A DNA stretch of 64,000 nucleotides from Dicyema japonicum (lineage: Eukaryota > Dicyemida > Rhombozoa > Dicyemidae). The translations under genes and the position numbers were made by a program. This document shows, in pieces, positions 1 to 64,000 of the stretch (position 1 is the stretch's first letter; each line of letters begins with the position of its first letter). The notes under the pieces are model-generated. The model did not search any database. It was given only the letters and a program-made list of their open reading frames with translations, and was not told where the DNA came from. The DNA is taken from positions 253,029 through 317,028 of the forward strand of contig RDEW01000047.1 of assembly GCA_011109175.1 (NCBI GenBank), in the 5' to 3' direction.

Positions 1-571
1 CTCATAAGCTTGAGATTTATCCTAAGAGAGAAGGTATTCGTGACTGTGATGGTACTACTTGCTTAAAGTTTTGAAAAAGGGTCGAAAGCTTCTATCTTCC
101 ACCCAGAGGTAGACTGTCTACACAATAGGAGTTTGAGTCTCATCTTAACGGTCACCAGGAGCAGTAATTCTAAGCACTGATCTCAGGAGGTCTGGCTCCA
201 TTATTTTGTTATCTTCTGAGCCCAGTATGCCACAGATGGACACGAAGTCATGTATTCTTTCANATTTTTCACAAAAAAAAAGAATGGCTTTAATTTGACA
301 AGTTTGATCTCTCACAAGCTTGAGATTTATCCCAAGAGAGAAGGTATTCGTGACTGTGGTGGTACTACTTGGTTAAAGTTTTGAAAAAGGGTCGAAAGCT
401 TCTATCTTCCACCCAGAGGTAGACTGTCTACACAATAGGAGTTTGAATCTCATCTTAACAGTCACCAGGAGCAGTAATTCTAAGCACTGATCTCAGAAGG
501 TCTGGCTCCATTATTTTGTTATCTTCTGTCCCAGTATGCCACAGATGGACACGAAGTCATGTATTCTTTCA
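1..571. repeat. Direct duplication split by a single N
   Basis: Bases 1-262 and 311-571 are near-identical direct copies; they differ by scattered substitutions and one indel. The left copy stops exactly at the isolated N at 263. The 48 bases after the N are unique and lead into the second copy. This fits a left contig end overlapping the start of the next contig rather than a biological duplication. No convincing reading frame is seen inside the unit. Confidence 0.85.
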
Positions 572-714
572 ATTTAGGTTTCGTTTTCTGACCGAGTCAA
601 GATTTTCATTTGGTCATGTTATATTAATTGCTGGAGATGTTGTAAACTCTACATTCGATATGATAAGCTGGAAGATCTTTTTCTTTCAGTGTGAGTGGTC
701 AACAGGAGTAGATT

Positions 715-1060
715 TTAGGGCATTATAGATCTAAAGGGTGAGTTCTGCACTGTGATAGTAGTTGAATTGCCTTCGGTATGTGATAAAGTTAATGAAGAAT
801 TCAACGGGGATGGAGACATGATATCGGTTTGACACAGTCTCCCGGAGAAGAAATTTGTGTACCAGGACTTCCAAACTGAGGGGATAGTCGAGATTTTGAT
901 TTTGCTGGAAAGAACTACAGGGGAAAATCGGTCAAATGTTTTTTCCCGGATTAATGGAAATATATACGGGTTTTTAGAGCAAAAAATTGTTGAAGTCGTC
1001 GGTAATAAACTGGAGAGGTTGGAAGTTGTCAAATGGAGGGGTCGATGTCTATGTTTTTAG
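715..1060 (-). mobile_element. LINE-C (I/Jockey-like) reverse transcriptase fragment
   Basis: A 105-codon open frame on the minus strand contains 'TFDRFSPVVLSSK' followed by 'TNFFSGRLCQTDI'. The same two blocks, in the same order and spacing, occur in the minus-strand RT at 31400-31900 ('VFDRTSRRVLSNK', 'TNFFSGKLGQTKI'). They correspond to the palm aspartate region ('K.FD') and the stretch before the 'SPTLFN' motif of non-LTR RTs. The catalytic YADD box is not preserved downstream, so this is a dead fragment. Confidence 0.6.
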
Positions 1061-1750
1061 TAAAGTTGAGGTGGCAGAAATTTCGGTAAAAGCTATTCTT
1101 TCCAGAGTCTACGATATCTAGAGATCCAGATATCAGTTAATCCAAAATACAGAGACCATTATGGGCTTTTAAGGAGAGTTGGTTGGTTGCGATTGAATAT
1201 ATATGTTCTTACTCTCCATGGTGGTTGAACTTACTGTGATCGAATATCTTATGACAGAGAAGAGTCATATTAAAATAATAAACAATTATTCGCTTGAGGA
1301 TTAAGACTAGAATCGATTTGGTTGAGCTGGTGAATTATTATAGTTTTGATTTTGGATCAAGACTAACCTAACTTTTGTTGAATCAAAGAGCATATCCTCA
1401 CGCTTCAAGTTCAGAGAAGACATGTCCTCCCCCGGAGTAAGAAGATGAAGTCGATAAGTAGATCATTTGATTCTAGTTCTCTGCATATGATGTTTTTAAA
1501 ATTATGTAATTATTCATAGTTCAGCCGTTGTGGTAGTATGTGGGAGAAACATATAGTATGTTGGTATCCTCTCATTTTGAAATGTATTCCTGTGACATGT
1601 TCTTAATTATTTTAAAGGATTTCTTCATTCAGAGCTGATGAATAGACAAAGAAGAATGATCAACCATTTCCTTTACAGTCCAATAACCACGATCCACTGA
1701 CCCCAATGATACTTTCGGTCAATTTATTTATAAATTCCCTCTTAAATGGT
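1061..1750. other. Spacer with no recognisable gene
   Basis: AT-rich DNA with stops in all frames. I see no domain, tRNA-like box or terminal repeat. Coding similarity to LINE-B begins only near 1760. Confidence 0.5.
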
Positions 1751-2079
1751 CAAAAACCGCTTAAAATATGCGAGAACGCGGGTCTTTATCTATAAAACCC
1801 TGAGGATAAAGCAAACCACTTCGCCAAACACTTCGAGACACAGTTTAATCCGTTGGGAGTGAATATACCTAAATTTATTGGAAATTTAAGACTTACTAAC
1901 AAAATTGCAGTAAAGGAAGTAACAAATGCATTCTATAAAAGCAATCGTTCAGCTGATGATGGCATCTCGGGCGAGTTACTAAAACATGCTCCGGTTATTG
2001 TTGGGAATATAATCATGGATATATTAAACAAGTCTATGGAACTTCACTGTTCACTTCCATTAGGGCATGGAGTTTAATT

Positions 2080-2310
2080 CCCATACTCAAACCTGGGAAA
2101 AGAAAAAGATCACTGGATGGATTAAAGCCTATTATTCTACTTTCAACTATCAGGAAGACATGATCGATCATAGTGCTTAACCGTATACCAGAGCCCCATA
2201 CTCAAACCTGGGAAAAGAAAAAGATCACTGGATGGATTAAAGCCTATTATTCTACTTTCAACTATCAGGAAGACATGATCGATCATAGTGCTTAACCGTA
2301 TACCAGAGCC
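2080..2310. repeat. 115-bp tandem duplication inside LINE-B
   Basis: A unit beginning 'ccatactcaaacctggg' occurs at about 2081 and again 115 bp later at about 2196. The copies are nearly identical and abut without an N. The repeat duplicates coding sequence between the 'ILKPGK' and 'FRSGKS' motifs, so it is not part of the normal element order. Confidence 0.8.
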
Positions 2311-2769
2311 GGTGGACAAATACCTTTCCCAAAGTCAAAGTGGGTTTAGAAGTGGAAAGTCTACCTCAGATATCGTGTGGAGTCATCGGTGACTTAAATC
2401 AATATGTCAGAAATATATGAAAGTCATCTACATCCTAGGAATTGAACTAACGAAGGCTTTTGGCAGCATAAACAGCGAAAACCTCATGAATATCCTAAAG
2501 GAACTTTTTGACGAGGACTTCCTGAGACTAATAAGTCTATTACTTTCCTGAACTGACCTATCCGTGAGAATAGGAACTAAGTATTCAAAAAGTTTCAGTA
2601 CTAATGTGGGTACTCCACAAGTAAATTCATCATCGCCAATTCCCTTGATGAATATCCTAAAGGAACTTTTTGACGAGGATTTCCTGAGACTAATAAGTCT
2701 ATTACTTTCTTGAACTGACCTGTCCGTGAGAATAGGAACTAAGTATTCAAAAAGTTTCAGTACTAACGT

Positions 2770-3089
2770 GGGCACTCCACAAGTAAATTCATCATCGCCA
2801 ATTCCCTTGATCATATACTTCAAAGCTCCCCTCAGGGAGCAGAGGAAAGATATGGGTCCCAAATACGAAGACATAATCGAATTACTATATGCAAATGATG
2901 TGGACTTTGTGTTCCTGACCAGTGAACACTNGGGCACTCCACAAGGAAATTCATCATCGCCAATTCCCTTGATATACCTCAAAGCTTCCCTCACGGAGCC
3001 GAGGAAAGATATGGGTCCCAAATACGAAGACATAATCGAATTACTATATGCAAATGATGTGGACTTTGTGTTCCTGACCAGTGAACACT
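2770..3089. repeat. Duplication around the single N at 2931
   Basis: 2770-2930 and 2932-3089 are near-identical copies starting 'gggcactccacaag' and ending 'ccagtgaacact'. They meet precisely at the N. The copies differ by a few small indels, as expected for two haplotypes or contigs of one locus. Confidence 0.88.
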
Positions 3090-3612
3090 TGACTAAATTT
3101 TACTCTAAGGCAAACTTATTTTGAAAAAATAAGATCTGTGTATAAACATTACAAAAATTGATTATCACGAATACAACGAGCAAAATCAAGAAATGGTGAA
3201 TTCTGGAGACATCCAAACAACTCGGCTCACTACTAGGTGATGCTGAGGATATTTTGCCAAGGAACATGCCGGCTACCATAATTTCAAAAATGTACAAATC
3301 TGGATAAAAAAAGCATGTATCACTGAAACTTCGTGTCAGACTATTCGACACGTTTGTTAAGCCAGTATTGCGATACAATTCCGGAACATGGGAAATTTCT
3401 AAAAAACGATTTACTTTTCACAGAAGCCAACTACGCATATTGACTGGAATCTTCTGGCCGATAAAAATCTCAAACGAAAAATAATATGTTATTTTATCGA
3501 GAACTATTTGGACATATTCTCAGACTGGACCCGACTACGTCATGTAACATGAATATAAATTACCACGGCATCGTGGACCATTTTCAAGGAAATCTCCCTT
3601 GAGACGTCATTA

Positions 3613-4160
3613 CTATCGCAACAACGAGGACCTTGTAACCAAGCATCTGCCCAATCTCATTTGCAAGCAAGTCATACGTACTGTTTTTCTCCAACCTCTA
3701 TAGTCTGCAAACGGTCTTGGGACGTAATGCCAGCTTCTATATAAGACTTGGTCAGAATCCTTATCATATACCAAAATTTCAGGTTTATGAGGCTTGACTA
3801 GCACCGAGGTACGGATAACACTGTCTACCTTAATTTGGACCCAGGTGTTATCTACTACAGATTGCACCTTATGAGTCCGCAACTTTCTGGTGTAGCGAAT
3901 ACCATACTTATTGCATAGTAGAAGATGAAGACTCCTTATTACCTCGTTATGCCTCCACACATAGTCGTGGCAGACCATGGGTCCACACCGAGTAGCTAAA
4001 TGATCAACCGACATGCTCCTTGACTTACAATGGGGACATGTATTTGTTGATCGACACTAAAAAATACAGCGCCTCTGATCGAGGTGAGTTGTCACCGTAT
4101 TTTAGCCATATTGTCGACGAGTTAAGGTCGACATGTGGGTTGTCCAATGCTCTAAAGAAG
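3613..4160 (-). mobile_element. LINE-E zinc-knuckle and restriction-like endonuclease module
   Basis: Read on the minus strand, this begins with 'CPHCKSRSMSVDHLATRCG', a CCHC-type knuckle, then 'RHNEVIRSLH' and a PD-(D/E)xK-like stretch ending 'KPEILVYDKDSDQ'. This order (knuckle, RH.. block, KP[DE]I..DK block) is typical of the C-terminal endonuclease of R4/Dong/R2-type LINEs. Weak upstream similarity ('WLKYGDNSPRSEALY') also fits. It lies opposite in orientation to the LINE-B copy beside it, so the two are separate insertions. Related modules lie at 17320-17600 and 22641-23190. Confidence 0.65.
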
Positions 4161-4189
4161 ACCTTATGAAGTTAAGTTTATTCTTTTCC

Positions 4190-4800
4190 ATTATTTATTT
4201 TATTTATTTATTAACCCCGGATACACCGAGAAAGAAGTTAAAGTAAATAACTAGTTAAGTGTATCCAGTTTCCACTTCTACAGAAACAGAGTCCATCCGG
4301 AACCACCATAAAAGGTAAAAGACGTCCATAGTTGCAGTTGCGGAAACCCCTACAGTGGAGTGGGAGAGAGCAAATGATCCTTTTTCGTTCCAGCCTGGCA
4401 CTGGGCGCCACTCTAATAGGAAGAGAGAGGAGGAACAGACGAACAAACAGAAACTTCAATCAATTAGCCACGAAGCACCACATGACGCCACGTGGCTATT
4501 TCAATCTTTTCCATCAAATTATTATGTTGTAATTCGATCAACGCCTTCACATTTACTAATCCACCATCATCAACACCATACATAGCTGACAAAAAAGGTC
4601 TGATAGTGCCTAGGTGTGTTTTCTGGGTCGTTATTATGGCGTGCTTCCTAGCAGACACACTTGACCCAGCTATCAGGGTGTCGTGCATTCGCATAAGGAT
4701 GCGCTCACTTAGTTGGACTACTCCACACAGTCCACGGCCGAATTTATCAAAAAGTAAATATAGTCTCTCTTTACTGACTGTCAGCACATGGACATGGTTC
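4190..4800 (-). mobile_element. LINE-A type 3' end with decayed C-terminal coding region
   Basis: Bases 4196-4265 (plus text 'ttattaaccccggatacacc', then 'gagaaagaagttaaag') match the terminal sequence of the LINE-A element at 57595-57665 in the same orientation. It therefore marks the 3' end of a minus-strand copy. Minus-strand open frames upstream to about 4790 have no recognised domain and are treated as decayed element sequence. Confidence 0.5.
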
Positions 4801-4893
4801 TCTCTGAGTACTCCACAAATAAATTGTTTTATTAATTTTTTTTAAAATTAAATAAACGATTGTTTTCAGATTTTCTATATCCTTGTTGTAAAT

Positions 4894-5930
4894 ATGAACG
4901 TGAAAAGACATTTGTTTGTAGGTTGTAATAAAATAATAAAGATCAAGGTGGACTGCCAGAGAGTGCCGATGATAAATTACTCGAAGCAATTTTTACTCCT
5001 TTCGGTGAAGTATTAGAAGTTCAAATCCCAATGGACTACAAAACTGAAAAGAACCGAGGATTTGCCTTCGTAGAATTTGAGACTCCCGAAGAAGCAGCCT
5101 CAGCTGTCGACAACCTAGTAGATCCTTTACTCACATTAGAACGACTCCGAACTGTATGGGAGGACCCTCAAAGTTCACTACAACAATCCATCAAAAAGAG
5201 GAGAGGCCACTTCTAAGCCCGGTACTCATTTTAGTCATCCTAGTTTGGAACACTGAGGGATGGTTTGACAGATACACTGAAGCTCCCCCTCCTGAAGAAG
5301 GAGAGGAAGAACTGCCCGTTGTTCAGTCAAAGGAGACTGAGCTGACTGAACAGACGAAAGAAGAGACGGTTCCTGTTTCTGGTCCAAGTGGATTTCCCCT
5401 GGTGTACTTGGAGGTGACCATTGGGGGAGTAAAATCTGGGAGGATTTGCATTCAGCTGAGGACTGACGTGGTCCCTATTACTTGTGGTAAACTGTAGAAG
5501 TGATTTGTAGAGAATTTCCGTTGCCTGTGCACTCACGAGAAGGGGTTTGGGTTTCGTGGAATGGCCTTTTATCGAGTGATCCCAGACTTTATGTGCCAGG
5601 CAGGGGATATCGTCAACAACAACGGGAGTTTTGGGAAATCCATTTATGGGAGGAAGTTCAACGACGAGAATTTTGAGTTGAAGCACATGGGGCCGGGAAC
5701 TGTGGCGATGGCAAATTCAGGGATAAATACGAACTCTTCCAACTTTTATATAACCTTTACGAAGACTTCGTGGTTGGATGGTAAGAATGTTGTATTTGGG
5801 ACAGTCATGGAGGGTATGACTGTGTTGTATAAAATTGCGGTAATTGGAGGTTTTACTGTAGGCTATGGGGACTAAGAGTGGGAGACCACGAAAAAAGATT
5901 ACTGTGTTTGACTGTGGACAGATTAATTAA
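4894..5930 (+). CDS. PPIE: Peptidyl-prolyl isomerase E (RRM-cyclophilin)
   Basis: A nuclear spliceosome-associated cyclophilin with an N-terminal RNA-recognition motif. Six exons (4894-4921, 4948-5117, 5140-5221, 5244-5486, 5511-5839, 5862-5930) splice to 306 residues; vertebrate PPIE is about 300. The RRM shows RNP2 'LFVGGL' and RNP1 'RGFAFVEF'. A linker with '[10 protein letters not shown]' matches the family linker. The cyclophilin domain runs from about residue 140 to the C-terminus, with '[14 protein letters not shown]' (Arg, Phe, Met, Gln of the active site kept) and '[11 protein letters not shown]'. In the last motif the usual active-site His is Asn, and the usual SQFF is SNFY. The five introns are 26, 22, 22, 24 and 22 nt, all GT-AG; each is needed to keep frame and similarity. 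The last exon is duplicated downstream (5971-6096). Confidence 0.95.
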
Positions 5931-6096
5931 TTTTTGTTAATTTTAATTTTCATTACCTGTTTGGTTAATTTGGAGGTTTTACTGTAGGCTATGGGGACTA
6001 AGAGTGGGAGACCACGAAAAAAGATTACTGTGTTTGACTGTGGACAGATTAATTAATTTTTGTTAATTTTAATTTTCATTACCTGTTTGGTTAATT
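5845..6096. repeat. Perfect 126-bp tandem duplication of the PPIE last exon
   Basis: 5845-5970 and 5971-6096 are identical. The unit covers the end of the last PPIE intron, the whole terminal exon including its stop, and the start of the 3' flank. The second copy lacks an upstream exon and is non-coding as it stands. Perfect identity suggests a very recent event or an assembly artefact. Confidence 0.9.
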
Positions 6097-6520
6097 CTGT
6101 AAAATTTTTCCCCATTTTATATATTTTTTCTTGTCACCTTGAGTTGGAAAGGATACGTCTTAACCATTATTGAGAGACTTAATGCACGTGTATTAGAAAT
6201 ACATTAATTATAGGTCTGTGTTTGTTTACCTCACCACGTAAATATACATAAAATTATTCCAAAGACCAAGAGTTAAATCATGCGGTCATGTGCCGCTCAG
6301 TGCATGTTCTGCATGTAAAAGACACGTTTGACGTTCCCAACCCCTTTACGACCTTCATAAGGGTAGCCTATCAATTTCCCCGTTTTCTCTTTGCTACTTC
6401 TGGGTGATGATATAGAACCTAATCAAGGAATCTGAAATACGACTCTAAACTGATTATTCCACAATTAAATGGAATCTGCAATAAAGTCAACTATGTTCCC
6501 TCTTACCCCATTTTAAAGTC
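6097..6520. other. Spacer downstream of PPIE
   Basis: AT-rich 3' flank, then mixed sequence with no open frame longer than a few dozen codons. Similarity to LINE-A starts near 6525. Confidence 0.5.
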
Positions 6521-6524
6521 GACA

Positions 6525-7420
6525 TTGCTCACATTCAAGAATCAATGTTCTCTAGAACTTTCCTCACCCTTTGTTTTCCAAACTATTATGTACGCCTTGT
6601 CAAAAGTGTTAAAGAAGCTTGTAGTAATGTTAATCTCACATGTTCTACAATTCCCTGATTTTCAACATGGCTTCAGATCAGGTCGTTCTACAACGACGCA
6701 TTTGGGCTCTGTCTCCTAGTTCATCACAGAAGGCTTCAACTTGAAGACGCACTTACGTACGGCTCTGGTGTCTATCGATATACAAAATGCCTTCGACTGT
6801 TTCGAGACACTCCTAACGAAAAAATAATTCGAGTTTATATCCGAACATCATGCTATGGTTCGAATATTTCTTAACTGGCCAACGTGGAAGAGTCCAAATT
6901 AGTAAAACTACTTCAAAATCAAGACTACTCCAATATGGAATCCAACAAGGCTCCCGTTTACCCCCTATCTTGTTTAACTTAATTCTATACGACATACCTA
7001 CTACTAAAGATTATGACACAGTGTTTTTATCTTTCGCGGACGACCTGATTATCGGAGCAAGGGATAAATCTCCTTCCAGGGTAGTGGCGGTGGTTCAGTC
7101 ACACCATAACCTGTATCTGCATCCAAATCTCAGTTCATCCTATTCATTAAGGACAGGAAATTTAAAGGTGGACTGAGGTATTCTCTGGAAACATTCCTAT
7201 TCCTTCCACGCGAATTCAGAAGATCCTTGGAGTAACATTCGACTCCTTCAGTCATATGGAAATAGGGGCTTCGAAGTTGGAACGTTCTAAAGGCTCTCAT
7301 AAAGAAGAGCAACGTCCCACCTGCAGCTTGTATAAGTAAACTCTATATTCAAGTTATTGTGCAGACAATTGAATATTCCTGTTCTTCTTAGCTCTTTCCT
7401 CTTTGAGGTTCTGTCCTTTA
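6525..7420 (+). mobile_element. LINE-A reverse transcriptase fragment
   Basis: Plus-strand frames give RT motifs in order: 'FQHGFRSGRSTTTHL', 'ALVSIDIQNAFD' (motif A), 'GIQQGSRLPPILFNLILYDIP' region (motif B) and 'FADDLIIGA' (YADD equivalent), then thumb sequence to 'VQTIEYSCSS'. Several frameshifts and stops make it inactive. It is closely related to the copy at 11200-12032. Its 3' untranslated tail continues to about 7500 and shares a 'gtggatccgatga' block with 12210. Confidence 0.85.
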
Positions 7421-8300
7421 GAAGGCCAGGCATTGGACGCCTCTTGAATAATGTGGATCCGATGAGAAAATCCTCAATAAAGTAGTCACATGGAATCAGG
7501 CCCCAACAAAAATGTATCGATCAATATTAGGGAACCAAAAAAAGTGGTAAAAACAAATCTTGCGTTATCTTCAAGTATCCAAAATGTTGAACGGTAAAGC
7601 CTATGTGAATACCCAAAGAAACTCAACGAGGATGTTTTTCTTTAGAACGGATCGGTTATTCACTGCGTTAGCAATCAAAACACCAAATAAATTTATGGTT
7701 TTTTGAGAAACATTGAAAAACCCAGCAATGGTTTCTCGTGAATTCCTCCGAGAGGAGAATTGTGCTGGATATATCACCGTGGTAATATGACGCAGTTATT
7801 TGATTGAGTTTAGTTTATCAACCTTGGAGGATACAATTCATTTAGGGTGTACTTCCATATTCATCACTTAAAAGCATTCCCGGATTTCCCAAAAGCATTT
7901 TAGTTCTTGGGGGTTCCGATTATGTAGTATTTTTTACTATCCCTTCTGTTAGATTTTTCATACAATTTTTTTCTTGCACACTTCTGTAGTTCATTGAGGT
8001 CTTCCACTATTTTTATTGGTGAAGGCAATTACTCTTCCTAACTGCTCCTCTATGAAACCATGAACAAGTACCTTAAAAACTGTCTTAGATACGAGATAAC
8101 TACATGTCTCTTCTAGAGAGCCATTTAGGATTCTCCTACAGGTCGGATAAGACCTCCCGATGTCGGTCTGAAGTCACTTAGTTGAACACTTTTGTTCCTT
8201 TTAACCCAGTGATCCGAAGCAACATAATAACTATATTTGTGTCATGCAGAATGTTGGAGCCAGTGTTGTAAAAGAATAAATCAAAGGCGCAGCAGAAGTT
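7421..8300. other. Decayed element tail and spacer
   Basis: This follows the LINE-A 3' region. Short matches to the tail of the copy at 12060-12250 are seen near 7430-7460. The remainder has no identifiable gene or repeat boundary. Confidence 0.4.
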
Positions 8301-9147
8301 AGTCAAGAATGTCAATTCTTTGCGCCCTTCTATGTGCTTCAATCAAACGTTCCCATCCCATGCGCACTAATACTCTGGCATTACAGTCACCTTGCAATGA
8401 AAAAAAGTGTAGAGGAATACAAACAACCAACGGTCCGGGAGACAACCACGTAGAATACATCCAGCTCTTCCGGATCCTCCAAAACACGATCACTATACGT
8501 TGACGCTGGACATTAATCTCCGAGATCTTTTGATCTCCATTGAAGTTGAAAAACTTGATCTATTAATTAGAAATTCATTAACATGATCAATTGGCTAAAT
8601 AATAATAAATTGGGAAGAAATAATTCAAAGTGAGGATATTGCCTATCCGTATATCCTGGATAACTTAGTGTTCTCATTCTTTACAAAGTACTTGGAAATC
8701 CTGAAAATACAATGTATTCGTTTATATTCAGGTTACCTGAGAACTGAGTACTGAACGGATTCAATAAAGTCCTCGAAACCTCAGAGTTATTAAACTTTAT
8801 CGAAGAGGAAGGGTTTCTTAATTGGCTTGAGGATAAATTGAGCCAAAAGGGAAAACAATTATTAACACTCCCAGTTATGTTTTGTTAATATACCTGAATA
8901 AATTGGATTTTTGTCGATTATTGGTTACTACTTTGTAGAGGACCTGTTAGTTACTTCCACGGACGCCGTCCTGGTAGCAGATGTCAGAAAGATTGACAAA
9001 CTTTTCAGACGGAGATAACTTAGATAAGCTATGTGAAATGCTCGAACTAAGAAAATATGTATAATGGCGGCCACCGAACGGGTTCAAAATAATAAGACTC
9101 TCCAACTCACTAAGACAAGAAAATACAAAAATTTGTATAACAAGAAA
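8300..9147. other. Unresolved region, probably element-derived
   Basis: The minus frame at 8299-8493 contains 'LQGDCNARVL', reminiscent of the GD.NAR motif of APE endonucleases. Plus frames at 8760-8880 and 8940-9000 ('FIEEEGFLNWLEDK', 'VTSTDAVLVADVRKIDKL') look like fragments of a coding region interrupted by stops. The second resembles an eroded RT catalytic motif. I could not join them into a gene by removing 22-26 nt introns. Confidence 0.3.
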
Positions 9148-9946
9148 TTATATTAATTTAAAAATCAAGTCATTTAGAAAAATTCCTTGATCCCCAAATC
9201 TTGTGATAAGCTGCTTACGATTCCTTAGAGCAACTCCAGTTTGCGAACCAAGTTTGAAGGTAGAAAGAAAACATGTAACCTCCCTGAAATAAGGTCCAAC
9301 ATTATATATATGGTGAACAAGGTCCTCCATACACACAATATCATATTTTCCTTAAATTATCACAAATATCACCCAAATTATCGCTAATAACAGCATTTTT
9401 CGTTATTGGTTGGTTGTCCTCCACCGAACTTCCTCTCTTATAAATAAGGTTCCTCACTGTGCCGAGAGAAGGAGATCCCCAGATAATATACGAGTTTACA
9501 ATTTTCAGTAAAACTTCGACAGATCGGTTTTTCTTAATAAATATTCCTTCTAGGACGTCATTCAGTCGAAAAAGTTCTAGAATCTTGTTCACTCTGGACG
9601 GGCATTGAGTTTTACTAGACTAATGACGAATATTACTTTTTTAGACGAAGAACGAACACGACGGATTCAGTATCTGTCAGTTCTTCGTTTGCTCCTTTTT
9701 TTGCATCTCGGAAGAACTTTCTTTTCCCATTTTCCATGCAGTGATAATTTATATAGAAATTCCTAGCACGTTTTGTTGTGTCCCTCTTCTTTTCTCTTAA
9801 TTTCTTCTGTTTTTCTAGACGAATAAGTTTATTTTGTTTTCTAGTCTCCTCTGTGTCTCTTCTCCTCTTTAGAACAATTTCTGGAACTGGCCTCGGTCTA
9901 TTATTCCTAAAAGTAATTTTAAGTCACACAACTCAATATCAGTCAT
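9148..9946 (-). CDS. RPL7: 60S ribosomal protein L7 (uL30)
   Basis: A component of the large ribosomal subunit. Four exons on the minus strand (9933-9946, 9637-9906, 9373-9614, 9148-9350) give 242 residues, against about 248 in vertebrates. The first exon is only 14 nt. The basic N-terminus is followed by 'NKILELFRLNDVLEG', 'YIIWGSPSLGTVRNLIYKRG' and 'KYDIVCMEDLVHHIYNVG', which follow the family residue for residue in spacing. The three introns are 26, 22 and 22 nt. Removing them restores the conserved 'NLGKYDIVCMEDL' and 'RLKNKTQ' junctions. The C-terminal residues are less conserved ('GDQGIFLNDLI'). An open frame on the plus strand at 9778-10017 is antisense shadow. Confidence 0.95.
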
Positions 9947-10034
9947 CTAACGTGCTATATATATATTTAAATTTTTTATTAAAAATAGTAATTATATTTT
10001 TTTTATTTTTTATTTAATTAAATCTTTAATTAGA

Positions 10035-10600
10035 AATTAAAATTAACAGTTAAGGGAGACTCTTGGGACACGTCCTGAGGTTGGACCCGATATCCAACCC
10101 GAATATCGCAATGGAAGACTACTACTTTTCCTCCAATGTAAAACGCTTTTGTGGAAGATCGAGAACAACTTTCCCGATCGTTTTTTAAAGCGATCTGAAA
10201 GCCGTGACGAAAAAAATGACATCTGGTGATGATCTGAAACTGAGGGATCTGGTTAAGAGCAGAAGATCATGGAGCAAGCTAACTCTTTCTTTTATATTTT
10301 TTTCCTGCACATACGGGGCTATAAATATTAAAGCTCTCGATAACTACCCTAAGAACAAAAAATTGTCCGTATAACTAATTTCTCTACTCACCGTTCCCTC
10401 CATTACTCGACAACGCAAGAATCCGAAACAATGGTTCTGGCTTCATCACTCTTTGTGGCTATAAATCCGATCGCTTCAGCGATAAAAGTCGCCAGTAAAC
10501 TTAAATTGGGGGAAAACCAACACATCCCTAAATTCTCATAAAAAAGGAACGCCGTGGTTTTAGAAAAGGTGTGGATACTATGGAGGAGCAAAGCAAAAAA
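10035..10600 (+). mobile_element. LINE-B C-terminus followed by LINE-A C-terminus
   Basis: 10035-10290 reads 'LGHVLRLDP', 'GRSRTTFPIVF' and 'SDLKAVTKKMTSGDDLK', the C-terminal LINE-B signature seen complete at 25070-25370. From about 10385, a second fragment ('CGYKSDRFS', 'ILIKKERRGFRKGVDTMEEQ') matches the LINE-A C-terminus found at 35900-36060 and, reversed, at 49950-50110. Two truncated elements therefore lie side by side. Confidence 0.65.
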
Positions 10601-10985
10601 GTGCTCGAAATAATAATAAACTTAAATAGCATTTAACATTGCCAGTTGTGTTTCAAAAGGAACAAAAAACATAAAAACAACTCGAATCTGCCGACGACAT
10701 GGACTCATTGAGAGTCTTAGCAAATAACAGAGGAGCGTGAAATATTAAAATTTATTTTCCTCATATATATGTGGATCTATGAATATTATGGTGTTCATGA
10801 AAGTGTTGATGATAATAGAATCTAAAATACGAAGATTCTTGGGTGGCTTTGCAATATTTATATTCTATCCTTGTCTTCCCTCGGACATTCTGGATCCAAC
10901 CTCGATTTTGGTATCCTTAACGATCCTTCTCAATTATCTGACAGTCGTTGCGACTACATCCTGTCTTCCCTTGACGTTTTGATCA
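10601..10985. other. Spacer, possible eroded LINE endonuclease
   Basis: AT-rich sequence with a short plus-strand frame at 10779-10982 of uncertain meaning. It precedes a clearer LINE-A endonuclease tail and may be part of the same copy. Confidence 0.35.
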
Positions 10986-12060
10986 ATATTAACTACCCAG
11001 AAACCTATCTGAATTAAAGACAGTCTCACATCTCAGAATTTATCCTTATGCAGTTCATCATTTGCAGATTATCTTTCATGAATGTCAGATATGGTTTCTC
11101 AAGGCATCAAATTCATATTGTGTTGAGACCAAGGGTCATGTGGTCCACAACAAACGACATATACTATTTTCTTCACTCCCTACGACGTGGAAACGACTAT
11201 TAAATTTCTATGACCCATCCGAGCCTGTGCTCCGACGGTGTCTGTGCTATTCATGGCCAAAATGGAAGAGTCCGGATTGGAAAAATTACCTCAAAATCAA
11301 GCCTACTCGCTATTAGGGTCCCACAAGGCTCTCATCTGTCTCCTATCTTATTTAACTTATTTCTACACGATTTACCTACTATCAATGATCAGGACACTGT
11401 CTTTATCTTACGCGGACGACCTGATTATCTCTGCAAGTGATAAATTTCTCTCCAGGACTGTGGCAGTGGTTCAGCCACACCTCAACCAGGTTTGTGACTG
11501 GCTATCCATGAATTTGCTGTCTGTGTCTAGATCCAAGTCTCAGTTCACCCTATTTACTATGGACAGAAGATTTAAAGGTGGACTTGAGATATTCCTCGGA
11601 AACATTCCCATCCCTTACACGCGAATCAAGAAGATCCTTGGAGTGACTTTCGACTCTCTTATGACGTTCTCCAGTCACATGGAGGAAGTGTTAAGCAAGG
11701 GTCTTCGAAAATGGAACGTCTTAAAAGCTATCATAAAGAAGATTCCCTTCCCTCCTACTATTTGTATCAGCAAAGTATATCTGCAAGTCATTGTGCCGAC
11801 AGTTGAATATGCCTGTTCTTCCTAGAGATTCGCTATTCCTTCTACGATGGTCGAGCGTATGAACTCTCTCAGACGGAAGATCATGAGGCATATGCATTCA
11901 GACTTCACATCCATCCCCAGTCTCCTTTCGGAAAAGGCGACGGTGAGAAATGGCCAGGGCTTCCTACGTATGTGTAAGGAGCTAGGAAATCCATTCAGAG
12001 AAAGGGTGGTTCATGCAGAGGAATTCAGATAAGCATTAAAAAGTGCATTCCGATAGAATT
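10986..12060 (+). mobile_element. LINE-A copy: endonuclease tail, RT and C-terminus
   Basis: About 11010-11120 shows 'TSQNLSLCSSSFADYLS', matching the end of the endonuclease in the 57.6-60.6 kb element ('TSPNLTLCSPSLAGFIS'). RT follows: 'GRVRIGKITSKSSLLAIRVPQG' region, 'SPILFNLFLHDLPT', 'YADDLIISASD', 'LNQVCDWLSMNLLS', and the thumb to 'TVEYACSS'. The C-terminal part 'MVERMNSLRRKIMRHMHSD' continues to 12032. Most of the RT between endonuclease and motif B is deleted, and frameshifts occur. This is one of the better RT copies in the window. Confidence 0.85.
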
Positions 12061-12440
12061 CCTTTGCAAAAATAAAAGAAGATACTTCAGGAAAGCAGGA
12101 ACGCTGTTGGTTCACTGGCAGAGCTTCGAAGAGAATACGAAAGATGAAAAAAATGTCTCTGTGTGAAATGAATAGTTGAATCCTTTAGAACGCTGGCCAG
12201 CCATTTAGTAAGGTGGATCCAATGACGCCCTCAGAAATAAGGAAATTTTCAACTAATTATCCACATAATAAAATGTCACGGTAACAATAAACTGACTAAT
12301 CATGTGATGCCAGTACACTCTAGCAGAGACCTTTACTTGGCCGATACTACTCCCTCAACTCCACATAAGCACGTATCGGCTGAATAATTGGATCTTCGTA
12401 GTCACAACGGTACGTTCTTTGGATCTTACGGAGGGCGATG
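12061..12440 (+). mobile_element. LINE-A 3' region and second LINE 3' end
   Basis: 12060-12260 continues the preceding LINE tail. 12291-12400 matches 41485-41590 ('ctctagcaga/ggacct', 'cacgtatcgg'), a repeat that starts with the common 'aactaatcacgtgatcccag' type terminal sequence. Confidence 0.5.
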
Positions 12441-12654
12441 AAAAGAAGCGGGATTACCTAATTAGTCTGAATACTATTACTTATTTATAGGTATTTCCTA
12501 TGGTCCATGTTTTATATTTTACATTTCAAAAATGTAAAAGAATCAGTTTTTCTTCTGTTTTTGTTGCCTGAACTATCAAATATAAGTTCACCTAAAATCA
12601 CGGAGTCAAGATCATGACAAAGCATGTGCAACATGAAAACTTAACAATCTAATT

Positions 12655-12833
12655 AACGTCCCCCATCTTTTTCGATCCGTTGCCATTTTCCGTAGTGTAT
12701 CCTGAGATCTTCATCTAGAATAACCGGCAGTGTTGTCCTCGGCCGGCCGCGGAAACGAGAAGCTTCTAAGACAAAATACTCCTCCATTGCTATGTTGGAG
12801 GGGTCCCCATATCGTGGCGGAGTATGTGTCCAA
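12655..12833 (-). mobile_element. LINE-B C-terminal fragment
   Basis: Minus strand reads 'FGHILRHDMGTPPT', 'AMEEYFVLEASRFRGRPR' and 'TTLPVILDEDLRIHYGKW', the same order as the LINE-B C-terminus at 25070-25370. It is truncated on both sides and abuts the UBE2A promoter duplication. Confidence 0.7.
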
Positions 12834-13160
12834 AGTAGTTAATAAAGTTTTTATTATTGAAATCCCTCCAATAAGAATTATATAGTTAATTAATTCTTGT
12901 TATAACATTAGTTTTAATTATTAAATATTTAATAATTACATAGTTTGTAGTTGTGATGAACCCTTCAATGCGTAGATTAATAAGAGACTTAACATCCAAA
13001 GTAGTTAATAAAGTTTTTATTATTGAAATCCCTCCAATAAGAATTATATAGTTAATTAATTCTTGTTATAACATTAGTTTTAATTATTAAATATTTAATA
13101 ATTACATAGTTTGTAGTTGTGATGAACCCTTCAATGCGTAGATTAATAAGAGACTTAACA
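12829..13160. repeat. 166-bp tandem duplication including UBE2A exon 1
   Basis: 12829-12994 and 12995-13160 are direct copies with no N between them. Each contains an AT-rich leader and the first-exon coding sequence of the E2 gene (ATG at 12956 and 13122). Only the second copy is followed by the intron and the rest of the gene. Confidence 0.9.
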
Positions 13161-13680
13161 AAGTAATAACTGACTTTATATTACTAGAATGGAGAATGAG
13201 GATAAATATGGGCTTAGTGCGACACCTACAGACGAAGACTTTTACGTTTGGGATGCTGTGATAGTGGGGTATTATAATATCTTAATAAAAGACCTGAGGA
13301 CACCCCATATGCGAATGGAATATTCAAATTGAAGATGAACTTTACGCCGGAATACCCAAATAAGCCTCCAATTGTTAAGTTTGTTACTAAAATGTTTCAC
13401 CCTAATAGTATTTATATTTAAAATTGTAGTTTATGCTAGTGGACATATTTGTTTAGACATACTAAATGAGAAATGGAGTCCTTCATATGACGTTGGTTCT
13501 ATTTTAGCATCTATTCAATCACTCTTGGATGACCCATTTATTCAAAGTGCTGCTAACTTCCAGGCTGCTACTCTTTATACTAAAAATAAGAGAGAATATG
13601 ATAGGAAAGTTATGGATCTTATTGAAGCTAATGCTATGAGTGTTTCTGAGTTGGATAATAATGACCAACAAACTGACTAG
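13122..13680 (+). CDS. UBE2A: Ubiquitin-conjugating enzyme E2 A/B-like (Rad6)
   Basis: The E2 that, with Rad18- or Bre1-type E3 ligases, ubiquitinates PCNA and histone H2B. Four exons (13122-13162, 13188-13268, 13292-13407, 13430-13680) give 162 residues, slightly longer than the usual 152. The N-terminus '[12 protein letters not shown]' matches the Rad6 helix. '[14 protein letters not shown]', '[13 protein letters not shown]' and the 'KMFHPN' motif follow, and the catalytic Cys lies in 'GHICLDIL'. '[18 protein letters not shown]' is typical of this subfamily. The three introns are 25, 23 and 22 nt. The acidic C-terminal tail ends '[10 protein letters not shown]'. A duplicate of exon 1 lies just upstream. 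Confidence 0.94.
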
Positions 13681-14510
13681 TCTTTTTAATAATATTATTA
13701 CAAGCAACCAATTTACTTCTTAATCATTTCACCCTTCATATGGCTAGCTAGGCTGGGAAATCATCACATATTTGTGTTATATCATCGCGGGTACGAGGGA
13801 GGAGCACCGGGAAAGAATGAGGATTTTGGCGGAGCGCATCGGGATCACGTGATAGTTAGTTTTGGATTTACCGTGGTCTTAGATGTTAAATAATAAATAT
13901 ACGTACCTTTTCCAATATGTAACCTCGCTCGAATTCGATTTTCCACAATAAAGAAGATAATGTGATGGCCGTAGTATTAGTAGCTGTGTTTTCTTTGATT
14001 TAACATAATCCTACTTTTCTCAGACAATATCTCAATTCTTATAAAGTCTCGGAGGAATTGGAGAAGCATCCACTCATTTTTATGGGTAATGATACAAGTC
14101 CATTTCTTGTCAGGTAAAGTCTTTGAGGCTTCAGTTAAATTCTATAGTGTACTAGGATCCCGCGAACGTTTTTGGTAGTTATGTCTATTACTTTGAACGA
14201 GTTACCAGAGTTCAATCAACGTTTTGTTTTTTCTATCCTCTAACATTCCAAGGTATCGATATCTACTCCATCAAGTAAACTATCTTCATATTCCTGCACA
14301 GACTTTTAATATGTCCGCTAAGGATACAGCTATGTCATTGTGGTCCTCAATTGTTGGCATGTCGTGTATTCAAGAGGGGATCTTTGTGGATCCTTACTGG
14401 AAAGTGTGATCTTGAATTTGTTTCAGAATGGAACGGTAGGAAGACGGATCATCCTTCGATCATTGAGTTCTTCCAACTACTATGAAGTGTGTGGGTATTG
14501 ATAGAAACGT
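13681..14510. other. Unassigned region with gene-like open stretches
   Basis: Plus-strand stretch 14023-14113 reads 'LNSYKVSEELEKHPLIFMGN' with good coding character, followed by a possible donor 'ggtaaag'. Further open stretches occur at 14160-14240 and 14290-14400 ('NMSAKDTAMSLWSS'). I could not join them with short introns into a recognised protein. It may be a diverged host gene, a pseudogene or element sequence. Confidence 0.3.
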
Positions 14511-14514
14511 TATA

Positions 14515-15055
14515 TAAATTTATTAACACGACGAGACCTTAGGAGCTTAAGTTGTATAACAAAGACACCGTCAGGACTACAGGCCGAGGTTGCACACAAT
14601 GATTTAGTGGACTTACATCATGCCGATTAAAAAAATAGTTTCATTGGTTATTCACGAGTTTGCACATATTGTGAAGGACTAATAGTAATTATTCCGTTCT
14701 CCTTGTTCTTCAGGTCTTTACCCTCTTCAACATATGTCAGAAATTATAAAGGTGTCCAAACAGGCGACTTCATTCTTCGAATAATTTTTGAATTTTTCAA
14801 AAAAGCCGGTGAACGCAGATACGTCTTCATAGACATTCTAGTTTTTATGACTTGAGAAATCATATCGGATACTACATGAGATATAGTCTGCTAAAAATGA
14901 AATATCAAAAAAGCTGTTCCGCATTCCAGATGCAACATGGAAAGAATGAAAATATTACAAAGCGACCCCATTGAGTAAAGTAGAGAATATCAATGGTTAT
15001 TTTTTGTGTGCATGACCACCACAGGTTAGGAAACCCTGAGATCTTTCGTATTTTA
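14515..15055 (-). mobile_element. Eroded LINE-A RT fragment
   Basis: Minus strand at 14540-14620 gives 'CSPDGVFVIQLKLL', comparable to the 'CGPDKVSSIHLKHL' block of the 57.6-60.6 kb element. The rest to 15055 has no clear domain. Confidence 0.35.
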
Positions 15056-15059
15056 TATT

Positions 15060-15905
15060 ATTATTTTAAAACCCCAAGACCACCAAGAAAGAAAGTATTA
15101 ACTCACTAATTAAGTAATCTCAGCCTCCAACATCTCTCGAATGCTCCCCCAGTGATTCAACTACATTCCGGAAGTGTCTTCTTTTATATTTACAGAGGAA
15201 TTCTATCCAAGTGAACTTTTTTATTGCCTATCTAAATTCCTCTGCATGGGCCACCTCTTTCCATGATGGGTTTCATAGCTCATTGCAGATACGTAGGAAA
15301 CCCTGTCCATTTCTCAACGTCTCCACCTCTGAAAGAATACTAGGGATGGATATGGTATCTAATTGCATATGCCGCATGATCTTCCCCCTGAGAGTTCATA
15401 CGCTATACCCTCGAAGAGGGAAGAACTATCGATAGATACCAGAGCCATCCGTAACTGCGTCTTCATGTTAAAGCTGTCTGTGATGAACTGGGAGACAAAA
15501 TTTAAATGCGTCGTTGTAGAACGGCCTGCTCTGAAGCCATGTTGAACATCGAAAAATTATAGAACAGGGGAGATTAACATTAATAAAAGCTTCTCCAAGA
15601 CTTTTGACAAGACGCAAGTTATGGAGATAGGTAAGAGGATAGAATATCTTGATTTTCTATGCTTGAGAATTGGTTTAATCAGGGAATTTTTTATATATTT
15701 GGTATTGCATGCGAATTGATTGTATAACCTCTATGTATAGCACTAACACCGTCAGGGCCACAGGCTCGAGTAAGGCGTAGAAAAATGATATTCTTGTCTT
15801 AATCATAGGGAGTGAAGAAGGCAGTATATGGAGGGGCGTGCTTTCTGCTGTTCGGGGAGAGTGTATGATAATGATGTCTCTTAAACTTAAAAATCGTGAC
15901 AAAAT
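15060..15905 (-). mobile_element. LINE-A copy, internally deleted, with 3' end
   Basis: Minus strand holds 'ACGPDGVSAIH' near 15760 (RT start), then collapsed RT and C-terminal sequence ('KWTGFPTYLQ', 'PIMERGGPCRG' region, equivalent to 'GSGFLRVCEEDGNPLR'). It ends in the shared terminal sequence (plus text 'aaaccccaagaccacc', then 'aagaaagaaagt') at 15068-15100. Most of the RT is deleted. Confidence 0.6.
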
Positions 15906-15914
15906 AAATTATTT

Positions 15915-16090
15915 ATTTAATAACCCCAAAAAAAAACACCAAGTAAGAAGGAGTAAACCAACTAATTAAGTGATCCCGGTACGCCTCAACAGGATCGAGA
16001 AGTTTTTCCTATGTTCCTGAATAGACGACGGCTTTCCTGAATACCCACGGCTTTCCTGAATAGACGACGATCAGCTTTCACAAAATAAAT
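15915..16090 (-). mobile_element. Second LINE-A 3' end with short tandem repeat
   Basis: Plus text 'ttatttaataaccccaaaa' and 'aactaattaagtgatcccgg' matches other LINE-A ends. At 16015-16075 a 20-25 bp unit containing 'cggctttcctgaata' is present three times. Confidence 0.6.
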
Positions 16091-16139
16091 TATATTGTCA
16101 TACATGAGAATAAATAAAAGATCAAATAATATTGAAGTG

Positions 16140-17315
16140 TATTATTATTTTATTTACTAAACAATAAATAAAAAGTCACTTACTTCCATGTCCAATCGCT
16201 CCTTTGCTGTCAACAAAAGTCTGTACCACAGCTAATATCACTTCGCTTGTCAGGAATTTCTTTTCAATGCTGATGAAAGATGAACGTGACTGATTTGACA
16301 TTCAAGACCTTTAATATGTGTTTATCTGTTTTAACTTTGAAAAATAACCTTCACGACAATAATTTGAGTAGCCAACTAATAAATGATATGCAATTCACAA
16401 AGTTAGAAAAACATCCAAGCCTGCTCAACTAATGAAGTATGAAAATCCTTCGCAGTTATGTTTCTACTCGGAAAAGACAGTCAACGATTTCTTACTAGAG
16501 AGAAGATTAATTCACGTCAGTCACAAAAAGGTTAGCAAAATTCTGACCAGTGTCGTTTCAAGGTTTTCAAATGTTGTTTGTTTCAATTGAATTCAGCTTT
16601 ACCAAGAATGAAAACTTGTCAACGAGCCTACAAATTTGTCATGACGTTCAGAAAGTTCGGCCTTCAGTCTGTTTGCGAATTTATTCATTATTCTTGTTAA
16701 TTCATCAACTTAGGTCTTCGTCTTTTGTTCTCTCTCCAGGCATAATTTTCTTTCGCCTGACTCTTGCAAGGGGTACAATCCACTTCTAAAAGTATTCTTA
16801 TGCCGACCCGACTGCACTCAATGATGTATTCAGATTTAAGGTCAATGATTCTACTGAAGCCATCAAGGTCATCGCTTGCCCCAATTAAATCAATCTTGGG
16901 ATTTTGTAAACGTTTGTCTGTACCAATGACAGAATAGGGAACCGAAAATTAAAAAAAGATAACGTAAATAGCTTAAAGGGGGAAAACAACATCAACAATA
17001 AGTCGCCATTTCTTTTTTTCACTCAAAATATGCTCCTGGTGTTTTTAATCAATCGTGCATGATTTTTCAAATTTTCCTGCAAAATCCAAATATTCACGCA
17101 TTTCTGTGATCAGATTTCTTTCATCTTTATAAATACACACAAGAAATCAGAACAGAAGATTGCAGCAAGGAGAAATAACCGCAGGTTATGCTGTACAAGC
17201 GTGATATCGTCGTCATAAAAGGAGAAACTCACTGACTGAGCTTCATTATGAATAGCGATAAGGGAATTCACGGCGAAGTTACAATCTGTATTAGAGAACA
17301 CCAGGGTCCAAATAA
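16140..17315 (-). mobile_element. Possible eroded hAT-type transposase
   Basis: Minus strand has scattered open stretches. At about 16340-16200, 'CREGYFSKLKQINTY' and 'SIEKKFLTSEVILAVVQT' resemble the C-terminal dimerisation block of hAT transposases ('C..GFS.L...K...'). Open stretches at 16840-16920 and 17110-17300 have no clear match. No terminal inverted repeats were found, so the assignment is weak. Confidence 0.3.
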
Positions 17316-17319
17316 AGGT

Positions 17320-17600
17320 AGACAGTGTCGGTGCTAGTCAAGCAAAATAAACCGGACATTGTGGTACACGATAAGGAGTCTGGCCAAGTTCTCATCATAG
17401 AAGTTTAGATTACGTCTCAAGTCCGTTTGCAGACTGTGGAGGTGGAGAAAAAAATAAGTATGACTTGCTTACAAACGAAATGAGGAAGATGCTTAGTTGT
17501 AGGGTCCTCGTTATTCCAACAGTAATGACGTGAGGTAGATAGGAAAAAAAAATAACAAAGTACCACAAGAGTTATCTAAAACAGTTGGGGGTAGATAGGA
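17320..17600 (+). mobile_element. LINE-E endonuclease module fragment
   Basis: Plus strand reads 'KQNKPDIVVHDKESGQVLII' followed by 'KYDLLTNEMRKMLSCRVLVI', matching the KP[DE]I..DK and downstream helix blocks of the modules at 3613-4160 and 22641-23190. It is interrupted by stops. Confidence 0.6.
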
Positions 17601-17689
17601 AATTCAGGCCTATCCACTACATTAAAACGGACTTTAGAGAGCCTGTCACTGAAGTATAGCAGGCAGAGCCCGGAGATGCCATATGGGCA

Positions 17690-17935
17690 GAGGGTTCAAT
17701 TGGACAAGGCGCTCTCAGAGTTGTTTTATCAACCAGAATCGAACCTGCTTAAGGAGGCTGGCGAACAGGCAGGCGAGGAAGGTTGTGATTATTAAATATT
17801 AACTTTTTAATAATAATAATAATAAAGCCTTTTCACGAGAGCCATAGTATTTTATAGCTCCGCATAGGCAGGACACACACTTTATTTAAGTAAAGAACAG
17901 TTAATTTTAACTAACTTTTTATTGTTGGTTAAATA
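17690..17935 (-). repeat. SINE 3' tail and tRNA-like segment
   Basis: 17824-17935 (plus text 'ccttttcacgagagccat' and 'agctccgcataggcagga') is the same 3' domain as in the SINE at 20944-21246. Immediately to the left, the minus strand at about 17740 contains 'caggttcgattctgg', resembling a tRNA B box, which may be a separate truncated copy. Confidence 0.55.
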
Positions 17936-18065
17936 AAGTTTAATTTTCAAAAGTAAATATTAAAATTATTAATTTATAATTAAAGTAACTAAGAAACAAC
18001 AATTAATGAAGACTTTGGAACATGACAATTGTAATAATTTTAATAAGTTTATAGCATTTTCATTT

Positions 18066-18493
18066 CCATCGAGTCGTTACATTGACAAAATTTCAGTATC
18101 TAGAACAATGGTAAACCACATTAGACGAGTAGAAAGAGCTAAATGTAAATATATTAGTTATTTTAGCAACAATTGACAATAAAATCCCCCAAAGTTTTTT
18201 CTTAAGTAAAATATAATTAATTTTAGCCCAAATGAGAAGGAACACGACTCCTTTTCTACTAAGAAACAGCATCAACCCANCCATCGAGTCGTTACATTGA
18301 CAAAATTTCAGTATCTAGAACAATGGTAAACCACATTAGACGAGTAGAAAGAGCTAAATGTAAATATATTAGTTATTTTAGCAACAATTGACAATAAAAT
18401 CCCCCAAAGTTTTTTCTTAAGTAAAATATAATTAATTTTAGCTCAAATGAGAAGGAACACGACTCCTTTTCTACTAAGAAACAGCATCAACCC
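18066..18493. repeat. Duplication around the single N at 18280
   Basis: 18066-18279 and 18281-18493 are almost identical copies beginning 'ccatcgagtcgttacattg' and ending 'cagcatcaaccca'. They meet at the N. The minus-strand open frame across it (18093-18284) exists only because of the N. Confidence 0.9.
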
Positions 18494-18680
18494 ACAACAT
18501 GTATTATTTTTTAATAAAATAGAATATTTTAGATGATTATGTCTCTGAAATATCTTCAGGTTTGTTTTAATTTTTTATTTAAGATTTTCATTATCAGAAT
18601 TCAAGAATAAACAATATTATAGGGAAAAGAGGGTTAAGTAGTGGTTAAATTGATTTTAAATTAACGCAGCTCTTTCTGTG

Positions 18681-19472
18681 ATGTCACTTAGAACGATAGA
18701 AAAACCCGCTGATATCATTGAGAGATATCCAGGATCTTTTATAGAGGGTAGGCCATTTCATCCGCGAATCAAAAAGACTAACGCAGTATCCAAACTAATT
18801 TCCCACAAGTTGTTTGATAATTTATTTGAGATCATATTGCTCAGGGAAATCTTCTAAAGCAAAGAACTCTTACAAGTTACCACCAAAAGTTGAATGTGAA
18901 AGAATACCAAGTCCTACTTCATCTGAGTCTACAGTCTACAAAGAGTCAATTAAAACTAAAAGTGATTACAAGTTTGTAGGAAAGTGATTAAAGTGGTGAG
19001 GAATTCATCTGAGTCTACAGTCTACAAAGAGTCTATTAAAACTAAAAGTGATTACAAGTTTGTAGGAAAGTGATTAAAGTGGTGAGGAATATACACAATT
19101 TCTTGTATTGGTGTCTGACGAAATACTTAAAAAAGGAATATTCACTAACAAGTCATTTATTGGGATAGTTGTAGGGCAATCACAGAAATATGTGATAAAC
19201 ATGTCCAACACAACAAACATCGACTTTCAGAGGCAATTCTTAATTGGTAAGAAAGTAGGACAAAATGAATATACATCTTTCAAAACTTAGGAAAAAATTA
19301 GGAATTCTGGATCAGACTGGATTATGTACAGAACCTGAATCTTCCACTGATTCGACAAAGTTATTAAAATTATTTTTTTAGTGAATTAACGAATGGTTCA
19401 AGTCAAGGAGATAAGAGAGAACCTAATATTAAGGAAAGAAGTAGAAGAAGGACATTTGAAATTGATTTATAG
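18681..19472 (+). CDS. SPATA7-like ciliary protein (tentative)
   Basis: SPATA7 is a ciliary transition-zone protein. From ATG 18681 ('MSLRTIEKPADIIERYPGSF') the frame runs to a 22-nt intron, then to 'SYCSGKSSKAKNSYKLPP'. A second 22-nt intron (in its second copy at about 19061-19082) follows, then 'GEEYTQFLVLVSDEILKKG' and 'IFTNKSF', which resembles the 'DEILKLGLFSNRFLE' region of SPATA7. The N-terminal 'RYPGSFIEGRPFHPR' is also compatible with SPATA7. Another likely intron ends near 19303, and a 22-nt intron lies at 19362-19383. The predicted length, about 220-240 residues, is far below vertebrate SPATA7 (about 600). An 86-bp tandem duplication lies inside. The gene model is well supported; the name is not certain. 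Confidence 0.5.
18918..19089. repeat. 86-bp tandem duplication across an exon-intron junction
   Basis: 18918-19003 and 19004-19089 differ at one base. The unit holds the end of one exon, the 22-nt intron and the first bases of the next exon of the SPATA7-like gene. Only one copy can be used in a coherent transcript. Confidence 0.88.
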
Positions 19473-20139
19473 CATTAATTTTTAAATTCCTAGGGATATA
19501 AAAATATTAATTTACAAATTTATCTACTCTTGTAATCCTGCATAAAATATGATCCCCCTATACAACTATTGTAATGGAAAAACTAATTCTTACAAGAAAT
19601 TCAGTGAATTTAATGGCCATCTCACATAAAATTAATATTTGTCTCCCCCTTTGCCTGCAATTTATTATATTTAATAATTAGTATAGTTAGTATTGAATGA
19701 AATTAAAAATTACAAAGTCCACAGAAACTAGTCTCGTGATCCCAACACCAGTCTCATGACCTGTCTCCTTTGAGCCCACAAAAATCGTATATCTATAATT
19801 GTGTTTGTAGCACACCCTTCGGATATTACGGATTAGTAACTCCATGGGCATTGGAAAGGAGACTTTTCCAGCTCCCTAACTTTGAATGCCCTTTCTGGCT
19901 AGCTTAGATCTTCAAGGCATTTGTCCAGGAAATATAGACCCCATGATAAGTAAGAAATGCATGGCCCAGTGTACTCCTTGTAGGTAGTAGGATGATTTCA
20001 GATCTTTCATTATTCCGAGAGTCATTTCAGTTCATTAGTACTTTTTTCTTATTTTGTTACCATATTCTCAACATGAGACGAGAAACACATATTATTAAAG
20101 CAACATAGGAAAAAACCATAATGGTTATAGTTTCACCCG
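19473..20139. other. Spacer with no recognised gene
   Basis: AT-rich to about 19690, then more balanced sequence with stops in all frames. It may be decayed LINE untranslated sequence, but nothing aligns convincingly with other copies in the window. Confidence 0.4.
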
Positions 20140-20345
20140 TGCGGTGTTAGAAACTATCAGACTAACTAAGTGACTCCACCTTCCGCAGTCATGCGCAACC
20201 TCTCTCAAGTCATCCAGATGTTCTCCGCATTTCATTTTTCTTTTGTCATACTTGAGATCAGTATCGAGTATCACATGTAGTTTGATTCATGGGTGTCAAC
20301 AGAAACGTGATTCAGTCTCAACGAATTACTCCTCCATTGCTACAT
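20140..20345 (-). mobile_element. LINE-B C-terminal fragment
   Basis: Minus strand gives 'SANVAMEE' then 'VILDTDLKYDKRKMKCGEHL' and 'DDLREVAHDCGRW', matching the LINE-B C-terminus at 12655-12833 and 25070-25370. Confidence 0.6.
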
Positions 20346-20943
20346 TAGCTGATGTATCCATTTCCAATCTCATTATTATATGTCCGCCTCCATCTCAGTG
20401 ATCTCGACCCTCACGGACTAGTGGCACAAACATTATATAAAGCTTTCTTGCTTATTATCATGGCCAATTCAAACCGAACATTATCCTCAGCTTCCTTCGA
20501 TGAAAGGAGTCTATCCTCTGTTCCTCAACCTTGGATGAATTATATAGGACAGGTTTCATTCACTATTGTATATCCACTGCCTGCCAAATAACACTCTAAG
20601 CTGTTTTCTGTGAAACGTATCGAAAGCCATCGATTCCGCAATCGAACAGTCCCAAGTACCATCATTGTATGTGAGTATTGGTTTCACAAATCATTAACCT
20701 TAGATTAACATCAAGTTTCTTCAGTCATCCCTTTTTGAGTTTTTGCATTGCTACTCATGCAAGTGTTTTACTTTTGATGTCTTCTATGTTTCCCAGTAGG
20801 AATCCAAGCTTATTAACATGTCGGCAACGTTCATCACAGATGTTTTCTATTCTTTTGATTTTGGTTTGTCTTGACTTACGATTAGGAACCATTCATCCAA
20901 ATTGTCCGATGCATTTTTCAGTGGATGTGAGAGACCTTTTTTT
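20346..20943 (-). mobile_element. Eroded LINE sequence
   Basis: Open frames on both strands lack clear motifs. Position between a LINE-B C-terminus and a SINE suggests decayed LINE-B, but support is thin. Confidence 0.3.
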
Positions 20944-21246
20944 AACAGCCTTTTCACGAGAGCCATGATATTAATAGCTCCGCATAGGCAGGATACACAC
21001 TTTATTTATGTAAAGAACAGTTAATTTTAACTAATCGTAAAACCAAGGAATGATCATCACTTCTATTTTTGTGTGTGGGTCCTTTCTAGACAATCCAGTT
21101 CCCCAGTGAGTATCCACTGATGACGGCGTCACTCGTCAAACCCTTTTGGCATCGTAGATGCGTGGAACCTTCAACCAAGTGAACAGCAGCGAGAATCGAA
21201 CCCGTAACCTAACTCACTTTAGTTCGACACCTAACCACTATGCCAT
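20944..21246 (-). repeat. tRNA-derived SINE, most complete copy
   Basis: On the minus strand from 21246 the sequence begins 'cgaatggcatagtggttagg' (A-box-like TGGCATAGTGG) and continues to 'acgggttcgattctcgctg' (B-box-like GGTTCGATTC) about 40 bases on. It then has a central domain ('tttgacgagtgacgccgtca', 'cagtggatactcactgggga') and a tail ending 'atggctctcgtgaaaaggct' near 20944. The A and B box spacing fits an RNA polymerase III internal promoter. Other copies or parts lie at 17824-17935, 30570-30850, 48648-48720 and 49690-49850. Confidence 0.75.
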
Positions 21247-21880
21247 TCGGTGAGAGACCCTCTGTATCTTCAAATATGAAATCCACATCATCTGCGTACA
21301 CGAATTCCTCCATCTTTTCCTTTGTAACACGTTCTTAGCCTTAGTGTAGCTTCGAGATATTTCACAAATAGTAAGGGAGAGAATCTTACTGGAGTGCCGA
21401 TTGTAGTTCTCAAAGGTCTGGATATAGTTATTCCAATCCTTACTAGATAACAGTACTCGAATAATCCTTTGCAATGATTGGTCCACAAATTGTTGTAGGA
21501 TATCCATTAGCTAGTATCCGCTCACTGTCGAATGCTCTTGATAGGATGTTCATGGCATTTTTATATCTTTGAGGTGTTGCACACCGCCACCTATGGCTCC
21601 ACAGAATTTCCGCTGTCGACATTCCTTCACGAAATCCGCTAAACATTCCATTAAATAATGTCGAAATTGTTTTGAAGAGACATGTAGGTCCATATTTCAG
21701 CAGTTCCGAGGAGATACTATCTGGTCCAGCGGTCCTGTAATTCTTTAGCTTGTTGCACGTACTCTGAATTTTTTTTGTAATAATTGTTTCCAGCATTCGC
21801 GGTTTTCCGATAAAAGGAGTCAGTCCATGACCGTTCTCATTGAGCAGTCGTTCAAAATGAGAAGCAATCAATTTTATTTA
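21247..21880 (-). mobile_element. LINE-B reverse transcriptase fragment
   Basis: Minus strand gives 'FERLLNENGHGLTPF', 'AGPDSISSELLKYGP' and, in shifted frames, 'IRVLLSSKDWN', 'IGTPVRFSPLLFVKYLEATL'. These match the RT start, motif B ('GTPQGDSLSSILFIIYLEAAL') and flanks of the copy at 23740-24720. Frameshifted and missing the catalytic box. Confidence 0.7.
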
Positions 21881-21941
21881 TTCGTATATTTTTGAGATAA
21901 GTTTCCCCTTCCCATCCATAACATATCGCTTTTTTTATACC

Positions 21942-22243
21942 TCGCATTAGTTACTCCAGCTATCGAACATTTATGCATTGTCCTTTAGTTGCTCCAGCTC
22001 TTTATGGTGTGATAAAAAGACGTACATAGAATGGGCATTATTAAGCTTCATAATTATTTTCTTGATATTATTTCGCTCGATGTTTGCCTTTNTCGCATTA
22101 GTTACTCCAGCTCTCGAACATTTATGCATTGTCCTTTAGTTGCTCCAGCTTTTTATGGTGTGATAAAAAGACGTCCTTAGAATGTGCATTATTAAGCTTC
22201 ATAATTCTTTTCTTGATATTATTTCGCTCGATGTTTGCCTTTG
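21942..22243. repeat. Duplication around the single N at 22092
   Basis: 21942-22091 and 22093-22243 start 'tcgcattagttactccag' and end 'gatgtttgccttt'. Near-identical copies meet at the N. Confidence 0.88.
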
Positions 22244-22335
22244 ATGTGCTTATCCGTCGTATTTAGACTTCGTTCATATTTCTCGTTTTGCCAGTAATAA
22301 CAAGTGTAGATGATCCATTGACATGTCCCCAGCTG

Positions 22336-22712
22336 TCCGTTGTCTCACTCCAAGGTGTGTGTTTGCGGCAAGAAAATAATGCTTCTAGTTTGGTAGTCAT
22401 ATGTAAATCTGCCAAAAACTTCCAAAAACAGTCGATCACTTGGTAACGAGATGCAATAGGATGTTAAATAGTGATTGCATACGACGTCACAATGAGGTGA
22501 TGAGATGTCTTCATTTAAACCTGTNTCCGTTGTCTCACTCCAAGGTGTGTGTTTGCGGCAAGAAAATAATGCTTCTAGTTTGGTAGTCATATGTAAATCT
22601 GCCAAAAACTTCCAAAAACAGTCGATCACTTGGTAACGAGATGCAAGGAATGTTAAATAGTGATTGCATACGACTTCACAATGAGGTGATGAGATGTCTT
22701 CATTTAAACCTG
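22336..22712. repeat. Duplication around the single N at 22525
   Basis: 22336-22524 and 22526-22712 begin 'tccgttgtctcactccaagg' and end 'tcatttaaacctgt'. They differ by small indels and meet at the N. Confidence 0.88.
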
Positions 22713-23190
22713 TGTCGTAAATATGGAATCACATATTCAAAGAAACTGAAGACTCACTTAGTCCAATCAATAGTCACAACTGAGAATGTTGAGATCCAAG
22801 TTGATACGGCGCTAATAACGGATGTCAAAGTACAGCATATCAAACCGGAGATATTTGTTTTTGATAAAAGGACGAGTGAGATTACTTTAGTAGAGGTTGG
22901 AATCATTTCTCAGGAGAAGCTGAAGGTGGTTGAAGCATAAAAACTTCATAAATATGATTTCCTCGCTGGAGAGTTGTCTCAAATATACAATGCGAAAGTT
23001 AAAAATATTCATATTGTTTTGACTTGAGAGGAAATTGTAAGTAAGTTCTACAAGTCATATATGGATGATTTGCACGTGGACATAATTCCGAGAGCATATA
23101 TTCAATCTACTGTGTTAAAGAAAAGTCTTGAAAGCATATTATTGGAGCATCGACATGGGATGAACTTTCAACAAAATTCATTTCCTACAA
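22641..23190 (+). mobile_element. LINE-E restriction-like endonuclease module
   Basis: Plus-strand frame of 99 codons with 'LHNEVMRCLHLNLCRKYGIT', 'VQHIKPEIFVFDKRTSEI' and 'TLVEVGIISQEKLKVVEA', then 'KLHKYDFLAGELSQIYNAKV' after one stop. It parallels the module at 3613-4160 and fits the C-terminal endonuclease of R4/Dong-type LINEs: conserved His, KPEI..D.. and E-V-G. It precedes, in the same orientation, a LINE-B element, so the two may be tandem or nested. Confidence 0.65.
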
Positions 23191-23282
23191 CGAAAGTCTC
23201 TACAACAAGTTGAGGATGACGGAATCGTGTCTACGGAACAACAATGCTGGAGTGAAGATCAGAAAGTTTCTATAAAAATGAA

Positions 23283-25372
23283 GAAAATACTGGACCTCCA
23301 TTTTTGGGTAAACCTCTGTTTTTGGAGCAATTTTTCAAAATGGATGCCCCAAATGGAGGTTATACTGTAAATGCCTCTAAACGACTGCGGGGTGTTGAAA
23401 CCAGTAGCACTCTCTCGAGTGACCTTGGGAAGATCTTGGATATTTTAAAACTGTCGGCGACAGAGACTGTTGGATACCAAATAAAAGACCGAAATAGAGT
23501 ATTATTCATGACCCCGAAATAAGAGAATTGTCAGAACAGCAGAAGGAAATACGTTCAAAACTGGGAAGTTCAAATTCGAATAAAAGTTCATTAAAGAGAA
23601 AACGTAATCAAATATTACATTTGTGATTGAATGACCTTTGGCACAAATAATTGGACGATAAGGTGACTGATATTGAAAACTCAGTATGGAAGACGAATGA
23701 TTTCTGCTGTTAAATTACACGAGGAACTGCAAAAAAGCCGCTGAAAATCTGCGACAACGCGGGTCATTATTTACAAAACCCACAGGATCAAGCAAACCAT
23801 ATTGGCAAAAGCTTTGAGACATAGTTTAATTCAGTTGGGGGTGAAATCGTTCAGCTGGCTATGATGGCATCTCGGGCGAGTTACTAAAACATGCTCCGGT
23901 TATTGTTGGGAATATAATCACGNTGAAAATCTGCGACAACGCGGGTCATTTACAAAACCCACAGGATCAAGCAAACCATATTGGCAAAAGCTTTGAGGCA
24001 TAGTTTAATTCAGTTGGGGGTGAAATCGTTCAGCTGGCTATGATGGCATCCCGGGCGAGTTACTAAAACATGCTCCGGTTATTGTTGGGAATATAATCAC
24101 GGATATATTAAACGAGTCGGTGGAACTTCACTGTTCACTTCTATTAGGACATGGAGTCTTAATTCAGATACACAAACCTGAGGAAAAAGGGATCGCTGGA
24201 TAGATTAAGGCTTATTATTCCACTACCAACTATCAGGAATACATTATCGATCATAGTGCTTAACCATATACAAGAACCAGTGGAAAAAATACCTCTCCCA
24301 AAGTCAAAGTGGGTTTAAAATTGGCAGGCCTACCTCAGATATCGTTTGGAGTCATCGATGGCTTACATCAATATGTTAAAACTACAGGAAAGTTATTTAC
24401 ATCCTAGGAATTGATATAACGAAAGCTTTTGACAACATCAACAGAGAAAAACTCATGGGTATTCTACAGGAACTGCTTGACGAGGACTGCCTGAGACTAA
24501 TAAGTATATTACTTTCTGAAACTGATCTATCCATGAGAATAAGAACTAAGCATTCAAAGAGTTTCAGCACTAACATGGGAACCCCACAAGGAGATTCCTT
24601 ATCCTCAATTCTATTCATCATATACCTCGAAGCTGCCCTCAGGGAGTTGAGAAAGGAAATGGGTTCTAAATACGGACATAATCGAATTGTTATTCGCAGA
24701 TGACGCAGACTTCGTGTATATGACGTAGACTTTGTCTCTGGCTCGCTACTAGGTGACACCGAAGATATTTGTCGAAGGAAAATACTGGAAACCATTTACT
24801 ATAAAAAAATATACAACATCTGGATTAGAAAAAGACGTATTTCACTGAAACTTCGTGTTAGATTATACGACACGTTTATCAAGCCAATACTCATATACAA
24901 TTCGGAACAAGGGGGAACATCGAAAAACAATTTAAAGAGACTAGACACTTTCCTTAGAAGCCAACAGCGCATATTGACTGGAATCATCTGGCCGAAAAAA
25001 ATCTCAAACGAGAAACTAGATGCTCTATGTAAATCTAAACAAATTAGCATGGACGTTATTCTATCGAGATGGCAACTTTTTGGACATATTCTCAGAGTGG
25101 ACGCGACTACGTCATGTAACAGAATAATAAAAGAATACTTATACTGCGCCAGAAGTAACGGATTTCGAGGAAGACCAAGAAAATCATTTCCAATTTGCTT
25201 AAAAGATGATTACGAAACAATCGGTCGTAAATTGGTGACAGCAGACGACCTGGATGATGTTCGAATGAGGGCCAGAAACAAGAAGGCGTGGGCGAGGATG
25301 GCGAGGAGGATGGCTGTAAAGCGTGGCTCAAGCGAAACCCTTTTAGGGCTACGCAAAGTAGCTTTTAACTAA
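23283..25372 (+). mobile_element. LINE-B element, longest copy (broken)
   Basis: A 5' open stretch (23304-23522: 'APNGGYTVNASKRLRG') of unknown function leads into RT. The RT shows 'AYDGIXGELLKHAP', a 'GFKIGRPTSDIV' equivalent, 'ILGIDITKAFDNINREKLMG' (motif A), 'MGTPQGDSLSSILFIIYLEA' (motif B) and a frameshifted catalytic region near 24690-24740. The C-terminus is intact from 24974: 'LFGHILRVDATTSCNRIIKE', 'GFRGRPRKSFPICLKDDY' and 'DDLDDVRMRARNKKAWARM', stopping at 25372. It lacks a visible APE endonuclease. Multiple frameshifts plus the N duplication make it inactive. Confidence 0.8.
23742..24101. repeat. Duplication around the single N at 23923
   Basis: 23742-23922 and 23924-24101 begin 'tgaaaatctgcgacaacgcg' and end 'gggaatataatcacg', meeting at the N inside LINE-B. 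Confidence 0.88.
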
Positions 25373-25423
25373 CCAACTAATATTAAGCCAGTTATGATTT
25401 ATCCAAATTTAAATCTTGTGAAG

Positions 25424-25690
25424 TTATTCTTGTAGTCTTTCTGAAGCCTTTAGGGATCCGATTAATAGGTCATCAGCATAGGAGGAAATCATCTTTATTA
25501 TCGGCTTGTGGTAAATCGGACATATTAGATAAGGCGGGTGATAAAGAGGAACCTTGTGGGACACCATTGGGTAGTAATCTTGAAACTGATTTGGTCCCAT
25601 CCATGTATACCCGGGCCCTTCTTCCATTGAAGTTAGCAAGCCAGAGTTTTATATTGGGGTTGATGGAGAGGCCAAACAATTTCAAGTTAG
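25424..25690 (-). mobile_element. LINE-A RT fragment
   Basis: Minus strand gives 'NPNIKLWLANFNGRRARVYM', 'SRLLPNGVPQGSSLSPALSN' (motif B) and a shifted 'SYADDLLIGS' (catalytic box). Best parallel is the element at 57.6-60.6 kb. Confidence 0.8.
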
Positions 25691-25819
25691 GATTTTCCTA
25701 AAGTAAGAAAAATGTTTGAAAATCTTAACCACATTATAAAAATATATAGGAATAATTTTGATTAATAATACAAAGAATAATAAAAATTAATAATTTAAAT
25801 AATATTTTGGTTTAGTGTT

Positions 25820-26091
25820 ATGCCTAGATTATTACCAAAAATACCAGAAGTACTAAATTCTTTTGAAAACATACAAAATGATGATGTATATTACCAAAAA
25901 GGTATAAATAATTTATAATTTGAGCTGTACAATTCGGTCATGATAATGACATACACATAATAGATATTGGAATCTCTGAATTGAAATTACTTGAACATAA
26001 ATTATCAAATATTATTAATTCTAACGATGATGATATTATCAAACAAATCAACCATAAATTATATAATATTGAGTCATTTATTACTTTTTAA
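25820..26091 (+). CDS. Small unknown protein with one 23-nt intron
   Basis: I do not recognise this gene. Exon 1 (25820-25901) starts 'MPRLLPKIPEVLNSF'. A GT-AG intron of 23 nt (25902-25924, 'gtataaataatt...tttgag') would otherwise introduce a stop. Exon 2 (25925-26091) continues in frame to give 82 residues in all. The C-terminal half is rich in Ile, Asn, Asp and Leu and may form one or two helices. Base composition and intron size match the certain host genes in the window, which is the main reason to call it real. Confidence 0.5.
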
Positions 26092-26679
26092 TTTTTTCAC
26101 ATTCATAATTACTTTATATCTTCCCGAACTGACTTATGTTCTCAGGGGTCTTCTCGGTGGTCTTTAACCCGGATTGTGTCATACAAATTTGTCACAATAT
26201 CATCTCACATTAGTATCAGTACCAAATGGGAAGACTCTTCGATGTCAGTTTTTTTATTTGTTTGATTATACATTCATTTTGTTATTTAGATATGTTGACA
26301 CTTTCGGCTAATGAATTCTCAAATTGTGACCATATGTGTTTTCCACATTGGTTTTAGAACTACAGGTTTATTTAGACCACAACTTTCCTTCTTCAAGGTC
26401 GTTTTTATTCGTTGCTTATACCAACTCTTTTCCATGCTGGAAATCCTATTAATGTGGAAAACCTCAGCTAAATCTAAAAAACTCCTAAGCCAAAGGGCTA
26501 GATGGAATCCACATTCTCCACTTGAAGCACATGGCCCATATACCCCTTAAATAATTACGGACATCGTGTCTGCAGCATCAATAACAGTCGGAAACAAGTA
26601 ATGACTAAAAGCAAAATTATTGGTTGAAGGTTGTTTAATTTTTGACTTTATCAGGTTTTTTTGTTATTTAAAACCAAAA
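26092..26679. other. Spacer with possible LINE 3' end
   Basis: At about 26145-26180 plus text 'cttctcggtggtctttaacc' resembles the reverse complement of the shared LINE-A terminal sequence, so a plus-strand 3' end may lie here. The frame at 26311-26550 has no recognised domain. Confidence 0.35.
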
Positions 26680-28195
26680 ATCACCTACAAATTAACAGGG
26701 AATGCACAGCCGTCAGGTGATTCTGGTCTTCTTTCCTCATCTCACCTTTCCTCAGTGTTCGTCCTGAGATCCGACGCACTTCCTGTAGACTCGTGTTACC
26801 TGTGGAAACTTTGGAGGTCCCTTTCTCTCTACAAGAGCCTCCAAAGGAGCTGATCTCAACAGAAAAGTGAAGAACCTTATTAGAGTCCTCGTGACTGTTG
26901 ATTGAAAATCTTCTATCTTCTTTAGATTTGTTTTGGATAGATTTGTACCCATGCATCAGCCTGATTGTCGATTGTATGTATTATAAGGTGAGCTTAACGT
27001 TGAAGCAGCTTTTGTAACGTCCGAGGAGTGCTTTTTACAAAATTAAGTTTTTACTGTGACGAGGAGATGACATTGTTAACGTGTTACTGAATGTCATGAG
27101 GGGGTCGTACGTGCTACCCAATAACTTGACAGAGTTTGTGGAGAGGATTAAATCTCCATTAAAGGTCAAGAGAGGTGTAGACTTAGTTAGTCTTCTATAT
27201 TAGATAAACATCATTGTGGGTGACTTTTCAAGGTTTTTATATAATAGGTTCCTCGTAAGCCAACCGATCAGAGGGTCTAATAAATATTGTAAGCGGGCAG
27301 CAGCTGTGTGAACACACTGGTCTCTTACTAAGATTATTATATCTTCAGCATATGGAAAAACCAGTTTATCTTCGCTGGTATTGGTGGACATATAATTAAA
27401 GAAGAGGTTGAAAAAATGGACAACAGTGGGATCTTTATGGAATTTCGATAGCAGAAACTTATTCCCTCCTCTCCGTCCGTTAAAAAGTTTGCAATCCAAA
27501 ATTTCAATTTATTTGGAATGTTTGAAACAAACATCTTCCTTGTAATTTCAAAAGCCTTTTGTATGTCAGTAGAGCATACTATAGACTTTTGACCCCGAAA
27601 TTCTCTCCGTCCGTTAAAAAGTTTGCAATCCAAAATTTCAATTTATTTGGAATGTTTGAAACAAACATCTTCCTTGTAATTTCAAAAGCCTTTTGTATGT
27701 CAGTAGAGCATACTATAGACTTTTGACCCCGAAATTGCTTTGTAAGCCTTCGTTTATGAATTTTATTAGGTATGTAAGGTTAGAGACCTTTTTTAAACCC
27801 ATGTTTGAAAGATACAACGGGAAGGTAAGGTTTAATCTATCAATAATTAGCTTTTCTAGAATTGTTGGGAAGACACACAATAGAAGCTGGTGAGTCCTTT
27901 GATCGTCTGGGTTTCAAAATTGGTCGTAAGTTCGACAACTTCTATATGGACGGGATAGAGTTTGGGCCACGATAGTATAATGGCCTATATTTTATTCACT
28001 ATATGGGATTCCATCCGGACCGTTGAAATAGGCTGATTTTTTTATCTTAAATTGTTTTTTCCCACATCTTCCACTGAGAGAACAACTGCGCCAAGCTTCT
28101 TTTGAGATAAAACTCATGGGGGAACAGTATTTCATTATCTTGTTTAAAAAATTCTTGTTTTCCAGGTCATTGGAAAAGAATTGTTTATAATTCAC
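26680..28195 (-). mobile_element. LINE-A-like element, RT to C-terminus
   Basis: Reading down from 28195 on the minus strand: 'NGPDGIPYSE' (RT start), 'LRPILKPRRSKDSPAS', 'VVSFKHGFKKGL', 'VCSTDIQKAFEITRKMF' (motif A), 'KLKFWIANFLTDGEEG', then a degraded catalytic box 'FPYAEDIIILVRD' and the C-terminal 'LVERKGPPKFPQVTRVY'. In the catalytic box YADD is YAED. A 134-bp duplication interrupts it. Confidence 0.75.
27470..27737. repeat. 134-bp tandem duplication inside LINE-A
   Basis: 27470-27603 and 27604-27737 are direct copies ('ctccgtccgttaaaaagttt') with no N. They duplicate the segment between motif A and motif B of the RT. Confidence 0.85.
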
Positions 28196-28245
28196 TAAAA
28201 AATAAAATAATATTTTTAAATAAAAATTGCGTGATTTTTTGGTAA

Positions 28246-30078
28246 ATGGAGGTTGACAATCACGACCTTTATTCTATTCTCAATATTCCGAGAACGGTTA
28301 TAATGTAAAAATATTATCAGGCAACGACAGATGAAATAAATACAATATACAAAGTATATAGTCTTCGCTATCATCCTGATAAACACCATGGAAAAGAAAA
28401 CAAACAAATAGCCTTGGAAATGTTCAACAAAATAAAATACGCCAGAGATGGTACTCTCTATTAATTAATGACAGTTCTCTGTGATCAAAACAGAAGAGCA
28501 ATTTACGACATTCTCGGACATGAGGGACTAAGGTCTCTTGGAAAGGATGTGATTCTCCGAACTAAAAGTGCAGAAGAAATTTACGAAGAATTTGCTTATG
28601 TTGAGAAACTAAAACGAAGGAAGGATCAAGAGGACTCTGTGGAACCAAAAGTCAATATTAATAGATAATGTAAGAGCACTACAAATATTATGATTGATGC
28701 CACTGATATATTCCAAAATGATGAGTTCATACAACTGTCAATGAGGAAGATAAGAATGAGTCAATCTATTTCATTTCCACTCAACTATAATGATAGAGTA
28801 ACTGTTATTAGTGAATGTGACACTTTGGGGGATCATAAATTTACTTTACTAACCAATCTCAATTCCCTTTGGCCTGGGAATATGTGCAATGTATTCCCAT
28901 TACTTTATTTTAGTTTGAGTGTTATTCAGGACGTAATATTGGTATTACAGGGACAATTTCTAAGCAATTGACAAACTCAATGTCTCTATTTGGTTTATAT
29001 TAGACATGCTTCCACAGGACTTGTTATTACTATTTATAATGGAATAGCCCCCATTATTATTGGGGGTATTTATATTTTTATACTTAGGAATTACTTGGAG
29101 ATTGTCTAACAGTCTAATATTAACTACACAACTAAATATGTCATTTCAATCAGCAGCACGGTTACAACTTCTGTGGAACTATTCAGGGACAGATTTTTCA
29201 TTGGCTTGTGACGTAATTATTTTTTATATTAAGATTGGACGATCCAACTATACATTGGCTGGCAAAGTATCCAAAAATATTAAAAAATTTGATTCCAAAA
29301 TAGCTTCTACTATTCAGTAGTGTTGTTTATTATGTTTAGATATGGAAATATTACTGGAATGGTTGCTTTATTCGACATCTCCAAGAACATCAATGATTAT
29401 ACAAGGATTACTTCTAAATTGTCACTATCAACAGTTGGAGGAGTTTCCCTTACTTTGAGGTGTTGTATATGTGTTATGCTAGACTAAAAAGAGGGAATCA
29501 GCAAATTAGTGTTCCATTTCAGCTTTCATCTTCTATCCTTCCATCCAGTCTTTTTTATGGATTAGTGCTTCCCCCCATATTATTTGGTTTGGCCACACGA
29601 CTTTACTCTAAATTCACGTATAAAGATGAAAAGTGGACTGATTATATTATTTAGTAGAAAATGTGAGTTTGAGGATATCAAATACCAGAATGAACGTTTG
29701 AAGGCAGAAAATATAATGAATTTCTTAAAAAGTGAGGCGGATAAAGTTAGGGCTTCAGAACAAGCTCAAAGAGGACTTGTGATTATGGCAGCATTGTGGG
29801 GACAAATAAACGACAAGTATATTATGGGAATTATTGAAGGGAGTCTTCTGAATGTTTGGATGTTACAAACTCCATTCAATTGTTGGTTAAAAAGTCATCA
29901 TTATATATTAGCAAGGATGTCAACAAAGTTCTCATTTTGTTCATTTTAGTGTGATTTACCAGGATTTTATAATATTTGTAGAGAAAAGACTAATTATTTG
30001 TATATAAAATATACATACTCGGGTCAACAAAATGATGCTGTGTTTAAAGATACTGACTATGTCAAGTTACCTCTATGA
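28246..30078 (+). CDS. DNAJC11: DnaJ homolog subfamily C member 11
   Basis: A J-domain protein of the mitochondrial MICOS/MIB bridging complex. Thirteen exons splice to 518 residues (vertebrate form about 559). The J domain is at residues about 5-75, with the HPD motif in 'LRYHPDKHHGKENK' and 'RRAIYDILGHEGL'. The middle part includes 'MIDATDIF' (family 'VDATDLF') and 'SQSISFPL'. The C-terminal domain has 'RASEQAQRGLVIMAALWG' and 'CDLPGFYNICREK', which match the family. The introns at 28297-28320, 28451-28474, 28651-28674, 28891-28913, 28993-29017, 29066-29087, 29213-29233, 29317-29339, 29460-29482, 29633-29654, 29817-29839 and 29928-29949 are 21-25 nt. Exon lengths sum to an exact multiple of three. 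Without splicing, the gene appears only as scattered short frames. Confidence 0.93.
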
Positions 30079-30569
30079 CTTTATTAATATTTGTTTTGTT
30101 AAATTTACTTATAAATATTTATGGTACGCTACTAAAATAAACATATTTCTCTTTACACAATTAATTATTACGCGACAGACAAAAATCAACTTCTTAAGGA
30201 AGATGACGTCCAATACCCTTACACAAGTCTTGAAAGTTTCAACTTATAGAAGGGAATATTCGATAAACCAAGGGTAAAACCAAACTAACTAATCCAAAAA
30301 TCCTGAAGAGTAACAGTAGAACACTAATCCAAGGGAAGTGATCTAGAGGACATTGTACGAGAAGCTGAGGTCGATTACAGAACTCGTCGTCAGGGAGCGA
30401 AATAGATTCCTGATGAAAAGAAGAGTTGAATTTTTTTGAATGATGGTCAGGCATTAGGTGTTGTTGACTTATAAATATTAAATTTTTAATAACTTTTGAT
30501 TTATATAATATTTTTGATTCAGACTATATTTTTATAAGTTTTAAACATCTTTAAAGAACATATGAATTT
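30079..30569. other. Spacer with eroded LINE 3' sequence
   Basis: After the DNAJC11 stop the 3' flank is AT-rich. 30270-30430 ('aaaccaaactaactaatcc') resembles a LINE-A type terminal region in minus orientation but is weak. Confidence 0.35.
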
Positions 30570-30850
30570 ATTGACAAAAATATTTAAAGCTCCATGTAAG
30601 CAAGACATGCATTTTATTGGAGTAAAGATCAGTAACTTATTGTTTAAAGGGAGTAATGTGCTTTAATTTCATTTTTTTCATTTTATTGTATGTAAGTCTT
30701 TGTAGACGCTTCCGCAGTGAAGTATTCAGTGACGACGGCTCACTCGTCAAATCCAAAGCACCGTGCCGAAGCCGGTATCTTAATCAGCAAGATTCAAACA
30801 CGGAACCATTAATATTTTGTCGGCATTTATGACAGTGCGCCATCCTGGCA
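30570..30850 (-). repeat. tRNA-derived SINE copy
   Basis: 30570-30670 aligns with the tail of the SINE at 20944-21246 ('agctccatgtaagcaagaca'). 30700-30760 matches the central domain ('gtgacgacggctcactcgtc'). The minus strand at about 30845-30790 gives a diverged head ('gatggcgcactgtcataaat' and B-box-like 'gtttgaatcttgctg'). Confidence 0.65.
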
Positions 30851-30869
30851 TGTAAGTAACCCCGCCACC

Positions 30870-32200
30870 ACTGAGACTAGCGGCTATTAAGTAGAACGCA
30901 GAAAATGCCGACCGATAGCTCCCATAGTTCGGTCAGTCTAAGTATTGTGTAGTACTCCAGGACATTCAAAAACGTGGTTTGGTGTCAACTCGAAGAGGTT
31001 ACAAAAAAAACAGAAACATCTTGTACATCATCTAGTTTACATGCGCACGTCACTAGAAGGGGGTGTTGCCAACATCGTAGACGAGCCAGGTTTATTTTTG
31101 GGATGTTTCGTAACGGGGAGTGTCCATGAATTATTAAAATTGGATGAAAATTTAGTTGGCGGCGGTTGGACGTGAATACAGTTACGATGGATTTCAACGG
31201 AGAAGGAGATAAATGATTTCCTCCAAGCCACTCTTCAAGAGATTTCGAGTGGTTTTGGACATCCTTCGTTGTTTCGTTAACGTCACTGTCTTTAGAGGCG
31301 ATAATCAGGTCATCCGCATTTGATAGAAGTAGAATTGGTTAGGTTATAACTTAGGTGCAAGTTGAATAAAGTAGGAGACAAAACGGAGTCTTCGGGAACT
31401 CGGTTTGAAAGACATCGGTAGTAAGATAAACAAAACATAATTTTAGTCTGACCAAGTTTTCCAGAAAAGAAATTTGTTAACAAATTATGAAAACTTAGAG
31501 GAATTCGAGATGCAAGATTTTTGTTACTTAGGACCCGCCTTGATGTTCGATCAAAAACTTTGGTTAGGTCAATAAATGTAAGGATAGTCCATTTAGGAGG
31601 ATTATAATTGTTGATGAGTGATATATTGAGTTAGAGTTGAGAGATGTGTTGATGTTGAGTAATGTGAACAAAAACTGTTAAGAATCTTTGAAAGGGAAAA
31701 TACTCAGATATTTGGTTTAATACAACACGTTCAATTATTTTCAACATTACAGATAGTAATGAAATCGGTCTGAAAAATCCCAGATCCGAAGGATCTTTTT
31801 TGGGCTTCAGGATTAAGATTATTTTGGATTTCTTCCATATTTCAGGAATTCTGCAGTTTTTGATGGTGACAAAAGCGACATTCGTGATAACTTTAAGACC
31901 ATGCATTTCCAGGTTCTTTAAATGAAGAATGCAGATTACATCAAGTCCTTTGTAGAGGATTTTTTGCCTTTTCGATAAGCTTTTCTACATCAGTCTGATT
32001 AAAATCCCCTTGAGGAGTTTCAACATTTTCAATTTGCATGGAGCATATGTTCATGTTGATGTGACTCACTTTGCGTAGTGGTCCATTATGATATCTGCCT
32101 GATGTACGAAATCACGTGGTGTTTGATTTTTGTCAATGCTGATAGGGTTGGTTGTTTTCACTATATTATGTCTCGACTGAATACCACGTGAGTCCACAGA
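30870..32200 (-). mobile_element. LINE-C (I/Jockey-like) element, RT and 3' end
   Basis: Minus strand 31906-31640 gives 'CRIPEIWKKSKIILILKPKK', 'FRPISLLSVMLKIIERVVLN'. It continues in shifted frames with 'LTFIDLTKVFDRTSRRVL', 'TNFFSGKLGQTKIM' and 'VLSPTLFNLHLS' (motif B). 30870-31230 matches the 3' end region of the copy at 61625-62200, including text 'acatcgtagacgag' and 'gctattaagtag'. RT between motif B and the C-terminus is largely lost. Confidence 0.75.
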
Positions 32201-32279
32201 AATCCTTTAGTTTAGTCCTGTGGTCAATATTGGTTATGAAATTATTTCATCGTTCCAATTTCCACTTGTTGATTAACTC

Positions 32280-32695
32280 NNNNNNNNNNNNNNNNNNNNN
32301 NNNNNNNNNNNNNNNNNNNNNNNNNNNNNNNNNNNNNNNNNNNNNNNNNNNNNNNNNNNNNNNNNNNNNNNNNNNNNNNNNNNNNNNNNNNNNNNNNNNN
32401 NNNNNNNNNNNNNNNNNNNNNNNNNNNNNNNNNNNNNNNNNNNNNNNNNNNNNNNNNNNNNNNNNNNNNNNNNNNNNNNNNNNNNNNNNNNNNNNNNNNN
32501 NNNNNNNNNNNNNNNNNNNNNNNNNNNNNNNNNNNNNNNNNNNNNNNNNNNNNNNNNNNNNNNNNNNNNNNNNNNNNNNNNNNNNNNNNNNNNNNNNNNN
32601 NNNNNNNNNNNNNNNNNNNNNNNNNNNNNNNNNNNNNNNNNNNNNNNNNNNNNNNNNNNNNNNNNNNNNNNNNNNNNNNNNNNNNNNNNNNNNNN
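32280..32695. other. Assembly gap of 416 N
   Basis: A run of undetermined bases. Open frames spanning it on both strands are artefacts and cannot be interpreted. Confidence 0.99.
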
Positions 32696-33182
32696 AATGT
32701 CCCCGACCATGATCTTCTTGTTTATTTCTCTGCGAAGATCCCTTTTCTTGGTTCTGGATGAAGAGGGTGAGTCAACAGCAGTCGAAATGCTTTTCAGTGT
32801 ATCCGCCAGGTTGATACTTTCGTATTTAGAAACGTTCCTTTTGATGATTGACTTGACATTCCGTTCCTTCAGTTCGGTCGGATGTGATCCGAGGACAAGA
32901 GGTGCAAAGCAGAAAAGGCGCACCCAAGCTTCTTGGGTGTTGTCACTGACTGCTTTGGTGATTAGTTTTGAGAGACACATGGCAGCTGCTAGGCGCACCG
33001 ACTTTGGGATAACCCGGTTCAGGCGGCATGACCAACTTGGGAGACACTGAGCAGTCCGTCTTGTTAGCTTGTTGCACCCAAAGTGTCCAAAATTTGGGCA
33101 ACGAGAACATTGGATACTATATTTCCTCTTGTTTGCCTGGGTAAGTGAAACATTACACCAGGGTCCTCGACATCTTTAGGTA
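32696..33182 (-). mobile_element. LINE-D N-terminal region
   Basis: Minus strand from 33182 reads a zinc-finger-like segment ('CSRCPNFGHFGCNKL'), then 'IPKSVRLAAAMCLSKLI', 'AWVRLFCFAPLVLGSHP' and a basic linker to the gap. The 'IPK..R..AA..L..L' plus 'W..LF.F...VL..P' pattern is the N-terminal region of a widespread RT family whose C-terminus is seen at 33295-33615 and 56275-56871. The RT itself would lie in or beyond the gap. Confidence 0.55.
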
Positions 33183-33294
33183 AAAAAGTCATTTTTTTAA
33201 AATATTTTTATATAACTTTAGAATGAAAGATTTATTTTCAAAAAGAAAAAAAGAAAATGATTATAAATGTTAATAGAATACATATTCTACTAAA

Positions 33295-33615
33295 ATTTTT
33301 TTTTTTTAAACAAAAATTTTTTTTTAACAATTAAACAAATGTCAGTTGAGGAAGCCTGCTGCGTGGATTGCGTACGAGTTCCCTCGGAGTATGGCTATTC
33401 CAATCTTTTGTCTTGGCCATAACCCTTCTCGTTGATCCCTTTTCTTTCTGGCAAGCAATCCTCCGAGTTCTCGCAAGAACTCAGCCGTCATTGGACCAAC
33501 GGCTCCCGATGATTCGGTCGCAACAGGAGTAAATCGGTAGCGATCCCCGAGGCAAGAATATTTCTTGATTTTTAGGTTCTCCGCAGTCGAAGCAGCTGCT
33601 CCAGGTGTCTGAACC
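33295..33615 (-). mobile_element. LINE-D 3' end, 5'-truncated insertion
   Basis: Minus strand gives 'QTPGAAASTAENLKIKKYSC', 'RYRFTPVATESSGAVGPMTA', 'EFLRELGGLLARKK' and 'AILRGNSYAIHAAGF' before a stop at 33342. An A-rich tail follows. The same C-terminal pattern is at 56275-56871. A possible target duplication 'ctactaaa' flanks it (33287-33294 and 33625-33632). The insertion sits inside the MULE transposase frame. Confidence 0.7.
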
Positions 33616-35010
33616 GATTTAAAACTACTAAATTGAATATATTTAAGTAATATTTGTTCTTCAACAAATCTCAATATATTCTCAGATAAAGCGATATATT
33701 TAGTTTTTCTATGAATTTTTTCTCCATTTTGTAATCTTAAGAGTTTTATGATTATGCCTTCTTCTTTTATCAATTTCTTTACAAAATTTCTTGGCATCTT
33801 GTTTAGTGTCCCAAATGTACTTCTAAAAATGTTTTGCCAGTCTTCAATGGAGTTATTTGTCCGAGGTATGTCCTCATATAAATTATCCAGATTATTCCAA
33901 TAATTAAATGAAAATTTATTATTAATCCATTTTTTTGATTTCCGATATAATTGATCGAAAAATATTGACATAATGGATTTAGAATCGCAGGAAAATTTGA
34001 TCTTGACACTATCCAATCAAAAGTGTTTTTTACAGTACGTGTAGGAATAAAGGAGAGGAATTTCAACAGTTTTACAAATCTATCGTTAATTTTAAATCAC
34101 ATTTAACCTATTTATATCTTCATTATTTATGTCGTTGAAAATTCCTAATTCCAATATTTTTTTTATCAATATTTTGTCCTAGATGGAACATGCAGCAATT
34201 TACCTGTGCGTTTGGAAATGATTTTTGAGAAGAGTTTATTGCTCCTTTTTCAAAATCTGAGACAATAACTCTTGGTTCTAAATCCAAAATGAGACGTTTA
34301 ATTATTTGAAGCATTGTGTCATATTCATTTTTAGTTTTTGATGTTAAAAGACAGAATATTATTGGAATTACATGGTGATTAAGTATCACCTATATTGTGA
34401 ATAACTGCTTCCAAGGAAGAGGGAAGACAGAAAAAGTCCCATCAATAGACCATATTTTATGATTTTTAATTTCAGAATTAAAAAAAATAACCATATTTGT
34501 CTCAACATCTGAAAAGTTAATAATTAATACACTAATATTTTGGCGAAAACTGTGTTCAAACTGATAGAATCTATGCCTTCGAAGGTATACATTAAATTTT
34601 CCTCAATATTAAGAACTGAATCATCACTTTCGTGTGAGATATTTTATCTTGTTCTATTAATTAGTTGTTCCAGAGAAGAATGAGTCCCTATCAAAGCAAT
34701 AGTAGTCAAATTTTGTCCAAGTAGAGAATTATTTAATATCTGTCTAGGACCCATATCACATAAGAGTGATTTCTGCTTTATGTCCTTCCGTATTAAGGCT
34801 CTCTGGACAAATTCACTCCTTGGAAGATGATTATGTTGCTTCAAACTCCAAACTTCATCACAGGATTGAATGGTTTATACAGATCCAGGACAAGTAAGAT
34901 CTGAGCATCTCCAATATGTGCTTTGTTCTTTCCTGTATTTTAAATGATACAGATTTCCATCATGTTCTAAACTTCCATTTCTCTTTTGGCTAACGAGAAA
35001 CGGCATGCAA
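33616..35010 (-). mobile_element. Mutator-like element: FLYWCH finger and MULE transposase
   Basis: On the minus strand from about 34995: a FLYWCH-type zinc finger ('NGSLEHDGNLYHLKYRKEQS', 'TYWRCSDLTCPGSV' and 'KQHNHLP'), then a linker. The transposase core at 34389-34123 has 'IPIIFCLLTSKTKNEYDTM', 'RVIVSDFEKGAINSSQKSFP' and 'CMFHLGQNIDKK' (catalytic DFE and the C..H motif). The C-terminal part at 34016-33620 has 'RTNNSIEDWQNIFRSTFG'. All blocks are in the order expected for FLYWCH-MULE transposases found across animals. Frameshifts separate the blocks. Terminal inverted repeats were not identified. Confidence 0.82.
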
Positions 35011-35159
35011 TAGTGAATCAATTAATTAATTAAATTATTCAAAAAAATCATAGGGTTTGGAGGACCTTGGTAAAATGTTCCACTTATCCATAGGACCCCT
35101 TAAAATCAATTTTTATAAGATTTAAAACATGAGTTTTTACTTAAATATGTCGTTTAGCT

Positions 35160-36140
35160 AAAATCTCGTGATGTTTATTGATGAACTAATCCAAAACCTG
35201 AAAAAATTAATTGGAGGCCATTTTGAATGGACATGCTTTAAAAATATAAATAGCCAATGTTCTTACCAGACGAAGGGCATATGTGTGTATAGGCCATTCA
35301 AGATCGAGGTCTCGTCTCCTCCCGAATTGTGTCCCTCAGAGATTGCCACTTATTTTTAAACTATTTACCCTGTACTGGAAGTCCGGGCTTAATACTTCTA
35401 ACATGATGATTATTGCGTGCAGAAACAAATACTGCAAAATCAGAACTTAAATCACACATAAACGACCTCGGGGTTTGGCTGTTTTCGAACCGATTTTCCA
35501 TATCCACGGAAAAATCTTCATATACTAGTTTTACAACCAATCTAAGACAAAAGGATATGCAAGAAATCAGTCTTCATGGTGACATTATTCCAATGAAAAC
35601 ACATCCAAGAATACTAGGAAAAACTCTGGACCCCTTACTCTCTTTCTCCCAACATATGAAGGACGTTCTGAAAAGTGGTATCAGATCAATCACTATCATC
35701 AAAACCTTTCTAAAATCCAGGACCCAGCCGTCACAGAAATTCGCTGTCGTATTATAGCACCTGTTCTTGAAACAGACGGAGGAGTATGCCTGTTTCTCCT
35801 GGGCTTACGGAATTTCATTTTAAAACTTTTACAAGATAAATTCCCTAAGAGCAAATATGGTCACGTCAATCCTGAATAATGGTTCCGAATTAATTACTTT
35901 CTGCGACTCGGAGTTCGATCGCTTCTACCAATCAGCAATAGAAGCCGCCGATACACGTAAATTTGGATAAAAGCCCACGCCTCTCCAAATTCTCATTAAA
36001 GAAAAACTTGATGGATTCAGAAAAGCTGTTGGTACTATAGAGGAGCTCTCGATCATGTTGAGGGCTACCGGGATCACTTAATTAATTATTTTAACTCCTT
36101 ATATGGTGTCCACTTTTTGGGATGAGATAATAATGATAAT
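35160..36140 (+). mobile_element. LINE-A fragment, RT thumb to 3' end
   Basis: 35413-35757 gives 'HINDLGVWLFSNRFSISTEK' and 'HPRILGKTLDPLLSFSQHMK', the post-catalytic region of LINE-A. The C-terminal 'ILIKEKLDGFRKAVGTIEEL' follows, ending 'RATGIT' over the conserved 'gggatcacttaattaatt' terminal sequence near 36070. The frame at 35168-35359 upstream is unassigned. Confidence 0.75.
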
Positions 36141-36409
36141 TTGGGAGCGAAAGCTATGCACACGATCAATAATCGCCATCATCCGTTGAATAGGTTGACA
36201 GGGAGTAGTTGTGGTTGTTTTAGTTTCCAGATTGAAACTGGTATCCAATTGAAGGTGAACCACCTCGAAAATGCAAATAAGAATGGTATCTTGACTAAAC
36301 ATGACGAATCCGGACCCATAAAATTGTACTAATAATATTTTGATTAAAAATATAAAATTATATTTTAAAAATATTTATAAATTTGAATAAATTAAATATA
36401 GAATTAACC
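36141..36409. other. WASHC4 5' flank
   Basis: Mixed sequence to 36330, then strongly AT-rich DNA up to the WASHC4 start. No promoter motif can be named with confidence. Confidence 0.4.
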
Positions 36410-39400
36410 ATGAATGTGGATTTTGATATTAATGAGGGAAATAATGATAAACAAGTATTTGAAGGTATGAAATTAATATATATAATATATATTAGATTTA
36501 GCTAAAGAAAGAGAGCTTAATGAAGTCGAAAAACATATTAAATCATACATAAGTCACCTACATTCACTGACTAATAAAATTGATGGATCGATGAATATCA
36601 GGGACCCAGACTTTAATCCATTTAAAATTGAGGTTTATGAATTATATTAGTCAGATTAACCCAATAGAAAAGATCTCGTGTGGTAATTTGATATTTACTG
36701 AAAATCAATCACTTAGAAAGGTTATTTTGGCAGCTTGTGTGTTGTGTGAAGAGGCTGATAGATTATATAGTGATGCTAATGATCGCTTCTTTATTCCTTT
36801 GCTATTGTTTGAAATAAAAGGTATTATTTTGTGGTATTTTAATATCACTTATTAATTATTTTTTTAGAATTTAGATCATCAAACATATCTCTTGAAGTAA
36901 GAGGAGCACATATTCTTAATCTTTTACACGTTTTAATATGCATTATTACAGGATCTACGATGTTTTATTATCCACGTTGAGAATGTATGTGTTAATATTT
37001 ATTGTCAATTGAATGGACTATATTCTGATTCTATTAGGTTTTGTGCTTAATAATAACAGTAAACCAATAAAGAAATATGATGCCACCAAAGCCCATTTTC
37101 AAGTATTATTTGAAAAATTGGGGATGTTATTGACTATTCCTATTACTTTAACAGAAATATTAAAGTCATCATCCATTCTCAAACTTTCATTAGAAATGGT
37201 TGACAGGTAGTTACAATTACAAAAGTAGAATGATCAAAACAGATCAATCCGATGAGAAAAAACAGCTTATAAGGAGACTTAATTTGGAATTGACAACATT
37301 TTTCTTTAAACAATCACTTTTTGAAGTATATTTAATATGATAATAGAAAATAATACAATCAATATGTCAAATAGAGGGAGCCAGAATACCCCAAGTGGAG
37401 AAACATATAGAGATGACAATTATGAATATTCTTTCAATAAATCAGGAGGGTAATGCATATAGTAAATATAGCCAACAATGGGATTAAATATGTTTGTGCT
37501 TCTGTTCTCTTTATTCTACACTCTCGTATAAGTTTTGGGATTGACAAACGGTTGTTGGTTGAATTAGTATCTTCAAATGAGAAAGTATTGGTTATTATTA
37601 TCAGTTTGTGGTTGTAGAACTAGTTGGTAATGTCACGTGGTCATTGGGAACATTTTTAGAAATGTACTGTCCAAAATATTCCCAATTTGTTGATAAAAAA
37701 CTAATATCTAAAATTAAAGGATTATCAAAGGAGTGGAGAATGAAAATGTTGCCTCAATTAGACAAGTTTGTTTAATTTATTATTAGAATTATTTATTCTC
37801 TTAATAATAAAGTAATAACATGGTCTTGTAAATTTAAATTTATCCCAAATTCATCAGTTGATCTTGATTTGATACTACAGGTATTTTATTATTAATTTAG
37901 ATTATAAAATATTTATTTACCATTCGTAATACTTTGGTGTTCTTTCTGGGATTAAAGGATAATTTACCATCACTTGCGAGATTAGTTCATTTATTAAAGG
38001 TTATTTTATTTATTATTATAGTTTGTTCAACATTTCTTTTTCACTCATAAATTATTTTTTATTAGATATATCCTACAGTCAATAGAATTGTCACATAATA
38101 AACTTATTAAGATAATAACAGATATAAAGACTATTATTTCGGGAGTGACTACTAAATCAAATATTAGTGATGATCGTATTGATACTCTTTCTTGTATTAA
38201 TTTGATTATTTCGACTCTAAATGGACCTGGTTATTATATATTTTATTATTTAGTTACCTCCAAACGAATTACTGTTATTAAACATGCAATCAGTGGATGT
38301 AAGAGATTTGTAATTTTTACTAATTAATTATAGAATATCAAAGGAGTCGATTTTGAACTTTTTGAATCAACTTTGAATAGATTGGATATATTTAGTAATA
38401 TATTCTCTATGTAATAATCTATACTAATTTTTAGTTGTAGGAAATTGTGTGATTGTGGATTTCTTATTTGGTATGTTCCCCATTTTGTTGATTTGTTCTT
38501 CCTTGGAAACTCATCCTTATACTCAAATCAAGTATTACTCATTTATATTTGTAGTATACTCTTGCTGCCTTTAGAGATATTGTAAAAGTTACTTCTTTTT
38601 ACCCGTCAGTCGATGAAACGGACTTTTCACTTGAACTATTATGCAGTAAATTATTTTCAATTGTTGAGAAGGTTATAATTCTAATACATTTAGAATTCTT
38701 TAACTTTATTTTGCTCAATGGTTGAACAGGAACTTAGATTTGCCTCTTATTTGAGTCTCAGACTTGATGACTCTTTTAAGAAATCAGCAGACTGGAGGGA
38801 TATTCTTAGAAATCAACAGATGATATTCCCGGATGGAGCAATGTCTTTGAAAGGTAATATATAATATTTACATTAGAACACGTGTCACATTATTTAGATA
38901 GTACATTTTATAATTTCACTACTATTGCTCTTTATGATTCACCAGTATATTTAAGAATGAGAACAATTGGATCTTTCAAATATGATTTAGAGCTTACTGG
39001 CGGGCAACTGCCGCGTCATGCTGTTAATCAGGTATTCATTAGTTTTATTTAAGGGAATTGATGTGTTGAATTTAATAAGAGAGATTGGTGAGTTTGTGAC
39101 CAGTCATTGTTATAATATTAATAACCAGGTCATTATACTAGTAATTAATAGATTTTTGTACAAAAGAGTAGTCCAAATAAGCATTTAATAACAATAGGAA
39201 TAGATCAAATGTCAAATTCTATAAGAACTCACGGTAATGGAATAATAAATACTACTGTTGCTTGCTTATTTATTTTAGGTTAATTTTATTTATCAATTTA
39301 TTCGTGAAAAATTATTCCTATTTTCCCAATTTTTATTTGATTCCCATATTAAATCAAGACTTTATAAAGAAATTAAATATTGTGATGAAAATAAAAATAA

Positions 39401-40314
39401 TCTTAAAGTATATTAATATATAATTAATAGTATCCATTTAATAGAGCCGAAAGGTTTAACTCTGAGATTCGTCAATTGGGTGTTGAAAATGGACAAACAT
39501 ATCTTGATAGATTTAGATTTCTTATATCCCACATTGGTTATATTATTTATTATTATAGGTAATGCTCTTGCCCTTGTAAGATTAATACGATCAGCAGCTA
39601 TGCATATTTCTGGATATGCTGTTAAATTTGTCCCTGATCTAAATCACAAATCTTCATTTTATGATATTATTTCAGGATTGGACGAACATGTTGATGATGC
39701 TGCCAAGTATTTATTATATTAATTTTTTTATGAATTTTGATAGTGTTCTATCTGGTCTTATTGAGAGATCTTCAAGACACAATGAATATTTTAAAGTATT
39801 TAATAGTAATAATAGATTCTATGTGACGTATTTACAATTGAATTTAAATCTACTAAACATTCACATTTGGATGACTTTTACATGATACTACCATCTCTTG
39901 TTTATATTCTTAATATTATAGACTTTAAATTATATTGAATATATCATTTGTTGTAAAGAAAAAATTAATAGAAAGGAGATTGATGATGCTATATTTTCTG
40001 ATGATGGATTTGCCATTGGTTTTATTCATTATTATTTTAGGACTTGTTTTTATTTTGACTGTTTTACATCAATATAAAAAGTTTGATTCTTTACACTGGT
40101 TTACATCAGTTTCAGATTATTATACTCAGATGATTGACTCGGAAAGTGCTTCTAGAGCGACTCGCAATGAAACTAATCTACAAAAAGCAATGTCATTAAC
40201 TTTGAAACGTCTTGATACTTTTAAAAAGGTTTTTATTTATTTATTTTCTTATAGGAATATTCTCTTCTTAATTTTTCTATGAGTAGTGCTAGAATATTCT
40301 TTACTGTTGATTGA
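36410..40314 (+). CDS. WASHC4: WASH complex subunit 4 (SWIP)
   Basis: A scaffold subunit of the WASH complex, which drives Arp2/3 actin nucleation on endosomes. The gene runs from ATG 36410 to TGA 40314 in many small exons, giving roughly 1,050 residues; the vertebrate protein is about 1,170. Matches run the full length. N-terminal: '[20 protein letters not shown]' and '[17 protein letters not shown]'. Middle: '[12 protein letters not shown]'. C-terminal: '[20 protein letters not shown]', '[20 protein letters not shown]', '[18 protein letters not shown]', '[17 protein letters not shown]' and '[13 protein letters not shown]'. Introns that I could place exactly include 36930-36951, 37038-37059, 37207-37228 and 39537-39558, all 22 nt. 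The last intron is 26 nt. In total I estimate 25-30 introns, some slightly longer (30-46 nt). Not every junction was fixed. Confidence 0.92.
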
Positions 40315-40378
40315 TTTCTACACATTTTCACTAATATTTTAATTTATTAATAATAGAGTTTAGTTTTCATATATTATT

Positions 40379-40480
40379 ATGGGTTTTAAAAATTTATTAA
40401 AATATCAATTTGGTCTGAGACTTAAGAAATTGATTATTCCTGATTACAAACTTAAGAATAGGATTACTCCAACTGGATGA
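40379..40480 (+). CDS. Possible 33-residue small ORF after WASHC4
   Basis: ATG 40379 opens 'MGFKNLLKYQFGLRLKKL' and ends in TGA at 40480. It starts 65 bp after the WASHC4 stop. It is basic and has coding-like composition, but it matches nothing I know. It could be a first exon, a small peptide gene or chance. Confidence 0.2.
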   Translation: MGFKNLLKYQFGLRLKKLIIPDYKLKNRITPTG

Positions 40481-40859
40481 AAATAATCAAAGAAATTGTC
40501 TCCAAAGTATTATCGGTCAGATACAACAATAAATTCCGGATTCAATGTTTGAGCATTCAAAGATTCCACATATAAAATATATAAGGATTTTTTTGTCATG
40601 GACCATAATCAGTCGTTAGCAAAAATTTAAAAGGTAACACAGTTCAAAAGCTGAGGGAACTCTATCCAAATAGGACTAAAACCAATAAATTTTTCTAATC
40701 AAACAAAGTGTTATGTAAAAATTATTCACAGTGATAATAACTCAAACAAAAACCAGAGTTTATTTTACGAATTACTATACGAGGGAAGTGTGAGTCATGC
40801 GAAGAATGTTGTCACAGTCTCTCATGGGTTTGATGGGATTCCAACAATATTTCTAAAAT
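40481..40859. other. Spacer
   Basis: AT-rich, with stops in all frames and no identifiable repeat. Confidence 0.4.
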
Positions 40860-41495
40860 TTCGGAAAAACTAGTCCTTTCGAAAATCAAAGACATTCTAC
40901 TGGATATTTTAAAATATTGTTGTTTGGCTAATTTTCCTAGCAAATTCAATTTCTTTTCGAATGTAGTCAGCCAGTGGCTTGTTCTTGTGTCCTTCAGTTA
41001 TGAACTTCATTAGTGTCATATGGTACTTATGTTTAACGATGTTTTGTAGATGATTGTCACTGCATTTATTGATGCTGGGCCCAAGTGTTTCAACAGAATG
41101 AGAAGAATTCTGTCTAGGCCACATGAGTTTGTTTTTTTCTGATTTGATATTGCTTTGGATACATTTTTAGGAAGAAAATAAGTCAGCGGGGCCATTTTAG
41201 ATGGGTTTTTCCTCATTTTCGATTGTGTGTTAATCTTTTTTTTATAAGGAATGTGACTGATTCGGACACAATGTTTCATAAATTTATTCAGATTGAGCTG
41301 GCATTGTTCTTTGTTATCTTTGTTCTTCAGACGCCTCAACATCTTCCACATGTTGGAAATTGAGGTCTGATTATTCATGGCAACAGAGATTCGCATGAGT
41401 TTCTTTCTTCGGATGTTGTTCGTGTTTTTCGTGATCAGAATGTTTAGTGCCCTAATAATAATAACATCAGAGACCACGGTTACACAAACCAACTA
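40860..41495 (-). mobile_element. LINE fragment, endonuclease-RT junction
   Basis: A 158-codon minus-strand frame with 'CGLDRILLILLKHLGPASIN' resembles the 'SGPD.I....LK.LGP' start of Jockey-like RT domains. The preceding sequence ('MWKMLRRLKNKDNKEQ') fits the endonuclease-RT linker. A shifted frame continues to 40909. Confidence 0.6.
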
Positions 41496-41775
41496 ATCAC
41501 GTGATCCCAGAACGCTCTAGCAGGGACCTCATCTTGGTCCGAAGCTCCTCCCTCGACCCCACACAAGCACGTATCGGTCTGGACCTTCTCAGTCACGATG
41601 ACGCGGTTCATTCGTATCAAGCCTTCAAGAGGCATTGGTGGCTGGAACTTTCCAGAAAACCTTATTCGATTAATTTATTTATTAACAAATTATTATTATT
41701 ACCCCCAGGATCACTGGGTCAAAGAGAAAGAAATAAAAGTTCTCATCTAACTAAGTGATCCCAGACCGACAAAGG
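41485..41775 (-). mobile_element. Two LINE 3' ends
   Basis: 41485-41590 ('aactaatcacgtgatcccag' onward) matches 12291-12400. 41690-41770 has 'ttattacccccaggatcact', 'gggtcaaagagaaagaa' and 'actaagtgatcccag'. The latter is the reverse complement of 46085-46150, so the same terminal sequence occurs in both orientations. Confidence 0.65.
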
Positions 41776-41935
41776 TGAGGACGAGTCCGACAAAGGTGAG
41801 GATTTATTAACAAAAGATTCGATTAATGACCTTTTTTGATCGATGTGTCAGTTTTTTACGATTATATTTTATGTTAAATTATTATTAAAAATAAAAAATA
41901 ATTTAAATATATTTGATAACTGTTGTGTGACTTTA

Positions 41936-43218
41936 ATGTCATCAGGAGAGTCAGAATATTGTTATGAATTACTTAAACTATCAATTATTAGAATATGTGA
42001 GGCATTCGGATTTAAGAGTATTAATACAAGACCACTCCATGTGATTGCTAATATCCTCCAATCAAATTTGATTAAAATCGGGAAAAACCTTTCTGACATA
42101 AAGGAAAGTGGTTATAAATATATTTAAAGTTAGAAAGTGAATATTATTTATCTAAAATATTTGCAGGAACCACAATTGATAATTATGATGACTTTGATTT
42201 AATACCAATCCAACCAATTGAACGAATTAATTTTCCAGCTGAATTTGAAGAACATGTTAATTATTTTCATGATATTCAACTTGATAAATTATTAAAACAA
42301 AAAGGTACTTCATATATATTACTAGAATTAATAAAACATGAAATGGAACAAATGGTACCTCAAGATATTAATAATACTACTCCCATAATATCTCAATCAA
42401 CAGAAATTCACAACAGACATACTGAACCATCGTCAGTTGTCACTCTTACTATTATGGAGGATGTGTTTGATCTTCCTAATACTTTTCAAGTTCCGGAATA
42501 CTACAAAAATACAGCAATCGAAGTAAAGAAGGACTCATCTGATGAAGACATAGTCCATAATGAGATTCAACCTTATTTGCCAACAAAATTGACAAGCTCC
42601 TCTCCTATAAAGTCTAATAAGAAACCAATTGATGATGTTGATAAGTCTCCTCTAGTAACTCCAACGAAGGTGAAATTAGTGGATTCCAAATGTGGAGAAT
42701 CAAAGTAAATAATGTATTAATGGAAGATCAAAGAAAAGATTAGGTGTAATGAAAGGACCTCCATGTGAAGTAAGGATAAAAGTAAGTGATTTGGAGAAAT
42801 CAATAAGAAAAGTAGTAATAAATATATTTAAGGTTAAACAAATTCGAGTGAAATGTGGATCAGAGAGTATTGTATGTACATTAAATGGTAATAAAGTAAT
42901 AAAGCAAAGTCCATTATTGGTAAAACTACCAGCGTATAATAGTATTACATATTTAGTCAACTTTTGAATCAAGATGTTAGAAAACCATTAGAGGTTGATA
43001 AAGTGTTTAGTGACTCTGATGAAAAGTCAGGAATATGTCCAAAATGTAAGAATAGTGATATTCCATCTGAAATGATCTGTTGTGATAGTTGTTATGATTG
43101 GTATCATTGGAAATGTGTTGGAATTACTACTGAACCTGACGCTAATCTTAACTATTACTGTCACAAATGTTCTACCACTGTGGCTGGTACTTTTCATGAA
43201 TTTGGACTTCTTTTATAA
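41936..43218 (+). CDS. TAF3: Transcription initiation factor TFIID subunit 3
   Basis: TFIID subunit whose PHD finger reads H3K4me3. Five exons (41936-42110, 42134-42304, 42326-42704, 42727-42933, 42957-43218) give 397 residues. The N-terminal histone fold matches the TAF3 BTP domain ('YCYELLKLSIIRICEAFGF', 'VIANILQSNLIKIGKNLSDI') and is followed by the 'NYDDFDLIPIQPIERINFP' block. The middle is short and Ser/Lys/Asp-rich. The C-terminal PHD has 'GICPKCKNSDI', 'MICCDSCYDWYHWKCVG' and 'YYCHKC', with the Trp of 'DWYHWKCVGI' that lines the methyl-lysine pocket. Introns are 23, 21, 22 and 23 nt. Vertebrate TAF3 is about 930 residues, so the low-complexity centre is strongly reduced while both end domains are kept. 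Confidence 0.92.
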
Positions 43219-43860
43219 TATTTTTTTAAATTATTACATTCATTTTATCCTCACTCGACATTACTAGTAAACAATTATCTATTAAGAGTTGTCTTGGAGT
43301 GCAATTCATCCACGACTGATATTATGGGATTCGTTTTTTTCTCCTCGATGCTTCCTCAACACCTGGACAATCTTAATTGTTAGAATATTCCACGTTCGCC
43401 TTTTGAAGGCCATTTTTCGAGGGACATCTAGGTCGTCTGAATTTTCGAGTTTTTTCTTTACAACCCCAAAATCTTCGTGAATTGCAATAGGGAAAGAATA
43501 GCGAGGACGTCACGGTATCCACAACTACCCTGGAAGTAAGCTTCCATTATTTGCTGGAACTGTTTTGTCTATTTTTAGGAAATGTCAAATAACTTCCACC
43601 TTTATCTTTTGGCCGTTAATTCTATCGAATGCGAATATTCCGTACAGCTCTTTATTACATATCTTTTTTGGAATCATAATTTTTTTCAGCGACCGTAGCT
43701 GATTTCTGTGGAGTTTAGCTTTTCCCAGTGTGACTGATTGACTCTCTAGTTCTTTGGGGATGGATGAAACTCTGACTCCTACTGGGGAATATACATTTAT
43801 TATAGAGATCACATAATTCGGTTTTTTTACATTAAGTTGGTATTTTTAAGATTACGTTTT
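43219..43860 (-). mobile_element. Possible LINE endonuclease fragment
   Basis: Minus-strand frame 43812-43585 starts 'MISIINVYSPVGVRVSS', recalling the 'I.I.N.Y.P' strand of APE-type LINE endonucleases. A second stretch at 43470-43300 ('KMAFKRRTWNILTIKIVQ') is not assigned. Confidence 0.35.
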
Positions 43861-44300
43861 AATCCTTTGTGTTAAAGTTTCCAAGGGAAAGTGTAGAGTT
43901 TACTAACGAACGTAAAGAGAAGCACGTCACCACATCAACCATCCAATTAATGATCTGGAATATCAATTATAGAAACACGTGACTTGTCGATATAAAAACA
44001 AGGAATTATATTGATTGAATTTAGAAAAAAAACTCATATAACCCCCATCACTGAGTTCTTCGTAAAATTATGGAACATTTAAGATGATTATTTTAATAAC
44101 TCTTGTTAGCTTAATTTCAGAGATTCACTTGGAAATATTCAAGCCGATAGAAACTAACTTTTTTGAAGGTCATCAACTTGGCTCATGAATGGGAATATCC
44201 TCCTCGATCTGAGACTATTTTCCGTTTTTTACAAACTCGTCTTTGATTCTAATTTGTTTCTTCATAAAAAAAATATTTTAAATCTACCCTAACAATCTCA
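43861..44300. other. Spacer
   Basis: AT-rich with no gene-like frame. Confidence 0.4.
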
Positions 44301-44618
44301 TTAACTTTGTTATGGATAGAAGTATTGGAAGATGGATTCGGTCGGTACAAGCAGATGTTCTCCCTTTGGTTCCTTCCTTGGATTAGTTAGTTATGGCTGC
44401 TTGTGCTGGGCTTACAATGGTAAGCCTGGGGTTAATAATAATAATGGATAGTTCTCCTTCAGTGACTACCGTGGTGGTTCAGTCTCACTTTAACCGAGTG
44501 TACTGGCTTTCCACCAATATATTACCGGCATCAGTTCATTTTTTATTACAGAGAGGATATTCAATTGTGAACCTATGCTATTTATTGACGATGCAGTCCA
44601 TTTAGAAAATGTCAGATC
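44301..44618 (+). mobile_element. LINE-A RT fragment
   Basis: Plus strand gives 'LIIIMDSSPSVTTVVVQSHF' and 'NRVYWLSTNILPAS', equivalent to 'LIISASD..SRTVAVVQPHL' and 'NQVCDWLSMNLLSVS' of the 11.2-12.0 kb copy. The YAD part of the catalytic box is missing. The fragment ends close to a hAT element. Confidence 0.65.
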
Positions 44619-44626
44619 ATCTATAT

Positions 44627-45344
44627 CAGTGGTTCTCAAGAATTTTGACCCAGGGGCCAAATCAATAAATTATTTTATTTGTAGGGGCCGCCAATTTTTT
44701 TAAACTTAATTAATATAAAAAAGAAAGCAAAATTAAATTTATAAACTATTAATCAATTAGCTCTTTAAAAGCTGATACAATAGAAGATGTCGAAAATACT
44801 TTGAGAACAACATTCTTCGGCAAATATTGTAATAGCCTCCTTCAAAATTTCGCCATCAGTATATGGCTTCATGTGCTTTGCAATAAAATGACTAATTTTT
44901 GTTGAAGCCATATTTGTAACTTTGGAAGAGGCACCACATTTAAAAAATGAAGATTGTTTGAAATATTGAGATTTTAACAAAACGACTTTTTGTTTTCTAG
45001 AATCGCTTTGATAACAATCATAAATTGATTCGTGCTGTTGATAATGTCTTTTGACGGAGTAGGTTTTTAACGATTTTATCGTTGATTCGTGCTGTTGATA
45101 ATGTCTTTTGACGGAGTAGGTGTTTAACGATTTTATCGTTGATTCGTGCTGTTGATAATGTCTTTTGACGGAGTAGGTGTTTAACATATTAAACAATGTA
45201 CTTTGCCATGTATTTTAATCATAAAGAACATTTCTTCCCATTCATATTTGAATCTTATTTTTTAAAACAATTATTAAATTTATTAATAATAATAATTTTT
45301 TAATCTGATAATAAATTTTGTCGGGGCCGCGTTGAGAACCACTG
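44627..45344 (-). mobile_element. Non-autonomous hAT transposon with TIRs and target duplication
   Basis: The element begins 'cagtggttctcaag' at 44627 and ends 'ttgagaaccactg' at 45344, giving 13-bp terminal inverted repeats of classic hAT type. It is flanked by 'atctatat' (44619-44626) and 'atctattt' (45345-45352), an 8-bp target duplication with one mismatch. Inside, the minus strand encodes a transposase N-terminus (45196-44765): a BED-like 'TYSVKRHYQQHES' unit and 'SHFIAKHMKPYTDGEILKEA', which matches the conserved start of ZBED/GTF2IRD2-type hAT transposases. The rest of the transposase is deleted. A 57-bp unit is tandemly tripled within the frame. Confidence 0.88.
45022..45192. repeat. 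In-frame 57-bp tandem triplication in the hAT ORF
   Basis: Three copies of a 57-bp unit ('gattcgtgctgttgataatg' starts at 45027, 45084 and 45141) encode three successive 19-residue repeats of 'TYSVKRHYQQHESTIKSLN' on the minus strand. Because 57 is a multiple of three, the frame is kept. Confidence 0.92.
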
Positions 45345-45346
45345 AT

Positions 45347-45550
45347 CTATTTCAACTCTGCGTCTAGTTTTCCAAGAATAGAACAAAACAACTGCGTTTC
45401 TTCGAGGAACTTTGGGGAAATAATTTTTTCTACAGCAATTCCAAGAGATATTTCCGAAAGGCGGTGAATAGTTGATGAGCTACTAAAGGAGTTACTAGAG
45501 ATCACTAAATTAGTTATGATGAAAATATAAAAATCGTCATATAAAGTCAT
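45347..45550 (-). CDS. Hypothetical 67-residue ORF
   Basis: Minus-strand frame starting 'MTLYDDFYIFIITNLVIS' and ending at the hAT target duplication. The segment 'IHRLSEISLGIAVEKIISPK' has coding character, but I recognise no family. The stop lies within the target duplication, so the hAT insertion may have clipped a longer gene. Confidence 0.3.
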   Translation of the reverse strand: MTLYDDFYIFIITNLVISSNSFSSSSTIHRLSEISLGIAVEKIISPKFLEETQLFCSILGKLDAELK

Positions 45551-45626
45551 GTGACCAAATATTGATTTAAATATATAATGTATAGTTAATCCAATTATGG
45601 AATGTTTGTAAATTGTCTAATCCTTA

Positions 45627-45917
45627 GTGAGACAAACCTTGTGTCAATTATGCAAATGCTCATTTCTATGTAATTTTTTATGGAATGTATTCTCTTCAAT
45701 TTTATACAAAACTCCAATAAAAGAAGACTCAAATCAATATCAAATTGAAGAAATGATTGAAATTGACGATTTTGTGCAAGTCAATGAGAAAAACGAATGT
45801 TTATCTGATAAAATTAAAATATTGGAAGAAATCAGGAATAATATTAAACAAGACATTGCAAACATAGATTTATTAATTTTAGAAATTAATAAACTTAAGA
45901 ATAATTTAGAAAATTAA
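45627..45917 (+). CDS. Possible small coiled-coil protein (start unresolved)
   Basis: An open frame without an AUG at its start ends 'EINKLKNNLEN' at 45917. The C-terminal half ('SDKIKILEEIRNNIKQDIAN') is predicted by eye to form a coiled coil. An ATG at 45599 followed by a possible 20-nt GT-AG interval (45609-45628) precedes it, but I could not join them in the same frame. The first exon is therefore uncertain. Confidence 0.35.
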   Translation: MRQTLCQLCKCSFLCNFLWNVFSSILYKTPIKEDSNQYQIEEMIEIDDFVQVNEKNECLSDKIKILEEIRNNIKQDIANIDLLILEINKLKNNLEN

Positions 45918-46150
45918 TAATTTTATTATTTTTAATTATTATTTATATAAAAGAATTATTTAGACTCGTCCTCTCCCTTGTTGGTCTGGGATCACTTAAA
46001 ATTAATAATTTTATTATTTTTAATTATTATTTATATAAAAGAATTATTTAGACTCGTCCTCTCCCTTGTTGGTCTGGGATCACTTATTTATAACGTTTAA
46101 TTCTTTCTCTTTGACCCAGTGATCCTGGGGGTAACAATAATTATTATAAA
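45911..46150 (+). repeat. 88-bp tandem duplication and LINE 3' end
   Basis: 45911-45998 and 45999-46086 are direct copies containing 'gttggtctgggatcactt'. The second runs into 'ttctttctctttgacccagt', 'gatcctgggggtaac', the reverse complement of 41690-41770. This is a plus-orientation copy of the common LINE terminal sequence. Confidence 0.75.
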
Positions 46151-46387
46151 GTGACAAAAAGAGATACTTTACGGATCTGATGCGGCTAGGAAACTGAAGG
46201 AGGAAGCTCACGTAATAATGTTACCAAACGTGGTAATATTATTAGTGTCTGTCACTGAAGTATAAAAATAATTTTATTTAAAAATTAATAACAACGAACA
46301 AAGCAATAATTAAAGTCAATTAAAATGGTTTTAATTAAATTTTCTTTGATTAAATGCCATCAAAGAAATTTTGCAATATAAATAGTG

Positions 46388-46787
46388 ATGACGGTATTAT
46401 TAATAAATGCCAAAGGGTCGTTTTGATATCGAATCAATCCTTTATGAAGATAAAGAGAATCAACTGAAATGTGAACAATGTGGGAAGCAATTTACCAAAA
46501 GAAACTCTCTTAATGTACACAGAAAGACACACTCTCCTTCACATTCCTGTGATATTTGTAATAAAAGATTTGCACGAAATTATACTCTCACTTGTCACAA
46601 AAGAGTTCATACTAAAGAGAAGCCATATTCATGTAAAATATGTCGACGACCTTATTCCGACCCTTCTAACATGAATGCCCATATGAAGACACATCTTAAA
46701 GTAAATAAATATTATTGTGGTTTGTGCAATAATTCCTTTTACAAAATGCAAGACATGGAAAATCATAAAATTAACTGTAATGAATGA
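46388..46787 (+). CDS. C2H2 zinc-finger protein, four fingers
   Basis: A compact probable transcription factor. Fingers begin at 'CEQCGKQFTKRNSLNVH', 'CDICNKRFARNYTLTCH', 'CKICRRPYSDPSNMNAH' and 'CGLCNNSFYKMQDMENH'. The first three are C2H2 and the last is C2HC-like, ending 'KINC'. The 'TKEKPYS' linker between fingers 2 and 3 is close to the canonical TGEKP linker. Two starts are possible: ATG 46407, or ATG 46388 with a two-codon first exon and a 22-nt GT-AG intron (46394-46415) that joins in frame at 'GRFDIESILYED'. I prefer the spliced start because the intron has exactly the local size. The protein is about 125 residues. The ortholog is not clear from the fingers alone. Confidence 0.85.
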
Positions 46788-46899
46788 TTTTTACTATTTT
46801 AATTAAATAATATATGATTTTAACTCTAATTTTGATTTTTATACGTTTTCATTAAAAATATATATTTATATCTTCCTCACCCCAATCAAAGATGATCTG

Positions 46900-48290
46900 C
46901 TCTCTCTTCGTTACTACTCACCGTTACTTTCGTCAATAGGGAAATTTGTCACACGGTAACGCCTTGCCATTACAGACCCCATTTATAAAACCATGGGAAA
47001 CATTACAGTGGTAAACATTTATATTCTCCCTGCCAACTTTTGTCTAAAGGACTATACCTTTTCTCTGGATGTTTTACGTAGGAATCTTATGTACCATGCT
47101 TTAGTTAAACCAGAAGAAATCTCTTTTTCTCAATACTGGAAAACATTATTTTTAACGATTACCGGACGAATACAAGAACTTCTTATAGAGATGATGACAA
47201 TACGACCTCGACATATCTTACCCTTAACTCCCTAATATCACCTCATTTTCCAGTAAGTCTGTGGTTTACGATTTTCGGAGTGACCACAATCCTACTCTCA
47301 TTCATATGAAGGGCTCGTTCACTTTTGAAAAGAAACGAATCAATTTTCTGGATTATAAAAACTTAAAAATTCGCAGTCTGTGGATAATATCTTAAAGACC
47401 TTCAGCAGAACCTTTGTTTCTCTTGATAATGACATTTTCTTGGTTCCTGAAGAACCGTCTGAAAATATCACCAGGAAAGTCACATGTAATGACGTTTACC
47501 TCAGCACGAAAAGATATACGGGCAACACCACAAATAACATTATATGACTCCCCGCTTCCCATTATGAAGACGCTTTTAATCCTTGTAGTCATCCTGGATC
47601 CTCACCTCACATTTAATCATCAAGTGGACCTATCCAAAAGAAAATTGAAATTCTCAAGGCTTTTACTCACTTTCCAATATCTCCCCGCCCATCGTTAGAA
47701 CTTCTATAAAAACAATTTGTTCTAGTTCTACCTAGTATCGAGTACGCCTGTGCTGCATGGATTGCCTCGTTATCACTATCGGCACAGAGCAAGCTGGAAG
47801 TTTTACAAAATCGATGTTTCGGAATACTACTGAGATCGTCGAAAAAGACGTCCACCTCGTTACTACGGAGAACACTAAACGTCCATTACAATCATGGAAT
47901 ACCTTGCGGAATGTCACCGGAACTTCCTCAAGATGGAAAAGTCCCCTGACTATCCCATCGGCCGGACATCAAACTATATATGGACGCCTGCCCGAGATAT
48001 GGCAAATATCTAGTTATTTCATAAAAAATACAAGGAATTCCTCCTGTCTTCGTTAAAACCAAGATGTTCTCATGACCAGATTGCTCCTCTCCTAAAAAGA
48101 TAGAAACTGCTATTAAAACTAAAAAACAAACATACACCAATGGACCAGATGATATACTAATAATTGTGTCCAAAAAGTTGGGGCCCTCATTGCTTTGACT
48201 AAAATTGACTCATATCCACACAATACTGAAACCAAAGAAACCAAAAGAATCTCTTTCTTCATTAATATCTCTTTTATAAGTATTGTCAAA
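46900..48290 (+). mobile_element. LINE-A copies, endonuclease and C-terminal parts
   Basis: 46993-47235 reads 'MGNITVVNIYILPANF', the 'N.Y.P' strand of an APE endonuclease. 47414-47698 ('KSHVMTFTSARK', 'LDPHLTFNHQVDLSKRKLKF') is the post-catalytic RT region. 47700-48060 is C-terminal. Near 48130, 'TNGPDDILIIVSKKLGP' starts another RT ('ILKPKKPKESLSS'), so at least two copies are joined. Confidence 0.65.
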
Positions 48291-48299
48291 ATCCTTTAA

Positions 48300-48700
48300 A
48301 AGTGGTCCTGGATAAGAATCATCCATTATTTATCATCTACCTGGAGGCAGCTTTAAGAGATCTAAGAGAACAAATTGGATGTCCGGACAACCACTTTATG
48401 GAACTCATTTACGCGGATGATGTCGATTTCGTCGCGGAAGATCTTGAATTTATAGACGTTATTATGGAGAAAGCGAAAACAATTTTGAATAAATGGTCCC
48501 TCAAAGTCAATGAAGACAAAACTGAAATAACCACTGTTGAAAGAACGCCAAACCGCGTTGAGGAGAAGTGGAGGAACATCCTAAAATTCGGATCGTTACT
48601 TAGCGATTCAGAAGATATCTCACGACGAAAGATATTGGCCACATTGTTACTAAGGCACTTTTACGAGAGCCATAATGTTTATAGCCTGCGCAACACTCAT
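48300..48700 (+). mobile_element. LINE-B RT palm with intact YADD
   Basis: A 136-codon frame contains 'FIIYLEAALRDLREQIG', the catalytic 'ELIYADDVDFVAEDLEF', and the thumb 'TILNKWSLKVNEDKTEI'. This is the only LINE-B copy in the window with the catalytic box unbroken. It is truncated at both ends and its 3' side runs into a SINE tail. Confidence 0.8.
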
Positions 48701-48720
48701 AGAAACAGTTAATCTCTTCC
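48648..48720 (-). repeat. SINE 3' tail
   Basis: Plus text 'ggcacttttacgagagccat' and 'agaaacagttaatctcttcc' matches the SINE tail at 20944-21010 in the same orientation. It directly abuts LINE-B. Confidence 0.5.
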
Positions 48721-49665
48721 ATCTTCCTCTGTCGAATGCTAGTGATCTCAATTCGTCCAGGTCGCCCCGTTTTTAGATTTTTTCCCACACGATTTAGATT
48801 TTTGTTTAAGGCAGTCGGAAGGCTCTAGGTAAATTTACCGGCGATGAATTTACCGGTTACCCAGTCGGAAGTGTCGACCTAGGTCGTCCGCGGAATAGCT
48901 TGTCGCAACTGTCAAAGTAATCTTACATCGCTTTGTTAGCGGGTGCGTCCGGGTTCATTATTAATACATGCCCAAATAGCCTCCACTGGGCATCTATCAT
49001 ATCTATGTTGATGTACGAACACATACACTTGTTATAAATACCAGTGGTTGAGATTCTACGATATTGGCCACAATAGCACTTAAAAAATTACAATCCATTC
49101 TGATGAGAATCAAATTCCTAATAAGAAGCGATTACACTTATATAATGGATTTGTCCGACCAGTCCTCATGTATAACGCAGGTACTTAAGGAACATCAAAG
49201 AAAGACATGGAACAATTTGACTCTATTCAAAGAGGCCAACTAAGAAAACTTTTTGGATACTCTTGGCCATAGAAAATCTCAAACAATAAATTATACAGAC
49301 TGACTGATTGTGGACCAATAAGTCTGAACGTACTTGAAGCCCGTTGGCACCTTTTTGGACATATTCTATGGATATATAAAAAAAACACCATACAATCCCA
49401 CCATGGAAGAATTTTTCCGGCCATACTGTATTTTCTACATTCAGAGGATGTCCAAGAAGTTGTCTTCCCAGGACACTTGCGAAGGATTATGTTATGATCG
49501 GGGGCCGACTGATGGATGCAGACGATCTGGAGGAAATCAGAAGGCGAGCAAGACAACGAAAGGGACGGAGAAGACTCACGGAATGGACAGTCGAAAAACA
49601 TGGCACAAGCGAAATCATAAACAGTGTTTATTGGTAACGCGGATGTGCTTTAACTAACTAACTAA
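48721..49665 (+). mobile_element. LINE-B C-terminal region, frameshifted
   Basis: 49030-49665 in mixed frames shows 'SLNVLEARWHLFGHILW', 'RRIML' and a basic C-terminus, parallel to 24840-25372. 48721-49020 is unclear; the minus strand there has 'KTGRPGRIEITSIRQ', which may be a further inverted LINE-B scrap. Confidence 0.55.
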
Positions 49666-49689
49666 AGGGAAAGGTGGATAAAAAAAGAT

Positions 49690-49850
49690 TAGAAACCCCT
49701 GCTGTATACAATCAGATTTCCCAGTGAGGTATGTTACTCGTCAAATTGAGAAGCATTGTAGATGCGCGAAACTATCAATCGAAATATACAATAGCAATAT
49801 TAGAACCCGGAACCATTTAGATTTTGTCACATATGACACTGCCGACAGAA
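49690..49850 (-). repeat. SINE head and central domain
   Basis: The minus strand carries a B-box-like 'ccgggttctaatattgct', 'cgcgcatctacaatgctt' and 'tttgacgagtaac', aligning with the head and centre of the SINE at 20944-21246. The tail is absent. Confidence 0.6.
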
Positions 49851-49859
49851 GAGGTCTGA

Positions 49860-50440
49860 AATTATTATTATTTAACCCCGAAAAAGGGAACACCAGGAAA
49901 TAAGTTGAACAATCTAATTAAGTGATCTCGGTAGACGTCAACAAAATCAGAGCTTTTATCTGTGCTCCTCCATAGTACCATTTTCTGAATCCGCGACATT
50001 TTTTTCTCATGAGAATTTGGAGAGGCGTGGACTTTTTTTCCAAATTTACGTGTACCGGCTTCTATTGCTGATTGGTAGAATCTACCGAACTCCGCACTGC
50101 AGATAGTGATGAAGTCGAAGCAATTATTCCGGATTGCCGTGATGTCGAGTAAAGAAATAGCCGAGCAGACAAATTGGTTATGTGGACCATTTTTTCTTTT
50201 AGGGAATTTATATTGTATAAGTTTTAAATTGAAATTCCCTAAGTCCAGGAGACACAGCCATACTCCAACACTGGTATCAAGAGTTGATAGTATAAGACGG
50301 CAGCACATTCCTGTGATGGTTGGGTCCCGGGTTTAGAAGGTTTGAAGTTGAGTTTTCGGAGGCCTCGTGCCAGAATGTCCTTAACATGTTCGGAGAAAGA
50401 TAATCCCAAAATTGTCATAAATGGTACAAGAATCATAAAA
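49860..50440 (-). mobile_element. LINE-A C-terminus and 3' end
   Basis: Minus strand: 'LGLSFSEHVKDILARGLRKL', 'LIPVLEYGCVSW', 'FGRFYQSAIEAGTRKFGKKV' and a terminal 'YRDHLIRLFNLF'. It closes with the shared terminal sequence at 49865-49925. Parallel to 35600-36080 on the other strand. Confidence 0.8.
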
Positions 50441-50505
50441 TAATAAAGTTTGGTTATTAATATAAATAATATAAATAAAAAAAATTTAATTATTAATTTA
50501 ATTTA

Positions 50506-50873
50506 ATGGGTGACGATAGCTTTACTTCTATTTTATATGAACTTAGTAGAAACTATAAAAGAGATACTCCAAAGTCAACTAAGCTCATTGATGCTTACTT
50601 ATGTTTTACTGTTCTCAGTGCTCTTGTCATTTTTATTTATGGAATAGTTTTTGGTGTTTTTCCATTCAATTCCTTTCTCTCAGCCTTTATTTCGTGTGTG
50701 GGTTCCTTCGTCTTTGCCGGTATTTTGCATAATTACCATTAGTCTCTCTTCGCATTCAAACAAATCCCTCTAATAAGAAACTTTTTGACAATCTTATTCC
50801 AGAAAGAGCTTTAGGAGACTTTTTATTTGCTCACGTGGTACTACATTTAGTAGTAATGAATTACATTGGATAG
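50506..50873 (+). CDS. DAD1: Oligosaccharyltransferase subunit DAD1
   Basis: An essential small membrane subunit of the ER oligosaccharyltransferase complex, which N-glycosylates nascent proteins. Two exons (50506-50719 and 50743-50873) give 114 residues, against 113 in vertebrates. The N-terminus '[20 protein letters not shown]' and '[20 protein letters not shown]' match transmembrane segments 1 and 2. After the 23-nt intron come '[12 protein letters not shown]' and '[20 protein letters not shown]', ending 'NYIG'. Unspliced, the frame would stop early at 50742. The upstream 50 bp is very AT-rich. Confidence 0.96.
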
Positions 50874-51560
50874 TTTGTCTTTCTAATAAATGGTATTCTA
50901 TTCTATACATTCCCTTTAAATAAATCAATTAGCTTATAGTCTAAGTGCTCCCAGGTCATCCTCCAGTGCTTCTCTCAATCGGCATGTTGCTAGGTCATAT
51001 TTTGGGGAAGGTTTCAAGGTATCTGAGATGTATGTAGAAAACTGTTTTGAAAGTTGAACATGAAACTTGTAATTAATTTCATGCAACTGTGGATTACTCC
51101 TTCGCGTATTCCGTTTAGAAAGTTAGAGAGTTATAGTTCTTTTTGTGAGTATTTTCCGTGGAACTGAATCAAATAACTTTGTTCTCAAATCTTTTGCAGA
51201 ATATGAGGGAATTTAAAAATATACAAGACTGTGTGTCTACGAATGCGATCCAAAGATTTGGATTGAACAAATTTCTTAGTCATCTTCCACCGGGAATCGA
51301 TATCAGTGAATCTTCTTTTCCTCTTGATATTCTGATAAACCTGAAACCCCTCCACTGCGGTAATCACGTTGGTCTCAACGCCTACCTGTACAAGACAGGG
51401 AGGACAAAGTCGCCACTCTGCCCTTCATGTAACCTCGATGACCACGGACAGTCCTGGCCCGCCTTTGGATCAAATTTTTTGATGTCACATCTATCATTGG
51501 TAGCTACGTTTTTGTTAACCACCAGTTTCCTTCACTTGAGTACTATACTTATTTGAATTT
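50874..51560 (+). mobile_element. LINE-C C-terminal fragment
   Basis: 51158-51556 includes 'LKPLHCGNHVGLNAYLYKTG' and 'SPLCPSCNLDDHGQS', the 'LR.GH...N.YL.K.GR..S..C..C' signature just before the C-terminal zinc knuckle of I/Jockey-type LINEs. The sequence at 50880-51150 is unassigned. Confidence 0.65.
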
Positions 51561-52180
51561 TTCTATAAAATGGTTTTCGTGGTGATCGATATATTGATGA
51601 CGAGAGCTGTTAGCTCTATTATCTAAGGATAGTTGTTATTCATGATGATGGAATCCGGACCACTGGTTTTTCAGTTGAAATTGCTCACGTTCGCCATGTC
51701 AGGTAAAAATGTAAACTTTTCGGTTTAAAGTTCTCTAAGATAGACTTTGTCCTGATAAATTTATTGTATAATAAAAAAGAACAATATTTGATTGGAGAAT
51801 TTGGTTGAGCGTAGATTTTATTGTATGATTAGATGGTAGATCTTTTAATCGATCTTCATATATGAGGTTTAAATGAGGACGGATTTATCAACCATTTTAC
51901 GTTATTGAAATAATTGGTAATCTCCCTTTTGAGTGGGATTATTTCAGTTATACATATTAGAGAGTTTATTCAAACTATTATCTTAGTATTGCATGGACTA
52001 GGAAGGAATAGATTCCCTGCCTCATAGATAATATTGTGAAGGTCGAACAGAGTATTGTTATAGCGCAGCCCACTGGGTTAAAGAGGTTAGAAGATATGTG
52101 GTATAGTGGACTGTTTATAAATTGTTAGTAGTCTTTATTCGATAAAGTTAATATATTAAACTATTAATTACCATCTAAAA
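51561..52180. other. Spacer
   Basis: AT-rich sequence with no gene-like frame. A minus-strand trace near 51640 may be LINE-derived. The 3' flank of the SPMIP1-like gene lies at its right end. Confidence 0.4.
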
Positions 52181-52714
52181 TTATATTAAATCATACGTTA
52201 TTCCATTCCTTCTGTAAAACGTCTCCCTAACAATATTACCACGTGCATATTCAGGAGATTTAATAGAAGATGTGTCACAGTACTCATTGAGCTTCCATCC
52301 ATAAGTCCATGAACTCAGTATTGGGTATTCATATTTCTCTTCTGGTGCTTTTAAATTCCTATTCTTTAAGTAATTTATTCGAGAATGCTGTCCTTTATAA
52401 ATCAACTTAGTTTCCTCAGTGTTTGGAGATTTCATGTAAGAAGTTAATTTTTCAGCCATTTTTTGGATAGTTTCCTGACTTTGTTGGGATTTGTTTTCAA
52501 TTTCCTTTTGTTTTATTCCCTTAATGATTTCATCCCTTTCTTGAAATTCAATGTCATTATTGGCTAATTTTTGTTTAAAAACTTGAAATTGTTTTGATTT
52601 AGTATCACTTTCATTTGTTGAATAAAACGCTAAACGTGCATCTCTTTCTCTATCAATCAGTTCTGTCCATATTTTCTGTTCAGCAACACTCACTGGATAA
52701 CTACGTCCACTCAT
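52181..52714 (-). CDS. SPMIP1-like sperm/ciliary microtubule inner protein
   Basis: An intronless frame of 177 residues on the minus strand. The N-terminal 'QKIWTELIDRERDARLAFY' and, more clearly, the C-terminal 'NYLKNRNLKAPEEKYEYPIL', 'SSWTYGWKL' and 'ETFYRRNGI' follow the order of SPMIP1/ATP6V1FNB ('RYLNTRKLDMPE..YLFPI', 'SFTYGW', 'FFRKNG'). Members sit inside the axonemal doublet lumen. The length is nearly that of the human protein. The middle is Gln/Lys/Glu-rich and probably helical. This supports an organism with motile cilia. It shares a 238-bp AT-rich interval with the divergently transcribed bHLH gene. Confidence 0.7.
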   Translation of the reverse strand: MSGRSYPVSVAEQKIWTELIDRERDARLAFYSTNESDTKSKQFQVFKQKLANNDIEFQERDEIIKGIKQKEIENKSQQSQETIQKMAEKLTSYMKSPNTEETKLIYKGQHSRINYLKNRNLKAPEEKYEYPILSSWTYGWKLNEYCDTSSIKSPEYARGNIVRETFYRRNGITYDLI

Positions 52715-52952
52715 TACTTCTCTTGGATACTATTTTATTTAAATTATTTAAATTTTCTATTAACAAAATTTACTTGAGTTACGGATTAATGGATCTTTAA
52801 AGGGAAAGGTTCCCCATCCTCCCTAAGAACCTACTAGATTCAACAAGTGGTTGTGTGGGAAAAACATGCCACTTTGGATTTGTTAAAAATATCGTTGACG
52901 TAAAAATTCGATTAAAATATATAAATATTAAAAACGTAAAAATATAATAAAA
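52715..52952. promoter_or_regulatory. Intergenic interval between divergent genes
   Basis: Only 238 bp separate the SPMIP1-like ATG (minus) and the bHLH ATG (plus), so both 5' regulatory regions must lie here. It is AT-rich. No specific factor site is claimed. Confidence 0.4.
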
Positions 52953-53423
52953 ATGGAGCAGTACGGTTGGAATGATTATGGATCTCAAAATGATTTTCAA
53001 TATGAAGATTCAAAGATGTATATTCCCCCAGAACTGATTGAGAGTGATCAGTCTGCATTTTATTACCCCCAAGATAGTGAATGTGGACAAATGAAGGAAT
53101 ATTACAACAAATGTTATTACCCTCCTAACGAAGAGAAAAAGTCAACATTCGGACTCGATTGTTTTGTTGACAAAAAGAAACCAAAAAGAAAAAGAATTCA
53201 AAGCTTACATCAACGAAAAGCAGCAAATTTAAGAGAAAGAAAACGAATGACCAATTTAAACAAGGCATTTGATCAGTTAAGAGATTTAATTCCTAAATTT
53301 TCATATGAAAAAAAATTGTCAAGGATTGAAACTCTGAGATTGTCAATATTTCATATTATAATTCTTCATAAAATATTAACTGATGAGAGACTCCCTATAA
53401 ATCTTGATGACATTCGTTTGTAA
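52953..53423 (+). CDS. bHLH transcription factor, FERD3L/PTF1A group
   Basis: A single-exon gene of 156 residues. The N-terminus is Tyr/Asp/Pro-rich ('[15 protein letters not shown]'). The bHLH lies at about residues 86-140: basic region '[12 protein letters not shown]', helix 1 '[16 protein letters not shown]', loop 'SYEKKLS' and helix 2 '[19 protein letters not shown]'. The '[13 protein letters not shown]' block is diagnostic for the FERD3L/Nato3 and PTF1A group, and '[20 protein letters not shown]' is closest to FERD3L. These factors specify neurons or endodermal cells in other animals. The C-terminus is short. There is no intron, unlike most host genes here. Confidence 0.85.
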
Positions 53424-53851
53424 TGATTTTGGTCACATATGCTGTTCAAAAACTGCTGTTACATTAATTAAGTTTTATTTTCATAGGCTCAGTGGGGAGG
53501 TAAATTGTCTCCTATTAAGCATTATATTGTTTTTTACAATCAATATCAAATTTTTAAAACTTATCGATTCATACTCACTGTTTAATGGTCACTTAAGAGA
53601 CATGACAGAGGTCACTATATATATCCCCTCACCACACCCTTTTCCATCAAATACCCCTGCCAACAAGCTGGTTAAAGACAGTGAACTCTCCATCAGAAAT
53701 ATATTTTTCATGTTTATCACTATACTCTCCAGAGTTAGTACAACTGATTGAATGCCATTAGATTAACAGCTCCACCCAAAAAATGTAAAGTGGCTCACCT
53801 AGAACGTGGTGTATTTAGAAAAAAAATACATACTCTCTATATCTCTACAGG
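53424..53851 (+). other. 3' flank of bHLH and possible LINE 5' region
   Basis: An open frame at 53404-53751 has no recognised domain. It precedes, in the same orientation, the LINE-A copy starting at 53852 and may be its 5' untranslated or ORF1 remnant. Confidence 0.35.
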
Positions 53852-56130
53852 ATGGACCTGCAAGGAATTCTTTCCCAGTGCGGAGATGTCGAAGCTAATC
53901 CTTATCCGTTAATCATCATCCAGCTGAGAATAAACAGTATCAAAAACAAAATCATCGAACTGCACAATTGGATATCTTACGACACAGGAGACCAAACTAC
54001 GAAATGGAAACACAGAAACAGGCTAATCAGTGCTAACCGAAGTGGAAACATAGTTGAGGACTTTTCACGATCATACGAAATGGGATCCGCTATGAGGGCA
54101 TCACCAACAGTATCTCTAACTTAGGATATCTTGAACTCCAGGCAACAAAAATAAAACTACCTCGTATCCGTCTGACACTGATAAACACCTACTACCTATG
54201 CTCCAGCCAGATATTTCACTCTTGTCTCCATCAATAACGTCCTCATTTGTAGAGATCTAGCTGCGAAACATGGCTGAAAGACCAGACCTAAAACAAGAAA
54301 AGAAATATGCTAATCCAGGACCTGGGTGATCTCCAACTCGACAAAATGATAAACCATAATTCTTCAATTTTTTATTCAGACTTCCCTCTTTGTCCCAGTT
54401 TATCACTTGGTCTGTTAAATATGAGCGACTACAACCGATACTTCTAGAGATATATAAAATCGGTATCTAAGGACAAACCCAAACAATCGTCAACTTAATA
54501 AACTGGACAGATTTTAATAAGTACATCGATACTTGCATTGGACTCTTGAATTTTCCCACCCCTCCGTACGTCAAAAAATTAATGAAATGGTTCAACTCCA
54601 TAGTTAAATCTACGAAAAAAAGATACATTCCAATGGGCAGGAAACCTGCGTCATTAAAACGTTTCGACATAACGACGAAACGTTTGATCAGCGAACGAAA
54701 TAAAGAAGATGAAATCGCCAACGGAAGATAACATCAGAAAAATGTGAGAACTGATGAGAGAGGTCAACTAAAATAATAAAGCCGAACATGCAAATTGGTG
54801 GACGAGACTATCTAGGGCTCTCTGCAAGAACCTCTTAATACAAAGAGTCTGGAAGTAGATTATGTCCATCAGAAGATAAACTCAGAGACTAAGTCTACAG
54901 TCAGTCCGACGTTAATTGGTAAGATTTTGCTCAATAAGTGGACATAAACTTATCAGATTTCGATGAGTACGTTTTAATTCACTCGATAATACAGTTTCCC
55001 ATGTTAAAAGAAAAATCAAGAAGGCAATGGAGGTATTTATAAGAGAAAGATCAATCAAATGTGACATCTTAAATGTTTTGACCACTAAACAAAGAAATTT
55101 ATGACGAGCGTTTCAAAGACATCCAAAAATCAGCCTCAGAAATTAGATAAAGAATCTAAGTGCTGGATGCGAGATAAAGATCTTAAAAAAAAGGAAGTAG
55201 GAGAATGGATAACATCACCTCCGCGTTTAACAAGATGTCCTTGTCATTTATGTGGAACACTCTCTCAAAGATCAAAAACCCTGAGAAGAGAAACAGTCCT
55301 GAATTCAGAAAAAAAACTCGATTGAATGATGAAGTTCTAGAATCAGAACAGCTTACCTCATAAAAAGTACGAGGGTCCTCCCTTGTCATTGATAAAGCCA
55401 AGATGTGGTCATACCATCCTCACTAGTGGAGGTCGAAAATGCCATTACCAAACAAAATTCCTCAAAAAGCTTGGGCCAGAAAACTCACAGCACCAACAGA
55501 GATATACAACATATCCATAGAAACAAAATTCCAACAATGTGGAAGTTGGCCCACATCCACTCGGTTCAGAAACCTGGAAAACCAAAAGAGTCCCCTTCTT
55601 CTTATAGAACAATATCCGATATGTCAAAAATTCTTGAAAAAAATGGTCTTGGATTGCATCTTCCCTTATTTACATAAATAATCATACCGTTTAAGAAAAA
55701 TCTATCTACAATTACAAACCCTCACAAACTTTAGACTTAAGTCAAAGGCTAGGCCCTTAAAACTTTATTGTGCTCGATTGACATCCGCAGGGATTTTGAC
55801 TCGGTTCCCAGAAAAATCTTAAAAGGAATATCTACTGTTCAGAAATCTCCAGCATTTTCAAAAGATGGTTTGGGAACAGATTAAAAACTTAACAAAATTC
55901 TGCCAATTCGTCTCGATATTCCACTCGGTTCTGACAAAAATTCGATAACCTTTGCTTATGCCGATGACATAGTTTATGCTTGCAAGGATATACAATATTA
56001 TTATTATCAAATCCTCTATTTTCCGTTTTTCTTTTAAGCCTCTAACGCTGAATGACTTCAAAGTAAACAGATTATTCGACAATTTTTTAAGAACCACGTC
56101 ACCAGTTCAACCAGATATACAATGAGGCAA
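53852..56130 (+). mobile_element. LINE-A copy with 2A-like motif, endonuclease and RT pieces
   Basis: Starts with 'MDLQGILSQCGDVEANPYP', a 2A-like motif with the key Gly changed to Tyr, directly followed by 'LIIIQLRINSIKNKIIEL', the first strand of an APE endonuclease. Endonuclease traces continue ('IKLPRIRLTLINTYY', 'LICRDLAAKHG') in shifted frames. A linker frame is at 54546-54731. RT follows at 55405-55680 ('VQKPGKPKESPSSYRTISDM') and the catalytic 'FAYADDIVYACKD' near 55955. The RT between them and the 3' end are eroded. Confidence 0.8.
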
Positions 56131-56274
56131 ATGAGTAATAGCAACTCTTACATAAATTCAAAATTTATAATTTTTAACAAAATATAACATATTTACATGA
56201 CTGTTATCTATCAAAGTTTATAGTTTTTTAATTATTCATTATTTTTTATCGAAGTGAATCGCAATTTTTAATGG

Positions 56275-56871
56275 AATCTTGATTTTTCAGTGGAAAAAGG
56301 TCATGGCAACATTCTTGTTTGTAACCATCGATGCGGAGACCAGATCGACTGTTTGGGGATACACTCTCTTTCCTGCATGAAAAGTGCAGGCAGATTTCCT
56401 AGACACATGGCCTTGAACGAAGTCGCTAGACGAGCTATGGACGCCATCGGACACCCCTCCATTCTCGAAACAGTCGGTCTTTGCATGGCGGGATGGGAAA
56501 CGACCAGATGTGATGACAATTTTCCTTTTTTAAGCCGGGAAATCTCTTATCTGGGACGTTACCTGCACCGACACGTTTTCTACTTGCAACCTACTCCAGA
56601 GTGCCTCTGGAGCCTGTTCTAACGCTGAGAAGGCCGATAAGATGAAACGGGAAAAGTACGCAGGTCCTACCCAAAGATTTTTTGTTCGCTCCACTCGCCT
56701 TTGAGACGTCCGGTTCCCTTGCGCCTGCGACGCTGGAATTCTCGAGTCGTCTAGGGAATCGGTTCGCTACACAAACATGAGAGCCTCGTGAGCGCTGATG
56801 GATATTTGAGAGAAACTCGCTCGCCATCCTGAGAGGGAATAGCCACGCAGTCAGGGCAGCCGCTATATAAC
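56275..56871 (+). mobile_element. LINE-D C-terminal region
   Basis: 56290-56622 reads '[20 protein letters not shown]', '[20 protein letters not shown]', then '[11 protein letters not shown]'. In shifted frames come 'AEKADKMKREKYAG', 'FAPLAFETSGSLAPATLEF' and 'NSLAILRGNSHAVRAAAI' with a stop at 56871. This is the Cys/His and PD-(D/E)xK-like C-terminus of the RT family represented by the N-terminal piece at 32696-33182. At least two frameshifts. The GC content here is above that of the surroundings. Confidence 0.75.
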
Positions 56872-56876
56872 CGTTT

Positions 56877-58033
56877 ACTCTCTTTTCTTTCCTTAATAAA
56901 ATTTATTATTTATTTTGGTAAATTAATTATTCATATTAATTTACATGATTACAATTCCTATTTATTTCATATGTATCAGAGTAATAATGCCAGAATTTAC
57001 GAGAACATTTTATTTATTTATTTTAATAACCCCGGGAACACCGAGAAAGAAAGACAAAAGAGTCAAACAGTTAAGTGATCCCAGTCCTCGCAATCAATTG
57101 TGCCATTCGACGTCTGATCTTCCATTGTCCCCACTACTTTCCGGAAGAGCCTTCTCTCGGTCTTGCAGAGGAATCCGATCGGGGAGGGGAATTTCTTATC
57201 CAATCGCTTTTCTCTTGCCATGGAAAGGATCAGGCGAAGCGGGTTTCCATCTTCCTCACAGACGCGAAGAAATCCGGAGCCACGACTAAGGATCTTAGCT
57301 TCCATGAGTAGTGGGTCGACTGTTGATCCATTACGTGGGCAAACATACTGATTGTTTTCTGGTGTATTGAGTTGACTCTTTGGACCATAGACTCCGATAG
57401 CGCGAATCTCCATGCAACGGAGGCATACTCAACGGCTGGCGCGATTGTTTGTTGGNACTCTCTTTTCTTTCCTTAATAAAATTTATTATTTATTTTGGTA
57501 AATTAATTATTTATATTAATTTACATGATTACAATTCCTATTTATTTCATATGTATCAGAGTAATAATGTCAGAATTTACGAGAACATTTTATTTATTTT
57601 AATAACCCCGGGAACACCGAGAAAGAAAGACAAAAGAGTCAAACAGTTAAGTGATCCCAGTCCTCGCAATCAATTGTGCCATTCGACGTCTGATCTTCCA
57701 TTGTCCCCACTACTTTCCGGAAGAGCCTTCTCTCGGTCTTGCAGAGGAATCCGATCGGGGAGGGGAATTTCTTATCCAATCGGTTTTCTCTTGCCATGGA
57801 AAGGATCAGGCGAAGCGGGTTTCCATCTTCCTCACAGACGCGAAGAAATCCGGAACCACGACTACGGATCTTAGCTTCCATGAGTAGTGGGTCGACTGTT
57901 GATCCATTACGTGGGCAAAGCATACTGATTGTTTTCTGGTGTATTGAGTTGACTCTGTGGACCATAGACTCCGATAGCGCGAATCTCCATGCAACGGAGG
58001 CATACTCAACGGCTGGCGCGATTGTTTGTTGGT
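56877..58033. repeat. 579-bp duplication around the single N at 57456
   Basis: 56877-57455 and 57457-58033 are near-identical copies, each holding an AT-rich flank, the LINE-A 3' terminal sequence and about 370 bp of the LINE-A C-terminal coding region. They meet at the N. The left copy ends where the right contig begins, so the left C-terminal frame (57063-57413, -) is probably not a second insertion. Confidence 0.9.
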
Positions 58034-60580
58034 AGAGGGTAGAAACAGAAAAGTCCATATTCCTCGGGGTCCTCCGGACAAGGGCGCGTAAAACGTTAAT
58101 TTTCTGGAGGCCCCTGGTAATCATGTCTTTTGCGTGGGAGTTAAAATTGAGTAGACTGTCGTACTTGACTCCAAGGACAGTGGGGGACCTTGTCACTGGA
58201 ATCCGAGTGGGACCAATAAAGATACTCGGTTCATCCTTAGAACGACGGTCCGAAGTGAAAGTGGAACAGATAGACTTGGTTGCAGAAATCGTAAGTCGAT
58301 TGCCAACAATCCAATCGTGGAGAGTGTTCAATTTTGCCTGAGTTTTAAAGGATGCGACGAGCGGTTCCGTATTGCAATGACTACATCGTCTGCGTAGGAT
58401 AATAGCAGGGAATCTTTGTCTCCATCATTAGGTAGGTCGTGTAGGAATAAGTTGAATAGAATTGGTGAAAGTGGAGACCCCTAGGGTACCCCGTTCGGTA
58501 GTAATCGTGATCTAGATCTGAGATCACCACTGATTACTCTTCCACGTCTTCCAGACAAAAAGTTGGGCAGCCATAATTTTACATTCGGACGAATATTAGT
58601 AGAAAATATTTTTCCAACCAGGATTTTCCTCGAAACAGTGTCAAAGGCTTTGTTGATGTCAATAGAAACCAAGATTGTGCGTTTTTGAGGCAGGGAATGG
58701 GTGTTAAAACCGTCGGCAATGAACTGCGATAGGGTTGCCAAGTATGTAGCGGTGGACCTACCGCGGAGGAAACCATGTTGAAATATAGGACGTGGAAGAT
58801 ACGGAATAATGACAGATAATACAAATTTTTGACAGTGTGCTGGTAACAGATATAGGCCTGTAGGAGGCAGGTTCTGTCTTTGGAATAATATTATAGTTAA
58901 TGGACAGGTTGTATATTTGCGTGAGGTAGCCAATTGCGTAGTGGCTTAGGTGTTTTAGGTGAATAGAAGATACTTTGTCAGGCCCGCACGCCCGTGAGCT
59001 CTTTAATATGGTGATAACATCCAAGACTTGGTCATTTGTGAATAATTCGTGGTAAGGTTCCTTCTTCGGTTTATGGGCACGCACCTTAATGTCCAGGTGT
59101 TTCGAGAAAGGTTTGAAGCTAATTCCAGCGTAATGTTTCATAAGGGTGTTAGGATGTAGGTGGCATAAGTGTTCAGGAAAAGACTTTCCGGTTTCGTCTG
59201 CATCATCCAGCTCCGACTTGACTTGTTTAAGAGTTTTTCAGAAATGTCGGGATGTACTTTTCCTGTCGAGGTGGTTAACTAGATGCTGCCATCTCTTGTC
59301 CTTGTGTTCTTTTATGCTCTGACAGATCCTTTTATTTAGTTGTCTGAGGGCTGTCAAAGACTTCAGGTCCAACAGATGGCATCTCTTCAACCGGTCTCTT
59401 TGTTTATAAGACTTATTGTATAAGAGCTGAGGGTAGGAATAAACTTCTTGTACGATATAGGAATAAAAATATGGTCAGCTTTCTGAATGGCAGTGCTGAT
59501 AATTTCTGCGGCATCATCAATAGAGCGTATTGGAGAGGATAATCTCAGGGCCAAGAATTTATCCACAAGGTTACTGAAATCGGACCAGTCAACCTTCGTA
59601 TAATCCTTGAATCTTTTTGATTCCGCCGGCCGTCTCCTGTATCGTCGAAGACCTCTCAATTTTAGAAGGATTGGATTGTGGTCACTGGAGAAGCCGTAAA
59701 AGACGTTCCAGGAAATGAATCCAGCCAGAGAAGGTGAGCATAGTGTTAAGTTGGGGGATGTGCAGCTATCAGTCATCCTTAATGGGGTCCTCGTATAGAG
59801 TTAGGGTTGTTCAGTATAATCAGGTCAGGAAGATAATTTACAATGAGTTCTCGGTTATCAGAGGATTGGGAAGTAAGCCAAACTGGATGTCGTGCATTAA
59901 GATCCCCACATAACAGTAGATTTTTCAATGTTGAAATGCGTGATAAATCAGGGGTGTAAGATGTCGGACACGATCCTTGTGGAGGAATATATAAATTAGC
60001 CAAATGGATCCAAAAAAACGGGAATAACTCGATTTTGACAGTAATCTGCTCCAAAGTCTTGTCAGTGCCATAGAGCTCTGAGGTTCGTTGAGTTTTATCC
60101 ATAAAAGGAATATCGTTCTTCATAATAGTAAGTAGTCATCCTCCGCGTCCTCCCTGACGATCTTTACGGATCACTGTGTATCCGGGAAAAGAGGGTGTTG
60201 GTATGGAGGGAGATAGCTTGAACTCCTGTATTAAATCGAGGTCAGCCTCATTTTCGCGGAAGAGTGCCCGGAGTTCAAAGATTTTCTTCCTGATCCCATT
60301 CGTATTCAGTTGTATAATTGTAAAACCTCTCCATGGACCATGATTGGTTTTGACGTCTCCACATAGAAGAATCAAAAGTCTGGACAAATGGGGACACCAG
60401 ACAGGGTCGAAGACACAGGAGATGAAAAGACCACCGGACGGTGGGGAGAAGCTGTTGGCTCTTTTCGTTCCTTTTTGGAATGGGTGACACCATTTCTGGT
60501 GAGCCACATGACACCACGCTAACAACATTTCTAAATGGATGGCTGTGCTAATTCCGATAACATTAAGAGAAAGAATCAAA
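57595..60580 (-). mobile_element. LINE-A element, nearly full length
   Basis: From 60579 on the minus strand: an N-terminal segment with Cys/His pairs, a 2A-like motif 'LCGDVKTNHGP' (60334-60366), then the APE endonuclease ('IIQLNTNGIRKKIFELRALF', 'NLLLCGDLNARHPVW', 'SSDHNPILLKLRG'). RT follows: 'SRACGPDKVSSIHLKHLSHY', 'PASYRPISVTSTLSKI', 'TILVSIDINKAFDTVSRKIL', 'PNGVP' then an in-frame TAG for the usual Gln, 'GSPLSPILFNLFLHDLP', 'LSYADDVVIAIRN'. The C-terminus runs 58331-57639 as one 230-codon frame. I count two in-frame stops and about four frameshifts over 3 kb, so it is inactive but young compared with other copies. The 3' end carries the family's terminal sequence before an AT-rich flank. 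Confidence 0.9.
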
Positions 60581-60985
60581 GAGAAAATAGTACGAGAACA
60601 TCAAGATGGTAAATGATATAGAAAGCATTCGAAAACTTTTAATATTATAATCAGCTCAATTGGAAGCATCATTATGATTAGGCTTACCATCCGTCCGGAT
60701 TTTGTCCCGGATTATTAAATTTATTATTATTTAGTAATGTGGGGTTGTGATAATCAAAAATTTCTAGATAAAGTCCATTCAGTTCAAAAATTTCAAATAA
60801 ATATATTTTTTTGTCCCGGAAAGTTTTTGATTTTAATTATCAAAATCAATAAATGTCCCGGAATTTTAGAATAATAAAGTGGTAACCTAGATATAACCAA
60901 TTTGGTATGTGTTACGACAGCTTGACATAGAAATTCAATGTCAGCGTTTACAGAAAAGTCCTCGACTTCTCTTTTACGTCGAATA
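60581..60985. other. Spacer
   Basis: 5' flank of the LINE-A element and AT-rich DNA. The phrase 'tttgtcccgga' recurs three times (60695-60870) without forming a regular array. No gene seen. Confidence 0.4.
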
Positions 60986-61385
60986 GAAGGTTACCAAATT
61001 ATTCCGCCGAACTATTCTTGAATGTTGAACTAATCCCACACAATAAACAAGCAAGATTCTAGGAGTAACATTCGACATCCTCATGACCTTCAGCATACAT
61101 GTGCCAAACATAATCAGTGCTTCGGCACGAAAGCTTAACTTCGTGAAGGTGCTCAAAATTTTAAGTTCATTATCCACGTTGTACACTCAGTTAATCGAGC
61201 CAACTATATGGTGGTTCTGAATACAACGTCAGAGTTTACAAGTTTATCAAAACTTTTATTCATTGAAAAAAGATTGCTCTGGAGACTAAGACTATTATCC
61301 AAAACCCAATATTTTTCCCTGGGTCTACTTAAAGTCGTTGAAACAAATTCTTCAGTCTCCATTTATAAAATTTGAGGAGATAAGG
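60986..61385 (+). mobile_element. LINE-A RT thumb fragment
   Basis: Plus strand 61040-61220 reads 'ILGVTFDILMTFSIHVPNII' and 'ARKLNFVKVLKILSSLSTLY', parallel to 'ILGVTFDSLMTFSSHMEEVL' at 11630-11700. Truncated both sides. Confidence 0.7.
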
Positions 61386-61624
61386 GGAACTTCAGAAAGA
61401 GAAAAAAAAGTTTACAGTCATAGCTAGTTTTAATAGGTTCCAGTACATTAAACCAAAAAAATTAAATCATTATAGAGCAAATAATATTCATAATGTCAAT
61501 GTATTACGTAATCAATGAGTCATGACAGGTATCTTCTCGTACCCACGGTTAAAGACATTTACCCATGTGACTCTACCACATTCGATAATCTAAAATGGAA
61601 ATAAATAATCTTGTTATCTTATCT

Positions 61625-62200
61625 CTTAATTTTACAACCCAAGACCACGGTAAAACCAAACTAATGAACGTTTGTTAGTTAACCCCAACCTCACTAACTT
61701 GTAGGAGGCCAGGAGCTATTAAGTAGGACGCAGCAGATGTTGGTTGTTCCCATAGATCGGTCAGTTCCGGCATTGTGGAGAAACGTTGTGCCAATTCATG
61801 ACATTGAAATAGATGATTTGTTGTCAACACGTGGAGGTTGCAAAAAAGGACAGAGTATATTATATGTTGATAGATATGGGTAGTGCCCACATCGTAGACG
61901 AGTCAGGTTTACTCGGACATCCCTTGGAAGAGAGGATTCTGATTGGTCTATTGGAGGAGAGGGTTGCTGTAATATTTTATTGTCTTCGAGTCTTCAGATG
62001 CTTCTCGTAGAAACAAAATCGTGTGTCTGTTTCAGACGACTCCTGTCATTGGGGATGGATGATAAGATTCGAGACAGGTCACTGGTTGTCATAATAAATT
62101 TCCTTTTGTTTTGCGGTTTGCATAGAGAGTGGCAGGGATGTTCTAGGCTGTAGGCTTGGGAGGGGAACTGCAGGGCTCTCATTTCCAGATGGTCTCCAAT
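61625..62200 (-). mobile_element. LINE-C 3' end with zinc knuckle
   Basis: Minus strand 62180-61675 in two frames: 'DVRVNLTRLRCGHYPYLSTY', then 'FCNLHVLTTNHLFQCHELAQ' and 'LTDLWEQPTSAASYLI'. The LR.GH...L..Y and C.LH...T..HLF.C..L blocks are the C-terminal zinc knuckle of I/Jockey-type LINEs. Terminal sequence at 61630-61660. Matches 30870-31230. Confidence 0.75.
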
Positions 62201-62353
62201 TGGAAGGATCTTTGACTCCCAATGTAAACTAATGAACCTACAATGATGGAATAAAGAAATTAATAGATATTAATAATTAAAATATTAAATTTAATAATAA
62301 TTGTTATCAGTATTTATCGCAAAATTGTATAAGAATTTTAATTTTACGTTGTA

Positions 62354-63511
62354 ATGGATTTCATAGAGACTGATCCTATTGATAATAATTGTCATTGCCA
62401 TTCACAAAAACCAAATGATTATACAACAAAGAAGGCTAAAAGAAAGCTGTTGATTGCTTTTTTTATTGCTGTGACTTTTACTTTGTTAGAATTCATAGGT
62501 AATCCATTAAATATAATTAAGGTGGAATTATGTCCAACAGTATTTCTGTTATGACTGACTCTGCTCATATGCTAGTCGATATTATCAGCATATTTGTTAG
62601 CTACCTATCACTTGTTGCTCTCTCAAAACCATCAACAAAGAAATTTAGTTTTGGGTGGCATAGAATTGGTTATTTGCTTTAAATAACTAAAGAGGTATTG
62701 GCTTCTCTCTTTTCCATGATGTTGTTGATTATTCTCACTGTTATTTTGGATTATGCTGCTGTTTATAGGGTTATCAATGGGAATTTCAAGATTGATGCTA
62801 AAATTATGTTAATAGTTTCAGCCTGTGGGGTTGTCTTCAATGTTATGTTGGTCTTTAAACTTTATTTAGAATGGTATTGATCCTTCATAGTGGACATGAC
62901 CACTCTCACAATGGTGATTAATAATAATTTTATTTAGAATCCCATGAACATAGTCACCATAGTATGGGCTTATCAGCTGCATTTGTGCATGTAGTAGGGG
63001 ACTTAATTCAGAGTGTAGGTGTATTTACAGCAGCTCTTATTATATATTTTAAGGTTATAATAAATCATTATTATAGCCTAATCTTATAATTGCTGACCCA
63101 ATTTGTACTTTTATCTTTTCTATTTTGGTCATCATAAGCATGTACAAGGTTATTAAGGATATATTCTATGTTTTAATGGAAGGTAATCATTTTCCTCATA
63201 TGGTAGCTGTTCCAGTCGGTGTTGACTATAATGCTCTATGGAATAGTCTCGCTGGAATTCACGGAGTTGTAGCAGTACACAATGTCAGAGCCTGGTCCCT
63301 CACTCATTCAAAACTTGTATTTGCTGCACACGTGGCTATTGGTTTGGTTATGTAAAAATGTCTAGAAACAAATAGTGATTATTGTTACATTTTGAATCAA
63401 TGTTCAAATAAACTAAAAGAAGAATTTAATTTTTCAGAAATATATCTTCAAGTAGAAGAATATCATCAAAAAATGGAAAATTGTACAGACTGTGTGGGTC
63501 CAAAGACATGA
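62354..63511 (+). CDS. Zinc transporter, SLC30A/ZnT2-3-4-8 group
   Basis: A cation diffusion facilitator moving zinc into vesicles in exchange for protons. Eight exons (62354-62498, 62522-62668, 62693-62846, 62870-62913, 62938-63053, 63077-63182, 63207-63341, 63366-63511) give 330 residues. An N-terminal His/Cys cluster 'NNCHCHSQ' precedes TM1. TM2 holds 'MTDSAHMLVDIIS' and TM5 'AAFVHVVGDLIQSVG', providing the paired His and Asp of the transport site. A cytoplasmic His loop 'HSGHDHSHNESHEHSHHSMG' lies between TM4 and TM5. 'ADPICTFIFSILV' and the C-terminal 'LMEAVPVGVDYNALWNSL' domain follow, ending 'CTDCVGPKT'. Seven introns of 23-24 nt. The ZnT2/3/4/8 subgroup is indicated by the 'ADPICTF.FS' and C-terminal patterns. 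Confidence 0.94.
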
Positions 63512-63899
63512 TTTCCTTGTATTCTTTACTCTATTAATTTGTTATGGAATATTAATAATCTTTATTTTAATTGATTTTAAATTAAATATTTAAAATAGGG
63601 TTATCTTTCCATTTAAAAATTATAACATTTGAAATTAATTTTGAATATTTAAAGTCTCGCTTACTTCACAAAATCAAGGCCTAGCAGAGGAGCAAGGGTT
63701 TCAAATATTCATATGGTAACTATTTCTCGATGTCTGGCATCACATTTCTCATTTGGTCCATTTAAAAATAATTTATCGATTAAAATTATTAACCGCAGAA
63801 AATTTATCTAAAAAATCAAATTAGTTCCAAATTCAGTGCTTTTAGCTGTTCATTGACTACTTATTCAGTATCTCCGAATAGGGACTCTGACAGATGAGA
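63512..63899. other. Spacer
   Basis: 3' flank of the zinc transporter, AT-rich, with no gene-like frame. Confidence 0.4.
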
Positions 63900-64000
63900 A
63901 CTTGAAAAATATCTAGTCCTTGGATATTGTTCAAATAACCAGCAGCGGTCCCGGAGATCTCCTGTTCGTGCAGAAATCCAATTCACTAGACGACTCATGA
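63900..64000 (-). mobile_element. Possible LINE-D C-terminal scrap
   Basis: Minus strand from 64000 reads 'MSRLVNWISARTGDLRDRCW', similar to the 'LG.R..A.TGD.RE...L' segment of LINE-D C-termini. It runs off the window edge. Confidence 0.35.

Follow-up and report, generated by a model that had tools for sequence, protein, structure and literature searches.

Can an animal splice introns that are little longer than twenty nucleotides with an ordinary spliceosome, and if so, how would their ends be found? This question is raised by a 64,000-nt stretch of the Dicyema japonicum genome (the window), where an initial annotation, made from the letters alone, had placed introns of 20-26 nt in nearly all host genes. 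Introns of about 22-24 nt are among the shortest known. That dicyemid introns are tiny has already been published, and the phenomenon is known: means of 26.2 +- 1.9 nt are given for Dicyema acuticephalum (n=16; PMC2222250) and 24.93 nt (s.d. 2.51, n=41) for dicyemids (PMC2483917), a median of 27 with about two thirds below 30 for a Dicyema sp. (PMC6543705), and a mean of 38.2 for annotated D. japonicum introns (PMC6736024). A branch-point signature was reported as absent when the 41 introns were scored with CTRAY-type hexamers (PMC2483917). The present work adds junctions of 22-24 nt checked by homology, together with a signal for the branch point, which may be new, one published survey having reported none.

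Results

Intron lengths

Protein-guided spliced alignment, in which GT-AG ends were required, the minimum length was 12 nt and the intron cost was independent of length, gave 49 introns in seven genes that were kept (Table 1). Forty-eight of them are 20-26 nt long (mean 22.8, s.d. 1.3), as had been claimed, and a 37-nt intron in WASHC4 is the one outlier. The mode is 22 nt and the median 23 nt, with two introns of 20 nt, two of 21, 19 of 22, 12 of 23, nine of 24, two of 25, two of 26 and one of 37. All 49 are GT-AG, but both the aligner and the gene finder required this. Alignments of WASHC4, DNAJC11 and the zinc transporter yielded 58 candidate introns, and those supported by at least 4/5, 2/3 or 5/6 guides, respectively, were kept (38, with 20 dropped). 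Nine of the dropped candidates are also 20-26 nt long and the other 11 are of 13, 29, 38, 44, 47, 55, 60, 77, 175, 404 and 557 nt; the 13-nt candidate (37450-37462) passed the guide rule (4/5) and was omitted as disputed, a 22-nt alternative scoring about equal.

The same peak was found by a gene finder whose prior on length was flat. Run on the window and 200 kb of the same assembly, it placed 139 of 162 introns at 20-26 nt, or 128 of 144 after removal of three models judged spurious or retroelement-like, and the peak remained at 22-24 nt when its splice weights were taken away. No gene model scoring at least 10 was returned on reversed sequence, which shows only that genes were not being built from noise. 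Retention would bring in an in-frame stop for 29 of the 33 predicted introns of 3n length. Elsewhere in the assembly, gaps between exon matches implied 20-26 nt at 17 of 20 junctions, these having been chosen by eye.

Table 1. Positions in the window of the genes and introns analysed, with the evidence for each.
Feature	Position	Strand	Length (nt)	Evidence or remark
PPIE (cyclophilin E) gene	4894..5930	+		5 introns, spliced alignment
PPIE intron	4922..4947	+	26	homology; gene finder chose 20 nt
PPIE intron	5118..5139	+	22	spliced alignment
PPIE intron	5222..5243	+	22	spliced alignment
PPIE intron	5487..5510	+	24	spliced alignment
PPIE intron	5840..5861	+	22	spliced alignment
RPL7 (uL30) gene	9148..9946	-		3 introns
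RPL7 first intron	9907-9932	-	26	gene finder only
RPL7 intron	9615..9636	-	22	spliced alignment
RPL7 intron	9351..9372	-	22	spliced alignment
UBE2A/RAD6-type E2 gene	13122..13680	+		3 introns
UBE2A intron	13163..13187	+	25	spliced alignment
UBE2A intron	13269..13291	+	23	spliced alignment
UBE2A intron	13408..13429	+	22	spliced alignment
DNAJC11 gene	28246..30078	+		9 kept introns, 2 from gene finder
DNAJC11 intron	28297..28320	+	24	3/3 guides
DNAJC11 intron	28451..28474	+	24	3/3 guides
DNAJC11 intron	28651..28674	+	24	3/3 guides
DNAJC11 intron	28891-28913	+	23	gene finder
DNAJC11 intron	28982-29003	+	22	gene finder
DNAJC11 intron	29066..29087	+	22	2/3 guides
DNAJC11 intron	29317..29339	+	23	3/3 guides
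DNAJC11 intron	29460..29482	+	23	3/3 guides
DNAJC11 intron	29633..29657	+	25	2/3 guides; third guide gives 22 nt
DNAJC11 intron	29817..29839	+	23	3/3 guides
DNAJC11 intron	29928..29949	+	22	3/3 guides
WASHC4 gene	36410..40314	+		two models from the gene finder, approximate ends; 23 introns kept
WASHC4 intron	36633..36654	+	22	5/5 guides
WASHC4 intron	36930..36951	+	22	5/5 guides
WASHC4 intron	37038..37059	+	22	5/5 guides
WASHC4 intron	37207..37228	+	22	5/5 guides
WASHC4 intron	37326..37346	+	21	5/5 guides
WASHC4 intron	37766..37786	+	21	5/5 guides
WASHC4 intron	37881..37900	+	20	5/5 guides
WASHC4 intron	38000..38021	+	22	5/5 guides
WASHC4 intron	38310..38333	+	24	4/5 guides
WASHC4 intron	38411..38434	+	24	5/5 guides
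WASHC4 intron	38532..38554	+	23	5/5 guides
WASHC4 intron	38672..38693	+	22	5/5 guides
WASHC4 intron	38854..38876	+	23	5/5 guides
WASHC4 intron	39032..39053	+	22	5/5 guides
WASHC4 intron	39129..39151	+	23	5/5 guides
WASHC4 intron	39257..39278	+	22	5/5 guides
WASHC4 intron	39408..39430	+	23	5/5 guides
WASHC4 intron	39537..39558	+	22	5/5 guides
WASHC4 intron	39707..39743	+	37	5/5 guides; sole long exception in kept set
WASHC4 intron	39796..39815	+	20	5/5 guides
WASHC4 intron	39900..39921	+	22	5/5 guides
WASHC4 intron	40019..40040	+	22	5/5 guides
WASHC4 intron	40229..40254	+	26	5/5 guides
PHD-finger gene, TAF3-like	41936..43218	+		4 introns, gene finder only
PHD-finger gene intron	42108-42133	+	26	gene finder only
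PHD-finger gene intron	42705-42726	+	22	gene finder only
PHD-finger gene intron	42812-42832	+	21	gene finder only
PHD-finger gene intron	42920-42942	+	23	gene finder only
DAD1-like gene (matched part)	50518..50870	+		spliced alignment
DAD1 intron	50720..50742	+	23	human guide
SLC30-type zinc transporter gene	62354..63511	+		6 kept introns (23-24 nt), one weaker
Zinc transporter intron	62499..62521	+	23	6/6 guides
Zinc transporter intron	62669..62692	+	24	6/6 guides
Zinc transporter intron	62847..62869	+	23	6/6 guides; gene finder: 17 nt at 62874-62890
Zinc transporter intron	62914..62937	+	24	6/6 guides
Zinc transporter intron	63054..63076	+	23	6/6 guides
Zinc transporter intron	63183-63206	+	24	2/6 guides, outside kept set; gene finder
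Zinc transporter intron	63342..63365	+	24	5/6 guides

Gene by gene, the series proposed in the initial annotation were reproduced exactly by spliced alignment for PPIE (26/22/22/24/22, the gene finder differing at the first intron) and UBE2A (25/23/22). The 306-aa spliced product of PPIE matches PPIE chain 5mqf_o (E 5.5e-111), and that of UBE2A aligns over 152 residues without gaps across all three junctions. The single 23-nt intron of the DAD1-like gene was recovered with human DAD1 as the guide (59 of 110 residues identical), and WASHC4 introns of exactly 22 nt were recovered as well, nearly all of the 23 kept there having 5/5 guides. Elsewhere agreement was partial. Both 22-nt introns of RPL7 were returned by spliced alignment and its 26-nt intron by the gene finder only; for DNAJC11, where twelve introns of 21-25 nt had been proposed, nine were kept by homology (22-25 nt), with two more from the gene finder; and six of seven introns of 23-24 nt in the zinc transporter were kept, the seventh having 2/6 guides and a gene-finder prediction. 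For the gene labelled TAF3 in the initial annotation, whose sole matched region is the PHD domain, the gene finder alone gave 26/22/21/23, compared with the proposed 23/21/22/23. The bHLH, C2H2 and SPMIP1-like genes each consist of one uninterrupted reading frame or come close to it. Gene finding by open frames, said in the initial annotation to fail here, can miss the homology-checked junctions of 22-24 nt. The interval 4894-63511 also has much retroelement-like and non-genic DNA.

Splice sites and the branch-point signal

The 5' splice site is weak, the usual G at +5 being mostly U, and donor information over positions +3 to +6 amounts to 1.93 bits before any correction for composition. Intron interiors are very AT-rich (46.5% T) compared with the GC-richer exons, and T stands at -3 in 36 of the 49 kept introns. 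When simple features are used to tell real introns apart from GT-AG decoys in exons, the AUC is 0.937; at 90% recall 86 of 446 decoys remain, about 3.4 per kb of exon, so that specificity is only partly explained by such features.

It had been claimed that these lengths leave almost no room between donor, branch point and acceptor. This is correct, yet most of the introns carry a branch-point-like A. TNA with its A 7 nt from the 3' end occurs in 25 of 48 confirmed introns, and at -7 or -8 in 33, with 15 lacking it at both positions. Its frequency at -7 (25/47) compares with 4.6 expected from genomic GT-AG segments and with 8.4 +- 2.5 in shuffled interiors, none of 2000 shuffles being as high. 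Taken by itself, the -8 register does not exceed shuffles in the confirmed set (10/47; 627 of 2000 as high), a second, smaller excess lies at -10 (14/47; 64 of 2000 as high), and none was found at -6 (5/47) or -9 (4/47). When the splice weights were left out, TNA at -7 was present in 57% of 54 predicted 22-nt introns compared with 11% of 1584 background segments.

A motif search from random starts recovers T-N-A-Y-T. For 149 introns, a set that is partly circular in that the gene-finder acceptor weights cover the last 8 bases, the log-likelihood was 99.8 against 11.2-31.3 in 12 shuffled sets; anchoring at the 3' end (99.8) was better than at the 5' end (75.8), and the motif A fell at -7 in 48%, -8 in 22% and -9 in 12%. 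In introns of 25-26 nt the motif is weaker and further upstream. With its most frequent distance from the 3' end being 7 nt, the A comes at roughly nucleotide 14 to 18 of the intron, and at the 16th in a 22-nt intron. A yUnAy-type, branch-point-like motif ahead of the AG, as expected of U2-type introns, is present in most confirmed introns.

Spliceosome components and the host genome

The genome contains 25 U2 snRNA matches, 22 of them above the cut-off, 10 U6 matches (nine above) and 11 U1 matches (none above; best 69.0 against 69.5). Inspection of U2 and U6 had been suggested beforehand, and their recognition boxes are intact at six loci each; the boxes read in four U1 loci are likewise canonical, one U1 copy being ACTTACTTGG-like in its box. 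Human U1, U2 and U6 have the same recognition sequences. Matches of SF1, U2AF2, Slu7, Prp18, RED and METTL16 type were found, the U2AF2 pieces each falling below the cut-off of a model that also fires in 2 of 14 control genomes. SPF45/RBM17 was not detected in the whole assembly with one human SPF45 UHM query (73 aa, searched exon by exon in a divergent genome), the single match being a U2AF2-like UHM (26 bits, 34%).

The present assembly has 64.67 Mb in 191 contigs (largest seen, 2.46 Mb), with 35.6% GC in the window and 37.8% in the 200-kb stretch; in this it resembles the published D. japonicum assembly, with 67.5 Mb in 377 scaffolds, an N50 of 1.0 Mb and 36.7% GC (PMC6736024). Gene content is animal-like, in that the named WASHC4 matches are animals (best 120 of 573) and SPMIP1 and bHLH genes are present. 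Among the matches listed for WASHC4 (best 120 of 573), DNAJC11 (10 of 10) and the zinc transporter (best 120 of 583), none carries the name of a dicyemid. The suggestion of a dicyemid-like genome is supported by the assembly figures and by the uniformity of the introns, 48 of 49 falling within the range of about 20-30 nt published for dicyemids.

Discussion

We favour, at a probability of about 0.8, the view that these segments are genuine spliceosomal introns of the major, U2 type, reduced in a dicyemid almost to what is physically possible, which from their sequence would be removed by ordinary splicing with a 3'-anchored branch site. For a canonical spliceosome, measurement would start at the 3' side of the intron, where U2 would pair with a branch site at near-constant distance from the AG, and introns would be told from exons partly by composition and length and not by a strong donor or polypyrimidine tract. 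U1 and U2 hardly fit together in their usual manner on so short an intron, and therefore U6 probably takes over donor recognition from U1 at an early point. RED/SMU1 and other B-complex factors may assist this hand-over. RED has a role on short introns. A role of SMU1 on short introns is described in PMC12862383.

Could the segments have arisen through errors of sequencing or assembly, or could these be decayed, frameshifted gene copies? The assembly does have gaps and two perfect tandem duplications within genes, and as GT-AG was required by both programs, the independent evidence is that of length, composition and motif. Against this, the peak at 22-24 nt arose although no length was favoured, the spliced products follow conserved proteins and gaps of the same size recur elsewhere in the assembly, which makes error or decay highly improbable. 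Removal from DNA, in the manner of ciliate internal eliminated sequences, seems more remote still. Short eliminated sequences of Paramecium are similar in length to these introns. Circular contigs are reported in Dicyema (PMC6543705), but a GT-AG reading with a branch-like motif fits, and the genome has both snRNAs and genes for the spliceosome. More weight, while still unlikely, must be given to the possibility that the TNA signal merely reflects AT-richness or an acceptor context that extends further inward (a U-rich stretch before UAG). The abundance of T at -3 and in the interiors, the 15 introns without TNA at -7 or -8 and the excess at -10 would suit this; shuffling of each intron's own interior nevertheless abolishes the -7 signal, registers -6 and -9 show no excess in the confirmed set, the recovered motif is ordered U-N-A-Y, and U2 retains its box.

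We consider it similarly improbable that splicing of the short introns depends on SPF45/RBM17. Only 4-5 nt separate the putative branch A from the AG, and RBM17 acts on truncated polypyrimidine tracts in human cells (PMC8363638) and RBM17 is retained in Paramecium bursaria (PMC12862383); the UHM search, a weak negative, speaks against it. A whole-genome squeeze for economy, proposed for dicyemids in PMC2222250, appears doubtful as the cause of the shortness. Across the 64,000 nt of the window, the coding sequence of ten host-like models (DAD1 left out) totals 10,071 nt and their introns 1,373 nt, and 48.9% of the D. japonicum genome is reported as repeats (PMC6736024), so that trimming introns would save little; a peak with an s.d. 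of 1.3 nt looks rather as if the machinery itself had a ruler.

Earlier dicyemid introns share lengths of about 20-30 nt, several introns per gene and a weak donor, but have means or medians of 25-27 nt (annotated mean 38.2), compared with a median of 23 here; the donor score of 0.5 bits in PMC2483917 is below our 1.93 bits, and the measures may differ. The yUnAy-type signal at a near-fixed place may be new, given the absence reported in that survey. Paramecium introns (median 24-25 nt; PMC12862383) are alike in length range, GT-AG ends and U2 dependence, but belong to a ciliate that retains RBM17, undetected here by one UHM query. In the ciliate Stentor coeruleus the branch A is likewise almost fixed, the U2 and U6 recognition sites are conserved and there is no strong branch consensus; its introns are of 15-16 nt, with the A at the 10th nucleotide of 15 (6th from the 3' end) or the 11th of 16 (PMC9505925), compared with the 16th of 22 and mostly the 7th from the end here. 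The kept lengths are not of this Stentor type. The orthonectid Intoshia linei, another mesozoan, has reduced introns at similar density with a median of 57 nt (PMC6543705), compared with 23 nt here.

In human genes, the minimal productive donor-to-branch distance is 46 nt in EMD intron 5, and HBB intron 1 fails almost completely below 47 nt (PMC11291888). We think it fairly probable that dicyemids combine unchanged U1, U2 and U6 recognition sequences with no detected RBM17, a yUnAy branch site fixed some 7-8 nt ahead of the 3' splice site and U for G at +5, and, with the same degree of confidence, that the branch A lies at about the 14th to 18th nucleotide, about a third of that human minimum. 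Once donor and branch point are less than about 46 nt apart, splicing of the human introns tested fails, while an animal whose snRNA boxes are the same seems to get by with about 15. The contrast turns the question of minimum length into a direct comparison of spliceosome proteins and, if true, dicyemids would offer, within the animals, a natural test of which feature of the spliceosome determines how short an intron can be.

Intron structures placed by homology

The assembly that holds the window comprises 64,672,829 bases in 191 contigs. Introns were placed with a purpose-written local spliced aligner, which compares a homologous protein with DNA and admits any GT-AG intron of at least 12 nt at a length-independent charge. 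When guided by sequences of solved structures, it gave introns of 26/22/22/24/22 nt in PPIE and 25/23/22 nt in UBE2A, the lengths already proposed in the initial annotation, and 22/22 nt in RPL7. For WASHC4, DNAJC11 and the SLC30-type zinc transporter the guides (five among the 120 matches listed, three of ten, and six among the 120 listed, respectively) were picked by eye for spread and length, and an intron was kept if at least four of five, two of three or five of six guides supported it, one disputed place excepted. This retained 38 of 58 candidates, and one further intron was placed in DAD1, with what we take to be the human DAD1 sequence as guide. Of the 49 introns kept in all, 48 are 20-26 nt long and the other is 37 nt. 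The initial claim of systematic 20-26-nt introns was right, and its interpretation of them as pointing to a dicyemid-like genome is supported. The phenomenon is a known one, tiny dicyemid introns being described in PMC2222250, PMC2483917, PMC6543705 and PMC6736024.

Features of the window and of contigs C1 and C115 of the assembly
Feature	Sequence	Positions	Observation
WASHC4 intron, 37 nt	window	39707-39743	only kept intron longer than 26 nt; supported by 5/5 guides
WASHC4 disputed intron	window	37450-37471	13 nt (4/5 guides) or 22 nt (one guide), with similar scores
PPIE tandem duplication	window	5844-6095	perfect, 126 nt, covering the last exon together with the end of the intron before it; of very recent origin or else an artefact of assembly
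UBE2A tandem duplication	window	12829-13160	perfect, 166 nt, most of the first exon and upstream region
Reverse transcriptase-like frames of retroelements	window	2428-3124, 6850-7176, 11238-11825, 48302-48712, 57639-60579	resemblance judged by eye
SPMIP1 (sperm microtubule inner protein 1)-like gene	window	52181-52714	notable for so simple-bodied an animal
bHLH protein	window	52953-53423	single frame, one HLH domain
Gap	window	32280-32695	416 N
Doubtful gene models	window	18323-19290, 33342-34494	taken for spurious or retroelement-like
Doubtful gene model	C1 stretch	59502-60966	taken for spurious or retroelement-like
U2 snRNA matches	C115	about 851000-962500	six in ~112 kb, one just 108 nt

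Intron lengths in predicted genes

Genes were also predicted in the window and in 200 kb of contig C1 with a semi-Markov gene finder, which learned from the multi-intron genes it had itself predicted and gave equal prior weight to all intron lengths of 15-40 nt. Its output comprised 25 genes and 162 introns, of which 139 measure 20-26 nt (45 of 22 nt, 39 of 23 nt and 21 of 24 nt); the reversed sequence gave zero genes with a score of at least 10. Removal of the three doubtful models (18 introns, 11 of 20-26 nt) leaves 128 of 144 introns in this range; three introns of the doubtful C1 model were also included in the branch-motif sets. With the splice weights switched off the boundaries became noisy (462 introns in 52 models), and lengths of 22, 23 and 24 nt ranked highest with 54, 49 and 35 introns. 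Wider flat priors were rejected. A prior of 15-70 nt on the window alone placed 51 of 75 introns at 20-26 nt, one of 15-150 nt led the model into frames resembling retroelements (112 of 326 introns at 20-26 nt, above a flat background), and ab initio gene finding at 15-400 nt was dropped as it overreached with long false introns. A first genome-wide pattern search was uninformative, giving more matches in the control than for the pattern.

A coarser view is given by exon-by-exon family matches in other parts of the assembly, from which the intron length implied between neighbouring matches along one gene can be read. In 20 neighbouring pairs picked by eye from kinases, U2AF2, Slu7 and Prp18, 17 imply 20-26 nt, nine of these exactly 22 nt, and the others 13, 38 and 68 nt. 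Nineteen hand-paired junctions, the 13-nt and 38-nt gaps among them, have at most seven model positions missing or doubled; the 68-nt gap is the first U2AF2 pair, which conforms to the pairing rule and has one match with internal stops. Eleven pairs with at least nine missing positions (implied lengths of 24 to 225 nt) were excluded because unaligned insertions spoil the implied lengths.

Intron anatomy and a putative positional branch-point signal

The interiors of the confirmed introns have 14.5% GC, against 37.6% in exons. The donor GU is followed by A or U at +3 in 43 of the 49 kept introns, while +5 is U in 36 and G in three; agreement with CAG|GTAAGT averages 4.83 of nine positions over 48 introns, where composition predicts 3.82. 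The base preceding the terminal AG is U in 36/49 and G in 0/49. Among the predicted introns of 20 genes, phases 0, 1 and 2 occur 72, 36 and 35 times, and retention would bring an in-frame stop in 29 of the 33 introns of 3n length.

In the 45 predicted 22-nt introns, position 14 is T in 82% and position 16 is A in 84%. Because the gene finder's acceptor weights extend over position 16, the signal was tested in freer ways. In 47 confirmed, homology-placed introns of 20-26 nt, TNA, the core of the branch-point-like yUnAy motif, has its A at -7 from the intron 3' end in 25 cases. The expected number is 4.6 on the basis of genomic GT-AG segments and 8.4 +- 2.5 after shuffling of the interiors, and none of 2000 shuffles reaches 25. 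The other registers hold five at -6, ten at -8 (no excess over shuffles), four at -9, 14 at -10 (as high in 64/2000 shuffles) and 11 at -11. The 77 predicted C1 introns give 31 at -7 (0/2000 shuffles) and 17 at -8 (36/2000), and with splice weights off TNA stands at -7 in 57% of 54 predicted 22-nt introns versus 11% of 1584 background segments. Five spliceosome-related loci have it at -7 or -8 in 12 of 24 introns, a count made without a shuffle control.

An unsupervised EM motif search, started at random and then rerun on 149 introns from the motif found, returned T-N-A-Y-T, whose A stands at -7, -8 and -9 in 48%, 22% and 12% of introns. The log-likelihood of the motif, anchored at the 3' end, was 99.8 versus 11.2-31.3 in 12 shuffled sets, for which the search began from the already-found motif and was given 40 rounds, as opposed to 60 with the real introns; anchoring at the 5' end lowered it to 75.8. 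The motif is less clear and lies farther upstream in introns of 25-26 nt, and 15 of 48 confirmed introns have no TNA at -7 or -8. With just 4-5 nt separating the putative branch A from the AG, an ordinary polypyrimidine tract is absent.

The splicing machinery

The U2 and U6 snRNAs, whose inspection had been proposed in the initial annotation, proved to have intact recognition boxes, GUAGUA in six of six U2 loci read and ACAGAGA in six of six U6 loci read. The U1 end ACUUACCUG is present in three of four loci read and differs by one base in the fourth; even the highest-scoring U1 match falls 0.5 bits short of the family cut-off. The window itself has zero Rfam matches at gathering scores and zero tRNAs in a bacterial-code scan.

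In yeast, Slu7 and Prp18 are dispensable at short branch-to-acceptor distances, and their loss was for this reason expected here. Both are present, however, scoring 222.6 and 187.9 bits once their tiny introns had been spliced out. Spliced models likewise bore out the domains of SF1 and RED. U2AF2 appears as ordered pieces over positions 168-510 of a 510-position model, each below the cut-off of a model that also gives matches in 2/14 control genomes. Loss of METTL16, which had been expected as the reason why G is lacking at +5 and A is weak at +4, was set aside in view of a PF05971 match, a family that also matches in 5/14 control genomes; we take the match to be METTL16 from its NPPF-type motif. 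Searched for in the assembly through its UHM, SPF45/RBM17 was not found, the sole match being a U2AF2-like UHM, which hints at its absence. Judged from sequence, the predicted components are those of ordinary U2-type splicing.

How tiny introns may be recognised

A saving in genome size accounts poorly for the short introns, since those of the ten host-like gene models in the window make up only ~2% of it. The anatomy of the introns suggests recognition from the 3' side, in which the distance from branch A to AG would be almost fixed and variation in length would fall mostly in the stretch from donor to branch site. Taken together, composition, length and the weak signals distinguish introns from decoys in exons with an AUC of 0.937; 86 of 446 decoys remain at 90% recall, so something further must aid recognition. 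In the human introns tested in PMC11291888, splicing fails at donor-branch spacings below about 46 nt, whereas here the putative A lies at about position 14 to 18 of the intron. U1 and U2 are therefore unlikely to be bound next to each other as in those human introns, and we infer that U1 may hand the donor over to U6 early.

A branch A set by position is described for Stentor in PMC9505925. For dicyemids, PMC2483917 reported no branch-point signature; its scoring relied on WCTRAY- or CTRAYN-type hexamers, by which a position-held TNAY motif would be missed. As far as literature searches on dicyemids and branch points show, which turned up PMC2483917 and a paper on nuclear receptors, a positional branch signal in these animals is new, though Ogino et al. 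2010 may already treat branch points. It is the branch-point geometry that is the part worth pursuing.
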